DNA of 64,000 nt from Nymphaea colorata (lineage: Eukaryota > Streptophyta > Magnoliopsida > Nymphaeales > Nymphaeaceae), in assembly GCF_008831285.2 (NCBI RefSeq), contig NC_045144.1, positions 1,240,001 through 1,304,000 on the forward strand, in the 5' to 3' direction. The notes under the pieces were generated by a model. It worked only from the letters and a program-made list of their open reading frames with translations, did not search any database and was not told the DNA's origin. Positions within the stretch are counted from its first letter, which is position 1. Each line of letters opens with the position of its first letter. This document shows, one piece after another, positions 1 to 64,000 of the stretch. The translations under genes and the position numbers were made by a program.

Positions 1-248
1 AAGAGCCAGAGCGGTTTCAATAGTTGAAAATTTTTTGAGGATCAGTCCCTGCTCACCTTCAATGTATGGCACCTGTCTTCGTGTTCATTGATGGTAGCCG
101 TTAGCTGAAGAGATTATCCATCTTCATTTTTCATTCTTCTCTAGTTGTGTATCATGACAAGAACCGGTATGCATCTTACCGGTTTATATCTACGTGTGAA
201 CCTGTGCATGTGAATCTAGATTATTTCAACAATTGGTAGCAGAGCTGG
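1..248 (+). repeat. LTR-like 3' end plus primer-binding-like site, copy 1
   Basis: The segment ends in TTTCAACA at 231 and is followed directly by ATTGGTAGCAGAGCTGG (232-248). That is one base from the usual plant initiator tRNA-Met primer site (TGGTATCAGAGC). The equivalent in copies 2 and 4 begins TGTTGGAGA and ends CAACA, as an LTR should. No gag-like ORF follows, so this would be a non-coding or heavily decayed element. An LTR of about 320 bp is an inference from ends and primer site only. Confidence 0.4.
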
Positions 249-991
249 TTAATGCCCTATATCATCTCTTCTTTGTTTGGAACCGTATGAGAGACCAGTA
301 GATATCTGTCCACCATACTGATCAACGAGGGACAACGTCTACCGGCGGTCTCTCCCACATAGGGATCTCTCTTTTTGTCCCGTTAAGCTCCTTTATTTTA
401 TTAGAGACCTCATTGAAGCAGGAAATATGGTTAAACTGATGATAAAAATATGATTCCTTATTGTCTTCTTTCTGCTCCTCTTCCTTTTAGTGATTATTAA
501 ATTGTCTCTTAATCTTTAAATACTGAAATCCCACCAGTGATTACAATTTTTTTTTTAAACATAAAAGCTATTGACCCACTTATCTCTTCTCACAGCATTT
601 ATCGCCTGTGATTCCGTTGTGTTGTTAGGTACTGGCAAGGCTTAGTCAGTAGCATTTGCTCCAGTAGCGGATTTTCATATCTGAAAGGGCATGAATATCG
701 GACTTTCATGCGTTGTTGTTTTTCTTTGTCGGTTGCTAAATACTTTTATCTGTTTAGTGATATTTGGTCCTGTCCATTGTACTTCCTAGCATTAATGACA
801 TTATTGGGTTTTGCTTCAAATTGTATTGTTTCTTGTCCTATCCTTGCCTAGTTCTAAATGTTGCTTAGATCTGATCTTTCCTCTAATTTTGCTTTTCTTG
901 TATTTGCAGTTATGACTTGTGACCTAATTTTGCTTATGGCGGGTCAAATTTGTTGTGAGAAAGAGAAGGCTCAATGAGGCAGTGCATTGTT

Positions 992-1560
992 CTGCACTTG
1001 TCTAAGACAGTCTTATTGTCAACAAATGTTTCCCCTTAATGCAGCTCCAATTAATTGTCATGGTAACCTTTTGGGAATATGATGAAGGTTCATGGTCTAT
1101 TACAAGAAGTGAGTTACTTTGTTCTTCGTAGAGAAAATCTGTTTTCTATAAATTTTATAGAATAATGTGATTTCTTTGCTAATGTCCTTTACATTAGGGT
1201 TCCTTTTTATTTGAATTATTCTTGCCCTGTGTGCTTGAGTGTTGTATGCTCATCTTGGGTGCAAGCATTTTGTTGGTGGACTGCACTTGTCTAAGACAGT
1301 CTTATTGTCAAAAAATGTTTCCCCTTAATGCAGCTCCAATTAATTGTCATGGTAACCTTTGGGGATATGATGAAGGTCTATTACAAGAAGTGGGTTACTT
1401 TGTTCTTTGAAGAGAAAATCTGTTTTCTATAAATTCTATAGAACAACATAGCTTGATTTCTTTGCTAATGTCCTTTACATTTGGTTTTCTTTTTATTGTA
1501 TTATTCTTGCCATGTGTGCTTGAGTGTTGTATGTTCATCTTGGGTGCAAGCATTTTGTGT
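992..1560 (+). repeat. 289-bp tandem duplication
   Basis: Two copies of one segment begin CTGCACTTGTCTAAGACAG at 992 and 1,281, a period of 289 bp. Copy 4 has the same duplication at 33,441 and 33,729 (period 288). Copy 2 has a single copy, starting at 13,707. The duplication therefore marks copies 1 and 4 as sisters in this part of the array. No recognised coding content. Confidence 0.85.
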
Positions 1561-2079
1561 TTTGATCTTCTTGCATCTGATTATAGTTTTCTGAATTTTC
1601 TGTGTTTTTTTACTGACCTTTAATAGTTTAATTAGGAAAAATTGTTTTTGAGAACTTTTAGTCTGTTCTACTTTGTACAGAAATTGGGAAGAATAAAAAA
1701 ATGCCAAAATTGTTCAAAAAATTCTGAACTTTGGTTTTCTAAAATCCTTAATTCTGTAGAGTAAAAAAACCCTTAGTTTTCATATCGGCTCTTTACAATA
1801 TAATGTCTTTTTAACCCAGATTTGTGAACCTGTTAGAAATAGAAAAGTCTGCCTCTGTTCTATATCCAAATACTTTTTTACTTTGGCTTTCTGTAGACAA
1901 CCTTACATTCAGAGTCTAACAATGTCCAATCCCATAGTTGTCATCATCATTTCCCTAATGATTTTACAAAAGCCACTGTGTAGGACTGGCTTATGCTGGC
2001 CTTCGTTCAAGGAAAAATAAGAACTTAACGTAAACTTCTTGCAAAACTTTCAATCAGTTGATGACCTAACATTTATGGG

Positions 2080-3430
2080 AACTTGTCACCCTTAAACCAA
2101 CCCTTTATGTAGAATGTCATACTTTTGTGAGAAAGTTGGCGAAGTTCATTCTTCTACTCAGTCTACCCATCTTGTTTTGCATCCGCCCATCTCTTTAGGG
2201 AGTAGAGTTCATCCCTCCTCGTGATATACCATTTGATGTCAAGAACATTTGTAAAAAAAAAAATTCCTGAGTAGGAGAAACTTTCAAGTTTTTGTTGTCA
2301 AGCAATGGAAGTGGCAAGTTGAAAAAATCCTGGATCTGAACAGTAAGGAAAACTCCTCTGAAGCTGACATAGTTAAGACTAGGAAATGCTATTGACTCTT
2401 GACTCTGGTGTTCAAACATTTGCAAGGATTTAACATGAATATATATTAAGAGAGAAGCCACAATGCTCTGTAAGATCTTGGCAGGTAGCAAAATGAGTGT
2501 TGAGAGATGGGCTCGGGGCTTGTGTAGTTGTTCCTCTGAGTCAATAATCAAGAGTACCGGGTAGGCATAAAGCTGATTTATGTCTATTTTGCGAAGATAA
2601 TGACTTACGAACCTTTGGCTTGTCGAAAACCCGTAAGGTGAAGTGGGTTGGACATGTGACAAAACTACACATAACCACCAAAGCAGTGGAGCTTCATAGT
2701 AGCTTTTGAGGTGGTGAGGTATTCCCTCAAAGGTGAAGGTCGGCCTGAAAAGAAAATCAAAGAAAAAAAAATGGCAAAAAGCTCGATGCAAAAGAAAGAA
2801 AAACAAAAAAACTAAGAAAACAAAAACAAAAGGTGTTTGCCTAGAGATGAAAGACATGAAGGCTGAACTCACAGGAATTGAATGTAGTAATCTTTTGTGG
2901 ATGTGCGAATTTGGGGTTAATATCTGTTCCTTTTTTTATTACCTAAGATGTCGAGGATGATTCCTTTATGTTCATGTTTTGGAAATTGAAAGATATCCCT
3001 TCTAGAGGTTCGATGACATTGATGCGAAATGAATCCTAATCCTTGTATGGTACTATGGATAACTGAATGACATATTACTTGCACAACACGAGCACTCAAG
3101 CTTATGAGTTAAAGTGATAATTTTGAACTATTTCAAAGTAAAAACTTGACACCTTTTGTTATATTTCGAGGTTTTCTAGGCATAGGAGGAACTAACCAAT
3201 CTCGTTTGGTCTTGAAAGGTATTTGCCATTTCATTAACAAACTACTAGTCCATTCATGGAATAGATGGAACTCTTCAAACCTAGTCCACTTATGCTCAAT
3301 GTGACAATTTGTCCATCTTTTCCTTTGTCTTAGGAGAGGCACATTATTTGGGAACCTGACCCATAAGTCCATCTTAACTGAGTGTCTTCAACCCGTTGAA
3401 ATGTCATCAACCTGTTTTTCAATGACATAA
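2080..3430. repeat. Dispersed repeat family R, copy 1 (unclassified)
   Basis: About 1.35 kb is repeated at 14,260-15,590, 34,530-35,910 and, more diverged, at 25,435-26,830 and 53,220-54,610; partial copies lie in the 16.7-18.7 kb tandem units. The minus strand carries the longest open stretches (2,195-2,872, 3,133-3,372), but they are broken differently in each copy and show no domain I know. An A-rich tract lies at 2,745-2,832. No terminal inverted repeats or target duplications were found. Young and old copies side by side suggest a transposable element or an old segmental repeat; I cannot choose. This copy and copy 4 share a deletion of about 110 bp at 2,257-2,265. Confidence 0.6.
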
Positions 3431-3784
3431 CCCAGACTTAGGGTTGAGGTTATCATGGAAGATCTCTTATCTGTTTTCAAAAGAACTGGACATTTTTGAA
3501 AAGTTATATCTTTTGAAGTTTGAAGTTGCATGAGTGTTGTTCTTGGCTTCATCTAATATTTGTCTTGGCTTGCAATACATTGTTTTGCAAAATGGGGTGG
3601 AGTTATTCTTCATCGTCACCAACTACCCTCTCATGCCTTTGCTTCGACAGCTGGGTCCTTCATAGTTTTGGACCAGGTTAGTGTTTCAGTTTCTTCTAGT
3701 GTCATGTTAGTTGAGTGTTAAGGATATTTTGACTAGTATGTGTTTGTTTATCCATAAATTAGGACAGTATCCTGCATTGGGGAA

Positions 3785-5110
3785 AAATTATGATATTATT
3801 GAATCTTTTCTCATTGATGCTATTTATGTTGTCACTCATTTAAGGCTGGTTATTTGACCTACTCACTCATTTAAGGCTGGCTATTTGACCTACTCCCCGT
3901 CGATTGCTTTTAATCCGGTTTTTCCCCTTCCCATAATCGAGATGTTTTTCTTACATTGGAGGAGAAGGTGAGCTGAGAATGGTCCAAAATTATGTCAGAA
4001 TGTAAGTTTTTTAGGCGTGAAAATAACAACTAATGTTTATTTTAGAATGTCGTGGAAAGCTTGTTTTCGGATGCGAGCCTAAATCTGTCTCGGCCGACGA
4101 TGGCTGGGGGAGTGGCTGAGGCCAGGCCAAAGGCTCGCAACCAAGGTGTAAGCCTAGGCAAGGCCGGCCGAAAGTTGGCTGCCGAGCAAGAGATGTCAAG
4201 GCCGAAGGAAGACGCGGCCCATCGTGCGGCCGTGGAAGGGCGCCAACCGAAGAAAAGAAGCGTCGATGTGGCCTACAAGGCCTAAGAAGGGTCGAGCATG
4301 TAGAGCTCACGTCGAAATGATGATGTTGGGCGTGAGCAGCCTCCCAAGGCTCGAAGAGACAGGACGCAACGATAGAAGAATTCAGGCTTAAGGAGGTTAA
4401 CATAGTACTTGGAGGTGCTACAGTGGGCACCAAGTACGGGCAGAGCAGAGACAGACTTGAAGATGGGCACGGCATAGAGAAAGGGACCTAGATCTGGTAG
4501 AGGTAAAGTCAAATCTAGTGTCGAGTCCTAACCCAAGTCAAACGGGGAAGTCTAGGCCCGAACCTAGACAAGTTACCTCTCGGGCTCACAAGGCCCGAGT
4601 CAAACTCGAACTCTGAGATCTCGTCTCATTTGCTTTAGTTTATTTACTTTTGTTGAGTCATTTTGTTTCAAGTATAAGTGTCTCGGTTCATTCCTAGAAC
4701 CGGTTCTTTGTGAGCTATATAAGCTCGTTTGTAAGTTGTTTTTATTAGGGAATGGAATATTGAATAGAAAGAAGAAAGTTTCGTTCGTTGTCTCTGTTCC
4801 CCTTGTGGGAGTTTCTCTCTTCCCCTCATCGGCCTTGCCGGCGGTGATTGGAATCTCAAAGGCTACAACCCGTGGCTCTAGCTGAGGCATATGGAAGATA
4901 TGACTCAGGGTCTTTGTCATGAACATGTGTGTGTGTCTCTCTCTCTCTCATACCCAAGTAGAAAGACACGTTCACGTGCACCCAAGTACCGAAAAATATG
5001 TATTTGTTGATGTGGAGCTTGTGCTTGAATTCTTATGGCATTTCTAAAATATCACAATGCAGGTGGAATATGGCTGATTGGTGTATTAGTGCAGCCTAGA
5101 AGGCTAAAAC
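3785..5110 (+). repeat. LTR-like GC-rich insertion, shared by copies 1 and 4
   Basis: Copies 2 and 3 read straight from GCATTGGGGAAA to AACTGTGGC (about 15,975 and 29,810), whereas copies 1 and 4 carry about 1.3 kb between those points. The inner part (4,048-4,965) is GC-rich, with repeated GGCCGA/GGCC motifs, then a promoter-like TATATAA at 4,716-4,722, a CT tract at 4,934-4,949 and no durable ORF. This looks like a solo LTR. A clean TG...CA border and target duplication could not be fixed; TAGAA at 4,043 and again at 4,961 is one candidate pair. Deletion in copies 2 and 3 is the alternative to insertion in copies 1 and 4. Confidence 0.5.
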
Positions 5111-5252
5111 TGTGGCTGATTGGTTTTTATTTTCAGAGCTAACATGTCAATTCATACAGTTAAAAGCATGCTTTCTTTTTGTGCTCGTAGCTAAATCTTA
5201 GTTATGAGATCAAATTGCAGGACTTGCCTTTGGTTGCTCAATTTTATTGCAG

Positions 5253-5399
5253 GTGGGACATTTGCATTGTACTCACGGATATGCAAGCATGTAAAGCTCT
5301 GTCATCTTCCAAACCAATTGTCATATGATGCTTGGATCAAGTTCAACTGAAGGTGGCACCTCCACAGCTTGGGTTGTCAATAACGATTAAAGAAAGGAA
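5253..5399 (+). pseudogene. KUP/HAK potassium transporter exon fragment, copy 1
   Basis: A 147-bp exon-like block lies between acceptor TTGCAG (5,247-5,252) and donor GTATGT (5,400). It reads GGTFALYSRICKHVKLC, matching the GGTFALYSL..C segment conserved in plant KUP/HAK/KT K+ transporters. After a one-base frameshift near 5,345 the other frame matches the family's LKVPSPELE..L.IKER segment that follows. Transporters of this family have about 750-800 residues and 10-14 membrane helices; I find only this exon. The same frameshift is in every complete copy in the window, so the fragment was already dead when the array multiplied. Confidence 0.8.
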
Positions 5400-6300
5400 G
5401 TATGTAAGCTTCCTTGTCACTGAAAAAGGATGTTCTCGTGTTTCTTCTTGTTGGTAACATTAGTGTCCACTGTCTTTTGATGTCATTCATTGTTGAATTT
5501 CTCCCAACTAGTTTTCATATAGGTTTTTAATGTCATTATATTACTATGTTTTAATTTCACTTTGTTTTTGACTTTTTTTTTTATGGAACAGGCGATTGCT
5601 TTAGAGATTACCACAATTATGATGTGCCTATAAATTATTTTTTCCTCCAAAATATTTCACACATTTGATGTAGAAGGTTTGCAGTCATATGGGTTCAAGC
5701 TGGACTTTAGGCAAGTTCTTGTATGAAAACCTGTATTATAACATTCTTTTTTTCCTTGTACAAGTGAAAATCTAATTATGAAGGAAAAGGAAGAAATTGA
5801 AGAAACATGACAAAGTGACTTAAAGTAGAAGAGACCATATGGAATGCACTAATAGAAGCAAATTCTTGTTCTTTCCTACAAAAGATATGTGCCTCATAGA
5901 GGGAGTTACTTATGCAAGTTTTTTGTCCATGCAGTTGATTGCCATTTCTCTTTTCTTAGCTGCAAAGTCTTTGCAGAAGGGACTCATCTCCTGAATGAAC
6001 ACTATCCTGTAGGCTGCTTTTGAAAATTGCCATAAGCATAACTTTCAATTTTCCTCCTATTTTCTTTCTGCTGTAAGCATCTGTCGCTTTGGCCCTGTTG
6101 AATTTGATTGGTATAGTCATCATGACCAGTGACCACTTTAACGATGCTGCAACAAGACGCCAGATATTATGAGCTGTTTGGCCTTCTTCATCTTGATCAA
6201 AAGCGAAACAGATTATGAATCACAGGTGTGGATCAAATTGCTGGCAAACTGATTATCTATCACTTTTTTGTTATTTTCTCAAGTCTTTTAAAATTTTTCT
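5400..6300 (+). other. 3' part of repeat copy 1, no gene
   Basis: Repeat-unit sequence shared with 16,300-16,670, 19,315-19,860, 30,123-31,010 and 37,874-38,430. It has intron-like T-rich tracts and several AG acceptor-like sites but no open frame I can assign. Near 5,985 copies 1 and 3 continue with one sequence (CTGAA..., type I end) and copies 2 and 4 with another (GCAGTTATTGCATCC, type II end). Confidence 0.6.
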
Positions 6301-6863
6301 TATTTTATATACTAAGATTCGTCTATTCGACAGTGATTTCATTGTTAAAAGAATCACATACCTTGATCATGGCTTGAATGTTCGCTACCCTGATTCGTAT
6401 GAGACAAAACTTTGCTCATCACCTCAAAACTTCAGCTTCTCTGGAAGACTCCTTACTAGTGGTTTCCGGCTCTTTGGTGCCAACCTTACCTTCTTCAGGT
6501 GCAATTCTGCTAATGATTGGCTTCTGCAACCTCCGTCCTCATGGAAGAGAAAAGACTGTGCTGATGGCTCTTTGCTGTATTATTATTACAGTCCACAGGA
6601 ACAGATAAAGCTGCCTCTTGATGTCCATCGCATCAATTGTCCTATGTATGAAATCCCTGCTGGTGTTGAGGAGTCCGAGTCTGCAAACCTTTCTGCCATA
6701 TTGAGTGGTGGATTTTTTCTTCGCTGGGGGTTTGATTGCCTCAAGTGTACTACCAGTGGGGGCCAGTGTGTATTTGGAGAAGATGACGCCCCTGCTTGTT
6801 ACTGCGAAGATGGATCAGTGCACCATACAAATTGCTCTGATGGATCATCTTCAAAATCAGCTG
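6300..6863 (+). pseudogene. LRK10L/WAK-type receptor kinase, extracellular domain fragment
   Basis: The open frame here (6,215-6,883) encodes the distal part of a cysteine-rich GUB_WAK_bind domain (residues about 35-145, with NFSFSG and NLTFFRC), then a WAK_assoc domain (about 158-205) with the hallmark pattern LSGGFFLRW, C175..C178, SGG at 181-183, and C195/C197 ahead of EDG. This is the ligand-facing region of LRK10-like kinases, anchored in the plasma membrane and thought to sense the wall or pathogens. The signal peptide and first half of GUB_WAK_bind are absent upstream, and the break coincides with the end of repeat homology near 6,300. A weak donor (GTAGCG) follows at 6,864. Together with the kinase exon this is one broken gene. 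Confidence 0.85.
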
Positions 6864-9315
6864 GTAGCGTGATATACTCCTGACTCTCGAGTTCTGTTAC
6901 TATCATAGCTTCCATCTTGTTCACACAAATTACACCAGTGGGGCGCAATATAATTTTGCTTTCTGTTTGGAAGGATAACTGTACTCACTGATTATTGGGT
7001 GGTTCTGACCATTTGTAGGTGCATTCGCATAGATTAGCATTGTCATGTGTAAGTGCTTTCAGGGTCATCCAAGCCTGTCCTAGAAAGCTGTTTTCCCAGC
7101 CCCGAGAAAGTCTAAAAAAAATTTGACTTCGTTCAAAATTACTGGACGTGTGTGTGTGGAGAGAAGGGTGGGGGGGTGGGCGAGAGAGAGAGAGTACCAG
7201 GTGTTCACTTGTGCATGATATCTTCTCCTGGCACTTGTCCTCCATGGTGCTGTCCAGTATACTTGTTGATTTACTTAGAGCTACTTTGTAGAGAAAATTT
7301 AAAACTGCTTTTTGGACCCGCTTGGTTTGAGGTTTCTCAATGTTTCACATGTTGACGACAAATCCAGCAAGATGTTGTTGAGACCATCTTTACCTTCATG
7401 AACCATCACCCTTGAGTTTTGCATCTCGACAAATCTTGGGGTATTCGGTGTACAATGCCTGGTAAAAGGATCATTTTTTTTCCTTCGTAAACCAGATTCA
7501 ATGCTTTTTTTCCTTTGTAAACTTTTTTAGTACGTGTTAGCATTCTACAGCTAAGCCTTCCAGATTTTTAGGAGCATAAAGAAGGGGATCAGTCATTTCT
7601 ACGCTGCAAACCTTGATTGTTTCTTTAATATGCAAAGTTTTCTAACATATAGGTGGGACCTGGGCCCTCTGGCCACCATTTGGCTACCGTCCCTTCCCCC
7701 CAAATTCAGGACCTACGGTTACAAATTCTCTTGATTCCCCCAACTCTCCATCTTCAAATGCAATAGTGAAAGGAGCCAGGAAAGCGGGAAATTTTTGTGG
7801 TGAAGATTTCTCATATTGTCTTTTAGTCCCACCATTTGGCTACTGTCCTTTCTCATTCGATTGTTGAAGTTGGAACTATGGACATGGATTTGGATCCAGT
7901 GTTATTATTTTTCTATTCAAATTCATGTCGAAGTCCAAATTACAACCGACTTTAGTAAACATATAGATGCCAGTTAACTTGAAAAATCACAATTCAAGCT
8001 GCTCAGTTCCTATGCTTTATTTTGTCTGAAATTCTGGTCCTCCAGTTTGCAAATTCCCGTCGTTCATAGGCCATTTAAACCTATAAAGAAAATGAAATTG
8101 ATTTAAAACATCTAAATCCGAATGTAGAACACTGACAAGCAATTAAGATCTGTATTTGGATTTAACAATTTTTTTTTTCTAGATCTGAAATACGTTGTAG
8201 CACAAGTTCATGAAAAAATTAGTAGCATGCCTCCGGTTGGATTCTGACCCAGATGAAAGCGGGATCTGATGCAAAATATTCACCAGGATCTGATAGCAAT
8301 CTGAATTTATAAATCATGGTTAGCCTGCAAAACTTGATTGTTCCTGTAGTAGCAATCATTCACCAATAACGTGACCGTACTTTAAATATTTGTGCATTTT
8401 ACAAATGGGATTGCAAGCAGATGCTTTCCTCAGCTCCTATTTCCTGACAGTTTGTTGCTTATCTAGCTAGATAATGAATTGTGCAATGTGATGTTCTTGT
8501 AAGTAGACAGCTGCAGCATTGATCTCTTTCTCAGTGATGCTTGGTTTAGAAAGCTAGAGATGGTAATTGCTCTGATTGTTATACTTTTAATAGTGTTGTC
8601 TGGTTCATAATGCATGTGAAATCAAGAGAAGATAGAGAAATATTCTTTTACCAATCCTTGAGAGAAATATGTTTTTACTGATATTTGAAAACTGAATTAG
8701 GGTCAAAATCATTGTGTAAGGAGCGTTATTGTGGATTTAATTCGGTAGGAGATCACTATTCTTTTGCCCTTCAACTGTACATCCCAACGCTCCTCTTAAT
8801 TCTGGCATTCACTTAGTAATACTGCTTTTTTGACATTTAATGAAAGCCGGCCTCTATACCTAATCCTCGTAAATTGGTTGTCAAGTTGGCTATCCATTGA
8901 ATACTTTTAACATATCTTTACTTTTATATGCAGGAAGCTCGAGAAATATCAAAACCATACAACGTCATGCAGATGCAACAGATCAACGATATCACACAAG
9001 TCTTGGTGTTTAAAGGACCGTACCGAGTCTCCCTAACTTTGCCCGTGATCGTTGGTTAGCAAATTAACCATGCTGTGTTCGCCGATTTGGCACTTATCCC
9101 AGTGAAAAATTTGGTTTTCAGGCATCGTTGTACAAAGGGCAGCCCTAAATGATCGATTAGAACAAAGACATTTCAACAGTGATGAACTTCAACACGTCAC
9201 TTTTGCATCTTAGCCTAGAGTTGATATCTTAGAATGATGATTTGTACATTTCATCCAGGAAAAGTTTAACTACCCTCAAGTGCTGCACCAAGAGTGTAAT
9301 ATTCAGTTTCATTTC
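6864..9315 (+). other. Probable intron region of the LRK10L-like pseudogene
   Basis: No coding segment can be supported in these 2.4 kb. The stretch separates the WAK_assoc exon from the transmembrane/kinase exon, as in LRK10L genes, which have an intron here, but it is longer than I would expect. A GA-rich tract lies at 7,183-7,194. Around 8,935-9,060 an AG-bounded segment could be a small exon, but I cannot match it to anything. Confidence 0.5.
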
Positions 9316-10394
9316 AGCAGGTTGTCTAGCAGCAGTCGGCAGCCTTCTGACAGCATGTTTATTGTTTTCATTACTCGATCCCTTCGGATTTCTTGTTCAA
9401 GGTCTCCTACAGAAAATGGATGCTTGCCATTCCGTACACCAACAAAAGTTGAGAAGTCTCACAACCACTAGGTACACATACAACGACATAATCAGAATGA
9501 TAAGTAAGTTCAAATGTCAACTTGGGCAGGGTGGCTTTGGGAATGTCTATAAAGGATGGTTGACCAATGGCACACCGGTGGCTGTAAAGCTTATGGAAAA
9601 ATCATATAATGATGGGGAAGAATTTTGTATTGAAGTTGCCACCATCGGTATGATTCACCATGTCAATGTGGTTCACCTTCTTGGCTTTTGCGTCGAAGGG
9701 TCTCGAAGAGCACTTGTTTACGACTTCATGGAAAATGGTTCTCATGAGAAGTTTACTGACACCACAGTTGCAGGCCGTTGCTTGTTGAGGGAAAGGCTAT
9801 ACGATATAGCACTAGACACTTCCAGGGGAATTGAGTATCTACACCAAGGCTGTGACCGAAGAATCATCCACTTTGACATCAAGCCACATAACATTCTTCT
9901 AAACAGTGACTTTACACCAAAGATTTCTGATTTTTGGCTAGCAAAATCATTTTGTAAGGAGAGAAACAGTGTAACTATTACAGAAGGCAAAGGCACAATC
10001 GGTTATATTGCTCCCGAATTAGTTTATGGGAATTCCAAGCATGTCTCACATAAAACTGATGTTTGATAGCTTTGGAATGCTACTGATGGCGGTGATTGGG
10101 ATGAAAGAAAAGTTTGGTCCCACTGATCGGGCTTCTAGTGAAGGGTATTTTCCTCAATGGATTCATGCTACTCTTTCTAAGAATCAGAAATTGGAAGGCA
10201 TTGGAGAAGGTCAAGATGAAATTGTAAGAAAGATAGCCACTATTGCCTTGTGGTGCATACAATGGAATCCAATTGATACACCTTGTATGAAAGAAGTTGT
10301 CAGGATGTTGGAAAACAGTGCCTCAAGCTTGACAATGCCTCCTAATCATTTTTACCATGTAGTTGAACCAGAGATTCAGGTTTTTGACTCCTAG
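9316..10394 (+). pseudogene. LRK10L-type receptor kinase: membrane helix and kinase domain, frameshifted
   Basis: A likely acceptor (TTTCATTTCAG, ending 9,317) opens the exon. In the frame starting at 9,242, residues 24-45 form a hydrophobic membrane helix and 94-105 the glycine loop LGQGGFGNVYKG. Lys116 lies in VAVK, the helix-C Glu in EVATIG (131), the catalytic loop is HFDIKPHNILL (210-220; HFD is normal for this non-RD family), and APE is at 258-260. Two lesions stand out. The Mg-binding DFG is DFW (codon TGG at 9,935-9,937), and an extra base near 10,065 ends the frame after KTDV. The C-lobe resumes in another frame (10,071-10,394: SFGMLL, ALWCIQWNP, VVRMLE). The family phosphorylates Ser/Thr; this copy should be inactive. 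Confidence 0.9.
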
Positions 10395-11440
10395 TCTACA
10401 TCAGATTGTTCCGGGTTATTAGTTTGAAACTTTAAGATGTTGGGGAAGATGGGAAACGACTGGCAGCATTAATTCTTGACCACTTTTGTGGAATATTTTA
10501 TGGAAGTGTATACATATTATTGGGAGATATTTTTTCTCGAATCAAATATATGTTTTTTGTCATATCCTTTTGCCATGTTAAAACTAATGCTTGGCAACAG
10601 CCAGCAGGTGATTGCCATCAACACCACTTTTAGATTCTACAAAATGTCAGCCATTTTTTCGGAAGACGGTCAACTTTATCTGAGACGTGGAAGAACAGGG
10701 CACTGCTTTGCCTTTTTGAGGCGGGGTTGAGAAACATGCACCAAGTTTTACGTGTGAAGCATAAATCCGTAAGCAAGAACTATGGTTCCTTGGATTAAAG
10801 CGTATTCTAGTTAATATCAGTCAATTCATGTTCCTTTGCTTCTACTTTCACCCATCAGCCCCTTCACTTAATTATCAATGCTTTCTACTCTAATATGCAT
10901 TCCCATCGAAACATCGGATTAAGATTCTCACTATTGCTGCTAATAGAGTGGAGACAGAGTAGTTGTTGTGCTGTTGACCTTATTGTAGTATTGTTAAAAA
11001 TTGAAAGGTATACCAAATGAAGTAGTGAACTGTGCGGATTCATCGATTCAACAGAATCGGCTATGAATTGCCAAATATATTATCTATTCAAAAAATGAAG
11101 GAACAATTGATTCAACAAACTCTGAACTCTGAGTGCGGCCCATCTCCCGCGACAGGTTGATGTTCCACGGAACCATTCTGAAAGACCGAGGGCGTTGAAC
11201 TAGGCTGCATCTCCCTCTGTTCAGACAGTTTGATGGTGAGTCCCGCTGTTACGCCCGCAACTTTTCATAAAGGCGGTTTATGAAATTTTTAAAACTAAAG
11301 TGTTTCTCCAAAATATTTCGGTCGATTTTGAAAGTTTGTCGAGAGGGTAGGTTTATCGAGCCCTACCCGTGTCTTTCCTTCTTCAGTGCGGACAGAATTG
11401 CTGCCCGTTAGGGCATAGTCTTTGCTCGTGGAGAAGGCTC
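10395..11440 (+). other. 3' flank of the kinase pseudogene, no gene
   Basis: No coding or RNA feature can be supported. Short ORFs (10,476-10,730 and others) lack recognisable domains and have no counterpart in the other repeat copies. The stretch is unique within the window. Confidence 0.5.
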
Positions 11441-12054
11441 CTCTTCCTCTCGCAGAAGCTCTCCCGCAATGCAGCTGCTCATTCTCGTAGTGCATGTCTG
11501 CATCAGCTCCTCTTCCGCATCTCTGTCGAGGTAAGGCGCAGGCTTGCCCCTTTCTATCCGTTTCATTCTCACGTCTGCCTGTGTTTCCTGTCTGCCTTTC
11601 CCCAAATCGCAGCCCTAGTCGTCTTCTTCACCCGGGTCGTTTGAGATATGCTCTATCTTTGAAAAAGTAGATGATATTTGTTTCTAAGCCCAACTGATTG
11701 AGTCATTGAATATCATACGGTGGCCAAAATTTATTGGATCTTTGTTGCCTTTTCTGTATTTGAGGAACATTGTGATCACCATCCTCATTAGCTTGCTCAC
11801 ACAGGACGGTAAGGGTTCTCCTTGAGATTCAGACAAATCGCCGATTTGCAGAGGCAGACCCCAGCTATGCATCCGGCTGCCCTCCTCTTTCCAAACCCTC
11901 TCCTCTTTTAAGTCTGCCCACTTCCATTTCCTTCGTATTAAAACATGTCATATCATATCATAGAGCTCTTGGCTCCCTTCACTTTGAACCCCACATAGGA
12001 TTTGCCCAAGTTTCATATAATAATAGGTAACTGAATTATGAGGATAGTTAATTT

Positions 12055-12403
12055 TGTTGGAGAGCGTGTGCTGAAGGCTTCACTGGTTGTGACCCTTCAT
12101 TCCAAAACTTCTTCACCATGCACCTCTTTATTTCGCACATATTCAAGAGCCAGAGCGGTTTCAATAGTTGAAAAATTTTTGGGGATCAGTCCCTGCTCAC
12201 CTTCAATGTTTAGCACCTGTGTTCGTGTCCATTGATGGTAGCCGTTAGCCAAAGTGATTATCCATCTTCATTCTTTATTCTTCATTCTTCTCTCGTTGTG
12301 TATCATGACAAGAACCGATAAGCATCTGACCGGTTTATATCTACGTGTGAGCTTGTGCATGTGAATCTAGATTCTTTCAACAAACAATTGGTAGCAGAGC
12401 CGG
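12055..12403 (+). repeat. LTR-like element with primer-binding-like site, copy 2
   Basis: The segment runs from TGTTGGAGAGCG (12,055) to CAACAAACA (12,386), followed by ATTGGTAGCAGAGCCGG. The inverted ends TGTTG/CAACA and the near-match to an initiator tRNA-Met primer site fit an LTR of about 330 bp. No polyprotein follows. Copies at 1-231 (end only), 28,462-28,590 (5' truncated) and 32,260-32,580 agree. Confidence 0.4.
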
Positions 12404-12843
12404 TTAATGCCCTATATCAGGTCTTCTTTGTTTGGAACCGTACGAGAGACCAGTAGATATCTGTCCACCGTACAGATCAACGACGGCATCTAACCAGCAG
12501 TCTCCCCCACATAGGGGATCTCTCTTTTTGTCCCCTTAAGCACCTTTCTTTTATTAGAGACCTCATTGAAGCAGTAAATATGGTTAAACTGATGATAGAA
12601 AGATGATTCCTAGTTGTCTTCTTTCTGCTCCTCTTCCCTTTAATGATTATTAAATTGTCTCTCTTAATCTTTAAATACTGAAACCCCACCAATTGATCAC
12701 AATTTTTTTTGAAAATATAAAAAGCTATTGACCCACAGATCTCTTCTCACAGCGTTTCTCTACTGTGACTCCGTTGTTAGGTACTGGAAAGGCTCAATCA
12801 CTAGCATTTGCTCCAGTAGCAGATTTTCATATCCGAAAGGGCA

Positions 12844-12845
<2 letters not shown>

Positions 12846-12879
<34 letters not shown>
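12846..12879. repeat. (TA)n microsatellite
   Basis: A pure TA run of about 17 units. Copy 3 has a shorter interrupted run at 29,050-29,070 and copy 4 one at 33,044-33,070. Copy 1 lacks the tract at the equivalent place (about 690), where a deletion joins the flanks. Confidence 0.9.
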
Positions 12880-12882
<3 letters not shown>

Positions 12883-14259
12883 TCATACATACAAATATTT
12901 GAATATGTTAATGTGAAAATAAAGAAACATTGAAGGGCTGATGTGGGCAGTTCATATGTGGCTCCGTCAGTGATTTGCATTCAGTTTCAATCAGTATAAA
13001 TGGTTTTTCAGTCTTTGCTCCTGGATCTCCTTCTAATGCATTTGTTTTGCGATATTACGACTTGTTTGATGCTCTTTTAAAAATTTTGAAATTTTAATTA
13101 GAAAGCCGTTTTTATATTGAAATGTTAACGTAAATACAGTAAAATACTATTGGCTTGTATGATCAAAGTATCAAAATAAAAAAGGCTGCATATTGTTAAA
13201 GTCAATGCATTATAGCAGATGTGATCATCTTGCTATCAAAATTGTTGCTGTCAGCCTGTGACCTATTGGTCACAGCGACACCTTCTAGCTATGAACTAGC
13301 GTGCTTTGGAAAAGGGTCTGCTTACAACATGGACGTTATATGAATAACGGACCTTCCTACGTTGTCGCTTTTTTTTGTTGGCTGCTAAATACCTTCATCT
13401 GTTTAGTTATATTTGGGCCTGTCTATTGTACTTCCTAGCATTAATGACATTATTGGCTTTCAAATCATATGGTTTCTTCTCCTATCCTTGACTAGTTCTA
13501 AATATTGCTTAGATCTTTCCTATAATTCTGCTTTTCTTGTATTTGCAGTTATGACTTGTGACCTAATTCTGCTGATGGCGGGTCAAATTTGTCGTGAGAA
13601 AGGGAAGGCTCAATGAGGCAGCGCATTGTTGTAGACAGGCTTTAGCAGTCGTTATCGGGTATGCATTTTTTTCCTTTTTTTCTTTCTTTCCTTCTTAATT
13701 GGTGGACTGCACTTGTCTAAGACAGACTTATTGTCAAAAAAATGTTTCCCCTTAATGCAGCACCAATTAATTGTCATGGTAACCTTTGGGAATACGGTGA
13801 AGGTTGATGGTCCATTAAAAGAAGTGAGTTACTCTGTTCTTTGAAGAGGAAATCTGTTTTCTATAAATTCTGTAGAATAACATAGTGTGATTTCTCCTTT
13901 GTATTTGTATTATTCGTGCCCTGTGTGATTGAGTGTTGTATATTCATCTTTGGTGCAAGCATTTTGTGTTTTGATCTTCTTGCATGTGATTATAGTTTTC
14001 TGAATTTTGTGGGTTTTTTACTGACCTTTAATAGTTTAATTAGGAAAAATTGTTTTTGAGAACTTTTATTTTGTTCTACTTTGTACAGAAATTGGGAAGA
14101 ATAAAAAAATACCAAAATTGTTCAAAAAATTCTGAATTTTGGTTTTCTAAAATCCTCTACTTCTAGAGTAAAAAAATTCTTAGTTTTCATATCGGTTCTT
14201 TACAATATAACGTCTTTTTAACCCAGATTTGTGAACCTGTCAGAAGTCGAAAAGTCTGC

Positions 14260-15590
14260 CTCTTACTCTGTCTACCCATCTTGTTTTGCATTCACCCATC
14301 TCTTTAGGGAGTAGAGTTCATGCCTCCTCGTGATATACCATTTGATGTCAAGAACATTTGTAAAGTAAAATAATTTTTAATTTTCTTTAAAAACATTTTA
14401 AAAATGTCTTCGCTCATAATGATATGTCTTTGCTTTACTCTTAGTATCTTCTCGAGTAGGAGAAACTTTCAAGTTTTTGTTGTCAAGCAATGGAAGAGGA
14501 AAGCTGAAAAAATCCTGGATCTGAACAGTAAGGAAAACTCCTACGAAGCTGAGAAAGTTAAGACTAGGAAATGCTATTGACTCTGGTGTTCAAACTTTTG
14601 CAAGGATTTAACATGAATATATACTGAGAGAGAAGCCACAATGCTTTGTAAGATCTTGGCAGGTAGCAAAATGAGTGTTGAGAGATGGGCTCGGGGCTTG
14701 TGTAGTTGTTCCTCTGAGTCAGTAATCAAGAGTACCGGGTAGGCATAAAGCTGATTTATGTCTATTTTGTGAAAATAATGACTTACAAACCTTTGCCTCG
14801 TCGAAAACCCGTAAGGTGAAGCGGGTTGGACACATGACAAAGCTACACATAACCACCAAAGCGGTGGAGCTTCGTAGTAGCCTTTGAGGTGGTGAGGTAT
14901 TCCCTTGAAGGTGAAGGTCGGCCTGAAAAAAAAAATCAAAGAAAAAAAAATAGCAAAAAGCTAAATGCAAAAGAAAGAAAAACAAAAAAACTAAGAAAAA
15001 AAAAACAAAAGGTGCCTGCCAAGATATGAAAGACATGAAGGTTGAACTCGCAGGAATTGAATGTAACGATCTTTTGTGGATGTGCGAATTTGGGTCAATA
15101 TCTGCTCCTTTTTTTTATTACTAAGATGTCGAGGATGATTCCTTTATGTTCACATTTTGGAAATTGAAAGATATCCCTTCTAGAGGTTCGACGACATTGA
15201 TGTGAAATGAATCCTAATCCTTGTATGGTGCTATGGATAAGTGAATGACATATTACTTGCACAACACGAGCACTCAAGCTTATGAGTTAAAGTGATAATT
15301 TTGAACTATTTCAAAGTCAAAACTTGACATCTTTTGTTATATTTCGAGGTTTTCTTGGCATAAGAGGAACTAACCAATCCCCTTTGGTCTTGAAAGGTGT
15401 TTGCCATTTCATTAACAAACTACTAGTCCATTCATGGAATAGATGGAACTCTTCAAACCTAGTCCACTTATGCTGAATGTGACAATTTGTCCATCTTTTC
15501 CTTTGTCTTAGGAGAGGCACATCATTTGGGAACCTGACCCATAATTCCATCTTAACCGAGTGTCTTCAACCCGTTGAAATGTCTTTATCC
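14260..15590. repeat. Dispersed repeat family R, copy 2
   Basis: Near-identical to 2,080-3,430. It keeps about 110 bp at 14,363-14,455 that copies 1 and 4 have lost; the diverged copies at 25.6 and 53.35 kb also keep it, so this is the ancestral state. Minus-strand open stretches (14,574-15,036, 15,317-15,550) have no recognised domain. The 3' part of R forms the start of the 1.5-kb tandem unit that follows. Confidence 0.6.
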
Positions 15591-16152
15591 TATTTTTCAA
15601 TGACATAACCTAGACTTAGGGTTGAGGCTATCATGGAAGATCTCTTATCTGTTTTCAAAAGAACTGGTCGATTTTGAACTGCGACGTTTTTGAAAAGTTC
15701 TATCCTTTGAAGTTGAATGAATTTTGTTCTTGGCTTCATCTAATATTTGTCTTGGCTTGCAATACATGGTTTTGCAAAATGAGGTGGAGTTATTCTTCAT
15801 CGCCACCAACTACCCACCCATGCCTTTGCTTCGACATTTGGGTCCTTTATGGTTGCGGACCAGGTTAGTATTCAGTTTCTTCTTGTGTCATGTTAGTTGA
15901 GTGTTATGGATATTTATCATATTTTGAATAATATGTGTTTTGTTTATCCATAAATGAGGGCAGTATTCAGCATTGGGGAAACTGTGGCTTATGGTCCCAC
16001 TGTTCAAATGTGCGTATATTGTGTTTTTATTTTCAGAGCTAACATGTCAATTCATACAGTTAAAAGCATGCTTTGTTTTTGTGCTCGTAGCTAAATCTTA
16101 GTTATGAGATCTAATTGCAGGACTTGCCTTTGGTTGCTCAATTTTATTGCAG

Positions 16153-16299
16153 GTGGGACATTTGCATTGTACTCACTGATATGCAAGCATGTAAAGCTCT
16201 GTCTTCTTCCAAACCAATTTTCATCTGATGCTCGTATCAAGTTCAACTAAAGGTGCCACCTCCACAGCTTGAGATGTCAATAATGATTAAAGAAAGGAG
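16153..16299 (+). pseudogene. KUP/HAK exon fragment, copy 2 unit 1
   Basis: The clearest copy of the exon: acceptor TTGCAG, then GGTFALYSLICKHVKLC and LLPNQFSSDARIKF, frameshift near 16,245, then LKVPPPQLEMSIMIKER in the next frame and donor GTATGT. It matches the KUP/HAK segment just after the first conserved membrane region. Only this exon is present. Confidence 0.85.
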
Positions 16300-17700
16300 G
16301 TATGTAAGCTTCATTGTCACTGAAAAGGATGTTCTCGTTTGTTCTTGTTGGTACTTCACAGAAGTGTCCACTATCTTTTGATGTCATTGTTGAACGTCTC
16401 CAAGATAGTAAGGGTTCAACTAGATATAGGATTTTAATGCTACTATGTTACTATGTTCTAATTTCAGTTTGTTTTTGACTTTTTTTATGGAACAGGCAAT
16501 TGCTTTATAGATTACCACAATTATGGTGTGCCTATGAATTATTTTTTCCTCCAAAATATTTCACACATTTGATGTAGAAGGTTTGCAGTCATATGGATTC
16601 AAGCTGGACTTTGGCAAGTTCTTGTATGAAAACCCCTGTATTATAACAATTTTTTTTTCCTTGTACAATTTTTTTTTTCCTTGTCGAGAATGATTCCTTT
16701 ATGGTCACATTTTGGAAATTGAAAGATATCCCTTCTAGAGGTTCGACGACATTGATGCGAAATGAATCCTAATCCTTGTATGGTACTATGGATAAGCGAA
16801 TGACATATTACTTGCACAACACGAGCACTCAAGCTTATGAGTTAAAGTGATAATTTTGAACTATTTCAAAGTCAAAATTTGACATCTTTTGTTATATTTC
16901 GAGGTTTTCTTTCCATAAGAGGAACTAACCAATCCCCTTTGGTCTTGAAAGGTGTTTGCCATTTCATTAACAAACTACTAGTCCATTCATGGAACAGATG
17001 GAACTCTTCAAACCTAGTCCACTTATGCTGAATGTGACAATTTGTGCATCTTTTCCTTTGTCTTAGGAGAGGCACATCATTTGGGAACCTGACCCATAAT
17101 TCCATCTTAACTGAGTGTCTTCAACCCGTTGAAATGTCTTTATCCTGTTTTTCAATGACATAACCTAGACTTAGGATTGAGGCTATCATGGAAGATCTCT
17201 TATCTGTTTTCAAAAGAACTGGTCGATTTTGAACTGTGACGTTTTTGAAAAGTTCTATCCTTTGAAGTTGCATGATTTTGTTTTTGGCTTCATCTAATAT
17301 TTGTCTTGGCTTGCAATACATGGTTTTGCAAAATGAGGTGGAGTTATTCTTCATCGCCACCAACTACCCACCCATGCCTTTGCTTCGACATTTGGGTCCT
17401 TTATGGTTGCGGACCAGGTTAGTATTCAGTTTCTTCTTGTGTCATGTTAGTTGAGTGTTATGGATATTTATCATATTTTGACTAATATGTGTTTTGTTTA
17501 TCCATAAATGAGGGCAGTATTCAGCATTGGGGAAAGTGTGGCTTATGGTCCCACTGTTCAAATGTGCGTATATTGTGTTTTTATTTTCAGAGCTAACATG
17601 TCAATTCATACAGTTAAAAGCATGCTTTCTTTTTGTGCTCGTAGCTAAATCTTAGTTATGAGATCTAATTGCAGGACTTGCCTTTGGTTGCTCAATTTTA

Positions 17701-17821
17701 ATATGCAAGCATGTAAAGCTCTGTCTTCTTCCAAACCAATTTTCATCTGATGCTCGTATCAAGTTCAACTAAAGGTGCCACCTCCACAGCTTGAGATGTC
17801 AATAATGATTAAAGAAAGGAG
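17701..17821 (+). pseudogene. KUP/HAK exon fragment, copy 2 unit 2 (5' deleted)
   Basis: Same exon as in unit 1, but a 33-bp deletion removes the acceptor and the GGTFALYS codons, joining CTCAATTTTA directly to ATATGCAAGC. The rest, including the shared frameshift, is unchanged. Confidence 0.8.
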
Positions 17822-19167
17822 GTATGTAAGCTTCATTGTCACTGAAAAGGATGTTCTCGTTTGTTCTTGTTGGTACTTCACAGAAGTGTCCACTATCTTT
17901 TGATGTCATTGTTGAACGTCTCCAAGATAGTAAGGGTTCAACTAGATATAGGATTTTAATGCTACTACGTTACTATGTTCTAATTTCAGTTTGTTTTTGA
18001 CTTTTTTATGGAACAGGCAATTGCTTTATAGATTACCACAATTATGGTGTGCCTATGAATTATTTTTTCCTCCAAAATATTTCACACATTTGATGTAGAA
18101 GGTTTGCAGTCATATGGATTCAAGCTGGACTTTGGCAAGTTCTTGTATGAAAACCCCTGTATTATAACAATTTTTTTTTCCTTGTACAATTTTTTTTTCC
18201 TTGTCGAGAATGATTCCTTTATGGTCACATTTTGGAAATTGAAAGATATCCCTTCTAGAGGTTCGACGACATTGATGCGAAATGAATCCTAATCCTTGTA
18301 TGGTACTATGGATAAGCGAATGACATATTACTTGCACAACACGAGCACTCAAGCTTATGAGTTAAAGTGATAATTTTGAACTATTTCAAAGTCAAAATTT
18401 GACATCTTTTGTTATATTTCGAGGTTTTCTTTCCATAAGAGGAACTAACCAATCCCCTTTGGTCTTGAAAGGTGTTTGCCATTTCATTAACAAACTACTA
18501 GTCCATTCATGGAATAGATGGAACTCTTCAAACCTAGTCCACTTATGCTGAATGTGACAATTTGTCCATCTTTTCCTTTGTCGTAGGAGAGGCACATCAT
18601 TTGGGAACCTGACCCATAATTCCATCTTAACTGAGTGTCTTCAACCCGTTGAAATGTCTTTATCCTGTTTTTCAATGACATAACCTAGACTTAGGGTTGA
18701 GGCTATCATGGAAGATCTCTTATCTGTTTTCAAAAGAACTGGTCGATTTTGAACTGTGACGTTTTTGAAAAGTTCTATCCTTTGAAGTTGCATGATTTTT
18801 GTTTTTGGCTTCATCTAATATTTGTCTTGGCTTGCAATACATGGTTTTGCAAAATGAGGTGGAGTTATTCTTCATCGCCACCAACTACCCACCCATGCCT
18901 TTGCTTCGACATTTGGGTCCTTTATGGTTGCGGACCAGGTTAGTATTCAGTTTCTTCTTGTGTCATGTTAGTTGAGTGTTATGGATATTTATCATGCTTT
19001 TGTTTATGGTCCCACTGTTCAAATGTGCGTATATTGTGTTTTTATTTTCAGAGCTAACATGTCAATTCATACAGTTAAAAGCATGCTTTCTTTTTGTGCT
19101 CGTAGCTAAATCTTAGTTATGAGATCTAATTGCAGGACTTGCCTTTGGTTGCTCAATTGTATTGCAG

Positions 19168-19314
19168 GTGGGACATTTGCATTGTACTCACGGAAATGCA
19201 AGCATGTAAAGCTCTGTCTTCTTCCAAACCAATTGTCATATGACGCTTGTATCAAGTTCAACTGAAGGTGGCACCTCCACAGCTTGGGTTGTCAATAACG
19301 ATTAAAGAAAGGAA
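19168..19314 (+). pseudogene. KUP/HAK exon fragment, copy 2 unit 3 (copy 1/4 type)
   Basis: This 147-bp exon carries the bases that mark copies 1 and 4 (CTCACGGA, AACTGAAGGTGGCACC, GTTGTCAATAACG), not those of units 1 and 2 of its own tandem array. The common frameshift is present. The switch in sequence type lies just upstream, between about 19,000 and 19,180. Confidence 0.85.
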
Positions 19315-19676
19315 GTATGTAAGCTTCCTTGTCACTGAAAAAGGATGTTCTCGTGTTTCTTCTTGTTGGTAACATTAGTGTCCACTGTCTTTTGATGTCA
19401 TTCATTGTTGAATTTCTCCCAACTAGTTTTCATATAGGTTTTTAATGTCATTATGTTACTATGTTTTAATTTCACATTGTTTTTGACTTTTGTTTTTTAT
19501 GGAACAGGCGATTGCTTTAGAGATTACCACAATTATGATGTGCCTATAAATTATTTTTTCCTCCAAAATATTTCACACATTTGATGTAGAAGGTTTGCAG
19601 TCATATGGGTTCAAGCTGGACTTTAGGCAAGTTCTTGTAAGAAAACCTGTATTATAACATTATTTTTTTCCTTGTA

Positions 19677-20343
19677 CACGTGAAAATCTAATTATGAAGG
19701 AAAAGGAAGAAATTGAAGAAACATGACAAAGTGACTTAAAGTAGAAGAGACCATATGGAATGCACTAATGATATGTGCCTCATAGAGGGAGTTACTTATG
19801 CAAGTTTTTTGTCCATGCAGTTGATTGCCATTTCTCTTTTCTTAGCTGCAAAGTCTTTGCAGAAGGGGCTCGCAGTTATTGCATCCGGAAACCCCATGGA
19901 GGATGCTCTGCAGTCCACCTTTGGCACTAATGCTTTTCAAAGTTGCGATTGAAATGCAAAATTGCAATATGGCTTTGCACAAAGTATTCCCAAAGCGGGC
20001 TTTTCTTGTCCTGAAATCTGGTAGCATTTGCATGAGCTTCTTGGCTGTGCTTGGCTGTGACGCGCAGTTACTGTGAGAGTCTCCCAGTCCCTCCTTTGTG
20101 CTTCCATGTTTTGGTGAGAATGGACCTGAGCTATTTTGGCATATGGGCGAAGATCTCATCATTTCACATCTGACCAAGTTTTTTTAACCTGCAGTTTTTC
20201 ATTTCATATCTGTTTTTCTTGTAAGATCATGCTTTAGGCACGCGTGAATTTTTTTTCTTCATTTACGTAGGACAGCATGGTTATGGAGAACATTCACATA
20301 ACATATGTTTGTATGCCGCTGATTGATTTATCCCTTTTTACAG
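19677..20343 (+). other. Type II unit, unresolved exon-like stretch
   Basis: Shared with 38,230-38,914. Around 19,870-20,075 short open segments (AVIASGNPMEDALQSTFGT, then FPKRAFLVLKSGSICMSFL in another frame) look like a decayed exon, with differing frames in copy 4. I cannot assign a family. The rest is intron-like. Confidence 0.4.
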
Positions 20344-20472
20344 GCTGTCCTGAGGGATATACTTGAAAACTTTTTACGAGATGATGTTCATAAGAATTCA
20401 AATGGTCGGATAAGTGGTAACCATCATTCACCTGTTTTTGTTTCAGAACAACTTGATCCATCTTTTTTCATG
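20344..20472 (+). pseudogene. 43-codon unidentified exon, copy 2
   Basis: The block is exactly 129 bp, open in one frame, between acceptor TTTTTACAG and donor GTATGT. It begins AVLRDILENFLRDDVHKN and ends EQLDPSFFM. Copy 4 (38,915-39,043) is equally open, with only two amino-acid differences seen (D to G, N to K). Clean splice borders and an intact frame suggest a captured exon of a real gene, but I do not recognise the protein and find no neighbouring exon that clearly belongs to it. Confidence 0.5.
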
Positions 20473-21612
20473 GTATGTACAGTTGTTTTGCTTCAGCATG
20501 AGTACTCTTGTTTTCATGCCCAAGGAGAATAGAGATGAATGGGACCTGTTAAGTTTAGTACCTATGGGACTTATAGGCCATATGTAAAGGAATTGACCCT
20601 CATATTGCAGATAGGCAGTCAGAGCTGCTTCAGAATTGTGACCTTCCGACTCCATATCAGAGGAGAAGTCTGAAGAATTCCATGGGGTGAGAGAGGAACA
20701 AGCCTGCTGAACCAACAAAATCTTTTTAGTCAGATAATGATTGTTTTCTGTTACAGAGGTCGGTTGTGTTTCCATTCACCTCTGTTTTTGCCTATTTATT
20801 TTCATTCAAATTATAGGGTCTATCGTTTGTCTTCGCAAGAGAGTTTTGGAGTTATAGTGTTTCTTGTTTATTTTACTTTGCTGAGAGTACTTTGTGTTTA
20901 GAATGATTTTGTGTTGTTTTTTCACACTTTTATCTCTCTTTCAGTTCTATTCAAAATTCTTCTGCTCCTGGAGGAACCTAGGCTTCTTTCTTGTTAACAA
21001 TAAGTTACCTGATGAAGTATTGTAAATAAATTATGATTTGCATTGGCTGTCTGTGCCAGTGAAATTTGGCACATTAAAATAAAAGCCAATATGAGTTTCT
21101 GGGTTTACATGTTTGTGGGAGAATCGAAATGAATCGGTATTCAGTTTGCACAATTTGATACATTTGGCCATTTGCCAAGATCAGACAAAAATGAGTGCAC
21201 AATCCAATAGCACAGCACACACTAGTCATCTCAAGGATATAGCAAAGGCAAGGGCTGAAGGTTGGTAGTAGTGATTGGACCACATTAACTCTTACATAAG
21301 TAAACATTTGAAATTAGAGTCACACTTGAATTGGTTGCAAGGGCGGGTTTCATTTTGTTTTACATGTTATTTCTCATCCCATGCCATTTGAATGGAATGC
21401 TGAAGAATATAAAGAACCTGTTATCTTTTGGTGCCTTGCTGTGGATTTTGCTTTTTTACTTTTAGCATTGGAGAAGTAAACACATTGGTGTTCCCATTTG
21501 AATTTGAAGTGACTTTTATCTTGAAAATCATTGGTTTTTAGTAGGGCATTTATTTTCTGTTTTCATGTTTAGCTTTCATTCCCAATGTTTTGAATTGAAT
21601 GGTTAATTGCAG
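20473..21612 (+). other. Type II unit, no gene
   Basis: Intron-like or intergenic sequence shared with 39,044-39,682 and 49,691-50,187. At 21,103-21,107 (ACATG) lies the unoccupied counterpart of the site where the large Copia entered copy 4. Short ORFs on both strands have no domain support. Confidence 0.6.
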
Positions 21613-22064
21613 TCATAATGTATACAACAAGGAGGAAAATTCAGGAAGACAAGGGCGCTGATCCTTCTATGTTTGAGGAGATAGTTGCACGGCTTAAGAA
21701 TTTGAGCTGTGTAACTACTTTAAAGCATAAGTTGAAGTATTCTATTCACCAACAGTAAACATTTCTCACCTTGCTGGCTTTTTCTGACCTTGAGAACACC
21801 AACCAGGAACTGAAAAGTGATATGAAGGATCTGTTCATCAACTCAGTTGTGTAAGGACTTCATGTTTGTTTTATATGCTTGATGAAAGTCTTTTTACAAA
21901 AGGGATTTAATGTCGCTTTAGTGTCTATGTTCTCGGTAGCACTCTTACGCTAATTGATGTTTTCTTTTTCTCATTTTGGGCATTAAAGCCAAATTGACAT
22001 CTATGGGAACCCGAAGGCAGTGGTGATCCATGTTCCTTACAAATTGCGGAAGGCTTTTCTGTAA
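21613..22064 (+). pseudogene. RPS7: Ribosomal protein eS7 (RPS7) gene fragment, copy 2
   Basis: Three exon-like blocks match the N-terminal half of the plant 40S protein eS7. Block 1 (acceptor TTGCAG; ATG at 21,618) reads MYTTRRKIQEDKGADPSMFE. Block 2 (21,770-21,850) reads DLENTNQELKSDMKDLFINS and ends at donor GTAAGG. Block 3 (21,989-22,064) reads IDIYGNPKAVVIHVPYKLRK, then a stop. The normal protein is about 190 residues, so the C-terminal half is missing. The 77 bp between blocks 1 and 2 have no proper GT donor and carry stops. Retained introns mean a DNA-level copy, not a processed pseudogene. Confidence 0.85.
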
Positions 22065-23063
22065 CATGGATTACACAAGAGGAATCAAATGTACAAGTAT
22101 TATGGACTATATGATGCTTCAAATGGTTCTATATGATGTCAATGACATGATTTTTTTTTTGTTTAGGTCCTAGAACTGTTTTTTCAAACGTTTTCTTTTA
22201 TTATCCAACATCAAAGGGGGTGGAACACCCCGTATCTCTAGCCTAACCAGTAACCAATCTCCACTGTGGATCAATCTTCTTCTTGTCTACCCTCCACTGC
22301 ATTCTCATTCTCCTTTTTAACTTTTCTCATTCACCCTCCTCCCCCTTGGCTAGTTTGTGCTTATCTTAATAGCAAAAATGAGCGTCCAAGGGTGGAGGTA
22401 TTCTCAATCATCACCAACTATCCAGCCATGTCTTCAATAACTAGGTCCTTCATGATTTTTTACCAAGTTAGTATTCAATTTCTTCTTGTGTCTTGTTAGT
22501 TGAATGGATGTCTGAGGTATTGTAAATATCCAACATAGGTTAAAGTCATTGGTTTGATTAGTTTTCAGTAGGAGCATATTCAGTTAGATTTTTTTTAATT
22601 TTGTTGAGTTGGGCAAATGTTGGTGTGATTTTATAGTAGTTCAATCTTCTCTTTTATATTATGCTTTAGTGGTTTTCCAGCATAACGCTCGTTGTGTTTA
22701 GTTCTCACTTTCATTGTGTCATGGGTTGTTTAGGAGCTTTGTTGATTTAGTTGTTGGGTTTTCATTTTTCAATGACTTTGCCGGATTCTTTGATAAATGA
22801 AATCTTATCAAGTCTAGTCATGAATATGTGTGTACGTGTGCTATTTCAATGTCTTTCTAGCTGCAGTTATTTTTTTTTTTATGTATTAGAGTTCTTATTT
22901 CAGCCAAGGCCCCCCTTGGATTCTTAAAAGTTTCAATACTTGTGTAACAATGGTTTATGCCCCCTCCATCCTTCCTCACCTGAAAAATAATTTCTGGCTC
23001 CTCCCATGTGCCTATTCATGCATTCAAGTTGATGTTGGGGCTGATAGTTCAAATCCAATAGTG
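22065..23063 (+). other. Type II unit downstream of the eS7 fragment, no gene
   Basis: Shared with 50,640-51,638. A block at 22,385-22,470 is a distant relative of the block at 15,780-15,863 (both contain a VEVFF/VELFF...TNYP reading and are followed by GTTAGTATTCA), so the unit has internal old duplications. I cannot name the protein, if it is one. Confidence 0.5.
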
Positions 23064-23641
23064 AAATTCTAAAAAATATGTAACGTATATACATATATAA
23101 TATGTTGTACTATATATTATTGTGTATATGTTATGTACTGTAATATGTAATGAGTATGTATACTCATAATATTAACATATGTATATTAATATTATATTAA
23201 TTTGTTAACATATATAATATTATATTAAAATATGTATCTATATACACATTATATATCTATACAATATACATGCACATATAATATGTATACATATAACGTT
23301 ATATGTATATATCTTATGTCTACATAGTATAAGTATAACATATACATATATATGGTAAAAATTCTGGAAAATATGTAACTTATGTACATATATAATATGG
23401 TGTACTATATATTATTGTGTATATGTTATGTACAGTAATATGTAATGCATATGTATACTCATACTATTAACATATGTATGTTAATATTATATTAATTTGT
23501 TAACATATATAATATTATATTAAAATATATATCCGTATACACATTATATATCTATACAATATACATGCACAAATAATATGTATAACATATATGTATACAT
23601 ATAACGTTATATGTATATATCTTATGTCTACATAGTATAAC
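23064..23641. repeat. AT-rich dimer of a ~295-bp unit, copy 2
   Basis: AAATTCT(A/G)(A/G)AAAATATGTAAC occurs at 23,064 and 23,359. Each half is made of TATATG/CATATA-rich sequence with the same internal order. The counterpart at 51,639 and 51,941 has a period of about 300 bp. No coding potential; ORFs here are read-through of dinucleotide repeats. Confidence 0.8.
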
Positions 23642-24051
23642 CTATGTCACACGGCAAAATGGGCCACGTACCGGTGTCGACACTCCGACACCTGGATACC
23701 GACACTTGGACACGGCAGGATACGTTTTGGATCGGGTCTGGGTCAGACCCGATCCAAACCACTTTACTAACCCGACATTCTTTGTTTTGTTTGAGACTTT
23801 CTTTCTTATGACTTATAAGATTGGTCATGAACAATGTTTTGTTTGAGAATATGAGACTTTCTTTCTTATGACTTATGAGATTGTAAGAGTAAATTATTAA
23901 TTTAATGTTTTTTTTTATTTTATTATCCTTTTTATTTTTTTAGAATATAAAATTCACCGTATCCGCGTATCCTAAAATTTTGAAAATTGCCGTATCCGCA
24001 TACCCGTACCCGTACCCATAGGATATCCGTACCCATATGCGTGTGACATAG
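23642..24051. mobile_element. hAT-like MITE, first copy
   Basis: A 410-bp element with perfect 12-bp terminal inverted repeats CTATGTCACACG/CGTGTGACATAG. It is flanked by an 8-bp duplication AGTATAAC (23,634-23,641 and 24,052-24,059). The paralogous site in copy 4 (about 52,216) has a single AGTATAAC and no element, which proves insertion. There is no ORF of note. An 8-bp duplication fits the hAT superfamily; the terminal sequence alone does not settle it. The element carries a hairpin (arms of 15 bp) at 23,726-23,758 and, near its right end, repeated CCGTATCC/ACCCGT motifs. Confidence 0.9.
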
Positions 24052-24284
24052 AGTATAACATATACATATATATGGTATAATGTAGAATGCAAGTTATAGA
24101 CTATACATACGTATATTTATGTTATATGTTATAGGTGTATAATGTTATATATAATGTGTGTGTGTGTGTATATATATATAGATATATTTATTATTTAAAT
24201 AGTACATACATGAATACATCTACATATTAAAACATATATAGCATATGTACACATGCATATGTAAATTGTGTATATTATGCATAA

Positions 24285-24348
<64 letters not shown>

Positions 24349-24356
24349 ATATATAT
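24052..24356. repeat. AT-rich tract with (TA)n between the two MITEs
   Basis: This continues the AT-rich region, with a nearly pure TA run from 24,287 to 24,356, the last part interrupted by CTAT. The counterpart in copy 4 is a longer run at about 52,458-52,538. Confidence 0.9.
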
Positions 24357-24772
24357 CTATGTCACACGGGCACGGCAAAATGGGCCACGTACCGTTGTCG
24401 ACACTCCGACACCTGGATACCGACACTTGGACACGGCAGGATACGTTTTGGATCGGGTCTGGGTCAGACCCGATCCAAACCACTTTACTAACCCGACATT
24501 CTTTGTTTTGTTTGAGACTTTCTTTCTTATGACTTATAAGATTGGTCATGAACAATGTTTTGTTTGAGAATATGAGACTTTCTTTCTTATGACTTATGAG
24601 ATTGTAAGAGTAAATTATTAATTTAATGTTTTTTTTTATTTTATTATCCTTTTTATTTTTTTAGAATATAAAATTCACAGTATCCGCGTATCGTAAAATT
24701 TTGAAAATTGCCGTATCCGCATACCCGTACCCGTACCCATAGGATATCCGTACCCATATGCGTGTGACATAG
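24357..24772. mobile_element. hAT-like MITE, second copy
   Basis: A 416-bp element nearly identical to the one 700 bp upstream, with the same 12-bp inverted ends. It has 6 more bases near its left end (CACACGGGCACGGC against CACACGGC). It sits inside the (TA)n run; ATATATAT on both sides fits an 8-bp duplication, but the repeat context makes that weak. It is absent from the copy 4 counterpart. Confidence 0.85.
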
Positions 24773-24783
24773 ATATATATATA

Positions 24784-24785
<2 letters not shown>

Positions 24786-24816
<31 letters not shown>

Positions 24817-24836
24817 ATGTGTGTGTGTGTGTGTGT
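24786..24836. repeat. (TG)n microsatellite
   Basis: A TG run of about 25 units with one GCATG interruption. The counterpart at 52,550-52,594 is a few units shorter. AT-rich sequence continues to about 25,090 with no gene. Confidence 0.9.
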
Positions 24837-25089
24837 TTAACGTATATATGTATACATATTCTATATAGTAGACATATATATGGCACTTATATATGTACAT
24901 ATAATATGCATACGTATAATATATTTTACATTACACATATATGTATATGTATACATATACGTACGTATAAGTAACAACTAACATGTACATACGTATACAT
25001 ATGTATTCATAAAATATGTGTGTACGTGTAGATAACATAACAAATAATACGTATACGCATATGTATATATAAAATTTCTAGTTATACAT

Positions 25090-26944
25090 ATACCAAGGTA
25101 TCACAATAGGTCTCTCGGAAGAGCCAAACATGTAATTGTCAAAGCATGTTTGGCATCTAATTCTGTTCTCATTGCTTGATATCGTTGACTGTTTTTCATT
25201 TGTTCTCATTAATATTTGATCAACGGAATTCTTTGTCAAAATTATATATCATTTATGGGAGCACGTTTTTGTTCAATGGAAAGCCTTAGTTAGAGCATCA
25301 AATGTACTTGGGATCAGATTCAACTTTGATAGATTGGTTATCAGATTTTGTTTAGGTTCAGGCATTTATATTTAAATCACTGTCCGTTTGGATCTGAAAA
25401 GTGTATGTTTTTTTTATCACTCCTTATCTGATCCAGCATGTTACCTGTCAACTTTTGTCACTGCCCGTAAGAGAATTGATGAAGTTCATTTTCTTACCTA
25501 GTCAATCCATTTGGTTTTGCAAGCACCCTTTTCTCTAGAGAGAGACGAGTTTCTACCTCCACTGAGATATTTCATTTGATGTCAAGATCATTTCTAAAAA
25601 AAGAACTTTTCCATCTTGCTTAAAAACATTTTAAAAGCGTTTTTTCACACAATGATATGCCTTCATTTTATTTTTAGTACCTCCTAGAGTACTAGGAGAA
25701 AATTTCAAACTTTTGTCATCAATCAATGGAAGAGGAAAACTCGAAAAATCTTGAGTATGAACAATGAGGAAAAAATCCTATGAAGGTGAGAAAGTCAAGA
25801 ATAGGAGATGCTATTGACTCTGCTAATTAAACATCTGCAAGGATTTAGCATGAAAATACTCTAAGAGAGAAGCCATAATGCTCTGTAAAATCTTGACATG
25901 TAGCAAAATGAGAGTTGAGAGATGGGCTCGGGGCTTGTGTAGTTGTTCCTCTAGGTCGGTAATCGAGAGTACCGGGTAGACATATAGGTGATTTATGTCT
26001 ATGCGGCAAAAATTACGACTTATGAACTTTTGGATCGTTGAAAAGGTGAAGCGGGTTGGATACGTGACAAAACTACATATAACCACCAAAGTGGTGGAGT
26101 TTCGTAGTAGCCTTTGGGGTGGTGAGGTATTCCCTCAAAGGTGAAGGTCGGCCTGAAAAATGAAATCAAAAGGCAAAAAGCCAAATGCAAAAGAAGGAAC
26201 GAAACAAAGAAAAAAAAAACAAAAAAAACAAAAGGTATCTGTCAAGGAATGAAAGGCATGATGGCTGAACTTGTAGAAATTGGATGCGACAGTCTTTTGC
26301 AGATGTGTAATTTTGTAGTCAATTCTAATCCTCTTTTTGATTTCTTGAGATGTTGAAGACCATTCCTTTATGTTCATATTTTAGAAATTGAGAGAGATTC
26401 CTTCTAGAGATTCAACAACAATTATGTGAAATGGATCTTGATGCTTGTGTAGTACTGTGAGTAAATGAAAGACATATTATTTGCACAACACGAGCACTCA
26501 AGCTTATGAGTTGATGGATGATTTATGAACTATTTCAAACTAAAAGCTTGACATCTCTTGTTATATTTCTTGGTTTTCTGAGTGTAGGAGAAACTAACCC
26601 AATCCCTCTTTGGTCTTGTAATATATTGCCCCTTTCATTACCAAGCTACTAGTACATTAATTGAATACACAAAACCTCTCATATACCCAAGTTGAGTGTC
26701 ATGCCCCATCATCTCCTCTATCTTAAGAGAGACATGCCTTTCAGGATAGAAGATTAAACGAGAACCGTCATTCCATCTTAATTGTCTTAGTTGTTTGGTT
26801 TTCATTTCATTGCCTTCACTTGTGTTGTGGACCAACTATCCCTTAGCACCCCATTGGCCAAATAGACTTGAAAAAGTCAGCCCGTGACAACTTGATTCTT
26901 TTGATAAGTATAATATGATCAAATTCATGGGTGTGTTGGTTGTA
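25090..26944. repeat. Diverged copy of repeat family R, copy 2
   Basis: From about 25,435 to 26,830 the sequence is a distant homologue of 14,260-15,590 (same order, many substitutions), and a close homologue of 53,220-54,610. Minus-strand open stretches (25,823-26,089, 26,135-26,377, 26,638-26,835) are scattered and unassigned. It retains the segment that copies 1 and 4 of the young R lost. Flanks (25,090-25,434 and 26,831-26,944) hold no feature I can support. Confidence 0.6.
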
Positions 26945-28461
26945 TCACATATTCTTTTCTGCAAATAGTTGAGCAATCAGTAGGATTGACAATTCAACAC
27001 ATTGTGTCAGCATTGTCAGCATCTTTGACTCCAAGCAAATAGTTGAACAATCAGTGGGAAGCTCCTCATTTTTAGTTTCTGTCTGAACAATTTCTGTCTG
27101 AATGTCTTCCTGAGCACGACTTGGGTCATCCAGGGAAGAAGAAGGATTGGGATTAGGAATAAAATTATCACCATCAGTCACCTTATCTATACGAACTCTT
27201 CGCCTAGAGTACACCTGCCCAAATAAACGACTACATTCCTCTTCCATCCCAGTGGAACATCCTTCATTCCTTTCATGTTCAAGCACCTCAACAACCGGTG
27301 GACTCTCTTCTCGCTTGTATTTCCTGGCTCAGATAATACTCTTCCCCTGACATTGACTTCTCCCCCTAAAGAGAATTCTCACTAAAATAAGAGACATGTT
27401 CCAAGAATGTGACATCCTTGGTAACGTGTAAACACGACCAGTGGCAGGATCAAGACATTTATACCCCTTTTGAGTAGGAGGATACCCAACAAATATTCCT
27501 TTGATTGACCTTAGATCAAGTTTTTTGACTGTAGGGCTGTGATCATGAATGAAGCAAACCTATCCAAAGACACGAGAGGGAAGATGAAATGGTTGACGAT
27601 TCCCTGGAAGCATAGAGTGGGGGGTTCGTCCATTTAACACACGACTAGGCATGCGGTTAATCAAGTATGCACGAGTAAGAAGAACATCTCCCCAATAATG
27701 TTTTGGAAGATTTCTTTGAAACAAGAGGACTCTGGTGACATTAAGCAACTGACGATTTTTCCTCTCAGCGAGCCCATTTTGAGGAGGGGTACAACTGCAA
27801 GATGTCTAATGAACAATTGCCAGTTTTCAAAGGAAATCCTCAACAGCTTGAGAAACATAACCCAAAGGTCTTAACAGAACCACCATATTGGTTCTCCACA
27901 AGAAGAATGAAGGTCTCTATGATATGCGGCACTTTGCTACGATCTTTCAACAGGTAAACAGAGGTATTCCTTAAGTAATCATCTATAAAGGTTATAAAAT
28001 ACTGAAAACCACAACGGGTATGAATTCCAGAAGGCCCCCACACATCGGAATGAATCAAAGAAAAATTTTCATTAGCACGATTGTTTGAAACAGGGTAAGA
28101 AGCCCTAACATGTTTAGCAAATTGACATACATCACAAGATATCATAGATATGATCAAATTAGAACATAATTCAGGAAATAACTGTTTCAAAACTCCAAAA
28201 CGGAGATGTCCAAGGCGTTCATGCCAATACAAAAATAACTGAAGACAATCTTCTCTCTTCTTCTTGGTCCTGCTAACTGCTGTCATAAGAGCATTGGCCA
28301 CACAGATGGGAAGTCGATATAAGCCTTCAGACACCAAACCAATCCCAGTCCTCTTCCCTGTCACCAAGTCCTGTAAAACACAACGATTTGCAGAGTTCAC
28401 AATTCAACTCCTTCGTAATCTTGCTGACAGATAAAAGATTCAAGGGAAGATGAAGAACTTG
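26945..28461 (-). pseudogene. Truncated Copia polyprotein (integrase region), copy 2
   Basis: Minus-strand frames (28,400-27,840, then 27,748-27,560 and 27,286-26,945) encode a Ty1/Copia integrase. The HHCC zinc region reads HERLGHLRFGVLKQL...CDVCQFAKH, the core begins with SDVWGP, and the C-terminal part includes LLTRAYLINRMPSRV. Frameshifts break it at about 27,850 and 27,560. Gag and protease are missing because the fragment is cut at 28,461 and joined to repeat copy 3; reverse transcriptase is missing on the other side. The paralogue at 54,711-58,568 keeps gag, protease, leader and 5' LTR. Confidence 0.85.
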
Positions 28462-31080
28462 TAATTGATTATCCATCTTCATTCTTCATTCTTCTCTCGT
28501 TGTGTATCATGACAAGAACCGATAAGCATCTGACCGGTTTATATCTACGTGTGAGCTTGTGCATGTGAATCTAGATTCTTTCAACAAACAATTGGTAGCA
28601 GAGCCGGTTAATGCCCTATATCAGGTCTTCTTTGTTTGGAACCATACGAGAGACCAGTAGATATCTGTCCACCGTACAGATCAACGACGGCATCTAACCA
28701 GCAGTCTCCCCCACATAGGGGATCTCTCTTTTTGTCCCCTTAAGCTCCTTTCTTTTATTAGAGACCTCATTGAAGCAGTAAATATGGTTAAACTGATGAT
28801 AGAAAGATGATTCCTAGTTGTCTTCTTTCTGCTCCTCTTCCCTTTAATGATTATTAAATTGTCTCTCTTAATCTTTAAATACTGAAACCCCACCAATTGA
28901 TCACAATTTTTTTTGAAAATATAAAAAGCTATTGACCCACAGATCTCTTCTCACAGCGTTTCTCTACTGTGACTCCGTTGTTAGGTACTGGAAAGGCTCA
29001 ATCACTAGCATTTGCTCCAGTAGCAGATTTTCATATCCGAAAGGGCACTTATATATATATATATATATATGTACATATACATACATTCATACATACAAAT
29101 ATTTGAATATGTTAATCTGAAAATAAAGAAACATTGAAGGGCTGCTGTGGGCAGTTCATATGTGGCTCCGTCACTGATTTGCATTCAGTTTCAATCAGTA
29201 TGGATGGTTTTTCAGTCTTTGCTCCTGGATCTCATTCTAATGCATTTGTTTTGCGGTATTACGATTTTTTGGACGCTCTTTTAAAAATTTTGAAATTTTA
29301 ATTAGAAAGTCGTTTTTATATTTAAATGTTAACATAAATACAGTAAAATACTATTGGCTTGTATGATCAAAGTATCAAAATAAAAAAGGCTGCATATTGT
29401 TAAAGTCAATGCATTATAGCAGATGTGATCATCTCGCTATCAAAATTGTTGCTGTCAGCCTGTGACCTATTGGTCACAGCGACACCTTCTAGCTATGAAC
29501 AAGCGTGTTTTGGAAAAGGGTCTGCTTACAACATGGATGTTATATGAATATCGGACTTTCCTACGTTGTCGCTTTTCTTTGTTGGCTGCTAAATTAGTTA
29601 TATTTGGGCCTGTCTATTGTACTTCCTCGCCACCAACTACCCACCCATGCCTTTGCTTCGACAGTTGGGTCCTTTATGGCTTCGGACCAGGTTAGTATTC
29701 AGTTTCTTCTTGTGTCATGTTAGGTGAGTGTTATGGATATTTATCATATTTTGACTAATATGTGTTTTGTTTATCCATAAAAGAGGGCAGTATTCAGCAT
29801 TGGGGAAACTGTGGCTTATGGGCCCACTGTTCAAATGTGCATATATTGTGTTTTTATTTTCAGAGCTAACATGTCAATTCATACAGTTAAAAGCATGCTT
29901 TCTTTTTGTCCTCATAGCTAAATCTTAGTTATGAGATCTAATTGCAGGACTTGCCTTTGGTTGCTCAATTTTATTGCAGGTTATTTGCATTGTACTCACT
30001 GATATGCAAGCATGTAAAGCTCTGTCTTCTTCCAAACCAATTTTCATCTGATGCTCGTATCAAGTTCAACTAAAGGTGCCACCTCCACAGCTTGGGATGT
30101 CAATAACGATTAAAGAAAGGAGGTATGTGAGCTTCATTGTCACTGAAAAGGATGTTCTCGTTTGTTCTTGTTGGTACTTGACAGAAGTGTCCACTGTCTT
30201 TTGATGTCGTTGTTGAACTTCTCCAAGATAGATAGGGTTCAACTAGATATAGGATTTTAATGCTACTATGTTACTATGTTCTAATTTCAGTTTGTTTTTG
30301 ACTTTTTTTGTGGAACAGGCAATTGCTTTATAGATTACCACAATTATGGTGTGGCTATGAATTATTTTTTCCTCCAAAATATTTCACACATTTGATGTAG
30401 AAGGTTTGCAGTCATATGGGTTCAAGCTGGACTTTGGCAAGTTCTTGTATGAAAACCCTTGTATTATAACAATTTTTTTTCCTTGTTCACCTGAAAATCT
30501 AATTATGAAGGAAAATGAAGAAATTGAAGAAACATGAGAAAGTGACTTAAAGTAGAAGAGACCATATTCTCCATATAGGATGTATGAAGCAAATTCTTGT
30601 TCTTTCTTACAAATGATACGTGCCTCATAGGGAGAGTTACTTATGCAAGTTTTTTGTCCATGCAGTTGATTGCCACAACTTCTCTTTTCCAGGGGGGGAC
30701 TCCTCATCTCCTGAACACTGAAGGCTGCTTTTGAAAATTGCCATAAGCACAACTTTCCATTTTGCTCCTATTTTCTTTCTGCTGTGAGCATCTGTGAATG
30801 GTCTATTTGTCATGACCAGTGACCACTTTAATGATGCTGCAACAGAAGATGCCAGATATTAGGGGCTGTTTGGCCTTCATCTTGATCAAAAGAGAAACAG
30901 ATTATGAATTGTAGCTGTGGATCAAATTGCTGGCAAACTACGGTGGATGTAGACTTGCCATTTATCACTTTTTTGTTATTTTCTCAAGTCTTTTAAGATT
31001 TTTCTTATTTATATATTATTTATTTTTTGACAAAAGTAGATAATATTTGTTTCTAAGCCCAACTGATTGAGTCTTTGAAT
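28462..31080 (+). repeat. Complex repeat unit, copy 3 (short type I remnant)
   Basis: The copy starts inside the LTR-like segment (GATTATCCATCTTC; equivalent 12,250) right after the broken Copia and follows copy 2 closely. At 29,628 it jumps from TGTACTTCCT (equivalent 13,436) to CGCCACCAACTACC (equivalent 15,801), so the R repeat is deleted. Its 3' end (30,690-31,010) is type I like copy 1, but homology stops where the kinase starts in copy 1, and about 50 bp matching 11,668-11,715 follow at 31,031-31,080. Confidence 0.9.
29980..30122 (+). pseudogene. KUP/HAK exon fragment, copy 3
   Basis: Same exon as at 16,153, with a 4-base deletion right after the acceptor (CAGGTTATTTGC against CAGGTGGGACATTTGC), plus the shared internal frameshift. 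Donor GTATGT follows. It keeps the unit 1/2 variant (AACTAAAGGTGCC). Confidence 0.8.
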
Positions 31081-31600
31081 CAGCCAATTCACCAAATGGG
31101 CACCCTAACCAATTTGATTCACAGTGAGATTTTTATAACACTGATTAAGACTTGATTGGAAAAGTGCTCATTGGCAGCCAAGGTACAAGCATCTCTCTCT
31201 TTCATTTCCGTTAGAAATGAGGGCTGGCCAAAAAGCCCTGTGTTTTGGGTCTGTTCTCTCTCTCTTTCACTAGGAGATGCTCATGCCGATTTACAACAAC
31301 TGGAATTCTGCAACAACCTGCATCGATTTCCTTTTCCAATTTTGATTTTTTTTTTCTAAATATCAATTGACGACGGATGGACGGATTAGTCGAAGGTCAT
31401 GACCTTTTGCCGAGGAGACCTTGGCTGAGAAGGCAGAGGTTGTGGCCATTGCTGGCGGAAGGTAGTGCTGAGGTAAAAAAAGCAAGGGTAAAAAAAGTCA
31501 AGGATCTGGAACTTGACATAGCTGAGAAACCAACCGAAGCCTGAGCATTTTGGTTTTCTTTATTATTGATTTGCCTGTTTCTTGGCTGTTTTTCTTTTCT
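31081..31600. other. Unmatched spacer between copies 3 and 4
   Basis: I see no gene, RNA or repeat partner within the window. Short ORFs on both strands have no domains. CT-rich tracts lie at 31,190-31,200 and 31,255-31,267. Confidence 0.5.
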
Positions 31601-32259
31601 TTTTTGTGCGCTGCAGAAGCTCTCCCGCATGCATCTGCTCACGTCTGCATCAGCTCCTCTTCCTCATCGGCAGCTGCTCACGTCTGCATCAGTTCCTCTT
31701 CCTCATCTCTGTCGAGGTAAGGCGCAGGCTTGCCTCTTTCGATCGCGTTTTATTCTCATGTCTGCCTGTGTTTCCTGTCTGCCTTTCCCCAAATCACAGC
31801 CCTAGTCGTCTTCTACACCCTTTTAACATAAGGAGTGTCGTTTTAGATATCTTTATCTTTGAAAAAGTAGATGATATTTGTTAATTAGCCCAACTGATTG
31901 AGTCATTGAATATCTTACGGTGGCCAAAATTTATTGGATCTTTGTTGCCTTTGCTGTATTTGAGGAACATGTGATCACTATCCTCATTAGATTGCTTACA
32001 CATGACGGTAAGGGTTCTCCTTGAGGTTCAGACAACTCGCGATTTGCAGAGGCAGACCCAGCTATGCATCGGCCTGCCCTCCTCTTTCCAAACCCTCTCC
32101 TCTTTTAAGTCTGGCCACTTCCATCTCCTCCGTATTAAACCATGTCATATCATATCATAGAGTTCTTGGCTCCCTTCACTTTGGGCCCCACATAGGATTT
32201 GCCAAGTTGGACAAGTTTCATATGCTAATAGGAAATTGAATTTAGAGAATTGTTAATTT

Positions 32260-32597
32260 TGTTGGAGAACGTGTGCTGAAGGCTTCACTGGTTGTGACCC
32301 TTCACTCCAAAAATTCTTCACCATGCACCTCTTTATTTCGCACCCATTCAAGAGCCAGAGCGGTTTCAATAGTTGAAAAATTTTTGAGGATCAGTCCCTG
32401 CTCACCTTCAATGTTTAGCACCTGTGTTCGTGTTCATTGACAGTAGCCGTTAGCTGAAGAGATTATCCATCTTCATTTTTCATTCTTCTCTAGTTGTGTA
32501 TCATGACAAGAACCGGTATGCATCTTACAGGTTTATATCTACGTGTGAACTTGTGCATGTGAATCTAGATTATTTCAACAATTGGTAGCAGAGCTGG
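32260..32597 (+). repeat. LTR-like element with primer-binding-like site, copy 4
   Basis: TGTTGGAGAACG at 32,260 through TATTTCAACA at 32,580, then ATTGGTAGCAGAGCTGG. It is 321 bp long with inverted TGTTG/CAACA ends. No gag follows. Confidence 0.4.
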
Positions 32598-33044
32598 TTA
32601 ATGCCCTATATCATGTCTTCTTTGTTTGGAACCGTATGAGAGACCAGTAGATATCTGTCCACCATACTGATCAACGAGGGACAACGTCTACCGGCGGTCT
32701 CTCCCACATAGGGATCTCTCTTTTTGTCCCGTTAAGCTCGTTTATTTTATTAGAGACCTCATTGAAGCAGGAAATATGGTTAAACTGATGATAAAAATAT
32801 GATTCCTTATTGTCTTCCTTCTGCTCCTCTTCCTTTTAGTGATTATTTAATTGTCTCTTAATCTTTAAATACTGAAATCCCACCAGTGATTACAATTTTT
32901 TTTTTTTAAACATAAAAGCTATTGACCCACTTATCTCTTCTCACAGCATTTATCGCCTGTGATTCCGTTGTGTTGTTATGTACTGGCAAGGCTTAGTCAG
33001 TAGCATTTGCTCCAGTAGTGGATTTTCATATCTGAAAGGGCACC

Positions 33045-33075
<31 letters not shown>

Positions 33076-33440
33076 CAACACCTTCCAGCTATGAACTAGC
33101 ATGCTTTGGAAAAGGGTCTGCTTACAAGATGGATGTTATATGAATATCGGACTTTCATGTGTTGTTGTTTTTCTTTGTCGGTTGCTAAATACTTTTATCT
33201 GTTTAGTGATATTTGGTCCTGTCCATTGTACTTCCTAGCATTAATGACATTATTGGCTTTTGCTTCAAATTGTATTGTTTCTTGTCCTATCCTTGCCTAG
33301 TTCTAAATGTTGCTTAGATCTGATCTTTCCTCTAATTTTGCTTTTCTTGTATTTGCAGTTATGACTTGTGACCTAATTTTGCTTATGGCGGGTCAAATTT
33401 GTGGTGAGAAAGAGAAGGCTCAATGAGGCAGCGCATTGTT

Positions 33441-34006
33441 CTGCACTTGTCTAAGACAGTCTTATTGTCAACAAATGTTTCCCCTTAATGCAGCTCCAAT
33501 TAATTGTCATGGTAACCTTTGGGGATATGATGAAGGTTCATGGTCTATTACAAGAAGTGAGTTACTTTGTTCTTTGAAGAGAAAACCTGTTTTCTATAAA
33601 TTTTATAGAATAATGTGATTTCTTTGCTAATGTCCTTTACATTTGGGTTTCTTTTTATTTGTATTATTCTTGCCCTGTGTGCTTGAGTATTGTATGTTCA
33701 TCTTGGGTGCAAGCATTTTGTTGGTGGACTGCACTTGTCTAAGACAGTCTTATTGTCAAAAAATGTTTCCCCTTAATGCAGCTCCAATTAATTGTCATGG
33801 TAACCTTTGGGGATATGATGAAGGTCTATTACAAGAAGTGAGTTACTTTGTTCTTTGAAGAGAAAATCTGTTTTCTATAAATTCTATAGAACAACATAGC
33901 TTGATTTCTTTGCTAATGTCCTTTACATTTGGTTTTCTTTTTATTTGTATTATTCTTGCCCTGTGTGCTTGAGTGTTGTATGTTCATCTTGGGTGCAAGC
34001 ATTTTG
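33441..34006 (+). repeat. 288-bp tandem duplication, copy 4
   Basis: Same duplication as at 992-1,560: CTGCACTTGTCTAAGACAG at 33,441 and 33,729. Copy 2 has only one copy of this segment. Confidence 0.85.
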
Positions 34007-34529
34007 TGTTTTGATCTTCTTGCATCTGATTATAGTTTTCTGAATTTGCTGTGTTTTTTTACTGACCTTTAATAGTTTAATTAGGAAAAATTGTTTTTGA
34101 GAACTTTTAGTCTGTTCTACTTTGTACAAAAATTGGGAAGAATAAAAAAATGCCAAAATTGTTCAAAAAATTCTGAACTTTGGTTTTCTAACATCCTCTA
34201 ATTTTGTAGAGTAAAAAAATCCTTAGTTTTCATATCGGCTCTTTACAATATAATGTCTTTTTAACCCAGATTTGTGAACCTGTCAGAAATCGAAAAGTCT
34301 ACCTCTGAAATCGAAAAGTCTGCCTCTGTTCTATATCCAAATACTTTTTTACTTTGGCTTTCTGTAGACAACCTTACATTCAGAGTCTAACAATGTCCAA
34401 TCCCATAGTTGTCATCATCATTTCCCTAATGATTTTACAAAAGCCACTGCGTAGGACTGGCTTATGCTGGCCTTCGTTCAAGGAAAAATAAGAACTTAAC
34501 GTAAACCTCTTGCAAAACTTTCAATCAGT

Positions 34530-35910
34530 TGATGACCTAACATTTATGGGAACTTGTCACCCTTAAACCAACCTTTTATGTAGAATGTCATACTTTTGTG
34601 AGAAAGTTGGTGATGTTCGATCTTCTACTCAGTCTACCCATCTTGTTTTGCATCCACCCATCTCTTTAGGGGGTAGAGTTCATGCCTCCTCGTGATATAT
34701 CATTTGATGTCAAGAACATTTGTAAAATAAAAAAAAAATCCCGAGTAGGAGAAACTTTCAAGTTTTTGTTGTCAAGCAATGGAAGTGGAAAGCTGAAAAA
34801 ATCCTGGATATGAACAGTAAGGAAAAGTAAGGAAAACTCCTCTGAAGCTGACATAGTTAAGACTAGGAAATGCTATTGACTCTTGACTCTGGTGTTCAAA
34901 CATGAGAAGCCACAATGCTTTGTAAGATCTTGGCAGGTAGCAAAATGAGTGTTGAGAGATGGGCTCGGGGCTTGTGTAGTTGTTCCTCTGAGTTAGTAAT
35001 CAAGAGTACCGGGTAGGCATAAAGCTGATTTATGTCTATTTTGCGAAGATAATGACTTAGGAACCTTTGGCTTGTCGAAAACCCGTAAGGTGAAGCGGGT
35101 TGGACACGTGACAAAACTACACATAACCACCAAAGCAGTGGAGCTTCGTAGTAGCTTTTTAGCTTTTGAGGTGGTGAGGTATTCCCTCAAAGGTGAAGGT
35201 CGGCCTGAAAAGAAAATCAAAGAAACAAAAATGGCAAAAAGCTCAATGCAAAAGAAAGAAAAACAAAAAAACTAAGAAAAAAAAACAAAAGGTGCCTGCC
35301 AAGAGATGAAAGACATGAAGGCTGAACTCACAGGAATTGAATGTAGTGATCTTTTGTGGATGTGCGAATTTGGGTGTCAATATCTGCTCCTTTTTTTATT
35401 ACCTAAGATGTCGAGGATGATTCCTTTATGTTCACGTTTTGGAAATTGAAAGATATCCCTTCTAGAGGTTTGATGACATTGATGCGAAATGAATCCTAAT
35501 CCTTGTATGGTACTATGGATAAGTGAATGACATATTACTTGCACAACACGGGCACTCAAGCTTAAGAGTTAAAGTGATAATTTTGAACTATTTTGAAGTA
35601 AAAACTTGACACCTTTTGTTATATTTCGAGGTTTTCTAGGCATAGGAGGAACTAACCAATCCCGTTTGGTCTTGAAAGGTATTTGTCATTTCATTAACAA
35701 ACTACTAGTCCATTCATGGAATAGATGAAACTCTTCAAATCTAGTCCACTTATGCTGAATGTGACAATTTGTCCATCTTTTCCTTTGTCTTAGGAGAGGC
35801 ACATTATTTGGGAACCTGACCGATAAGTCCATCTTAACCGAGTGTCTTCAACCTGTTGAAATGTCTTCAATCTGTTTTTCAATGACATAACCCAGACTTA
35901 GGGTTGAGGT
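34530..35910. repeat. Dispersed repeat family R, copy 4
   Basis: Closest to the R copy at 2,080-3,430, sharing its internal deletion (34,720-34,740). A further small deletion near 34,903 removes sequence present in copy 1. Minus-strand open stretches remain fragmented and unassigned. Confidence 0.6.
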
Positions 35911-36219
35911 TATCATGGAAGATCTCTTATCTGTTTTCAAAAGAACTGGACATTTTTGAAAAGTTATATCTTTTGAAGTTTGAAGTTGCATGAGTGTTGT
36001 TCCTGGCTTCATCTAATATTTGTCTTGGCTTGCAATACATGGTTTTGCAAAATGGGGTGGAGTTATTCTTCCTCATGCCTTTGCTTCGACAGCTGGGTCC
36101 TTCATAGTTTTGGACCAGGTTAGTATTTCTGATTCTTCTTGTGTCATGTTAGTTGAGTGTTCAGATATTTTGACTAGTATGTGTTTGTTTATCCATAAAT
36201 TAGGACATTATCCTGCATT

Positions 36220-37555
36220 GGGAAAAAATTATGATATTATTGAATCTTTTCTCATTGATGCTATTTATGTTGTCACTCATTTAAGGCTGGTTATTTGACC
36301 TACTCACTCATTTAAGGCTGGCTATTTGACCTACTCCCCGTCGATTGCTTTTAATCCGGTTTTTCCCCTTCCCATAATCGAGATGTTTTTCCTACATTGG
36401 AGGAGAAGGTGAGCTGAGATTGGTCCAAAATTATGTCAGAATGTAAGCGTGAAAATAACAACTAATGTTTATTTTAGAATGTCGTGGAAAGCTTGTTTTC
36501 TGATGCGAGCCTAAATCTGTCTCGGCCGATGATGGCTGAGGGAGTGGCCGAGGCCAGGCCAAAGGCTCGCAACCAAGGTGTAAGCCTAGGCAAGGCCGGT
36601 CGAAAGTAGGCTGCCGAGCAAGAGATGTCAAGGCCGAAGGAAGACGTGGCCCATCGTGCGGCCGTGGAAGGGCGCCAGCCAAAAAAAAGAAGCGTCGATG
36701 TGGCCTACAAGGCCAAAGCATACTCGGGTAAGAAGGGTCAGGCATGTAGAGCTCACGTCGAAATGATGATGTTAGGCATGAGCAGCCTCCCAAGGCTCGA
36801 AGAGACAGGACGTAACGATAGAAGAATTCAGGCTTAAGGAGGTTAACATGGTACTTGGAGGTGCTACAGTGGGCACCAAGTACGGGTAGAGCAGAGACAG
36901 ACTTGAAGATGGGCATGGCGTAGAGAAACGGACCTAGATCCGGTAGAGGTAAAGTCAAACCTAGTGTCGAGTCCTAACCCAAGTCAAACGGGGAAGTCTA
37001 GGCCCAAACCTAGACAAGTTACCTCTCGGGCTCACAAGGCCCGAGTCAAACTCGAACTCTGAGATGTCTTGTCTCATTTGCTTTAGTTTATTTGCTTTTG
37101 TTGAGTCGTTTTGTTTTAAGTATAAGTGCCTCGGTTCATTCCTAGAACCGGTTCTTTGTGAGCTTATATAAGCTCGATGTAAGTTGTTTTTATTAGGGAA
37201 TGGAATATTGAATAGAAAGAAGAAAGTTTGGTTCGTTGTCTCTATTCCCCGTGTGGGAATTTCTCTCTTCCCCTCATCGGCCTTGCCGGCGGTGATCGAA
37301 ATCTCAAAGGCTACAACCCGTGGCTCTGGCTGAAGCATATGGAAGATATGACTCAGGGTCTTTGTCATGAACATGTGTGTGTGTCTCTCTCTCTCATACC
37401 CAAGTAGAAAGATACGTTCACGTGCACCCAAGTACCGAAAAACATGTATTTGTTGATGTGGAGCTTGTGCTTGAATTCTTATGGCATTTCTAAAATATCA
37501 CAATGCAGGTGGAATATGGCTGATTGGTGTATTAGTGCAGCCTAGAAGGCTAAAA
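36220..37555 (+). repeat. LTR-like GC-rich insertion, copy 4
   Basis: Counterpart of 3,785-5,110. It has a TATATAA promoter-like box near 37,164, GGCCGA motifs at 36,520-36,680 and a CT tract at 37,384-37,396. It keeps 22 bp near 36,716 that copy 1 lacks. No coding capacity. Confidence 0.5.
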
Positions 37556-37726
37556 CTGTGGCTTATGGGACCAGTGTTCAAAAGTGCATATGTAGTGTTT
37601 TTATTGTCAGAGCTAACATGTCAATTCATACAGTTAAAAGCATGCTTTCTTTTTGTGCTCGTAGCTAAATCTTAGTTATGAGATCTAATTGCAAGACTTG
37701 CCTTTGGTTGCTCAATTTTATTGCAG

Positions 37727-37873
37727 GTGTGACATTTGCATTGTACTCAGGGATATGCAAGCATGTAAAGCTCTGTCTTCTTCCAAACCCATTGTCATAT
37801 GATGCTTGTATCAAGTTCAACTGAAGGTGGCACCTCCACAGCTTGGGTTGTCAATAACGATTAAAGAAAGGAA
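37727..37873 (+). pseudogene. KUP/HAK exon fragment, copy 4
   Basis: 147-bp exon with acceptor TTGCAG and donor GTATGT, of the copy 1 type. One base change alters the first full codon (GTGTGACA against GTGGGACA). The family-wide frameshift is present. Confidence 0.8.
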
Positions 37874-38914
37874 GTATGTAAGCTTCCTTGTCACTGAAAA
37901 AGGACGTTCTCGTGTTTCTTCTTGTTGGTAACATTAGTGTCCACTGTCTTTTGATGTCATTCATTGTTGAATTTCTCCCAACTAGTTTTCATATAGGTTT
38001 TTAATCTCATTATGTTACTATGTTTTAATTTCACTTTGTTTTTTACTTCTTCTTTTTTTATGGAACAGGCGATTGCTTTAGAGATTACCACAATTATGAT
38101 GTGCCTATAAATTATTTTTTCCTCCAAAATATTTCACACATTTGATGTAGAAGGTTTGCAGTCATATGGGTTCAAGCTGGACTTTAGGCAAGTTCTTGTA
38201 TGAAAACCTGTATTATAACATTCTTTTTTTCCTTGTACACGTGAAAATCTAATTATGAAGGAAAAGGAAGAAATTGAAGAAACATGACAAAGTGACTTAA
38301 AGTAGAAGAGACCATATGGAATGCACTAATGATATGTGCCTCATAGAGGGAGGGAGTTATGCAAGTTTTTTGTCCATGCAGTTGATTGCCATTTCTCTTT
38401 TCTTAGCTGCAAAGTCTTTGCAGAAGGGACTCATCTCCTTGTGCAGTTATTGCATCCGGAAACACCATGGAGGACGCTCTGCAATCCACCTTTGGCACTA
38501 ATGCTTTTCAAAGTTGTGATTGAAATGCAAAATTGCAATATGGCTTTGCACAAAGTATTCCCAAAGCGGGCTTTTCTTGTCCTGAATTCTGGTAGCATTT
38601 GCATGAGCTTCTTGGCTGTGCCTGGCTGTGACGCACAGGTACTGTGAGAGTCTCCCAGTCCCTCCTTTGTGCTTCCATGTTATGGTGAGAATGGACCTGA
38701 GCTATTTTGGTATATGGGCGAAGATCTCATCATTTCACATTTGACCAAGTTTTTTTAACCTGCAGTTTTTCATTTCATATCTGTTTTTCTTGTAAGATCA
38801 TGCTTTAGGCACCCGTGAATTTTTTTTCTTCATATACGTAGGACAGCATGGTTATGGAGAACATTCACATAACATATGTTTGTATGCCGCTGATTGATTT
38901 ATCCCTTTTTACAG

Positions 38915-39043
38915 GCTGTCCTGAGGGATATACTTGAAAACTTTTTACGAGGTGATGTTCATAAGAAATCAAATGGTAGGATAAGTGGTAACCATCATTC
39001 ACCTGTTTTTGTTTCAGAACAACTTGATCCATCTTTTTTCATG
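38915..39043 (+). pseudogene. 43-codon unidentified exon, copy 4
   Basis: 129 bp between acceptor TTTTTACAG and donor GTATGT, open throughout, reading AVLRDILENFLRGDVHKK at the start and EQLDPSFFM at the end. It is the partner of 20,344-20,472. Function unknown. Confidence 0.5.
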
Positions 39044-39682
39044 GTATGTACAGTTGTTTTGCTTCAGCATGAGTACTCTTGTTTTCATCCCCAAGGAGAA
39101 TAGAGATGAATGGGACCTGTTAAGTTTAGTACCTATGGGACTTATAGGCCATATGTAAAGGAATTGGCCCTCATATTGCAGATAGGCAGTCAGAGCTGCT
39201 TCAGAATTGTGACCTTCCGACTCCATATCAGAGGAGAAGTCTGAAGAATTCCATGGGGTGAGAGAGGAACAAGCCTGCTGAACCAACAAAATCTTTTTAG
39301 TCAGATAATGATTGTTTTCTGTTACGGAGGTCGGTTGTGTTTCCATTCCCCTCTGTTTTTGCCTATTTATTTTCATTCAAATTATAGGGTCTATCATTTG
39401 TCTTCGCAAGAGAGTTGTGGAGTTATAGTGTTTCTTGTTTATTTTACTTTGCTGAGAGTACTTTGTGTTTAGAATGATTTTGTGTTGTTTTTTCACACTT
39501 TTATCTCTCTTTCAGTTCTATTCAAAATTCTTCTGCTCCTGGAGGAACCTAGGCTTCTTTCTTGTTAACAATAAGTTACCTGATGAAGTATTGTAAATAA
39601 ATTATGATTTGCATTGGCTGTCTGTGCCAGTGAAATTTGGCACATTAAAATAAAAGCCAATATGAGTTTCTGGGTTTACATG

Positions 39683-39988
39683 TGTTAAGTCTGTAGTATA
39701 AGTGTAAGGGGATCGGGTCTGGATCGGGTTTGTTCAGACCCGATCCACTTCATTTTTATGTCTTCACGTCTAAGTGGTGGCACCTCTTGTAATTACTTCA
39801 TGTTTTATTCCTCTTTTTGTTGTAACCTAATTAGGTTTATGTTTTAATAATAGAGATCAAGCATCGTGTGGCTGCATTGGCCGCCGGTTCTCTTACCTTC
39901 ATTGCCTTCTTCTATTCTTTATTCTCCATCCTCCTTATTTTCAGACGGAGAGACGTGATTCGGTGATGTTTTAGTGAAGATTCTAACA
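39683..39988 (+). repeat. 5' LTR of the large Copia
   Basis: Starts TGTTAAGTC and ends TTCTAACA. It contains a near-palindrome at 39,721-39,746 (arms GGATCGGGTTTG and CAGACCCGATCC), one base short of perfect. Promoter and polyadenylation signals for the element would lie here. Confidence 0.97.
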
Positions 39989-40218
39989 TGGTATCAGAGC
40001 CAGGTTACATCGTCCTCCGGTGAGTGATTTCTTCTTGGAGTATTCTGCCCTAAATCTTATTTTCTACCGTGGTTATCCTCAAACTCTGTTTCTGCCCTTA
40101 ATCCCACGATTTGCCCTAAATTTTGTTTTTTTGCCCTAAGTCACACGGTTTGCCCTAATTTCTGTCGTGACCTCTAAAATTCTGCCCAAATCGTCTCTTC
40201 TAATCCTCTTTTTCAATC

Positions 40219-41113
40219 ATGGACCAGCCGGCTCCCTCTCTTCTATCCTCTAGTTTTCTCTCACAACTCATCTCTCAAAAACTGAACCATAGTAATTATT
40301 TGACTTGGAAACGCCAAATTGTCCCATTTATTAAGAGCCATAGACTGTATGGGCACATCGATGGGACTACTCCAGCACCTCCAAAGTATGTTAACCGTGA
40401 AATAAAGAAGACAGTCGTGGGGGATAAAGGTGCTGGGGCCTCGGCTGGAAGTGAAATCAGTTTTGAATATGAAACTCTTCCTGAGAGCAATCCCGAATAT
40501 GAAGTTTGGCTGGCTCACGACCAGTCTCTTGTTGCTTATATCACTTCTACCTTGTCAGAGGAGGTATTGGGAGGTATTGATGATGATTTAACTGCCCTAG
40601 AGTTGTGGTCTACCCTTGCTACAACATATTCTCAAGTCTCGGAAGCACGTTTTCTACAATTAAGAAGGCAATTTCAGGATATCAAGCGTGGGACGCGTAC
40701 AGTTTTGGAGTATTTGAATGAAATCAAGAGTGTTAGTGATCAGCTTGCTGCAATTGGACATCCCCAGCGACAAGGACAAAGTCCAACAAGCCTTGAGTGG
40801 ACTGGGAATGGAATTTGATATTTTTTGCACAGCCTTGGAAGTCTTACCTGTTCTCCCATCTTTTGAAGATCTAAAGGCCAAGCTTTTTCAACATGAAGCT
40901 AGTCGAGTTCAACGACATAATCTGGTTCCTTCCAACAGCCACAATGTATTGATCACAGGAACTCACGCACTGCAAGGAAATCGCACTCGTTCTTGGACTC
41001 CTCAGACAGGCATGGGAAGAGGGATTCTCCCAACACCGCCAGGCATGAATACTACCTCTGCCACATCTAGGAGAATCCCGACATGCTTCTATTGCAACAA
41101 AAAGGGCATGTAA
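40219..41113 (+). pseudogene. Gag of the large Copia, frameshifted
   Basis: The frame from ATG at 40,219 holds the capsid-like Copia gag (YLTWKRQIVPFI, LELWSTLATTYSQ, LRRQFQDIKRGTRTVLEYL). It breaks near 40,770 and continues in a second frame (40,718-41,113) through LSGLGMEFDIFCTALEVL to the zinc knuckle. The knuckle CFYCNKKG is itself split by another frameshift at about 41,100 and completed in the next frame (HVKSECW). Gag would coat the RNA in cytoplasmic virus-like particles; this copy cannot make a full one. The start has no earlier in-frame ATG after the primer site. Confidence 0.9.
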
Positions 41114-42516
41114 AATCAGAATGTTGGCACAATCCTCAGAACAAGAATAGTCAGGTCAGGCGCGAGAACAGGACAGCAGCGGGGTCAGCTCCATCCTCGT
41201 CTGGATCAAATCCAACTTCAAAGGTTTCAGCAGACTTGCAGCAACTTCTAATGACAACCTTATCCAAACTTAACTTGAAGCAAAATGAGCAAGGAGAGTG
41301 GTATGTGGACTCTGGAGCAGCAGCCCACATTACTGGTGACACAGGTAATCTCTCTAGTGTTTCCCCTTATTTAGATCAAGGCTCAGTAGTCACGGGAGAT
41401 GGTTCCCATCACACAATATCGCACATTGGAAATGCACAAATATCCATGGGTTCTTCTTCCATTCCATTAAAGAATGTCCTTGTTGTTCCAAGCGTCAAGA
41501 AAAATACTATCTCAGTGTCCAAACTTATTGATGATACTCACTCCTCTGTTGAATTCACACCATCTTCTGTTTATGTCAAGGATGCTCAAACCAAGAAGAC
41601 ATTCGCTTCGCAAAGAAGATATGTATGTCCTTGAAGAAGTTCCAAAGCTGTCCAAACCTCACCCTCCAGATTCATGTTCTTCAAGTCATAATGAAGTCAA
41701 TGTCGCAGAATATAATAAGCCATCCATTTGGCATGGTCGGTTAGCTCATTGTAGTCAGTCTTTTGTTCGAAGTCTTGTTGCAAACGGACTCTTAGATAAG
41801 TCCAGTCTGAGTTCAGTCAGTGAGTCCAGCATGTGCTCGAGTTGTCATCTTTGTAAGAGTCATGCTCTTCCTTTTCAGTCAATTAATAAAAGAGCTTCAA
41901 GGATTTTTGACACCATATATTCTGATGTTTGGGGGCCTGCTCCAATTCCCTCTTCTTCTGGGAGTAGGTACTATGTCATTTTTATAGATTCATATTCTCG
42001 ACATACTTGGATACACTTCATGAAACACAAATCTGAAGTTTTCCGTTTGTTTACTCAATTCCAAGCCTTGGTTCGAAATAAATACTCCAGTAATATTGTG
42101 CATTTTCAATGTGATGGTGGTGGTGAATTTATTTCTAATGAATTTACTGAGTATCTACTAGATAATGGGATCACTAGACAGATTTCATGCTCACATACTC
42201 CTCAGCAAAATGGAATTGCTGAACGGAAACATAGACATATTGTTGAAAGCGCGCTCAGCATGATGCATGACACAGACTTACCCATGACATTGTGGACTGA
42301 GGCTTTTCATACGGCTGTTATAAATCGACTGCCATTGGCTTTGCTTGATGGCAAATCCCTATATTTTTTATTACATCAAGAGCAGCCACGCTATGAGGAA
42401 TTGCGTGTTTTTGGATGTGTTTGCTATGTGCATGTTGATGTTTCCTTACGTAACAAGTTTCAAGATCGTGCTATTTTGTGCAGATTCATAGCGTATGCAG
42501 AAAACTACAAGGGTTA
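41106..42516 (+). pseudogene. Protease-integrase of the large Copia, interrupted
   Basis: The first frame (to 41,634) has the aspartic protease motif WYVDSGAAAHIT near 41,300. After a frameshift near 41,610, the second frame carries the integrase: zinc region HGRLAH...CSSCHLCKSH, core SDVWGP (Asp near 41,924), CDGGGEF (second Asp near 42,113) and NGIAERKHRH (Glu near 42,221). The frame reads to ENYKG and is then cut by the nested reverse-strand element. The coding frame resumes in register at 47,402. Confidence 0.9.
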
Positions 42517-42562
42517 AATTTCAACACTCCCCCTCAAGCTGGAGCATAGATATCAACCATGC

Positions 42563-44002
42563 TCAGCTTGTTACAACATCTAGAGAAATCACCAATTGAA
42601 AGAGCTTTAGTAAACATATCTGCTGCTTGGTCTTCAGAAGCAACATGAATTCTTTTATAAGGTCACGAATATAATGACAATCCACCTCAATGTGCTTTGT
42701 TCTTTCATGAAATACAGGATTGTTTGCAATGTAAGTGGCCGCCTTGTTATCACAGTACATTTTCATAGGAAGAGGAACATGAATACTCATATTCGTTAGC
42801 ATAGATTTAACCCACGTAATCTCAGTCGCCGTTTGAGCCATTGCTCTATATTCAGATTCTGCACTTGATCTAGAGACTACATTTTGTTTCTTGCTTCTCC
42901 ATGATATGAGATTACCTCCAACAAAGACACAGAAGCCAGTTGTAGACCTTTTATCATCAACAGACCCTGCATAGTCAGCATCACTATAAGCAACAACATC
43001 AAGAGATTCACCCTTCTTAAAGAAGAGGCCTCTGCCTGGGGATGATTTTAGGTATTTCAATACCATCATCGCTGCATCCCAGTGGACTTTTCTAGGCTTT
43101 TCCATAAACTGGCTTAATTTTCCAACAGCAAAACTTATGTCTGGCCTTGTTACAGTAACATAAAGTAGTTTTCCAATGAGAGACCTGTAAGATCGAGAAT
43201 CTACTAGTTCTGATTGATCATCATGAAGGTGAATACGTGGGTTCATAGGGAGATTAGCCGGCTTGGTCCCTAGCATCCCTGTGTCCTGCAGTAAATCAAA
43301 GACATACTTCCTTTGAGACAATGCTACACCTTCTTTGTTTTCCACAACTTCAATCCCAAGAAAATATCTCAAGTGACCAAGATCCTTTGTGACAAAATGT
43401 TTTTGAAGAAAGACCTTAGTAGCAGATATTTTTCGACCACAATCACCTGTCAAGATAATGTCATCAACATAAACTATCATGACAACTATACCTGTGGAGG
43501 TCTTCTTGATGAATAGGGAATGATCCAACGGAGATCGTTCAAATCCACATTGTGAAACCACCTCTGATAATTTGTGGAACCATGCCCTAGGACTTTGTTT
43601 GAGTCCATAGATGGCCTTCTTCAACCGACACACTTTACTACACTCCCCCTGTCTTTCGAACCCTGGTGGTTGCTGCATATATACAGTCTCCTCAAGATCA
43701 CCATACAAAAAAGCATTCTTCACATCAAGCTGATACATAGGCCAATCAGAGTGTACTGCAACAGAAATAATAAGGCGAATAGTGCCCAATCGTGCCACTG
43801 GAGAGAACGTCTCAAAGAAGTCAACCCCGTATGTCTGAGTGTAACCTTTAGCTACTAATCGAGCCTTGTATCGCTCTAATGACCCATCTGAATTATATTT
43901 GACTGTAAATACCCATTTGGAACCAACGATGTCACAATCTTTAGGTGGATCAACCAACTCCCAGGTACCACGCTGTACGAGAGCATCCATCTCATCTTGC
44001 AT
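42563..44002 (-). pseudogene. Reverse transcriptase-RNase H of the nested Copia
   Basis: A 479-residue open frame from MQDEMDALVQRGTWELV. It holds YQLDVKNAFLYGDL, the catalytic IVYVDDIILTG, YSDADYAGSVDD for RNase H, and SSAESEYRAMAQ and HIEVDCHYIRDL. The true polyprotein frame extends upstream to near 44,060 but is cut by a TGA at about 44,009. The C-terminus reads through a frameshift near 42,660. The closest relative in the window is the element at 62,100-64,000. Confidence 0.92.
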
Positions 44003-44022
44003 AGCTGTTCACCATTTACAAT

Positions 44023-45228
44023 CTAGTAAGGCCTGTTGATGACAAGTTGGGACAGTATTGAGGTAGAAGTATGACTGAAGTAAGACTGAGACTCAAAAAA
44101 AGTGACATCCGCACTGATATACTCTTTGTGAGTTACCGGCTCAAAACACTTGTACCCTTTTTGGTTTCGAGGATAGCCAATGAACACACACTTAATGGCT
44201 TGAGCAGCAAGTTTATCACGTTTAGGCCCAAGAATGTGTACAAAACAGGTACAACCAAAAACTTTTGGTGCAACGGAAAACAAGCTTCGATTGGGATAAA
44301 CAAGTTTGATAGACACTTTGTGGTCAATGGAGGATGACGGCAAACGATTGGTCAAGTGACAAGCCATGAGTATGACATCACCCCATAAGTATGCAGGAAC
44401 ATGGTTATGAAGCATGAGGGTACGAGCAACAGTTAGAAGTTGCCGATGCTTTCGTTCAGCAACTCCATTCTGTTGTGAGGTATGAGGACAAGTGAATTGG
44501 GGAGAGATACCATTTTCAGCATAAAAGGTCATTAAGATAGATGATTTGAACTCAAGAGCATTATCAGTGCGGATACACTTAACCACAGAACCAAATTGAG
44601 TCTTTATTTCAATAATCAAGTTTTTGAGAATACAAATAACTTCAGACCTTTCCTTCAAAAGGAATACCCAACTGACTCGAGAATAATCATCAACAACAAC
44701 AAGAAAGTACCTAAACTTATTTCGGCTAGCAACCTTGCTAGGCCCCCACACATCAACATGAAAAAGATCAAATAACCCTTGATTGGAAAGACTAAGACTC
44801 GAAGGAAAACTACTACATGTGTGCTTGCCCAGTTGACAAGCCTCACATTGAAAAGACTCTGGAATAGAGAGATTAGGAAGGAGAGAACGAAGCTTGGGTG
44901 CTGAAGGGTGACCAAGCCGGAGATGCCACTGGAAGACTGTAGACTCTGATGTAGAGGAGGTAGCAGCAAGGCCCATAGGAGTCGACAGGATGTAGACACC
45001 CCCTTTCTCATAGCCGCCACCAATCGTCTTCCCAGTTTGCAAGTCCTGAAATGAGCATGAACTAGGGTAAAAAATAATACGACAGTGTAAATCAGTAGTC
45101 AACTGTTTAACTGAGAGTAAATGAGATGGAAATTCAGGAGCATATAAAACATGTGAAATAGTCATAGACTTAGAGAGTTTCACATCTCCAGAACCCAATA
45201 TGGGTGACAGTCTATCTACCATCTGCAA
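44023..45228 (-). pseudogene. Integrase of the nested Copia
   Basis: A 401-residue frame: FQWHLRLGHPSAPKL and CEACQLGKHTC form the HHCC zinc region, VDVWGPSK begins the catalytic core, RTDNALEF carries the second Asp and NGVAERKHRQLL the Glu, followed by VFGCTCFVH and FIGYPRNQKGYKC. The frame differs from gag-protease by a shift near 45,225, and the spacer between integrase and RT is shortened near 44,060 relative to what the 62-64 kb element shows. Confidence 0.92.
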
Positions 45229-46386
45229 TTTTTACATGACGTGGCTGGGAAAATTTATGCAGAGTAGTAAAAGACTCGGGTCTGCTGCAGAAATGTCTCG
45301 ATGCTCCTGAATCAATAATCCACGAAGTACCTGAGTCAGACGTGGAAGGACCCGCTGAGAAGGCTCGATCAGTCACCGCTGTAGTAGCTGAAGCCTGTGA
45401 GGCTTTGTGTGCCAAAAATTGCTCATACTCAACTCTGTCAATGCTAACTGTCTCTGGAGCTATACTAGGCGAAGAGTCCTCCACTGTAGGAGTGGCAGTC
45501 TGTGCAGAACCCATAGACGAGTAAGTAGAGCTCTTGCCCTGTTTGGTGACCATATTTCTTCCCTGTGACAAAGAGGATGGGCGACCATGTTTATCCCAAC
45601 AGCGATCCTCTAAATGACCAATCTTACCACAATATGTGCATTGGAACCTCCCACGGCCCCCAGTTCCACGACCTATACCTCTTCCTCTTGTACTATAGGT
45701 GGAGCCATGACCACGACCACCCCCCACAGCAAGTGCAGAGGCAGGCGTCACACCAGCTGGTTGAGACAGACTAATAGCAAGACGGCTAAGTCTGTTGTAC
45801 GCATCAGAGAGGTCAGGAATTTCACTTCCAGTGAGCATCTGATCCTTAGCAGCAGCATATTCAGGAGAGAGACCAGCAAGAAACTTTGCAACCATAGTAG
45901 GTTCAAAGTGTGACTTATAACACGATTTGCACGGAGGACGCAAGAATTTCAAACGTTCATAAGTGGCTTTAACTGTGGCAAAGTATTGAGATAAATCCTG
46001 ACTTCCCTGTCGGAGATTGTGCAACTCTTCTTCAACTTGAAGGATTTTACTCACATTCTTATCTTGAGAATATGTCTGTCTAAGAAATTCCCACATCTCC
46101 TTCGCAGTAGTATAGTACGTAATAGTAGAAGCAATCTGAGGTTGAACACTATTCACGACATTACCATGCTGTCGTCCTCTTCCCAGGTTATGTACTTCCC
46201 TGATTTGTTAGTAGGCTCATCCTCTTCAATTATGTGTCTCTTCCGATGACCTTTAACTGACAACATAAAGGATCTGGACCACAGTTTATAGTTGTGTCCA
46301 TCTAGTTTAACTGTAGATCCATAGGAGAAGGGATTTCCACCTCCTTTGTGATCGTTACCACCCTCGGAATTGCGGCTCTCAGCCAT
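45212..46386 (-). pseudogene. Gag-protease of the nested Copia
   Basis: ATG at 46,386 opens a 77-codon frame (GHNYKLWSRSFMLSVKGHRK) that ends at 46,153. Gag continues in the next frame (46,156-45,212) with ITYYTTAKEMWEFLRQTYSQ, LAGLSPEYAAAKDQML, the zinc knuckle CTYCGKIGHLEDRCW and the protease motif WIIDSGASRHFC near the end. One frameshift therefore splits gag and another follows protease. Confidence 0.92.
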
Positions 46387-47158
46387 AATAAATTACAGCA
46401 AGGATAAGAATACCACGATAAACTGTATATAAGCAGCAACTTCACGTGGACAACAGGAATAACACGAAACAAAGGAACATGCACACGTTTCTTTCACATT
46501 CCCAACTGCTGAAACCACACCAGAAACGGACAGGGAATAACTTGCTGAAAATAGTGACTTGCTGAAAATGGTCTGCTGAAAAACACACCAGAAAATAACA
46601 ACTTGCTGGAAATAACTTGCTGAACAAACACGTCAGACAAGAATAGGGAAGACAGCCTGCTGAAAAACACGCCAGAAAATAACTTGCTGAAAAAAAACCT
46701 TACAAACAAGGTCTGCCGCTGCTTCTACTATTCCCAACCTCAACTCTTAAACAGCAGGTCCATATCTTTCGTAAAAAAAAATAGCAAAACGCAAAACCTG
46801 TTCTGCGTCACCAAAACTTCTATCATACCTTACACCGCAGCCACTAACAGCATAACGTTCCACTCAAATACTCTCAACAGCATCCATCAACAGCCCATAA
46901 CCTTGTCCACGCACTCCACTAGAGGATCTGATCACGCCTTCCACATAGGCGAGATCAGGTCCTCTTCCACGCAAGAAGAAAAATAAGGGAAACCAGCGAT
47001 CACGCCAGCAACAACTTGAGATGCTCACATACGAGAAATCTGAGATGAATGGTTCACACCAGCAGACTTGAAGGTTCACGCCAGCAGACTGAATCAATAC
47101 CGCAAGGAAGGCACGAGAGGATCACGCCAGCAAACTTGAGTCGATCACACCAACGTAG
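46387..47158 (-). other. Untranslated leader of the nested Copia with short motif repeats
   Basis: About 770 bp between primer site and gag. On the plus strand TGCTGAAAA-type motifs recur at least seven times in 46,505-46,695 (for example 46,541, 46,558, 46,573, 46,658, 46,683), interleaved with CACACCAGAAAATAA. A second family, CACGCCAGCA.ACTTGA, recurs four times in 46,998-47,140. No coding capacity. Confidence 0.7.
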
Positions 47159-47401
47159 GCTCTGATACCATGTTACGTGATGAAGAAGGGAAGTACCAGA
47201 GTGGGAGAGAGAGAGAGAGAGAGGCGAGAAAACTTCTCATTAATCTCGTGCTCTAATCTCAACTTAAAGGGAGATTAGGGCACGGCTGAGACAGTTACAA
47301 GAGAAGGACAAATAAAATATTAAAAGGACAAAAAGGAACCCTAACTCTTAAATAATCAAATAACTACCACATTTAAAAACAAACTTTCTAATTTCAACAG
47401 T

Positions 47402-49384
47402 TACAACCCTAAAACTGGGCGTGTTCATATTTCACGGCATGTTGTTTTTGATGAAAACAGGTTACAAGATCCCAAGGCTACTTGCATGACACTCAAGGAT
47501 AAAAATGAGGTTTATGATACTTGGCTGCATGCTGAAATCCTAAGACAAGGGGCTGATCGTTTGATTGAGCACGAGGAGCAAGATGTTAATGAGCCTGAGA
47601 CACTTGTGAGCGATTCCTTGGATAGCATGCCCTCATCCTCACAACCCCATGATTCACCTATACATAGTTGGTTCTCAGGCCTTGTGTACTCTAGGCGATC
47701 AGCTCCTAATGCAGCCCCACGTCAGTCCCAACGTGTGCGACATCCCATTGATCGGTGGGTAAGTTATAACAACTTTTCTTTAGATTTTCAGTTGTTTATG
47801 ACAGAAGTCAACAAGAAGGTCGAACCAAAATCCTATCACCATGCAAGTAAGGAAAAATGTTGGGTTGAAGCTATGAATGAGAAAATGGCAGCATTGCATG
47901 AGTGTCAGACTTGGCAGATTGTCCCTCGTCCAACTGATAAGAATGTTGTGGGCTCCAAATGGGTCTACAAACTGAAATATAAGCCAGATGGTAGCATTGA
48001 TCAACATAAAGCACGTCTTGTGGCCCGCGGTTTCACACAACAATATGGGGAAGATTATGATGAAACATTCAGTCAGGTTATCAAGATGGGCACAATACGT
48101 GTGATTATTTCTCTTGCAGTCTCATATGGGTGGCCTCTTTATCAGTTAGATGTCAAAAATGCTTTTCTACATGGGATTCTTAAGGAAGAGGTATACATGG
48201 AGCAACCTCCCGGCTACAATACTCATGATCCTCAAAAATGGGTTTGTAAGTTACACAAGTCTTTATATGGGCTAAAGCAAGCTTCTAGATCATGGTTCGA
48301 TCGGTTTTCTCATCATATACAACAAGCTGGTTTTCTACGAAGCTCTCTAGATCATTCCTTGTTTATGTATCATACTGAAGAAGCTACCACTTGGTTACTT
48401 ATCTATGTAGATGATATTGTTATAACTGGGAATTCTTCTTCTCATATATCTTATGTTAAGGATCTGTTGCAGCAAGAATTCAAGATGAAAGATCTCGGCG
48501 AACTTCGGTACTTCTTGGGTGTTGAACTTGATAGAGCAAATGATCGATTGACTCTTACGCAGCATAAGTATACTCTTGATATTTTGGACAGGGCAGGTAT
48601 GATTAATTGCAAACCCATAACTACTCCTAGTGTTCTAAACACTAAATTGGCTGCCTCTGATGGAACTCCTGCCTATTCAAATCCTACCTTCTATCGCAGC
48701 ATTGTTGGTATGTTACAATACCTTACCTTTACGCGCCCAGACATAGTCTATGCTATAAATCAGATCTCTCAATTTATGCATGCACCCACAGAAGGACATA
48801 TGGATGCTACTAAGCGAATCTTACGGTATCTCAAAGCTACTCTTGAGGATGGATTGATCTATACAAAGTGTCCCAATGTTTCTCTTGGACATAGCATATA
48901 TACTTATATTGATGCAGACTGGGCAGGAGATCCTGATGACCGACGCTCAGTTTCAGGTTTCTGCCTTTTTCTTGATTCTAATCTCATTTGTTGGAGCAGT
49001 AAAAAGCAGCGTGCCGTTGCACGATCTAGCACTGAGGCAGAGTATAGAGCAATGGCTGCAGGGACAGCTGAGGCATCATGGTTACGACATTTGCTTGGAG
49101 AGCTTCATCTACCTATTGTTCAGTCCTCATTGCTATGCGACAATCAAAGCGCCATCAAAATTGCCTTCAACCCCATTTTGCATAATCGTACCAAGCACAT
49201 TGAGATTGATCAACACTTCATTCGTCAGAAGGTTGAAGAAGCTGAGATCTTGCCTACTTATATATCCACCAGTGAACAAATAGCGGATCTTTTTACCAAA
49301 GGTCTTACAGGGCAGCATTTTTGGGATTTGAAAAACAAGTTGTGCATGATCAAATCTCATGCACAACTTGAGGGGGGCTGTTAA
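47402..49384 (+). CDS. Reverse transcriptase-RNase H of the large Copia
   Basis: The frame is open from the insertion border through 49,384, with the first ATG at 47,486 (632 residues from there). It has the RT entry motif WELV/WQIV region, YQLDVKNAFLHG, the catalytic YVDD at residues 307-310 (nt 48,404-48,415), the RNase H Asp in DADWAGDP (residue 476) and the STEAEYRAM and HIEIDQHFIR motifs. Length and motifs look intact, but it is the C-terminal part of a polyprotein whose upstream half is separated by 4.9 kb, so it is not expected to be made normally. The stop lies just inside the 3' LTR. Confidence 0.93.
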   Translation, partial: YNPKTGRVHISRHVVFDENRLQDPKATCMTLKDKNEVYDTWLHAEILRQGADRLIEHEEQDVNEPETLVSDSLDSMPSSSQPHDSPIHSWFSGLVYSRRSAPNAAPRQSQRVRHPIDRWVSYNNFSLDFQLFMTEVNKKVEPKSYHHASKEKCWVEAMNEKMAALHECQTWQIVPRPTDKNVVGSKWVYKLKYKPDGSIDQHKARLVARGFTQQYGEDYDETFSQVIKMGTIRVIISLAVSYGWPLYQLDVKNAFLHGILKEEVYMEQPPGYNTHDPQKWVCKLHKSLYGLKQASRSWFDRFSHHIQQAGFLRSSLDHSLFMYHTEEATTWLLIYVDDIVITGNSSSHISYVKDLLQQEFKMKDLGELRYFLGVELDRANDRLTLTQHKYTLDILDRAGMINCKPITTPSVLNTKLAASDGTPAYSNPTFYRSIVGMLQYLTFTRPDIVYAINQISQFMHAPTEGHMDATKRILRYLKATLEDGLIYTKCPNVSLGHSIYTYIDADWAGDPDDRRSVSGFCLFLDSNLICWSSKKQRAVARSSTEAEYRAMAAGTAEASWLRHLLGELHLPIVQSSLLCDNQSAIKIAFNPILHNRTKHIEIDQHFIRQKVEEAEILPTYISTSEQIADLFTKGLTGQHFWDLKNKLCMIKSHAQLEGGC

Positions 49385-49685
49385 GTCTGTACGTATAAGT
49401 GTAAGGGGATCGGGTCTAGATCGGGTCTGTTCAGACCCGATCCACTTCGTTTTTATGTCTTCACGTCTAAGTGGTGGCACCTCTTGTAATTACTTCATGT
49501 TTTATTCCTCTTTTTGTTGTAACCTAATTAGGTTTATGTTTTAATAATAGAGATCAAGCATCGTGTGGCTGCATTGGCCGCCGGTTCTCTTACCTTCATT
49601 GCCTTCTTCTATTCTCTATTCTCCATCCTCCTTATTTTCAGACGGAGAGACGTGATTCGGTGATGTTTTAGTGAAGATTCTAACA
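49379..49685 (+). repeat. 3' LTR of the large Copia
   Basis: 307 bp, TGTTAAGTC to TTCTAACA, about 98.7% identical to the 5' LTR by my count. A perfect 11-bp-arm hairpin (GATCGGGTCTG, loop TT, CAGACCCGATC) lies at 49,419-49,442. Confidence 0.97.
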
Positions 49686-50187
49686 ACATGTTTGTGGAAG
49701 AATCGAAATGAATCGGTATTCAGTTTGCACAATTTGATACATTTGGCCATTTGCCAAGATCAGACAAAAATGAGTGCACAATCCAATAGCACAGCACACA
49801 CTAGTCATCTCAAGGATATAGCAAAGGCAAGGGCTGAAGGTTGGTAGTAGTGATTGGACCACATTAACTCTTACATAAGTAAACATTTGAAATTAGAGTC
49901 ACACTTGAATTGGTTGCAAGGGCGGGTTTCATCTTGTTTTACATGTTATTTCTCATCCCATGCCATTTGAATGGAATGCTGAAGAATATAAAGAACCTGT
50001 TAACTTTTGGTGCCTTGCTGTGGATTTTGCTTTTTTACTTTTAGCATTGGAGAAGTAAACACATTGGTGTTCCCATTTGAATTTGAAGTGACTTTTATCT
50101 TGAAAATCATTGGTTTTTAGGGCATTTATTTTCTGTTTTCATGTTTAGCTTCATTGCCAATGTTTTGAATTGAATGGTTAATTGCAG

Positions 50188-50639
50188 TCATAATGTATAC
50201 AACAAGGAGGAAAATTTAGGAAGACAAGGGCGCTGATCCTTCTATGTTTAAGGAGATAGTTGCACGGGTTAAGAATTTGAGCTGTGTAGCTACTTTAAAG
50301 CATAAGTTGAAGTATTCTATTCACCAACAGTAAACATTTCTCACCTTGCTGGCTTTTTCTGACCTTGAGAACACCAACCAGGAACTGAAAAGTGATATGA
50401 AGGATCTGTTCATCAACTCAGTTGTGTAAGGACTTCATGTTTGTTTTATATGCTTGATGAAAGTCTTTTTACAAAAGGGATTTAATGTCGCTTTAGTGTC
50501 TATGTTCTCGGTAGCACTCTTACGCTAATTGATGTTTTTTTTTTCTCATTTTGGGCATTAAAGCCAAATTGACATCTATGGGAACCTGAAGGCAGTGGTG
50601 ATCCATGTTCCTTACAAATTGCGGAAGGCTTTTCTGTAA
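50188..50639 (+). pseudogene. RPS7: Ribosomal protein eS7 (RPS7) gene fragment, copy 4
   Basis: Same three blocks as at 21,613-22,064: ATG at 50,193, block 2 at 50,345-50,425 with donor GTAAGG, block 3 from 50,564 to the stop at 50,637-50,639. Differences from copy 2 include E to K in block 1 (TTTAAGGAG) and P to L in block 3 (AACCTGAAG). The same stop after RKAFL truncates it. It lies 500 bp downstream of the large Copia. Confidence 0.85.
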
Positions 50640-51638
50640 CATGGATTACACAAGAGGAATCAAATGTACAAGTATTATGGACTATATGATGCTTCAAATG
50701 GTTCTATATGATGTCAATGACATGATTTTTTTTTTTGTTTAGGTCCTAGAACTGTTTTTTCAAACGTTTTCTTTTATTATCCAACATCAAAGGGGTGGAA
50801 CACCCCGTATCTCTAGCCTAACCAGTAACCAATCTCCACTGTGGATCAATCTTCTTCTTGTCTACCCTCCACTGCATTCTCATTCTCCTTTTTAACTTTT
50901 CTCATTCAGCCTCCTCCCCCTTGGCTAGTTTGTGCTTATCTTAATAGCAAAAATGAGCGTCCAAGGGTGGAGGTATTCTCAATCATCACCAACTATCCAG
51001 CCATGTCTTCAATAACTAGGTCCTTCATGATTTTTGACCAAGTTAGTATTCAATTTCTTCTTGTGTCTTGTTACTTGAATGGATGTCTGAGGTATTGTAA
51101 ACATCCAACATAGGTTAAAGTCATTGGTTTGATTAGTTTTCAGTATGAGCATATTCAGTTAGATTTATTTTAATTTTGTTGAGTTGGGCAAATGTTGGTT
51201 TGATTTTATAGTAGTTCAATCTTCTCTTTTATATTCTGCTTTAGTGGTTTTCCAGCATAACGCTCATTGTGTTTAGTTCTCACTTTCATTGTGTCATGGG
51301 TTGTTTAGGAGCTTTGTTGATTTAGTTGTTGGGTTTTCATTTTTCAATGACTTTGCCGGATTCTTTGATAAATGAAATCTTATCAAGTCTAGTCATGAAT
51401 ATGTGTGTACGTGTGCTATTTCAATGTCTTTCTACCTGCAGTTAATTTTTTTTTTATGTATTAGAGTTCTTATTTCAGCCAAGGCCCCCCTTGGATTCTT
51501 AAAAGCTTCAATACTTGTGTAACAATGGTTTATGCCCCCTCCATCCTTCCTCACCTCAAAAATAATTTCTGGCTCCTCCCATGTGCCTATTCATGCATTC
51601 AAGTTGATGTTGGGGCTGATAGTTCAAATCCAATAGTG

Positions 51639-52451
51639 AAATTCTAAAAAATATGTAATGTATATACATATATAATATGTTGTACTATATATTATTGTGT
51701 ATATGTTATGTATTGTAATATGTAATGCGTATGTATACTCATAATATTAACATATGTATATTAATATTATATTAATTTGTTAACATATATAATATTATAT
51801 TAAAATATGTATCCATATACACATTATATATCTATACAATATACATGCACATATAATATGTATAACATATATGTATACATATAACGTTATATGTATATAT
51901 CTTATGCCTACATAGTATAACATATACATATATATGGTAGAAATTCTGGAAAATATGTAACTTATATACATATATAATATGTTGTACTATATATTATTGT
52001 GTATATGTTATGTACTGTAATATGTAATGCATATGTATACTCATAATATTAACATATGTATATTAATATTATATTAATTTGTTAACATATATAATATTAT
52101 ATTAAAATATATATCCTTATACACATTATATATCCATACAATATACATGCACAAATAATATGTATAACATATATGTATACATATAACGTTATATGTATAT
52201 ATCTTATGTCTACATAGTATAACATATACATATATATGGTATAATGTAGAATGCACGTTATAGACTATACATACGTATATTTATGTTATATGTTATAGGT
52301 GTATAATGTTATATATAATGTGTGTGTGTGTGTATATATATATAGATATATTTATTATTTAAATAGTACATACATGAATACATCTACATATTAAAACATA
52401 TATAGCATATGTACACATGCATATGTAAATTGTGTATATTATGCATAATGA

Positions 52452-52548
<97 letters not shown>

Positions 52549-52550
52549 CT
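51639..52550. repeat. AT-rich dimer (~300 bp unit) and (TA)n, copy 4
   Basis: Unit starts at 51,639 and 51,941, then AT-rich DNA and a TA run of about 40 units ending near 52,548. This is the MITE-free state of 23,064-24,785. Confidence 0.85.
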
Positions 52551-52594
52551 GTGTGTGTGTGTGTGTGTGTGTGCATGTGTGTGTGTGTGTGTGT
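52550..52594. repeat. (TG)n microsatellite, copy 4
   Basis: TG run with one GCATG interruption, partner of 24,786-24,836. AT-rich sequence continues to about 52,830. Confidence 0.9.
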
Positions 52595-55043
52595 TTAACG
52601 TATATATGTATACATATTCTGTATAGTAGACATATATATGGCACTTATATATGTACATATAATATGCATACGTATAATATATTTTACATTACACATATAT
52701 GTATATGTATACATATACGTACGTATAAGTAACAACTAACATGTACATACGTATACATATGTATTCATAAAATATGTGTGTACGTGTAGATAACATAACA
52801 AATAATACGTATACGCATATGTATATATAAAATTTCTAGTTATACATATACCAAGGTATCACAATAGGTCTCTCGGAAGAGCGAAACATGTAATTGTCAA
52901 AGCATGTTTGGCATCTAATTCTGTTCTCATTGCTTGATATCGTTGACTGTTTTTCATTTGTTCTCATTAATATTTGATCAACGGAATTCTTTGTCAAAAT
53001 TATATATCATTTATGGGAGCACGTTTTTGTTCAATGGAAAGCCTTAGTTAGAGCATCAAATGTACTTGGGATCAGATTCAACTTTGATAGATTGGTTATC
53101 AGATTTTGTTTAGGTTCAGGCATTTTTATTTAAATCACTGTCCGTTTGGATCTGAAAAGTGTATGTTTTTTTATCACTCCTTATCTGATCCAGCATGTTA
53201 CCTGTCAACTTTTGTCACTGCCCGTAAGAGAATTGATGAAGTTCATTTTCTTACCTAGTCAATCCATTTGGTTTTGCAAGCACCCTTTTCTTTAGAGAGA
53301 GACTAGTTTCTACCTCCACTGAGATATTTCATTTGATGTCAAGATCATTTCTAAAAAAAGAACTTTTCCATCTTGCTTAAAAACATTTTAAAAGCGTTTT
53401 TTCACACAATGATATGCCTTCATTTTATTTTTAGTACCTCCTAGAGTACTAGGAGAAAATTTCAAACTTTTGTCGTCAATCAATGGAAGAGGAAAACTCG
53501 AAAAATCTTGAGTATGAACAATGAGGAAAAAATCCTATGAAGCTAAGAAAGTCAAGAATAGGAGATGCTATTGACTCTGCTAATTAAACATCTGCAAGGA
53601 TTTTGTAAGAAAATACTCTAAGAGAGAAGCCACAATGCTCTGTAAAACCTTGACAGGTAGCAAAATGAGAGTTGAGAGATGGGCTCGGGGCTTGTGTAGT
53701 TGTTCCTCTAGGTCGGTAATCGAGAGTACCCGGTAGGCATATAGGTGATTTATGTCTATGCCGTGAAGATTACGACCTATGAACTTTTGGATCGTTGAAA
53801 GCCCGTAAGGTGAAGCGGGTTGGATACGTGACAAAACTACATATAACCACCAAAGTGGTGGAGTTTCGTAGTAGCCTTTGGGGTGGTGAGGTATTCCCTC
53901 AAAGGTGAAGGTCGGCCTGAAAAATGAAATCAAAAGGCAAAAAGCCAAATGCAAAAGAAGGAACGAAACAAAGAAAAAAAAACAAAAAAAACAAAAGGTA
54001 TCTGTCAAGGAATGAAAGGCATGATGGCTGAACTTGTAGAAATTGGATGCGACAGTCTTTTGCAGATGTGTAATTTTGGAGTCAATTCTAATCCTCTTTT
54101 TGATTTCTTGAGATGTTGAGGACCATTCTTCCTTTATGTTCATATTTTAGAAATTGAGAGAGATTCCTTCTAGAGATTCAACAACAATTATGTGAAATGG
54201 ATCTTGATGCTTGTATAGTACTGTGAGTAAATGAAAGACATATTATTTGCACAACACGAGCACTCTAGCTTATGAGTTGATGGATGATTTATGAACTATT
54301 TCAAACTAAAAGCTTGACATCTCTTGTTATATTTCTTGGTTTTCTGAGTGTAGGAGAAACTAACCCAATCCCTCTTTGGTCTTGTAATATATTGCCCCTT
54401 TCATTACCAAGCTACTAGTACATTAATTGAATACACAAAACCTCTCATATACCCAAGTTGAGTGTCATGCCCCATCATCTCCTCTATCTTAAGAGAGACA
54501 TGCCTTTCAGGATAGAAGATTAAACCAGAACCGTGATTCCATCTTAATTGTCTTAGTTGTTTGGCTTTCATTTCATAGCCTTCACTTGTGTTGTGGACCA
54601 ACTATCCCTCAGCACCCCATTGGCCAAATAGACTTGAAAAAGTCTGCCCGTGACAACTTGATTCTTTTGATAAGTATAATCTGATCAAATTCATGGGTGT
54701 GTTGGTTGTGTCACATATTCTTTTCTGCAAATAGTTGAGCAATTAGTAGGATTGACAATTCAACACATTGTGTCAGCATTGTCAGCATCTTGGACTCCAA
54801 GCAAATAGTTGAACAATCAGTGGGAAGCTCCTCATTTTTAGTTTCTGTCTGAACAGTTTCTGTCTGAATGTCTTCCTGAGCACGACTTGGGTCATCCAGG
54901 GAAGAAGAAGGATTGGGATTAGGAGTAAAATTAGAAGTAAAATTATCACCATCAGTCACCTTATCCAGGGAACATCCTTCATTCCTTTCATGTTCAAGCA
55001 CCTCAACAACCGGTGGACTCTCTTCTCGCTTGTATTTCCTGGC

Positions 55044-56107
55044 TCAGATAATACTCTTCCCCTGACATTGACTTCTCCCCCTAAAGAGAATTCTCACCAA
55101 AATAAGAGACATGTTCCAAAAATGTGACATCCGTGGTAACGTGTAAACACGACCAGTGGCAGGATCTAGACATTTATACCCCTTTTGAGTAGGAGGATAC
55201 CCAACAAATATTTCCTTGATTGACCTTAGATCAAGTTTTTTGACTATAGGGCTGTGATCATGAATGAAGCAAACACATCCAAAGACACGAGAGGGAAGAT
55301 GAAATGGTTGACGATTACCTGGAAGCATAGAGTGGAGGGTCCGCCCATTTAACACACGACTAGGCATGCGGTTAATCAAGTATGCATGAGTAAGAACAAC
55401 ATCTCCCTAGTAATGTTTTGGAACATTCTTTGAAACAAGAGGACTCTGGTGACATTAAGCAACTGACGATTTTTCCTCTCAGCGAGCCCATTTTGAGGAG
55501 GGGTACAACTACAAGATGTCTAATGAACAATCGCCAGTTTTCAAAGGAAATCCTCAACAGCTTGACAAACATAAATCTTAACAGAACCACCATATTGGTT
55601 CTCCACAAGAAGAATGAAGGTCTCTATGATATGCAGCACTTCGCTACGATCTTTCAACAGGTAAACAAAGGTATTCCTTAAGTAATCATCTATAAAGGTT
55701 ATAAAATACTGAAAACCACAACGGGTATGAATTCCAGAAGGCCCCCACACATCGGAATGAATCAAAGAAAAATTTTCATTAGCACGATTGTTTGAAACAG
55801 GGTAAGAAGCCCTAACATGTTTAGCAAATTGACATACATCACAAGATATCATAGATATGATCAAATTAGAACATAATTCAGGAAATAACTGTTTCAAAAC
55901 TCCAAAACGGAGATGTCCAAGGTGTTCATGCCAATACAAAAATAACTGAAGACAATCTTCTCTCTTCTTTTCGGTCCTGCTAACAGCTATCATAAGAGCA
56001 TTGGCCACACAGATGGGAAGTCGATATAAGCCTTCAGACACCAAACCAATCCCAATCCTCTCCCCTGTCACCAAGTCCTGTAAAACACAATGATTTGCAG
56101 AGTTCAC
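55044..56107 (-). pseudogene. Integrase region of the truncated Copia, copy 4
   Basis: Frame 56,107-55,541 has LFLYWHEHLGHLRFGVLKQL with CDVCQFAKH (zinc region) and IHSDVWGPSG (core start), then ITFIDDYLRN. A frameshift near 55,550 moves it to 55,379-55,044 with INRMPSRVLNG, VFGCVCFIHDHSP and FVGYPPTQKGYKC. The intermediate segment with the catalytic Glu lies in a third frame. Confidence 0.88.
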
Positions 56108-57385
56108 AATTCAACTCCTTTGTAATCTTGCTGACAGATAAAAGATTCAAGGGAAGATGAAGAACTTGTAAGGAACTATGCACTAAAAAATTGTTTAACA
56201 AAGAAAGACTCCCTTTTCCTACCACGGAAGTAAAGGAACATCAGCAAGAGAAACATGTTCCTTTCCAGAAGATAGCTTATACTCATGAAAGAGCTTAGGA
56301 TTGTCAGTGATGTGATGGGTGGCACCACTGTCAACAATCCATTCTCCCATACAAGAATTATTTTTCACCAGAAATGGTCAGTGCATGATTAACCTTCACA
56401 TCATCTCACACTTCGGTTTGACCAACATCGATCTGACTATTCTTCTTTTCACAAATCTGTTCAGCTGAGATAGAGGCTTTTCCTCCACTAGAGTTGGTAG
56501 CATCAGAAACAGATTTCTTCCCACTAGAAGGTCTCCCTCGATTATTCTTCTTTTCAAGATGGAGGTCCCAACAAAAATCCACTGTATGACCAGTCTTCTT
56601 GCAGTGAGTGCACTTGCAGGGAGGTCGAGCAGCTCCTACAGGACCACAGCTAACAAGGGCAGACCTCTCACTATACGAGATGGGATCCCCCTTTTTTCCA
56701 CAAGGCGTCTCTACTCTTTAGCCTCAACATGGGCGTAAACATCTTCAATACTAGGCAGTTCGTCAGGATTAAGGATTTGACTCCTTATACCTTCAAAGTC
56801 ATCATTCAATTCTGCTAAAAATAGGAACACCCTATTCTCCCATTCTTTGGCAAAATGACGCACTTGATCTTGGGGACAAACCCAATGTGTCATCAGAATA
56901 GTAGTCAAGTTCCTCCACTTAGATTTCAAAGCTGCATAGAAATCTGCTACAGAGTGTTCACCTTGCCGTAGAGAATAAACAGCCTTCATCAACAGATACA
57001 CCATAACAATTTTCTTCTTTTGACCTTCTTTTGACCATACATCTGCTCAAGTATAAACCCACATATCCCTCGCAGTCCTCTTGCGAAAAATAAGAGGCTG
57101 AATCTCGGGGGACACAGAGTTGACAAGCCAAGTATTGACTTGGTTGTCCTCAAGAAACCATGCGTCCCAAGCAACATTTGTCTCAGCTGGTTCAATCTTC
57201 CTCCCATTAATATAAACAATTCGGCCATGACCTGCGATCCCCATGGTGATAGCAGCAAACCATTGAAGGTAGTTTTCTTTGGTCAGACGAATAGTAGTAA
57301 CTTGAACTGGAATATGTTCATTTCTAGAGGCACCAACATCAGTATGGTCCACATTGACAGTATAAGAAAAAGAAGAATCTACCAT
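56108..57385 (-). pseudogene. Gag-protease of the truncated Copia, copy 4
   Basis: ATG at 57,385 opens a 112-codon frame with LTKENYLQWFAAITMGIAGH and AWDAWFLEDNQVNTWLVNSV, shifted near 57,060. Gag continues at 57,004-56,711 (SLRQGEHSVADFYAALKSKW, FLAELNDDFEGIRSQI). A zinc knuckle CTHCKKTGHTVDFCW lies near 56,600 and the protease motif WIVDSGATHHIT near 56,330. Multiple shifts and stops make it non-coding now. Confidence 0.88.
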
Positions 57386-58350
57386 GAACGGGTTTCAGCA
57401 TTGTAGCAAGAAACCAGGAGGCGGCAGCAGCAGAGGGACAGTAAAGCGGCAGTGGAGCTGAGAGCAGCGGTTGAGCAAGGAGTAGCAGCAGAAGTAGGGA
57501 GCAGCTGCAGCATGGCACAGGAAATGACAGGAAAAAGCAGGGAGATGACAACCGCTGCATGGGCCTCGAGCGATAGCCGAGGCTCAGGCGTCACACTGTT
57601 CGAATGTTGGAAGCTCGAGCAGCGAACGACAGACAGAGTCCAGGCGACAACTTCTCAACCATTGAATGAAGGAGTGCAAAATCACGACGACCCTTGGGGA
57701 CACACACAACAGCAGACTCCGTCAGGCAAAGAAGACAGAAACCATGAATAGCGACGGCGGATCTGGGCAGATGTCGCTGGAACTCACGACAGAGTAAAGA
57801 CAGCGTCAGGTGAGATGGAGAGCGTCGGGCAATAGAGGAGAAGGCTGGGCGATGCAAAGGGCGACGGAGCAAAAGGTCGAGCGACGTTGAGGGCGATAGA
57901 GCAGGAGTTGGGCGACGCTGAGGGCGATGGAGCAGAGGCTAGACGACGACGGCAAAGTCTGGCGTCGGGCTGGACAACAACGGCAAGGGCAAGGTCGGGC
58001 GTCAAGCTGGACGGCGACGGCAAGACAAGATTCGGTGTCGGGCCGGACAACGACGGCAGGGCAAAGTCAGGCATCGGGAGATGTTGAGGATGACAGATGA
58101 GCGACCGGGAGCGTCGGGCGGGCAGCAGACGCTCGAGTCAGAGGCAAGCGATGACGACCCACGGACGCTGGAACTTGAACAACAACATGGAGCAAGGAGC
58201 AATAACTGGTGGGTAGAACCTCCACCAGAACTCCACAGCGACAGACGATCACCACTCAAACGGTGATGAGGAATCCTCTGTCCAAACAGAACAGTGACAA
58301 CATGATCTCTTCCCCAACACAAGCACAAACGAAAACTCAGAACCAACTCG
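57386..58350 (-). other. GC-rich leader with a degenerate minisatellite
   Basis: About 960 bp between primer site and gag, strikingly GC-rich next to its AT-rich surroundings. In 57,890-58,080 imperfect repeats of about 40-50 bp recur, each with a GTCGGGC(T/C)GGACAACNACGGCA-like core, split here as GTCGGGCTGGAC and AACGGCA blocks. ORFs on both strands across it are low-complexity and not credible proteins. Confidence 0.65.
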
Positions 58351-58362
58351 GCTCTGATACCA

Positions 58363-58568
58363 TGTAGAAACAGGGAAACCAAGAGAGCAAAGAACAACAC
58401 AGATGTAACGTGGAAAACCCTCAACAAGAGGGAAAAAACCACGGGTGAGGAGGACAACACACTGAAAAATAGGGTTTATCCAGGTTAAATAGGGCCTTAA
58501 CAGTAACACACTGGATTGGGTCTAGACCCAGACCCGGATAGGTGACCCAAATACGACATATGTCAACA
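58363..58568 (-). repeat. 5' LTR of the truncated Copia
   Basis: 206 bp with TG...CA ends, next to a perfect primer-site complement. It contains TGGGTCTAGACCCA, a perfect 14-bp palindrome, at about 58,516-58,529. Confidence 0.8.
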
Positions 58569-58990
58569 TATACAATATACATTATGTAATATATATATTA
58601 TATGTATAATGTACATATAATGTACATTATAATATGTATGTACATGTGTACAATCTACATATAATATATGTTATAATATGTATATATGATATATTATGTA
58701 TATATAATACACATATGATATATATCACAGGCATAACATGTATAATATACATGTATATTATATATATTATGTGAAATATAACGTATATGTACAAGTAGTA
58801 TAATACTTGTGTATAATATAATATGTTGTAATTATAATATATTATGTAATGTACATTATATATATATATATATAAAATGTTACATATTATATATAATTAT
58901 ACTATATTATATGACACATTATTTAATATATTATGGATGTACATTTATGATATATATATATACATATATAACATATATATGTATATATGC
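58569..58990. repeat. AT-rich simple-sequence DNA
   Basis: Degenerate TATAATATG/ATGTACAT sequence with short (TA)n runs, resembling but not aligning simply with the AT-rich tracts in copies 2 and 4. ORFs are repeat artefacts. Confidence 0.85.
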
Positions 58991-60425
58991 TATGCCTGTT
59001 TATCTCATTGCAAGTTGAGCTATCTTTATGTCTTAACTTGATGTTTTAGTCTTGTTGTGTAGAGGTATTAGTCCCTAGGGCGTCGTAATAAAATTTTTAA
59101 AGCTTTATCAATTGCATATGAGTCTTAGTTTGATTTTAGCTGATTTTGATTCTTAGTTTAGTTGAGTTTGGTTTCTAGCTAGACGTGTTGGATAAGTTGG
59201 GACGATATGGATGAGGAATAAGGAAACTAGGAGAGAACATGGGTAAGCACGTGATTTTATTTGGTTTCCCTTATGGACACAAATTCGAAGGACATCACAC
59301 TTAATCCCCTCTCCTCACTCATGGGTCCTATTTCTCAATGGCTGTTTTAGGTAGTAGTCTCTTTCCTTTTATTGTTTAGGAAGCATATGCTTGACGTATT
59401 AAGTTTTTGAGAAATGAGTCAAACTCCTTTAATGTCAACTTTGCAAGGAAGACCCAAGGACGTGGCCTTCGGATCCCACTTCCAATTGGTGTTTTTCTTT
59501 CTTTATTTTTTTTGAAATGTGATTCTAGATTTTATTTGATTTTATTTTTTTCATTTACATAATCTTATACTAGTTAACTATTTCATGTGGTCTTGCTACG
59601 TTTAGTTGTTTTAAAGTGTTGGATATGCTTGAGAAGGCCCCATGGTGTTGCCGGCACATAATCTAGTCATCTAACCATTCATCTTAACAACCCCCCGTCT
59701 CCAGCATGTTTTAGATTTCCTTCTATTTATCCCTCCTTGTTTGCTCTTCTTAACTGGCGTAAAGAATTTTGAAATGTCCAAAGTGAGAAGGTGTTCCATC
59801 TTCAAGCATCATCTAGCACACTATCCACCATGCTGCTGGGTCCTCCATTGAACTTTCTCTTTACAGGTTGGGACTTGGTTCCATCTGGAATCGTGTTAAG
59901 GTCAGGTCTTATTGGTGAGTGTCAAACAGGTTTAGAGTCTTTAGACTTTGAGACCTAGGTTCAGTATGTGTCTTTTTTTTATGTTCCATGTGATTCCAGC
60001 CTATGGCCGTGCTTAGTTTAGAGTCAGTTTCATGTAGTTCGTCAGTTAACTAGATTCCTTATCATGTGAGACTATTGTTGAAGGTCAATTGTTCGGACTT
60101 TCTTCTTGTGGTGCTTGACTAGCCTTCTATAGGTGCATATTTTATTTGTAGTTTAATCCAGTGGGAACGTGGGTAGTTTTTTGATTTCATGCTTGTTTGA
60201 ATCTTAGTTAGAGTAGTTGGTGTCTGATTGTTAACTGTCGTGTTTTCTTCATTGAGCTTGTGATTTTGAATATGTATGTTAGTTGCGCATGGCATGGTTA
60301 CACCGATTTATATTTTAGAATGTATATGAATATTATAGTTGTTATGCCTTGGTATTTACTTTGTGTGTTTGTTGCTATCATTAGAATTGTTTGAAGATGT
60401 AGCATATACTTATTGACTATAGGTT
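58991..60425. other. Unrecognised sequence, no gene
   Basis: No ORF of note, no repeat partner in the window, no RNA gene seen. T-rich, possibly old transposon remains or intergenic DNA. Confidence 0.5.
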
Positions 60426-61100
60426 CTAGAGGTAGTCATGTTTTCTTCTAGTGTTGCCCACGAGCACAGTTTTCGACCCAGCGTCTGGAGCATCTTCTTC
60501 AGATTTGCCATCTAGAAACTCTTCTAGCATCATATGCATCCGCCTGTATTCTGCTACCATAGTCTCCCCCATCTCATTTACGTCGTTCCGTTTTGGGTCA
60601 CTCATTGCTCCGATCGACACTCTCCAGTACTTGAGGTTTGAAGGTTACCTTGATGAAGAGCTTCTCGCACCAGCATCACCAGAGGTTGTTGCTCTGTGAA
60701 GATTGTGTTGTGTCTAGCGTCAACGCCCTCCATCTGCTGCTCAAGTCTTTGAATTCTTCCGTCCGCTGCTTCTAACTCCTCTTCCATGCACACGTGATAG
60801 GCATCGCAGCCGCCATGGCCTCTCGAGCCGTGACTCAATCTCTCATGGCTGTCGTCATCTTCCGAGCGCTCTGATACCTTGTTAGCTCCTGTTAACTCAT
60901 GAGCCCCTTTACAAGAAAACCCACAATCACACACACACACACACACATGCCCTAATCCCATATTAGGGCTTCTTCCTCCCAGAGGTAGAACTCTCTTACA
61001 CCTGCGATGTTCCACTGATCTGCCCTACCGACCCTATTTATGGAAGTTATCAGGTCAGTCCAATAGATCCAACCTGTGATCCTATATCCGGTATCTAACA
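60426..61100 (-). mobile_element. 5' end of an LTR retrotransposon (LTR, primer site, gag start)
   Basis: An LTR of 221 bp (60,880-61,100) has inverted ends TGTTAG/CTAACA. It is followed on the minus strand by GGTATCAGAGC (complement at 60,868-60,878), a primer site with the last base changed. A frame then reads to 60,602 with EEELEAADGRIQRLEQQMEG and TEQQPLVMLVREAL, a coiled-coil-like segment typical of Gypsy-type gag N-termini, and another frame to 60,426 (GETMVAEYRRMHMMLEEFL). No capsid, pol or second LTR was found, so this is a 5' remnant; the Gypsy assignment is tentative. Confidence 0.6.
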
Positions 61101-61868
61101 ATCTAGGAAACAGACTTTCCAATTTTACTTTTCATGAATTTTTTAGTGAAATTCTCTAGTTATTATTATTAATATTTATTTAGGGCTCTGTATCCATATC
61201 AAAGCCAATACTCCAACCTACACAGGTTTAGACTTTTTGTTTAGTGGGGAGAATTGTGATTTTGCATATATTTGTGTGTTGTTGCTAAGAAAATTATCTA
61301 GTAAGGTTTTTGATTGCCTTATTTTGTTCGAGCCCTTCCTCACTTGGGTCTCCTCTAGAGTTAGACCTCAAGCATGTTCATGTCTACGGGAAGGAGTGGG
61401 CTGCCGAGCCACAAGGTCCTTGCTTTAGGATCTCAAGGCGTCACTCTTCCTTGGAGTCCTTGGTGAGTTTGAGGACAGGGATGTGGTGTGACCTCTAGGA
61501 TGAGGATAAGGAGGGAGGCATAACATGCTTGGGTGCTTAGGGACTTGGTAGGGATTCATCTTGGCTAGGTGGGTGCTGAGGGAGAGGGGTGTGGAGGGTA
61601 TGGGAGTGATTGAAGTCGAGGGGTTATACATGAGAGAGAGAGAGAGAGAGAGAGAAGGGGCTTGAATCTCCCTTGCGCATGTCCTTCATTATTTTCTGTA
61701 CAGACAATCGAGTTTCTCTAAGTCCAACATGGATCCATTTGGTTGTCCTTATGAAATTTATGTTTTTTTTGTGAAGAACACATTTTAAATTGAATTTTCT
61801 TGATGTTTTGATCTAGTTCGAGATGCATGGAAGTTTGGTCTTAAATTGAATTTTCTTCTTGTTGCCTT
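61101..61868. other. Unrecognised sequence with (GA)n
   Basis: No supported gene. A GA run of 12 units lies at 61,632-61,655. Short ORFs on both strands lack domains. Confidence 0.5.
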
Positions 61869-62099
61869 TGTTGCAGCCTTGAAACGTGGAGAGAGAGAGA
61901 GAGAGGGCTGAAGACGTGAGAGTTGAGAAGAAAAGAACACATTTAATTCACTAACCCTAATCTCTATTATAAAGAGATTAGGGTAGAAAGAGGATTTACA
62001 GATTACATCAATCTAAAATAAAGAAAATATTAAAGAGATCTTATAACTCTTTCATATTACAAAGAACCACCTAGAAACATAAACATTCTTATTTCAACA
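61869..62099 (-). repeat. 3' LTR of the right-end Copia
   Basis: 231 bp, TG...CA. It contains a GA run near 61,890 (as the nested element's LTR does at 47,203-47,222) and an inverted pair around CTAATCTCT/AGAGATTAG at 61,967-61,983. Confidence 0.85.
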
Positions 62100-62106
62100 C
62101 TCCCCC

Positions 62107-63943
62107 TCAAGCTGGAGCATACATATTAAACATGCTCAGCTTGTCACAACATTTAGAGAAATCACCAATAGGGAGAGCTTTGGTGAAGACATCTGCAGCT
62201 TGGTCTTCTGAAGGGACATGAATAGTGACAATGGTTCCTCCTTGAACGAGATCCCGAATGTAATGACAGTCAACCTCAATATGTTTAGTTCTCTCATGGA
62301 AAACTGGATTATTAGCAATGTATGTGGCTGCACGATTGTCACAATACATCTTCATGGGAAGTGGAATCGACACACTTAGGCTAGATAGCATGGATCTAAC
62401 CCAAGTCATTTCTGTTGCAGTTTGAGCCATAGCCCTATATTCAGATTCTTGACACCACGCCTTGTTTTTTACATCTCCATGATATGAGGTTGCCTCCCAC
62501 AAATACACAAAATCCTGTGGTAGATTTTCTGTCCTCGACTGAGCCAGCATAGTCAGCATCACTATAGGCTTCCACTTCCAGAGTCTTGCCTTTTGTGAAC
62601 AAAAGGCCTTTGCCAGGAGACGATTTCAGATATTTAACCACCATCAAAGCAGCATCCCAATGAACTTTCCTTGGTTTTTCCATAAATTGATTTAGCTTCC
62701 CCACTGCAAAACTAATGTCTGGTCTTGTCACAGTAACATAGAGTAGTTTTCCAATAAGGGATCTATAAGATCTAGAATCCACTAATTCTGTTTGGTCATC
62801 ATGAAGGTGTATACGTGGATTCATAGGCAAATTAGTTGGTTTAGCTCCTAGCATCCCTGTGTCCTGCAATAAATCAAGAACATACTTCCGTTGAGAGAGA
62901 ACAACACCCTCCCTATTGCGAGCAACTTCTACTCCCAAGAAGTATCGAAGTGGACCAAGATCTTTCGTCACAAAGTGTTTTTGAAGAAGCAGTTTTGCAT
63001 CAGAAATTTCTTGATCAGAGTCACCTGTTAGGATAATATCATCAACATAAACCACGAGAACGGTTATACCTCTGGAAGTCTTCTTGATAAACAGAGAATG
63101 ATCAAGATGAGATCTCACAAAGCCACACTTTGAGACTACCTCGGAAAACTTGTGAAACCACGCACGAGGACTCTGGTTGAGTCCATAAATAGCTTTCTTC
63201 AGCTTGCACACTTTGCCACACTCCCCCTGTTGTTCAAATCCTGGTGGTTGTTGCATATAGACAGTCTCATCGAGATCACCATACAAAAAGGCGTTTTTGA
63301 CATCCAGTTGATACATGTGCCAGTCATGGTGGACAGCCACAGAAATGATAAGACGAATGGTTCCCAACCAAGCAACTGGAGAGAATGTCTCAAAGAAATC
63401 CACACCGTAGGTCTGCGTGTAGCCCTTAGCAACCAACCGAGCTTTGTATCGTTCCATAGAACCATCAGAATTATATTTCACTGTGAATTCCCACTTTGAG
63501 CCAACAATATCACAACGAGGAGGAGGATGAACAAGTTCCCAAGTGCCTCTCTGCACTAAGGCATCCATCTCATCTTGCAATAAAGTCTGCTGGTGACACG
63601 TAGGAACTGTATAAGCAGCCAGAGCTTGAATGAACTGTTGCATATTTTTACCAACACCATCAGTAGACACAAAATGAGATATAGGATGTAAAGTACATTG
63701 TCGTCTGCCTTTGCGAAGAGCAATAGGTAAATCTTGACAGGGATCAGAATGACTAGGGCTATGCACTTCAGATGTACTTACCTCTTGAGAAACCATTGGC
63801 GAAGGATTATGAGAAGGGTCCTGTCGACGTGTGTAGACCAGCGGAGGATCACGAAACTTGGACACTACAGTAGAAGGAGATTCAGAAGGAAACGACTGCA
63901 AAGGAATAGGAGGAATAGGTAGTGGGTCTGGTGATGGTGGCAT
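62107..63943 (-). pseudogene. Reverse transcriptase-RNase H of the right-end Copia
   Basis: Frame 63,943-62,441 begins in the proline/serine-rich integrase-RT spacer and runs through WELVHPPPRCDIVGSKWEFT, YQLDVKNAFLYGDLDE, VVYVDDIILTGD (catalytic) and YSDADYAGSVEDRKS. A frameshift near 62,452 precedes ESEYRAMAQ, and RNase H finishes in the second frame (MKMYCDNRAATYIANN, HIEVDCHYIRDLV, to 62,107). Compared with the nested element it lacks eight codons just before QDEMDAL. Copia RT makes cDNA in virus-like particles; this copy is broken by the single shift. Confidence 0.92.
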
Positions 63944-64000
63944 CTCAGGAAGGATGGAAGAGGAGCTATAATAAGGCTGAAACTCAAAGAATGTGACATC

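Follow-up and report, generated by a model that had tools for sequence, protein, structure and literature searches.

Tandem repeat copies in a 64,000-nucleotide stretch of Nymphaea colorata (contig NC_045144.1, positions 1,240,001 to 1,304,000; the window) seem to follow different trees at their 5' and 3' ends. Most of this apparent conflict reflects a split into two old classes of copies; real recombination junctions add to it, one in copy 1 and one in copy 2, each narrowed to a short interval, as is ordinary for such arrays. The best reading, to which we give a probability of roughly 0.8, is that segmental duplications made up of decayed gene fragments have recombined ectopically. The features are as follows, in window coordinates.

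1-5118, plus strand: 5' part of copy 1, with A, B (carrying the 289-bp tandem duplication), C and the 1.3-kb insert; Y class, short-insert form
3790-5075, plus strand: Y-copy insert in copy 1; longer-repeat part at about 3942-4889, then a deletion junction at about 4889 before D
4889-5122: recombination interval of copy 1, from the insert deletion junction to the 28-bp D deletion (four-gamete pattern)
5119-6314, plus strand: block D and type I end E1 of copy 1, both Y class
5195-5347, plus strand: KUP/HAK5-like exon remnant in block D of copy 1 (PDB sequence match)
6197-10391, plus strand: receptor kinase remnant, WAK_assoc and kinase domains; the frame seems to break near 10063
11421-12144, plus strand: spacer Up ahead of copy 2
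12145-19036, plus strand: copy 2, X class; in the third C-D repeat the X class ends at the switch
19037-19191: interval within the third C-D repeat of copy 2 where X changes to Y-type II (diagnostic sites and trees)
19192-28464, plus strand: Y-class D and type II continuation of copy 2; old C relative at 25467-26790
21618-22058, plus strand: eS7 gene fragment; residues 1-73 of an eS7 sequence matched, with stops and gaps
28467-31018, plus strand: copy 3, X class with X-class type I end; begins within block A, with B and C mostly deleted
31603-32349, plus strand: spacer Up ahead of copy 4
32350-39683, plus strand: copy 4, Y class, with insert, D and type II start
39683-49685: nested LTR element splitting copy 4, with a 5-bp target duplication (ACATG) and repeats that are 98.4% alike across 307 bp
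49686-56171, plus strand: remaining type II continuation of copy 4

The duplicated family extends beyond copies 1-4, which make up one stretch of it. A single block, D-E1, gives 47 match rows genome-wide, distributed over C7, C11, C1, C14, C12, C5 and small contigs. With the query excluded, four are at 93-96% identity (three near full length, one from position 159), six at 94-95% end near position 867-874, 12 are full length at 84-85%, and the remaining 24 of the 47 are partial or more distant. On C11 the block matches at 94% over 1.2 kb, and 6.4 kb at 97.1%, 6.1 kb at 96.7% and 4.6 kb at 97.7% are shared with C7:924-964 kb. With more than 1 kb at more than 90% identity at different loci, the family qualifies as segmental duplications, which a grapevine survey defines as 1-200 kb, >90% identical and at different loci (PMC3179966). 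No transposase was reported in Pfam scans of the plus-strand frames of 1-6302 and 18190-27251 and of chosen ORFs.

The copies read form two classes, X and Y, about 10% apart, in a family sampled in part, most C11, C1 and C12 copies being known as match rows only. Some family rows at 76-82% identity may fit neither class. Along C7 the block matches (filtered to at least 80 bp and to the best of any overlapping matches) recur in the order X-type I, Up, Y-type II, also at C7:156-190 kb, without A and with a long insertion in C, and in deleted form at C7:598-605 kb. An X-type I copy, c0, lies directly upstream of the window (C7:1234492-1238669) and is preceded by type II remnants. The original prediction of a four-copy array did not hold, given c0, the presence of the C-D stretch three times in copy 2 (c2a, c2b and c2c; 15110-16668, 16669-18188 and 18190-19678) and an old C relative, about 80% alike, inside each type II part; the latter two come from self-comparison, with matches below 150 bp (one comparison) or 100 bp (another) removed.

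The 5' pairing of copies 1 and 4 against 2 and 3 was described correctly. The 289-bp tandem duplication is confined to copies 1 and 4 (992-1273/1281-1558 and 33441-33721/33729-34007), and all informative sites support the pairing in blocks A (50/50), B (10/10, in 97 columns only) and C (14/14 in 167 columns; 7/7 using the third repeat of copy 2), the B and C alignments being short because copy 3 is deleted there. For D, 34 of 36 sites agree when the first repeat of copy 2 is used, and five informative sites are left (3 and 2) with the third. Such window-only quartet counts reproduce the conflict yet mislead; outside copies reveal the classes. The 5' pairing is one of slot identity, Y slots being occupied by copies 1 and 4 and X slots by copies 2 and 3. 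The Y class has one reference (T178Y) besides copies 1 and 4 in B and C, and zero outside references in A; copies 1 and 4 match X at 4-8 sites per block in B and C. Block A2 (12872-13270, 29076-29474), present in copies 2 and 3 and absent from 1 and 4, is the segment that would correspond to an 'R deletion' that had been claimed without definition. It is also found in the seven other X copies read (partially in c0) and absent from T178Y, the sole other Y copy read across the site.

At the 3' end, the type II continuation with the eS7 fragment is indeed found in copies 2 (19872-28464) and 4 (38443-39678 plus 49691-56171). A type I end is likewise present in copies 1 and 3, but the two are only 92.0% alike and differ in class: copy 1 is Y at 25/25 diagnostic sites in D and 12/12 in E1, whereas copy 3 is X at 25/25 and 13/13. 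Because the type I ends belong to different classes, their pairing is not kinship; copies 1 and 3 carry two classes of the same end, which is probably old. Hence the pairing of 1 and 3 against 2 and 4 is not a tree conflict as stated, although the conflict within copies 1 and 2 is real.

In copy 1 the 5' part is of the short-insert Y form and the 3' part of the Y-type I-LRK form; a four-gamete pattern at two indels about 230 bp apart shows that the two have been joined. Among the nine Y copies aligned, all combinations of insert form and D deletion occur: short/deleted in copy 1; short/undeleted in copy 4, T178 and C7_24.7; long/deleted in T141Y and V940Y; and long/undeleted in T108, S457Y and C11_111. 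T118 and C11_033 fall outside this alignment because T118 is X before D and C11_033 starts inside D. The D and E1 blocks of copy 1 have their nearest relative at C7:141 kb (block matches covering <60% of a block being removed in these comparisons). The 1.3-kb insertion is, as predicted, found in copies 1 and 4 only (3790-5075, 36231-37521), but it is not a clean one. We rejected a clean solo LTR, since its right part is present too in copies that lack the rest and a deletion joins both.

The junction in copy 2 lies in its third repeat. In C, c2c has 40 X sites, 0 Y and 1 other; in D it has 0 X, 24 Y and 1 other. Grouping c2c with Y is rejected in the tree of C (p-AU 0.0004), and the tree of D places it inside the Y clade with support 100/100, a modest p-AU of 0.034 being obtained when it is held out. 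The switch narrows to 19037-19097 if the Y-like sites 19098 and 19102, also found in c2a and c2b, are counted as Y. In block C1, painted without type II relatives, c2c and T108Y/T118Y, c2a is Y at 1 of 19 sites; c2a and c2b are also Y at the first two of 25 D sites, so one more exchange or old shared states are needed. A second X to Y-II switch, with a different breakpoint, lies near C7:118.5 kb. An apparent one-window tree conflict can mostly dissolve into slot identity and a shared old end once outside copies are added, and what is left yields small recombination intervals.

The copies are mosaics that switch class at defined points, the pattern by which ectopic exchange is recognized. In the superunit that we propose, modules of the old classes X and Y take alternate places (X-type I, Up, Y, type II). 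Ectopic homologous recombination, by unequal crossing-over or gene conversion, would have acted between arrays along C7, beyond the array in the window. The net result would be a normal X-Y superunit (c0, the 5' part of copy 1 and the 3' part of copy 2) whose D block contains some 14 kb of D-E1-LRK-Up-X, and copies 3 and 4 would form a second superunit after it. In copy 4, which is Y at 25/25 D sites, the closest relative of the insert end, of D and of II1 is a copy at C7:24.7 Mb (99.0-100%; sister at 100/97 in the D tree). As the nearest copy for D and II1 is 23 Mb away, exchange or copying was not confined to the window array. Judging from its ORFs, the element nested in copy 4 is probably of copia type and interrupted by an opposite-strand element.

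It is possible, although we would not bet on it, that D of a normal Y-type II unit received all 14 kb of D-E1-LRK-Up-X in a single event, for which break repair copying from another array, or an excised circle integrated by one crossover, may be routes. Within the unit, both junctions map to one short stretch (4889-5122, 19037-19191), D repeats flank the block, copy 4 is the uninterrupted counterpart, and C7:930-942 kb is a collinear outside source: matches of 96.4-98.8% run, with gaps, in the same order along window 4887-15985 and C7:941566-929976 (V, S216, T and S598 being compared, at match lengths above 300 bp). However, the sequence upstream (c0 and before) is also collinear with that locus, so the left half could be an old array of that kind and two separate exchanges would suffice. 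The locus has zero Up, A, B or C matches before its Y copy. The single-event reading is a special case of the preferred ectopic recombination, and the confidences in the two overlap.

Exchange inside one four-copy array, by repeated unequal crossing-over or gene conversion, was the original prediction; recombination stands, with intervals in copies 1 and 2, but its confinement to one array is improbable. The array does contain both junctions, c2a and copy 3 are best matches inside it in block A (98.8%), c2a and c2b are 99.7% alike in D, and, of the copies read across II2, IIC and IIz, which do not include the 24.7-Mb one, c2c and copy 4 match each other best there. Against confinement, the nearest relatives of many blocks lie elsewhere (D/II1 of copy 4, D of copy 3 at C7:929 kb, D/E1 of copy 1, D of c0 at C7:953 kb), and the order Y-type I-LRK-Up-X is found outside, at C7:928-941 kb. 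Other C7 loci, and to some extent C11, likewise carry these classes and their combinations.

Collapsed or wrongly joined copies are a still less probable explanation. An inverted pair on C7, 216-226 kb (S216) and about 925-936 kb, is 99.8% alike over 10 kb, so that the two are not independent and the region is either hard to assemble or very recently duplicated, and the evidence is the assembled sequence. Most same-class copies nevertheless differ by 2-5% and by private indels, and the 5-bp target duplication, private insertions and a block order recurring at several loci also speak against an artefact. That no recombination occurred, the copy 1 indels having arisen twice and the copy 2 switch by chance, is barely credible: the 28-bp deletion leaves a motif also present just upstream and could recur, but c1, T141Y and V940Y share the deletion break, c1, c4, T178 and C7_24.7 share the insert junction, and Y sites of 24/25 versus 0/41 across the switch disfavour it.

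The family appears to consist of decayed fragments (KUP/HAK5-like exon, receptor kinase and eS7) and retroelement debris, and judging from the reading frames none of the three genes seems intact. All seven PDB matches of the exon are HAK5 structures (best E 0.005), and we take it to be KUP from this match and a family motif; K_trans gave no Pfam hit for the exon in X-masked forward frames, and zero of the genome's 76 K_trans match rows fall inside the window. The receptor kinase remnant, presumably LRK10-like from the appearance of its ORFs, matches the kinase profile up to position 180 of 263, followed by another frame with no hit. For eS7, part of the type II regions of both copies 2 and 4, the eS7 sequence beyond residue 73 was unmatched, and Pfam hits in X-masked forward frames were weak and below the curated cut-off. 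A 6PF2K match (E 0.024) and two further weak Pfam-scan matches were dismissed as chance, and Rfam gave zero matches at gathering score.

Grapevine segmental duplications, in that survey, are similarly high-identity blocks at different loci with genes and repeats (PMC3179966), whereas here a single family has two alternating classes, mapped exchange intervals and decayed-looking content. The common bean Co-2 cluster, for which subtelomeric recombination and segmental duplication are described (PMC6102362), shares clustered duplications, LTR-element remnants and inter-locus exchange; it concerns resistance gene sequences, in contrast to the other gene debris here, in a family only partly near a chromosome end. 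Tandem paralogs also exchange sequence in the coffee SH3 cluster, described as gene conversion with birth-and-death (PMC3113787); those are resistance genes under selection.

Up to four junctions lie at the 5' edge of D, within about 430 bp of the unit: copy 1 (4889-5122), the third repeat of copy 2 (19037-19191), the other X to Y-II fusion near C7:118.5 kb and the short Y-like tract of c2a/c2b. That this edge is a preferred exchange point of the family is unlikely, as the copy 2 junctions may have one origin and the D boundary was scrutinised more than others. If it were favoured, a local feature of D would keep generating class fusions, and a true hotspot would let the family serve as a natural counter of such ectopic events in a plant genome.

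The repeated unit extends past the window, as seen in self-comparison and in a search of the genome (408 Mb, 783 contigs; the window is C7:1240001-1304000). Block D-E1 (5119-6314) has at least 47 matches (best 40 scored, out of 57 candidates) and the Up spacer with block A (11421-12850) at least 46 (best 40, out of 107), where one copy may yield more than one match; among the spacer and A matches listed, 37 lie on C7, C11, C12, C1 and small contigs, and the other 9 are on C9, C10 and C3. The blocks are labelled Up, A, A2, B, C, insert and D, followed by E1 (type I end) or II1-II2-IIC-IIz (type II end), and the copies are as follows.

Directly upstream of the window: c0, an X-type I copy with type II remnants ahead of it
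1-6314: copy 1 (c1), receptor kinase remnant (LRK) next
12145-28464: copy 2, C-D present three times (c2a, c2b, c2c)
28467-31018: copy 3 (c3)
32350-39683 and 49686-56171: copy 4 (c4), interrupted by a nested LTR element
39683-49685: the LTR element splitting copy 4, repeats 98.4% alike, target duplication ACATG

The outside copies read sort into two classes, X and Y, which are 10-13% divergent in block A; divergence within a class is mostly 2-5%, with one identical pair. X copies have A2, a single B segment and no insert. Y copies carry the insert in a short or long form, and those with a readable A-B (c1, c4 and the outside copy T178Y) have the 289-bp duplication and lack A2. X-type I, Up and Y-type II follow one another again at C7:156-190 kb (A absent, long insertion in C) and, in deleted form, at C7:598-605 kb. 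Y-type I-LRK-Up-X recurs at C7:928-941 kb and partly at 216-223 kb, which is not independent of C7:925-936 kb (99.8% identical). C7:216001-226000 and C7:925715-935730 are inverted relative to each other and agree at 99.8% over 10 kb; this is a very recently duplicated stretch or else an assembly duplicate. At C7:135.8 kb an X copy ends in D, fused to an inverted LRK-E1-D Y stretch; this is an inversion junction, again in block D.

The original prediction was of a four-copy array with conflicting pairings, 1+4 versus 2+3 at the 5' end and 1+3 versus 2+4 at the 3' end. The 5' pairing is seen, copies 1 and 4 being Y and copies 2 and 3 X, but it reflects slot identity, since c1 and c4 are each preceded by an X-type I copy and Up. 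Copies 1 and 3 do both end in E1, but they are not kin there: E1 of copy 1 is Y at 12/12 sites and closest, among copies read, to C7:141 kb (99.0%), that of copy 3 is X at 13/13, with C7:929 kb and its 216-kb twin nearest (98.7%), and the two are 92.0% alike. Their common E1 is a shared end, and probably an old one. The type II ends of copies 2 and 4 are close (98.2% in II1), but not exclusively so, given that similar identity (97.2-99.0%) is seen for C7:108 kb, 178 kb and 24.7 Mb.

The exchange in copy 2 is real. In c2c, block C is X at 40/41 sites and block D is Y at 24/25, the remaining site in each belonging to neither class. Placing c2c with Y is rejected in the block C tree (p-AU 0.0004); in the block D tree it falls within Y with support of 100/100, and forcing it outside gives p-AU 0.034. 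An X-like motif in c2c stops at 19036, and the sites at 19098 and 19102 are Y-like. Because c2a and c2b also carry these sites and go back to X afterwards, the switch is safely bracketed only by extending its interval to 19191, just past which lies the first site grouping c2c with c4 against c2a and c3. A separate switch from X to Y-II near C7:118.5 kb has a different breakpoint. The junctions of the three-fold C-D repeat are T-rich, which suggests that it arose by slippage or short-homology duplication.

The exchange in copy 1 is also real. All four combinations of two indels, which lie about 230 bp from each other, are represented in the 9 Y copies aligned at this point, and because C11_111 (an outside copy), C7:108 kb and C7:457 kb have neither, the doubly derived copy 1 is likely the recombinant. 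A short-insert form, also seen in c4, C7:178 kb and 24.7 Mb, would have been joined to a Y-type I-LRK form (as at C7:141 and 940 kb).

Many blocks have their nearest relative, among the copies read, outside the array: c4 is nearest to C7:24.7 Mb (D 99.1%, II1 99.0%, insert end 100%), and block D of c3, c0 and c1 is nearest to C7:929 kb (98.9%), 953 kb (98.8%) and 141 kb (98.9%), respectively. Within the array, the best matches pair c2a with c3 in A (98.8%), c1 with c4 in A and Bb (in A, the Y copies read are just these two) and c2c with c4 in II2, IIC and IIz (the 24.7-Mb copy was read only to the start of II2). Given that best matches fall both inside the array and elsewhere, these sequences would need both local and distant exchange or duplication. 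Exchange among copies, as first proposed, is borne out by the junctions in copies 1 and 2, but its confinement to one array is not. We consider ectopic homologous recombination between arrays the most likely mechanism (probability roughly 0.8). The c1-c2 block (D-E1-LRK-Up-X) may have come in by two exchanges or, though this is less likely than not, in one step; both are conceivable because the sequence upstream of the block is also collinear with C7:952-964 kb.

Mosaic, duplicated clusters with exchange are on record in plants (PMC6102362, PMC3179966, PMC3113787); the Nymphaea array is another, new case of this known kind.

Block D holds the remnant of a KUP/HAK5-like exon, whose PDB matches are to potassium transporter 5 (E 0.005 at best), and the type II end an eS7 fragment, with residues 1-73 matched in copy 2 and 26-73 in copy 4 (numbered on an Arabidopsis sequence). 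The receptor kinase remnant after copy 1 (WAK_assoc, E 1.6e-08; Pkinase, E 3.1e-34) is presumably LRK10-like. Function is not indicated, given that the gene parts look incomplete and 0 of the genome's 76 K_trans matches lie inside the window. Each type II end also contains an older relative of block C (25467-26790, 53224-54556; about 80% alike), from an earlier duplication round of the unit. The AT-rich part of the copy 2 type II end has a 308-bp direct repeat (23650-23957 and 24371-24678, 721 bp apart; 1 mismatch in 300 by one count, 100% identical by another), a very recent local duplication. The nested element, which we take to be copia from the look of its ORFs only, consists of plus-strand pieces with a minus-strand element set between them (about 42518-46207, judged by ORFs); a further minus-strand stretch at 62091-64000 is 77% like the latter over 1.5 kb.
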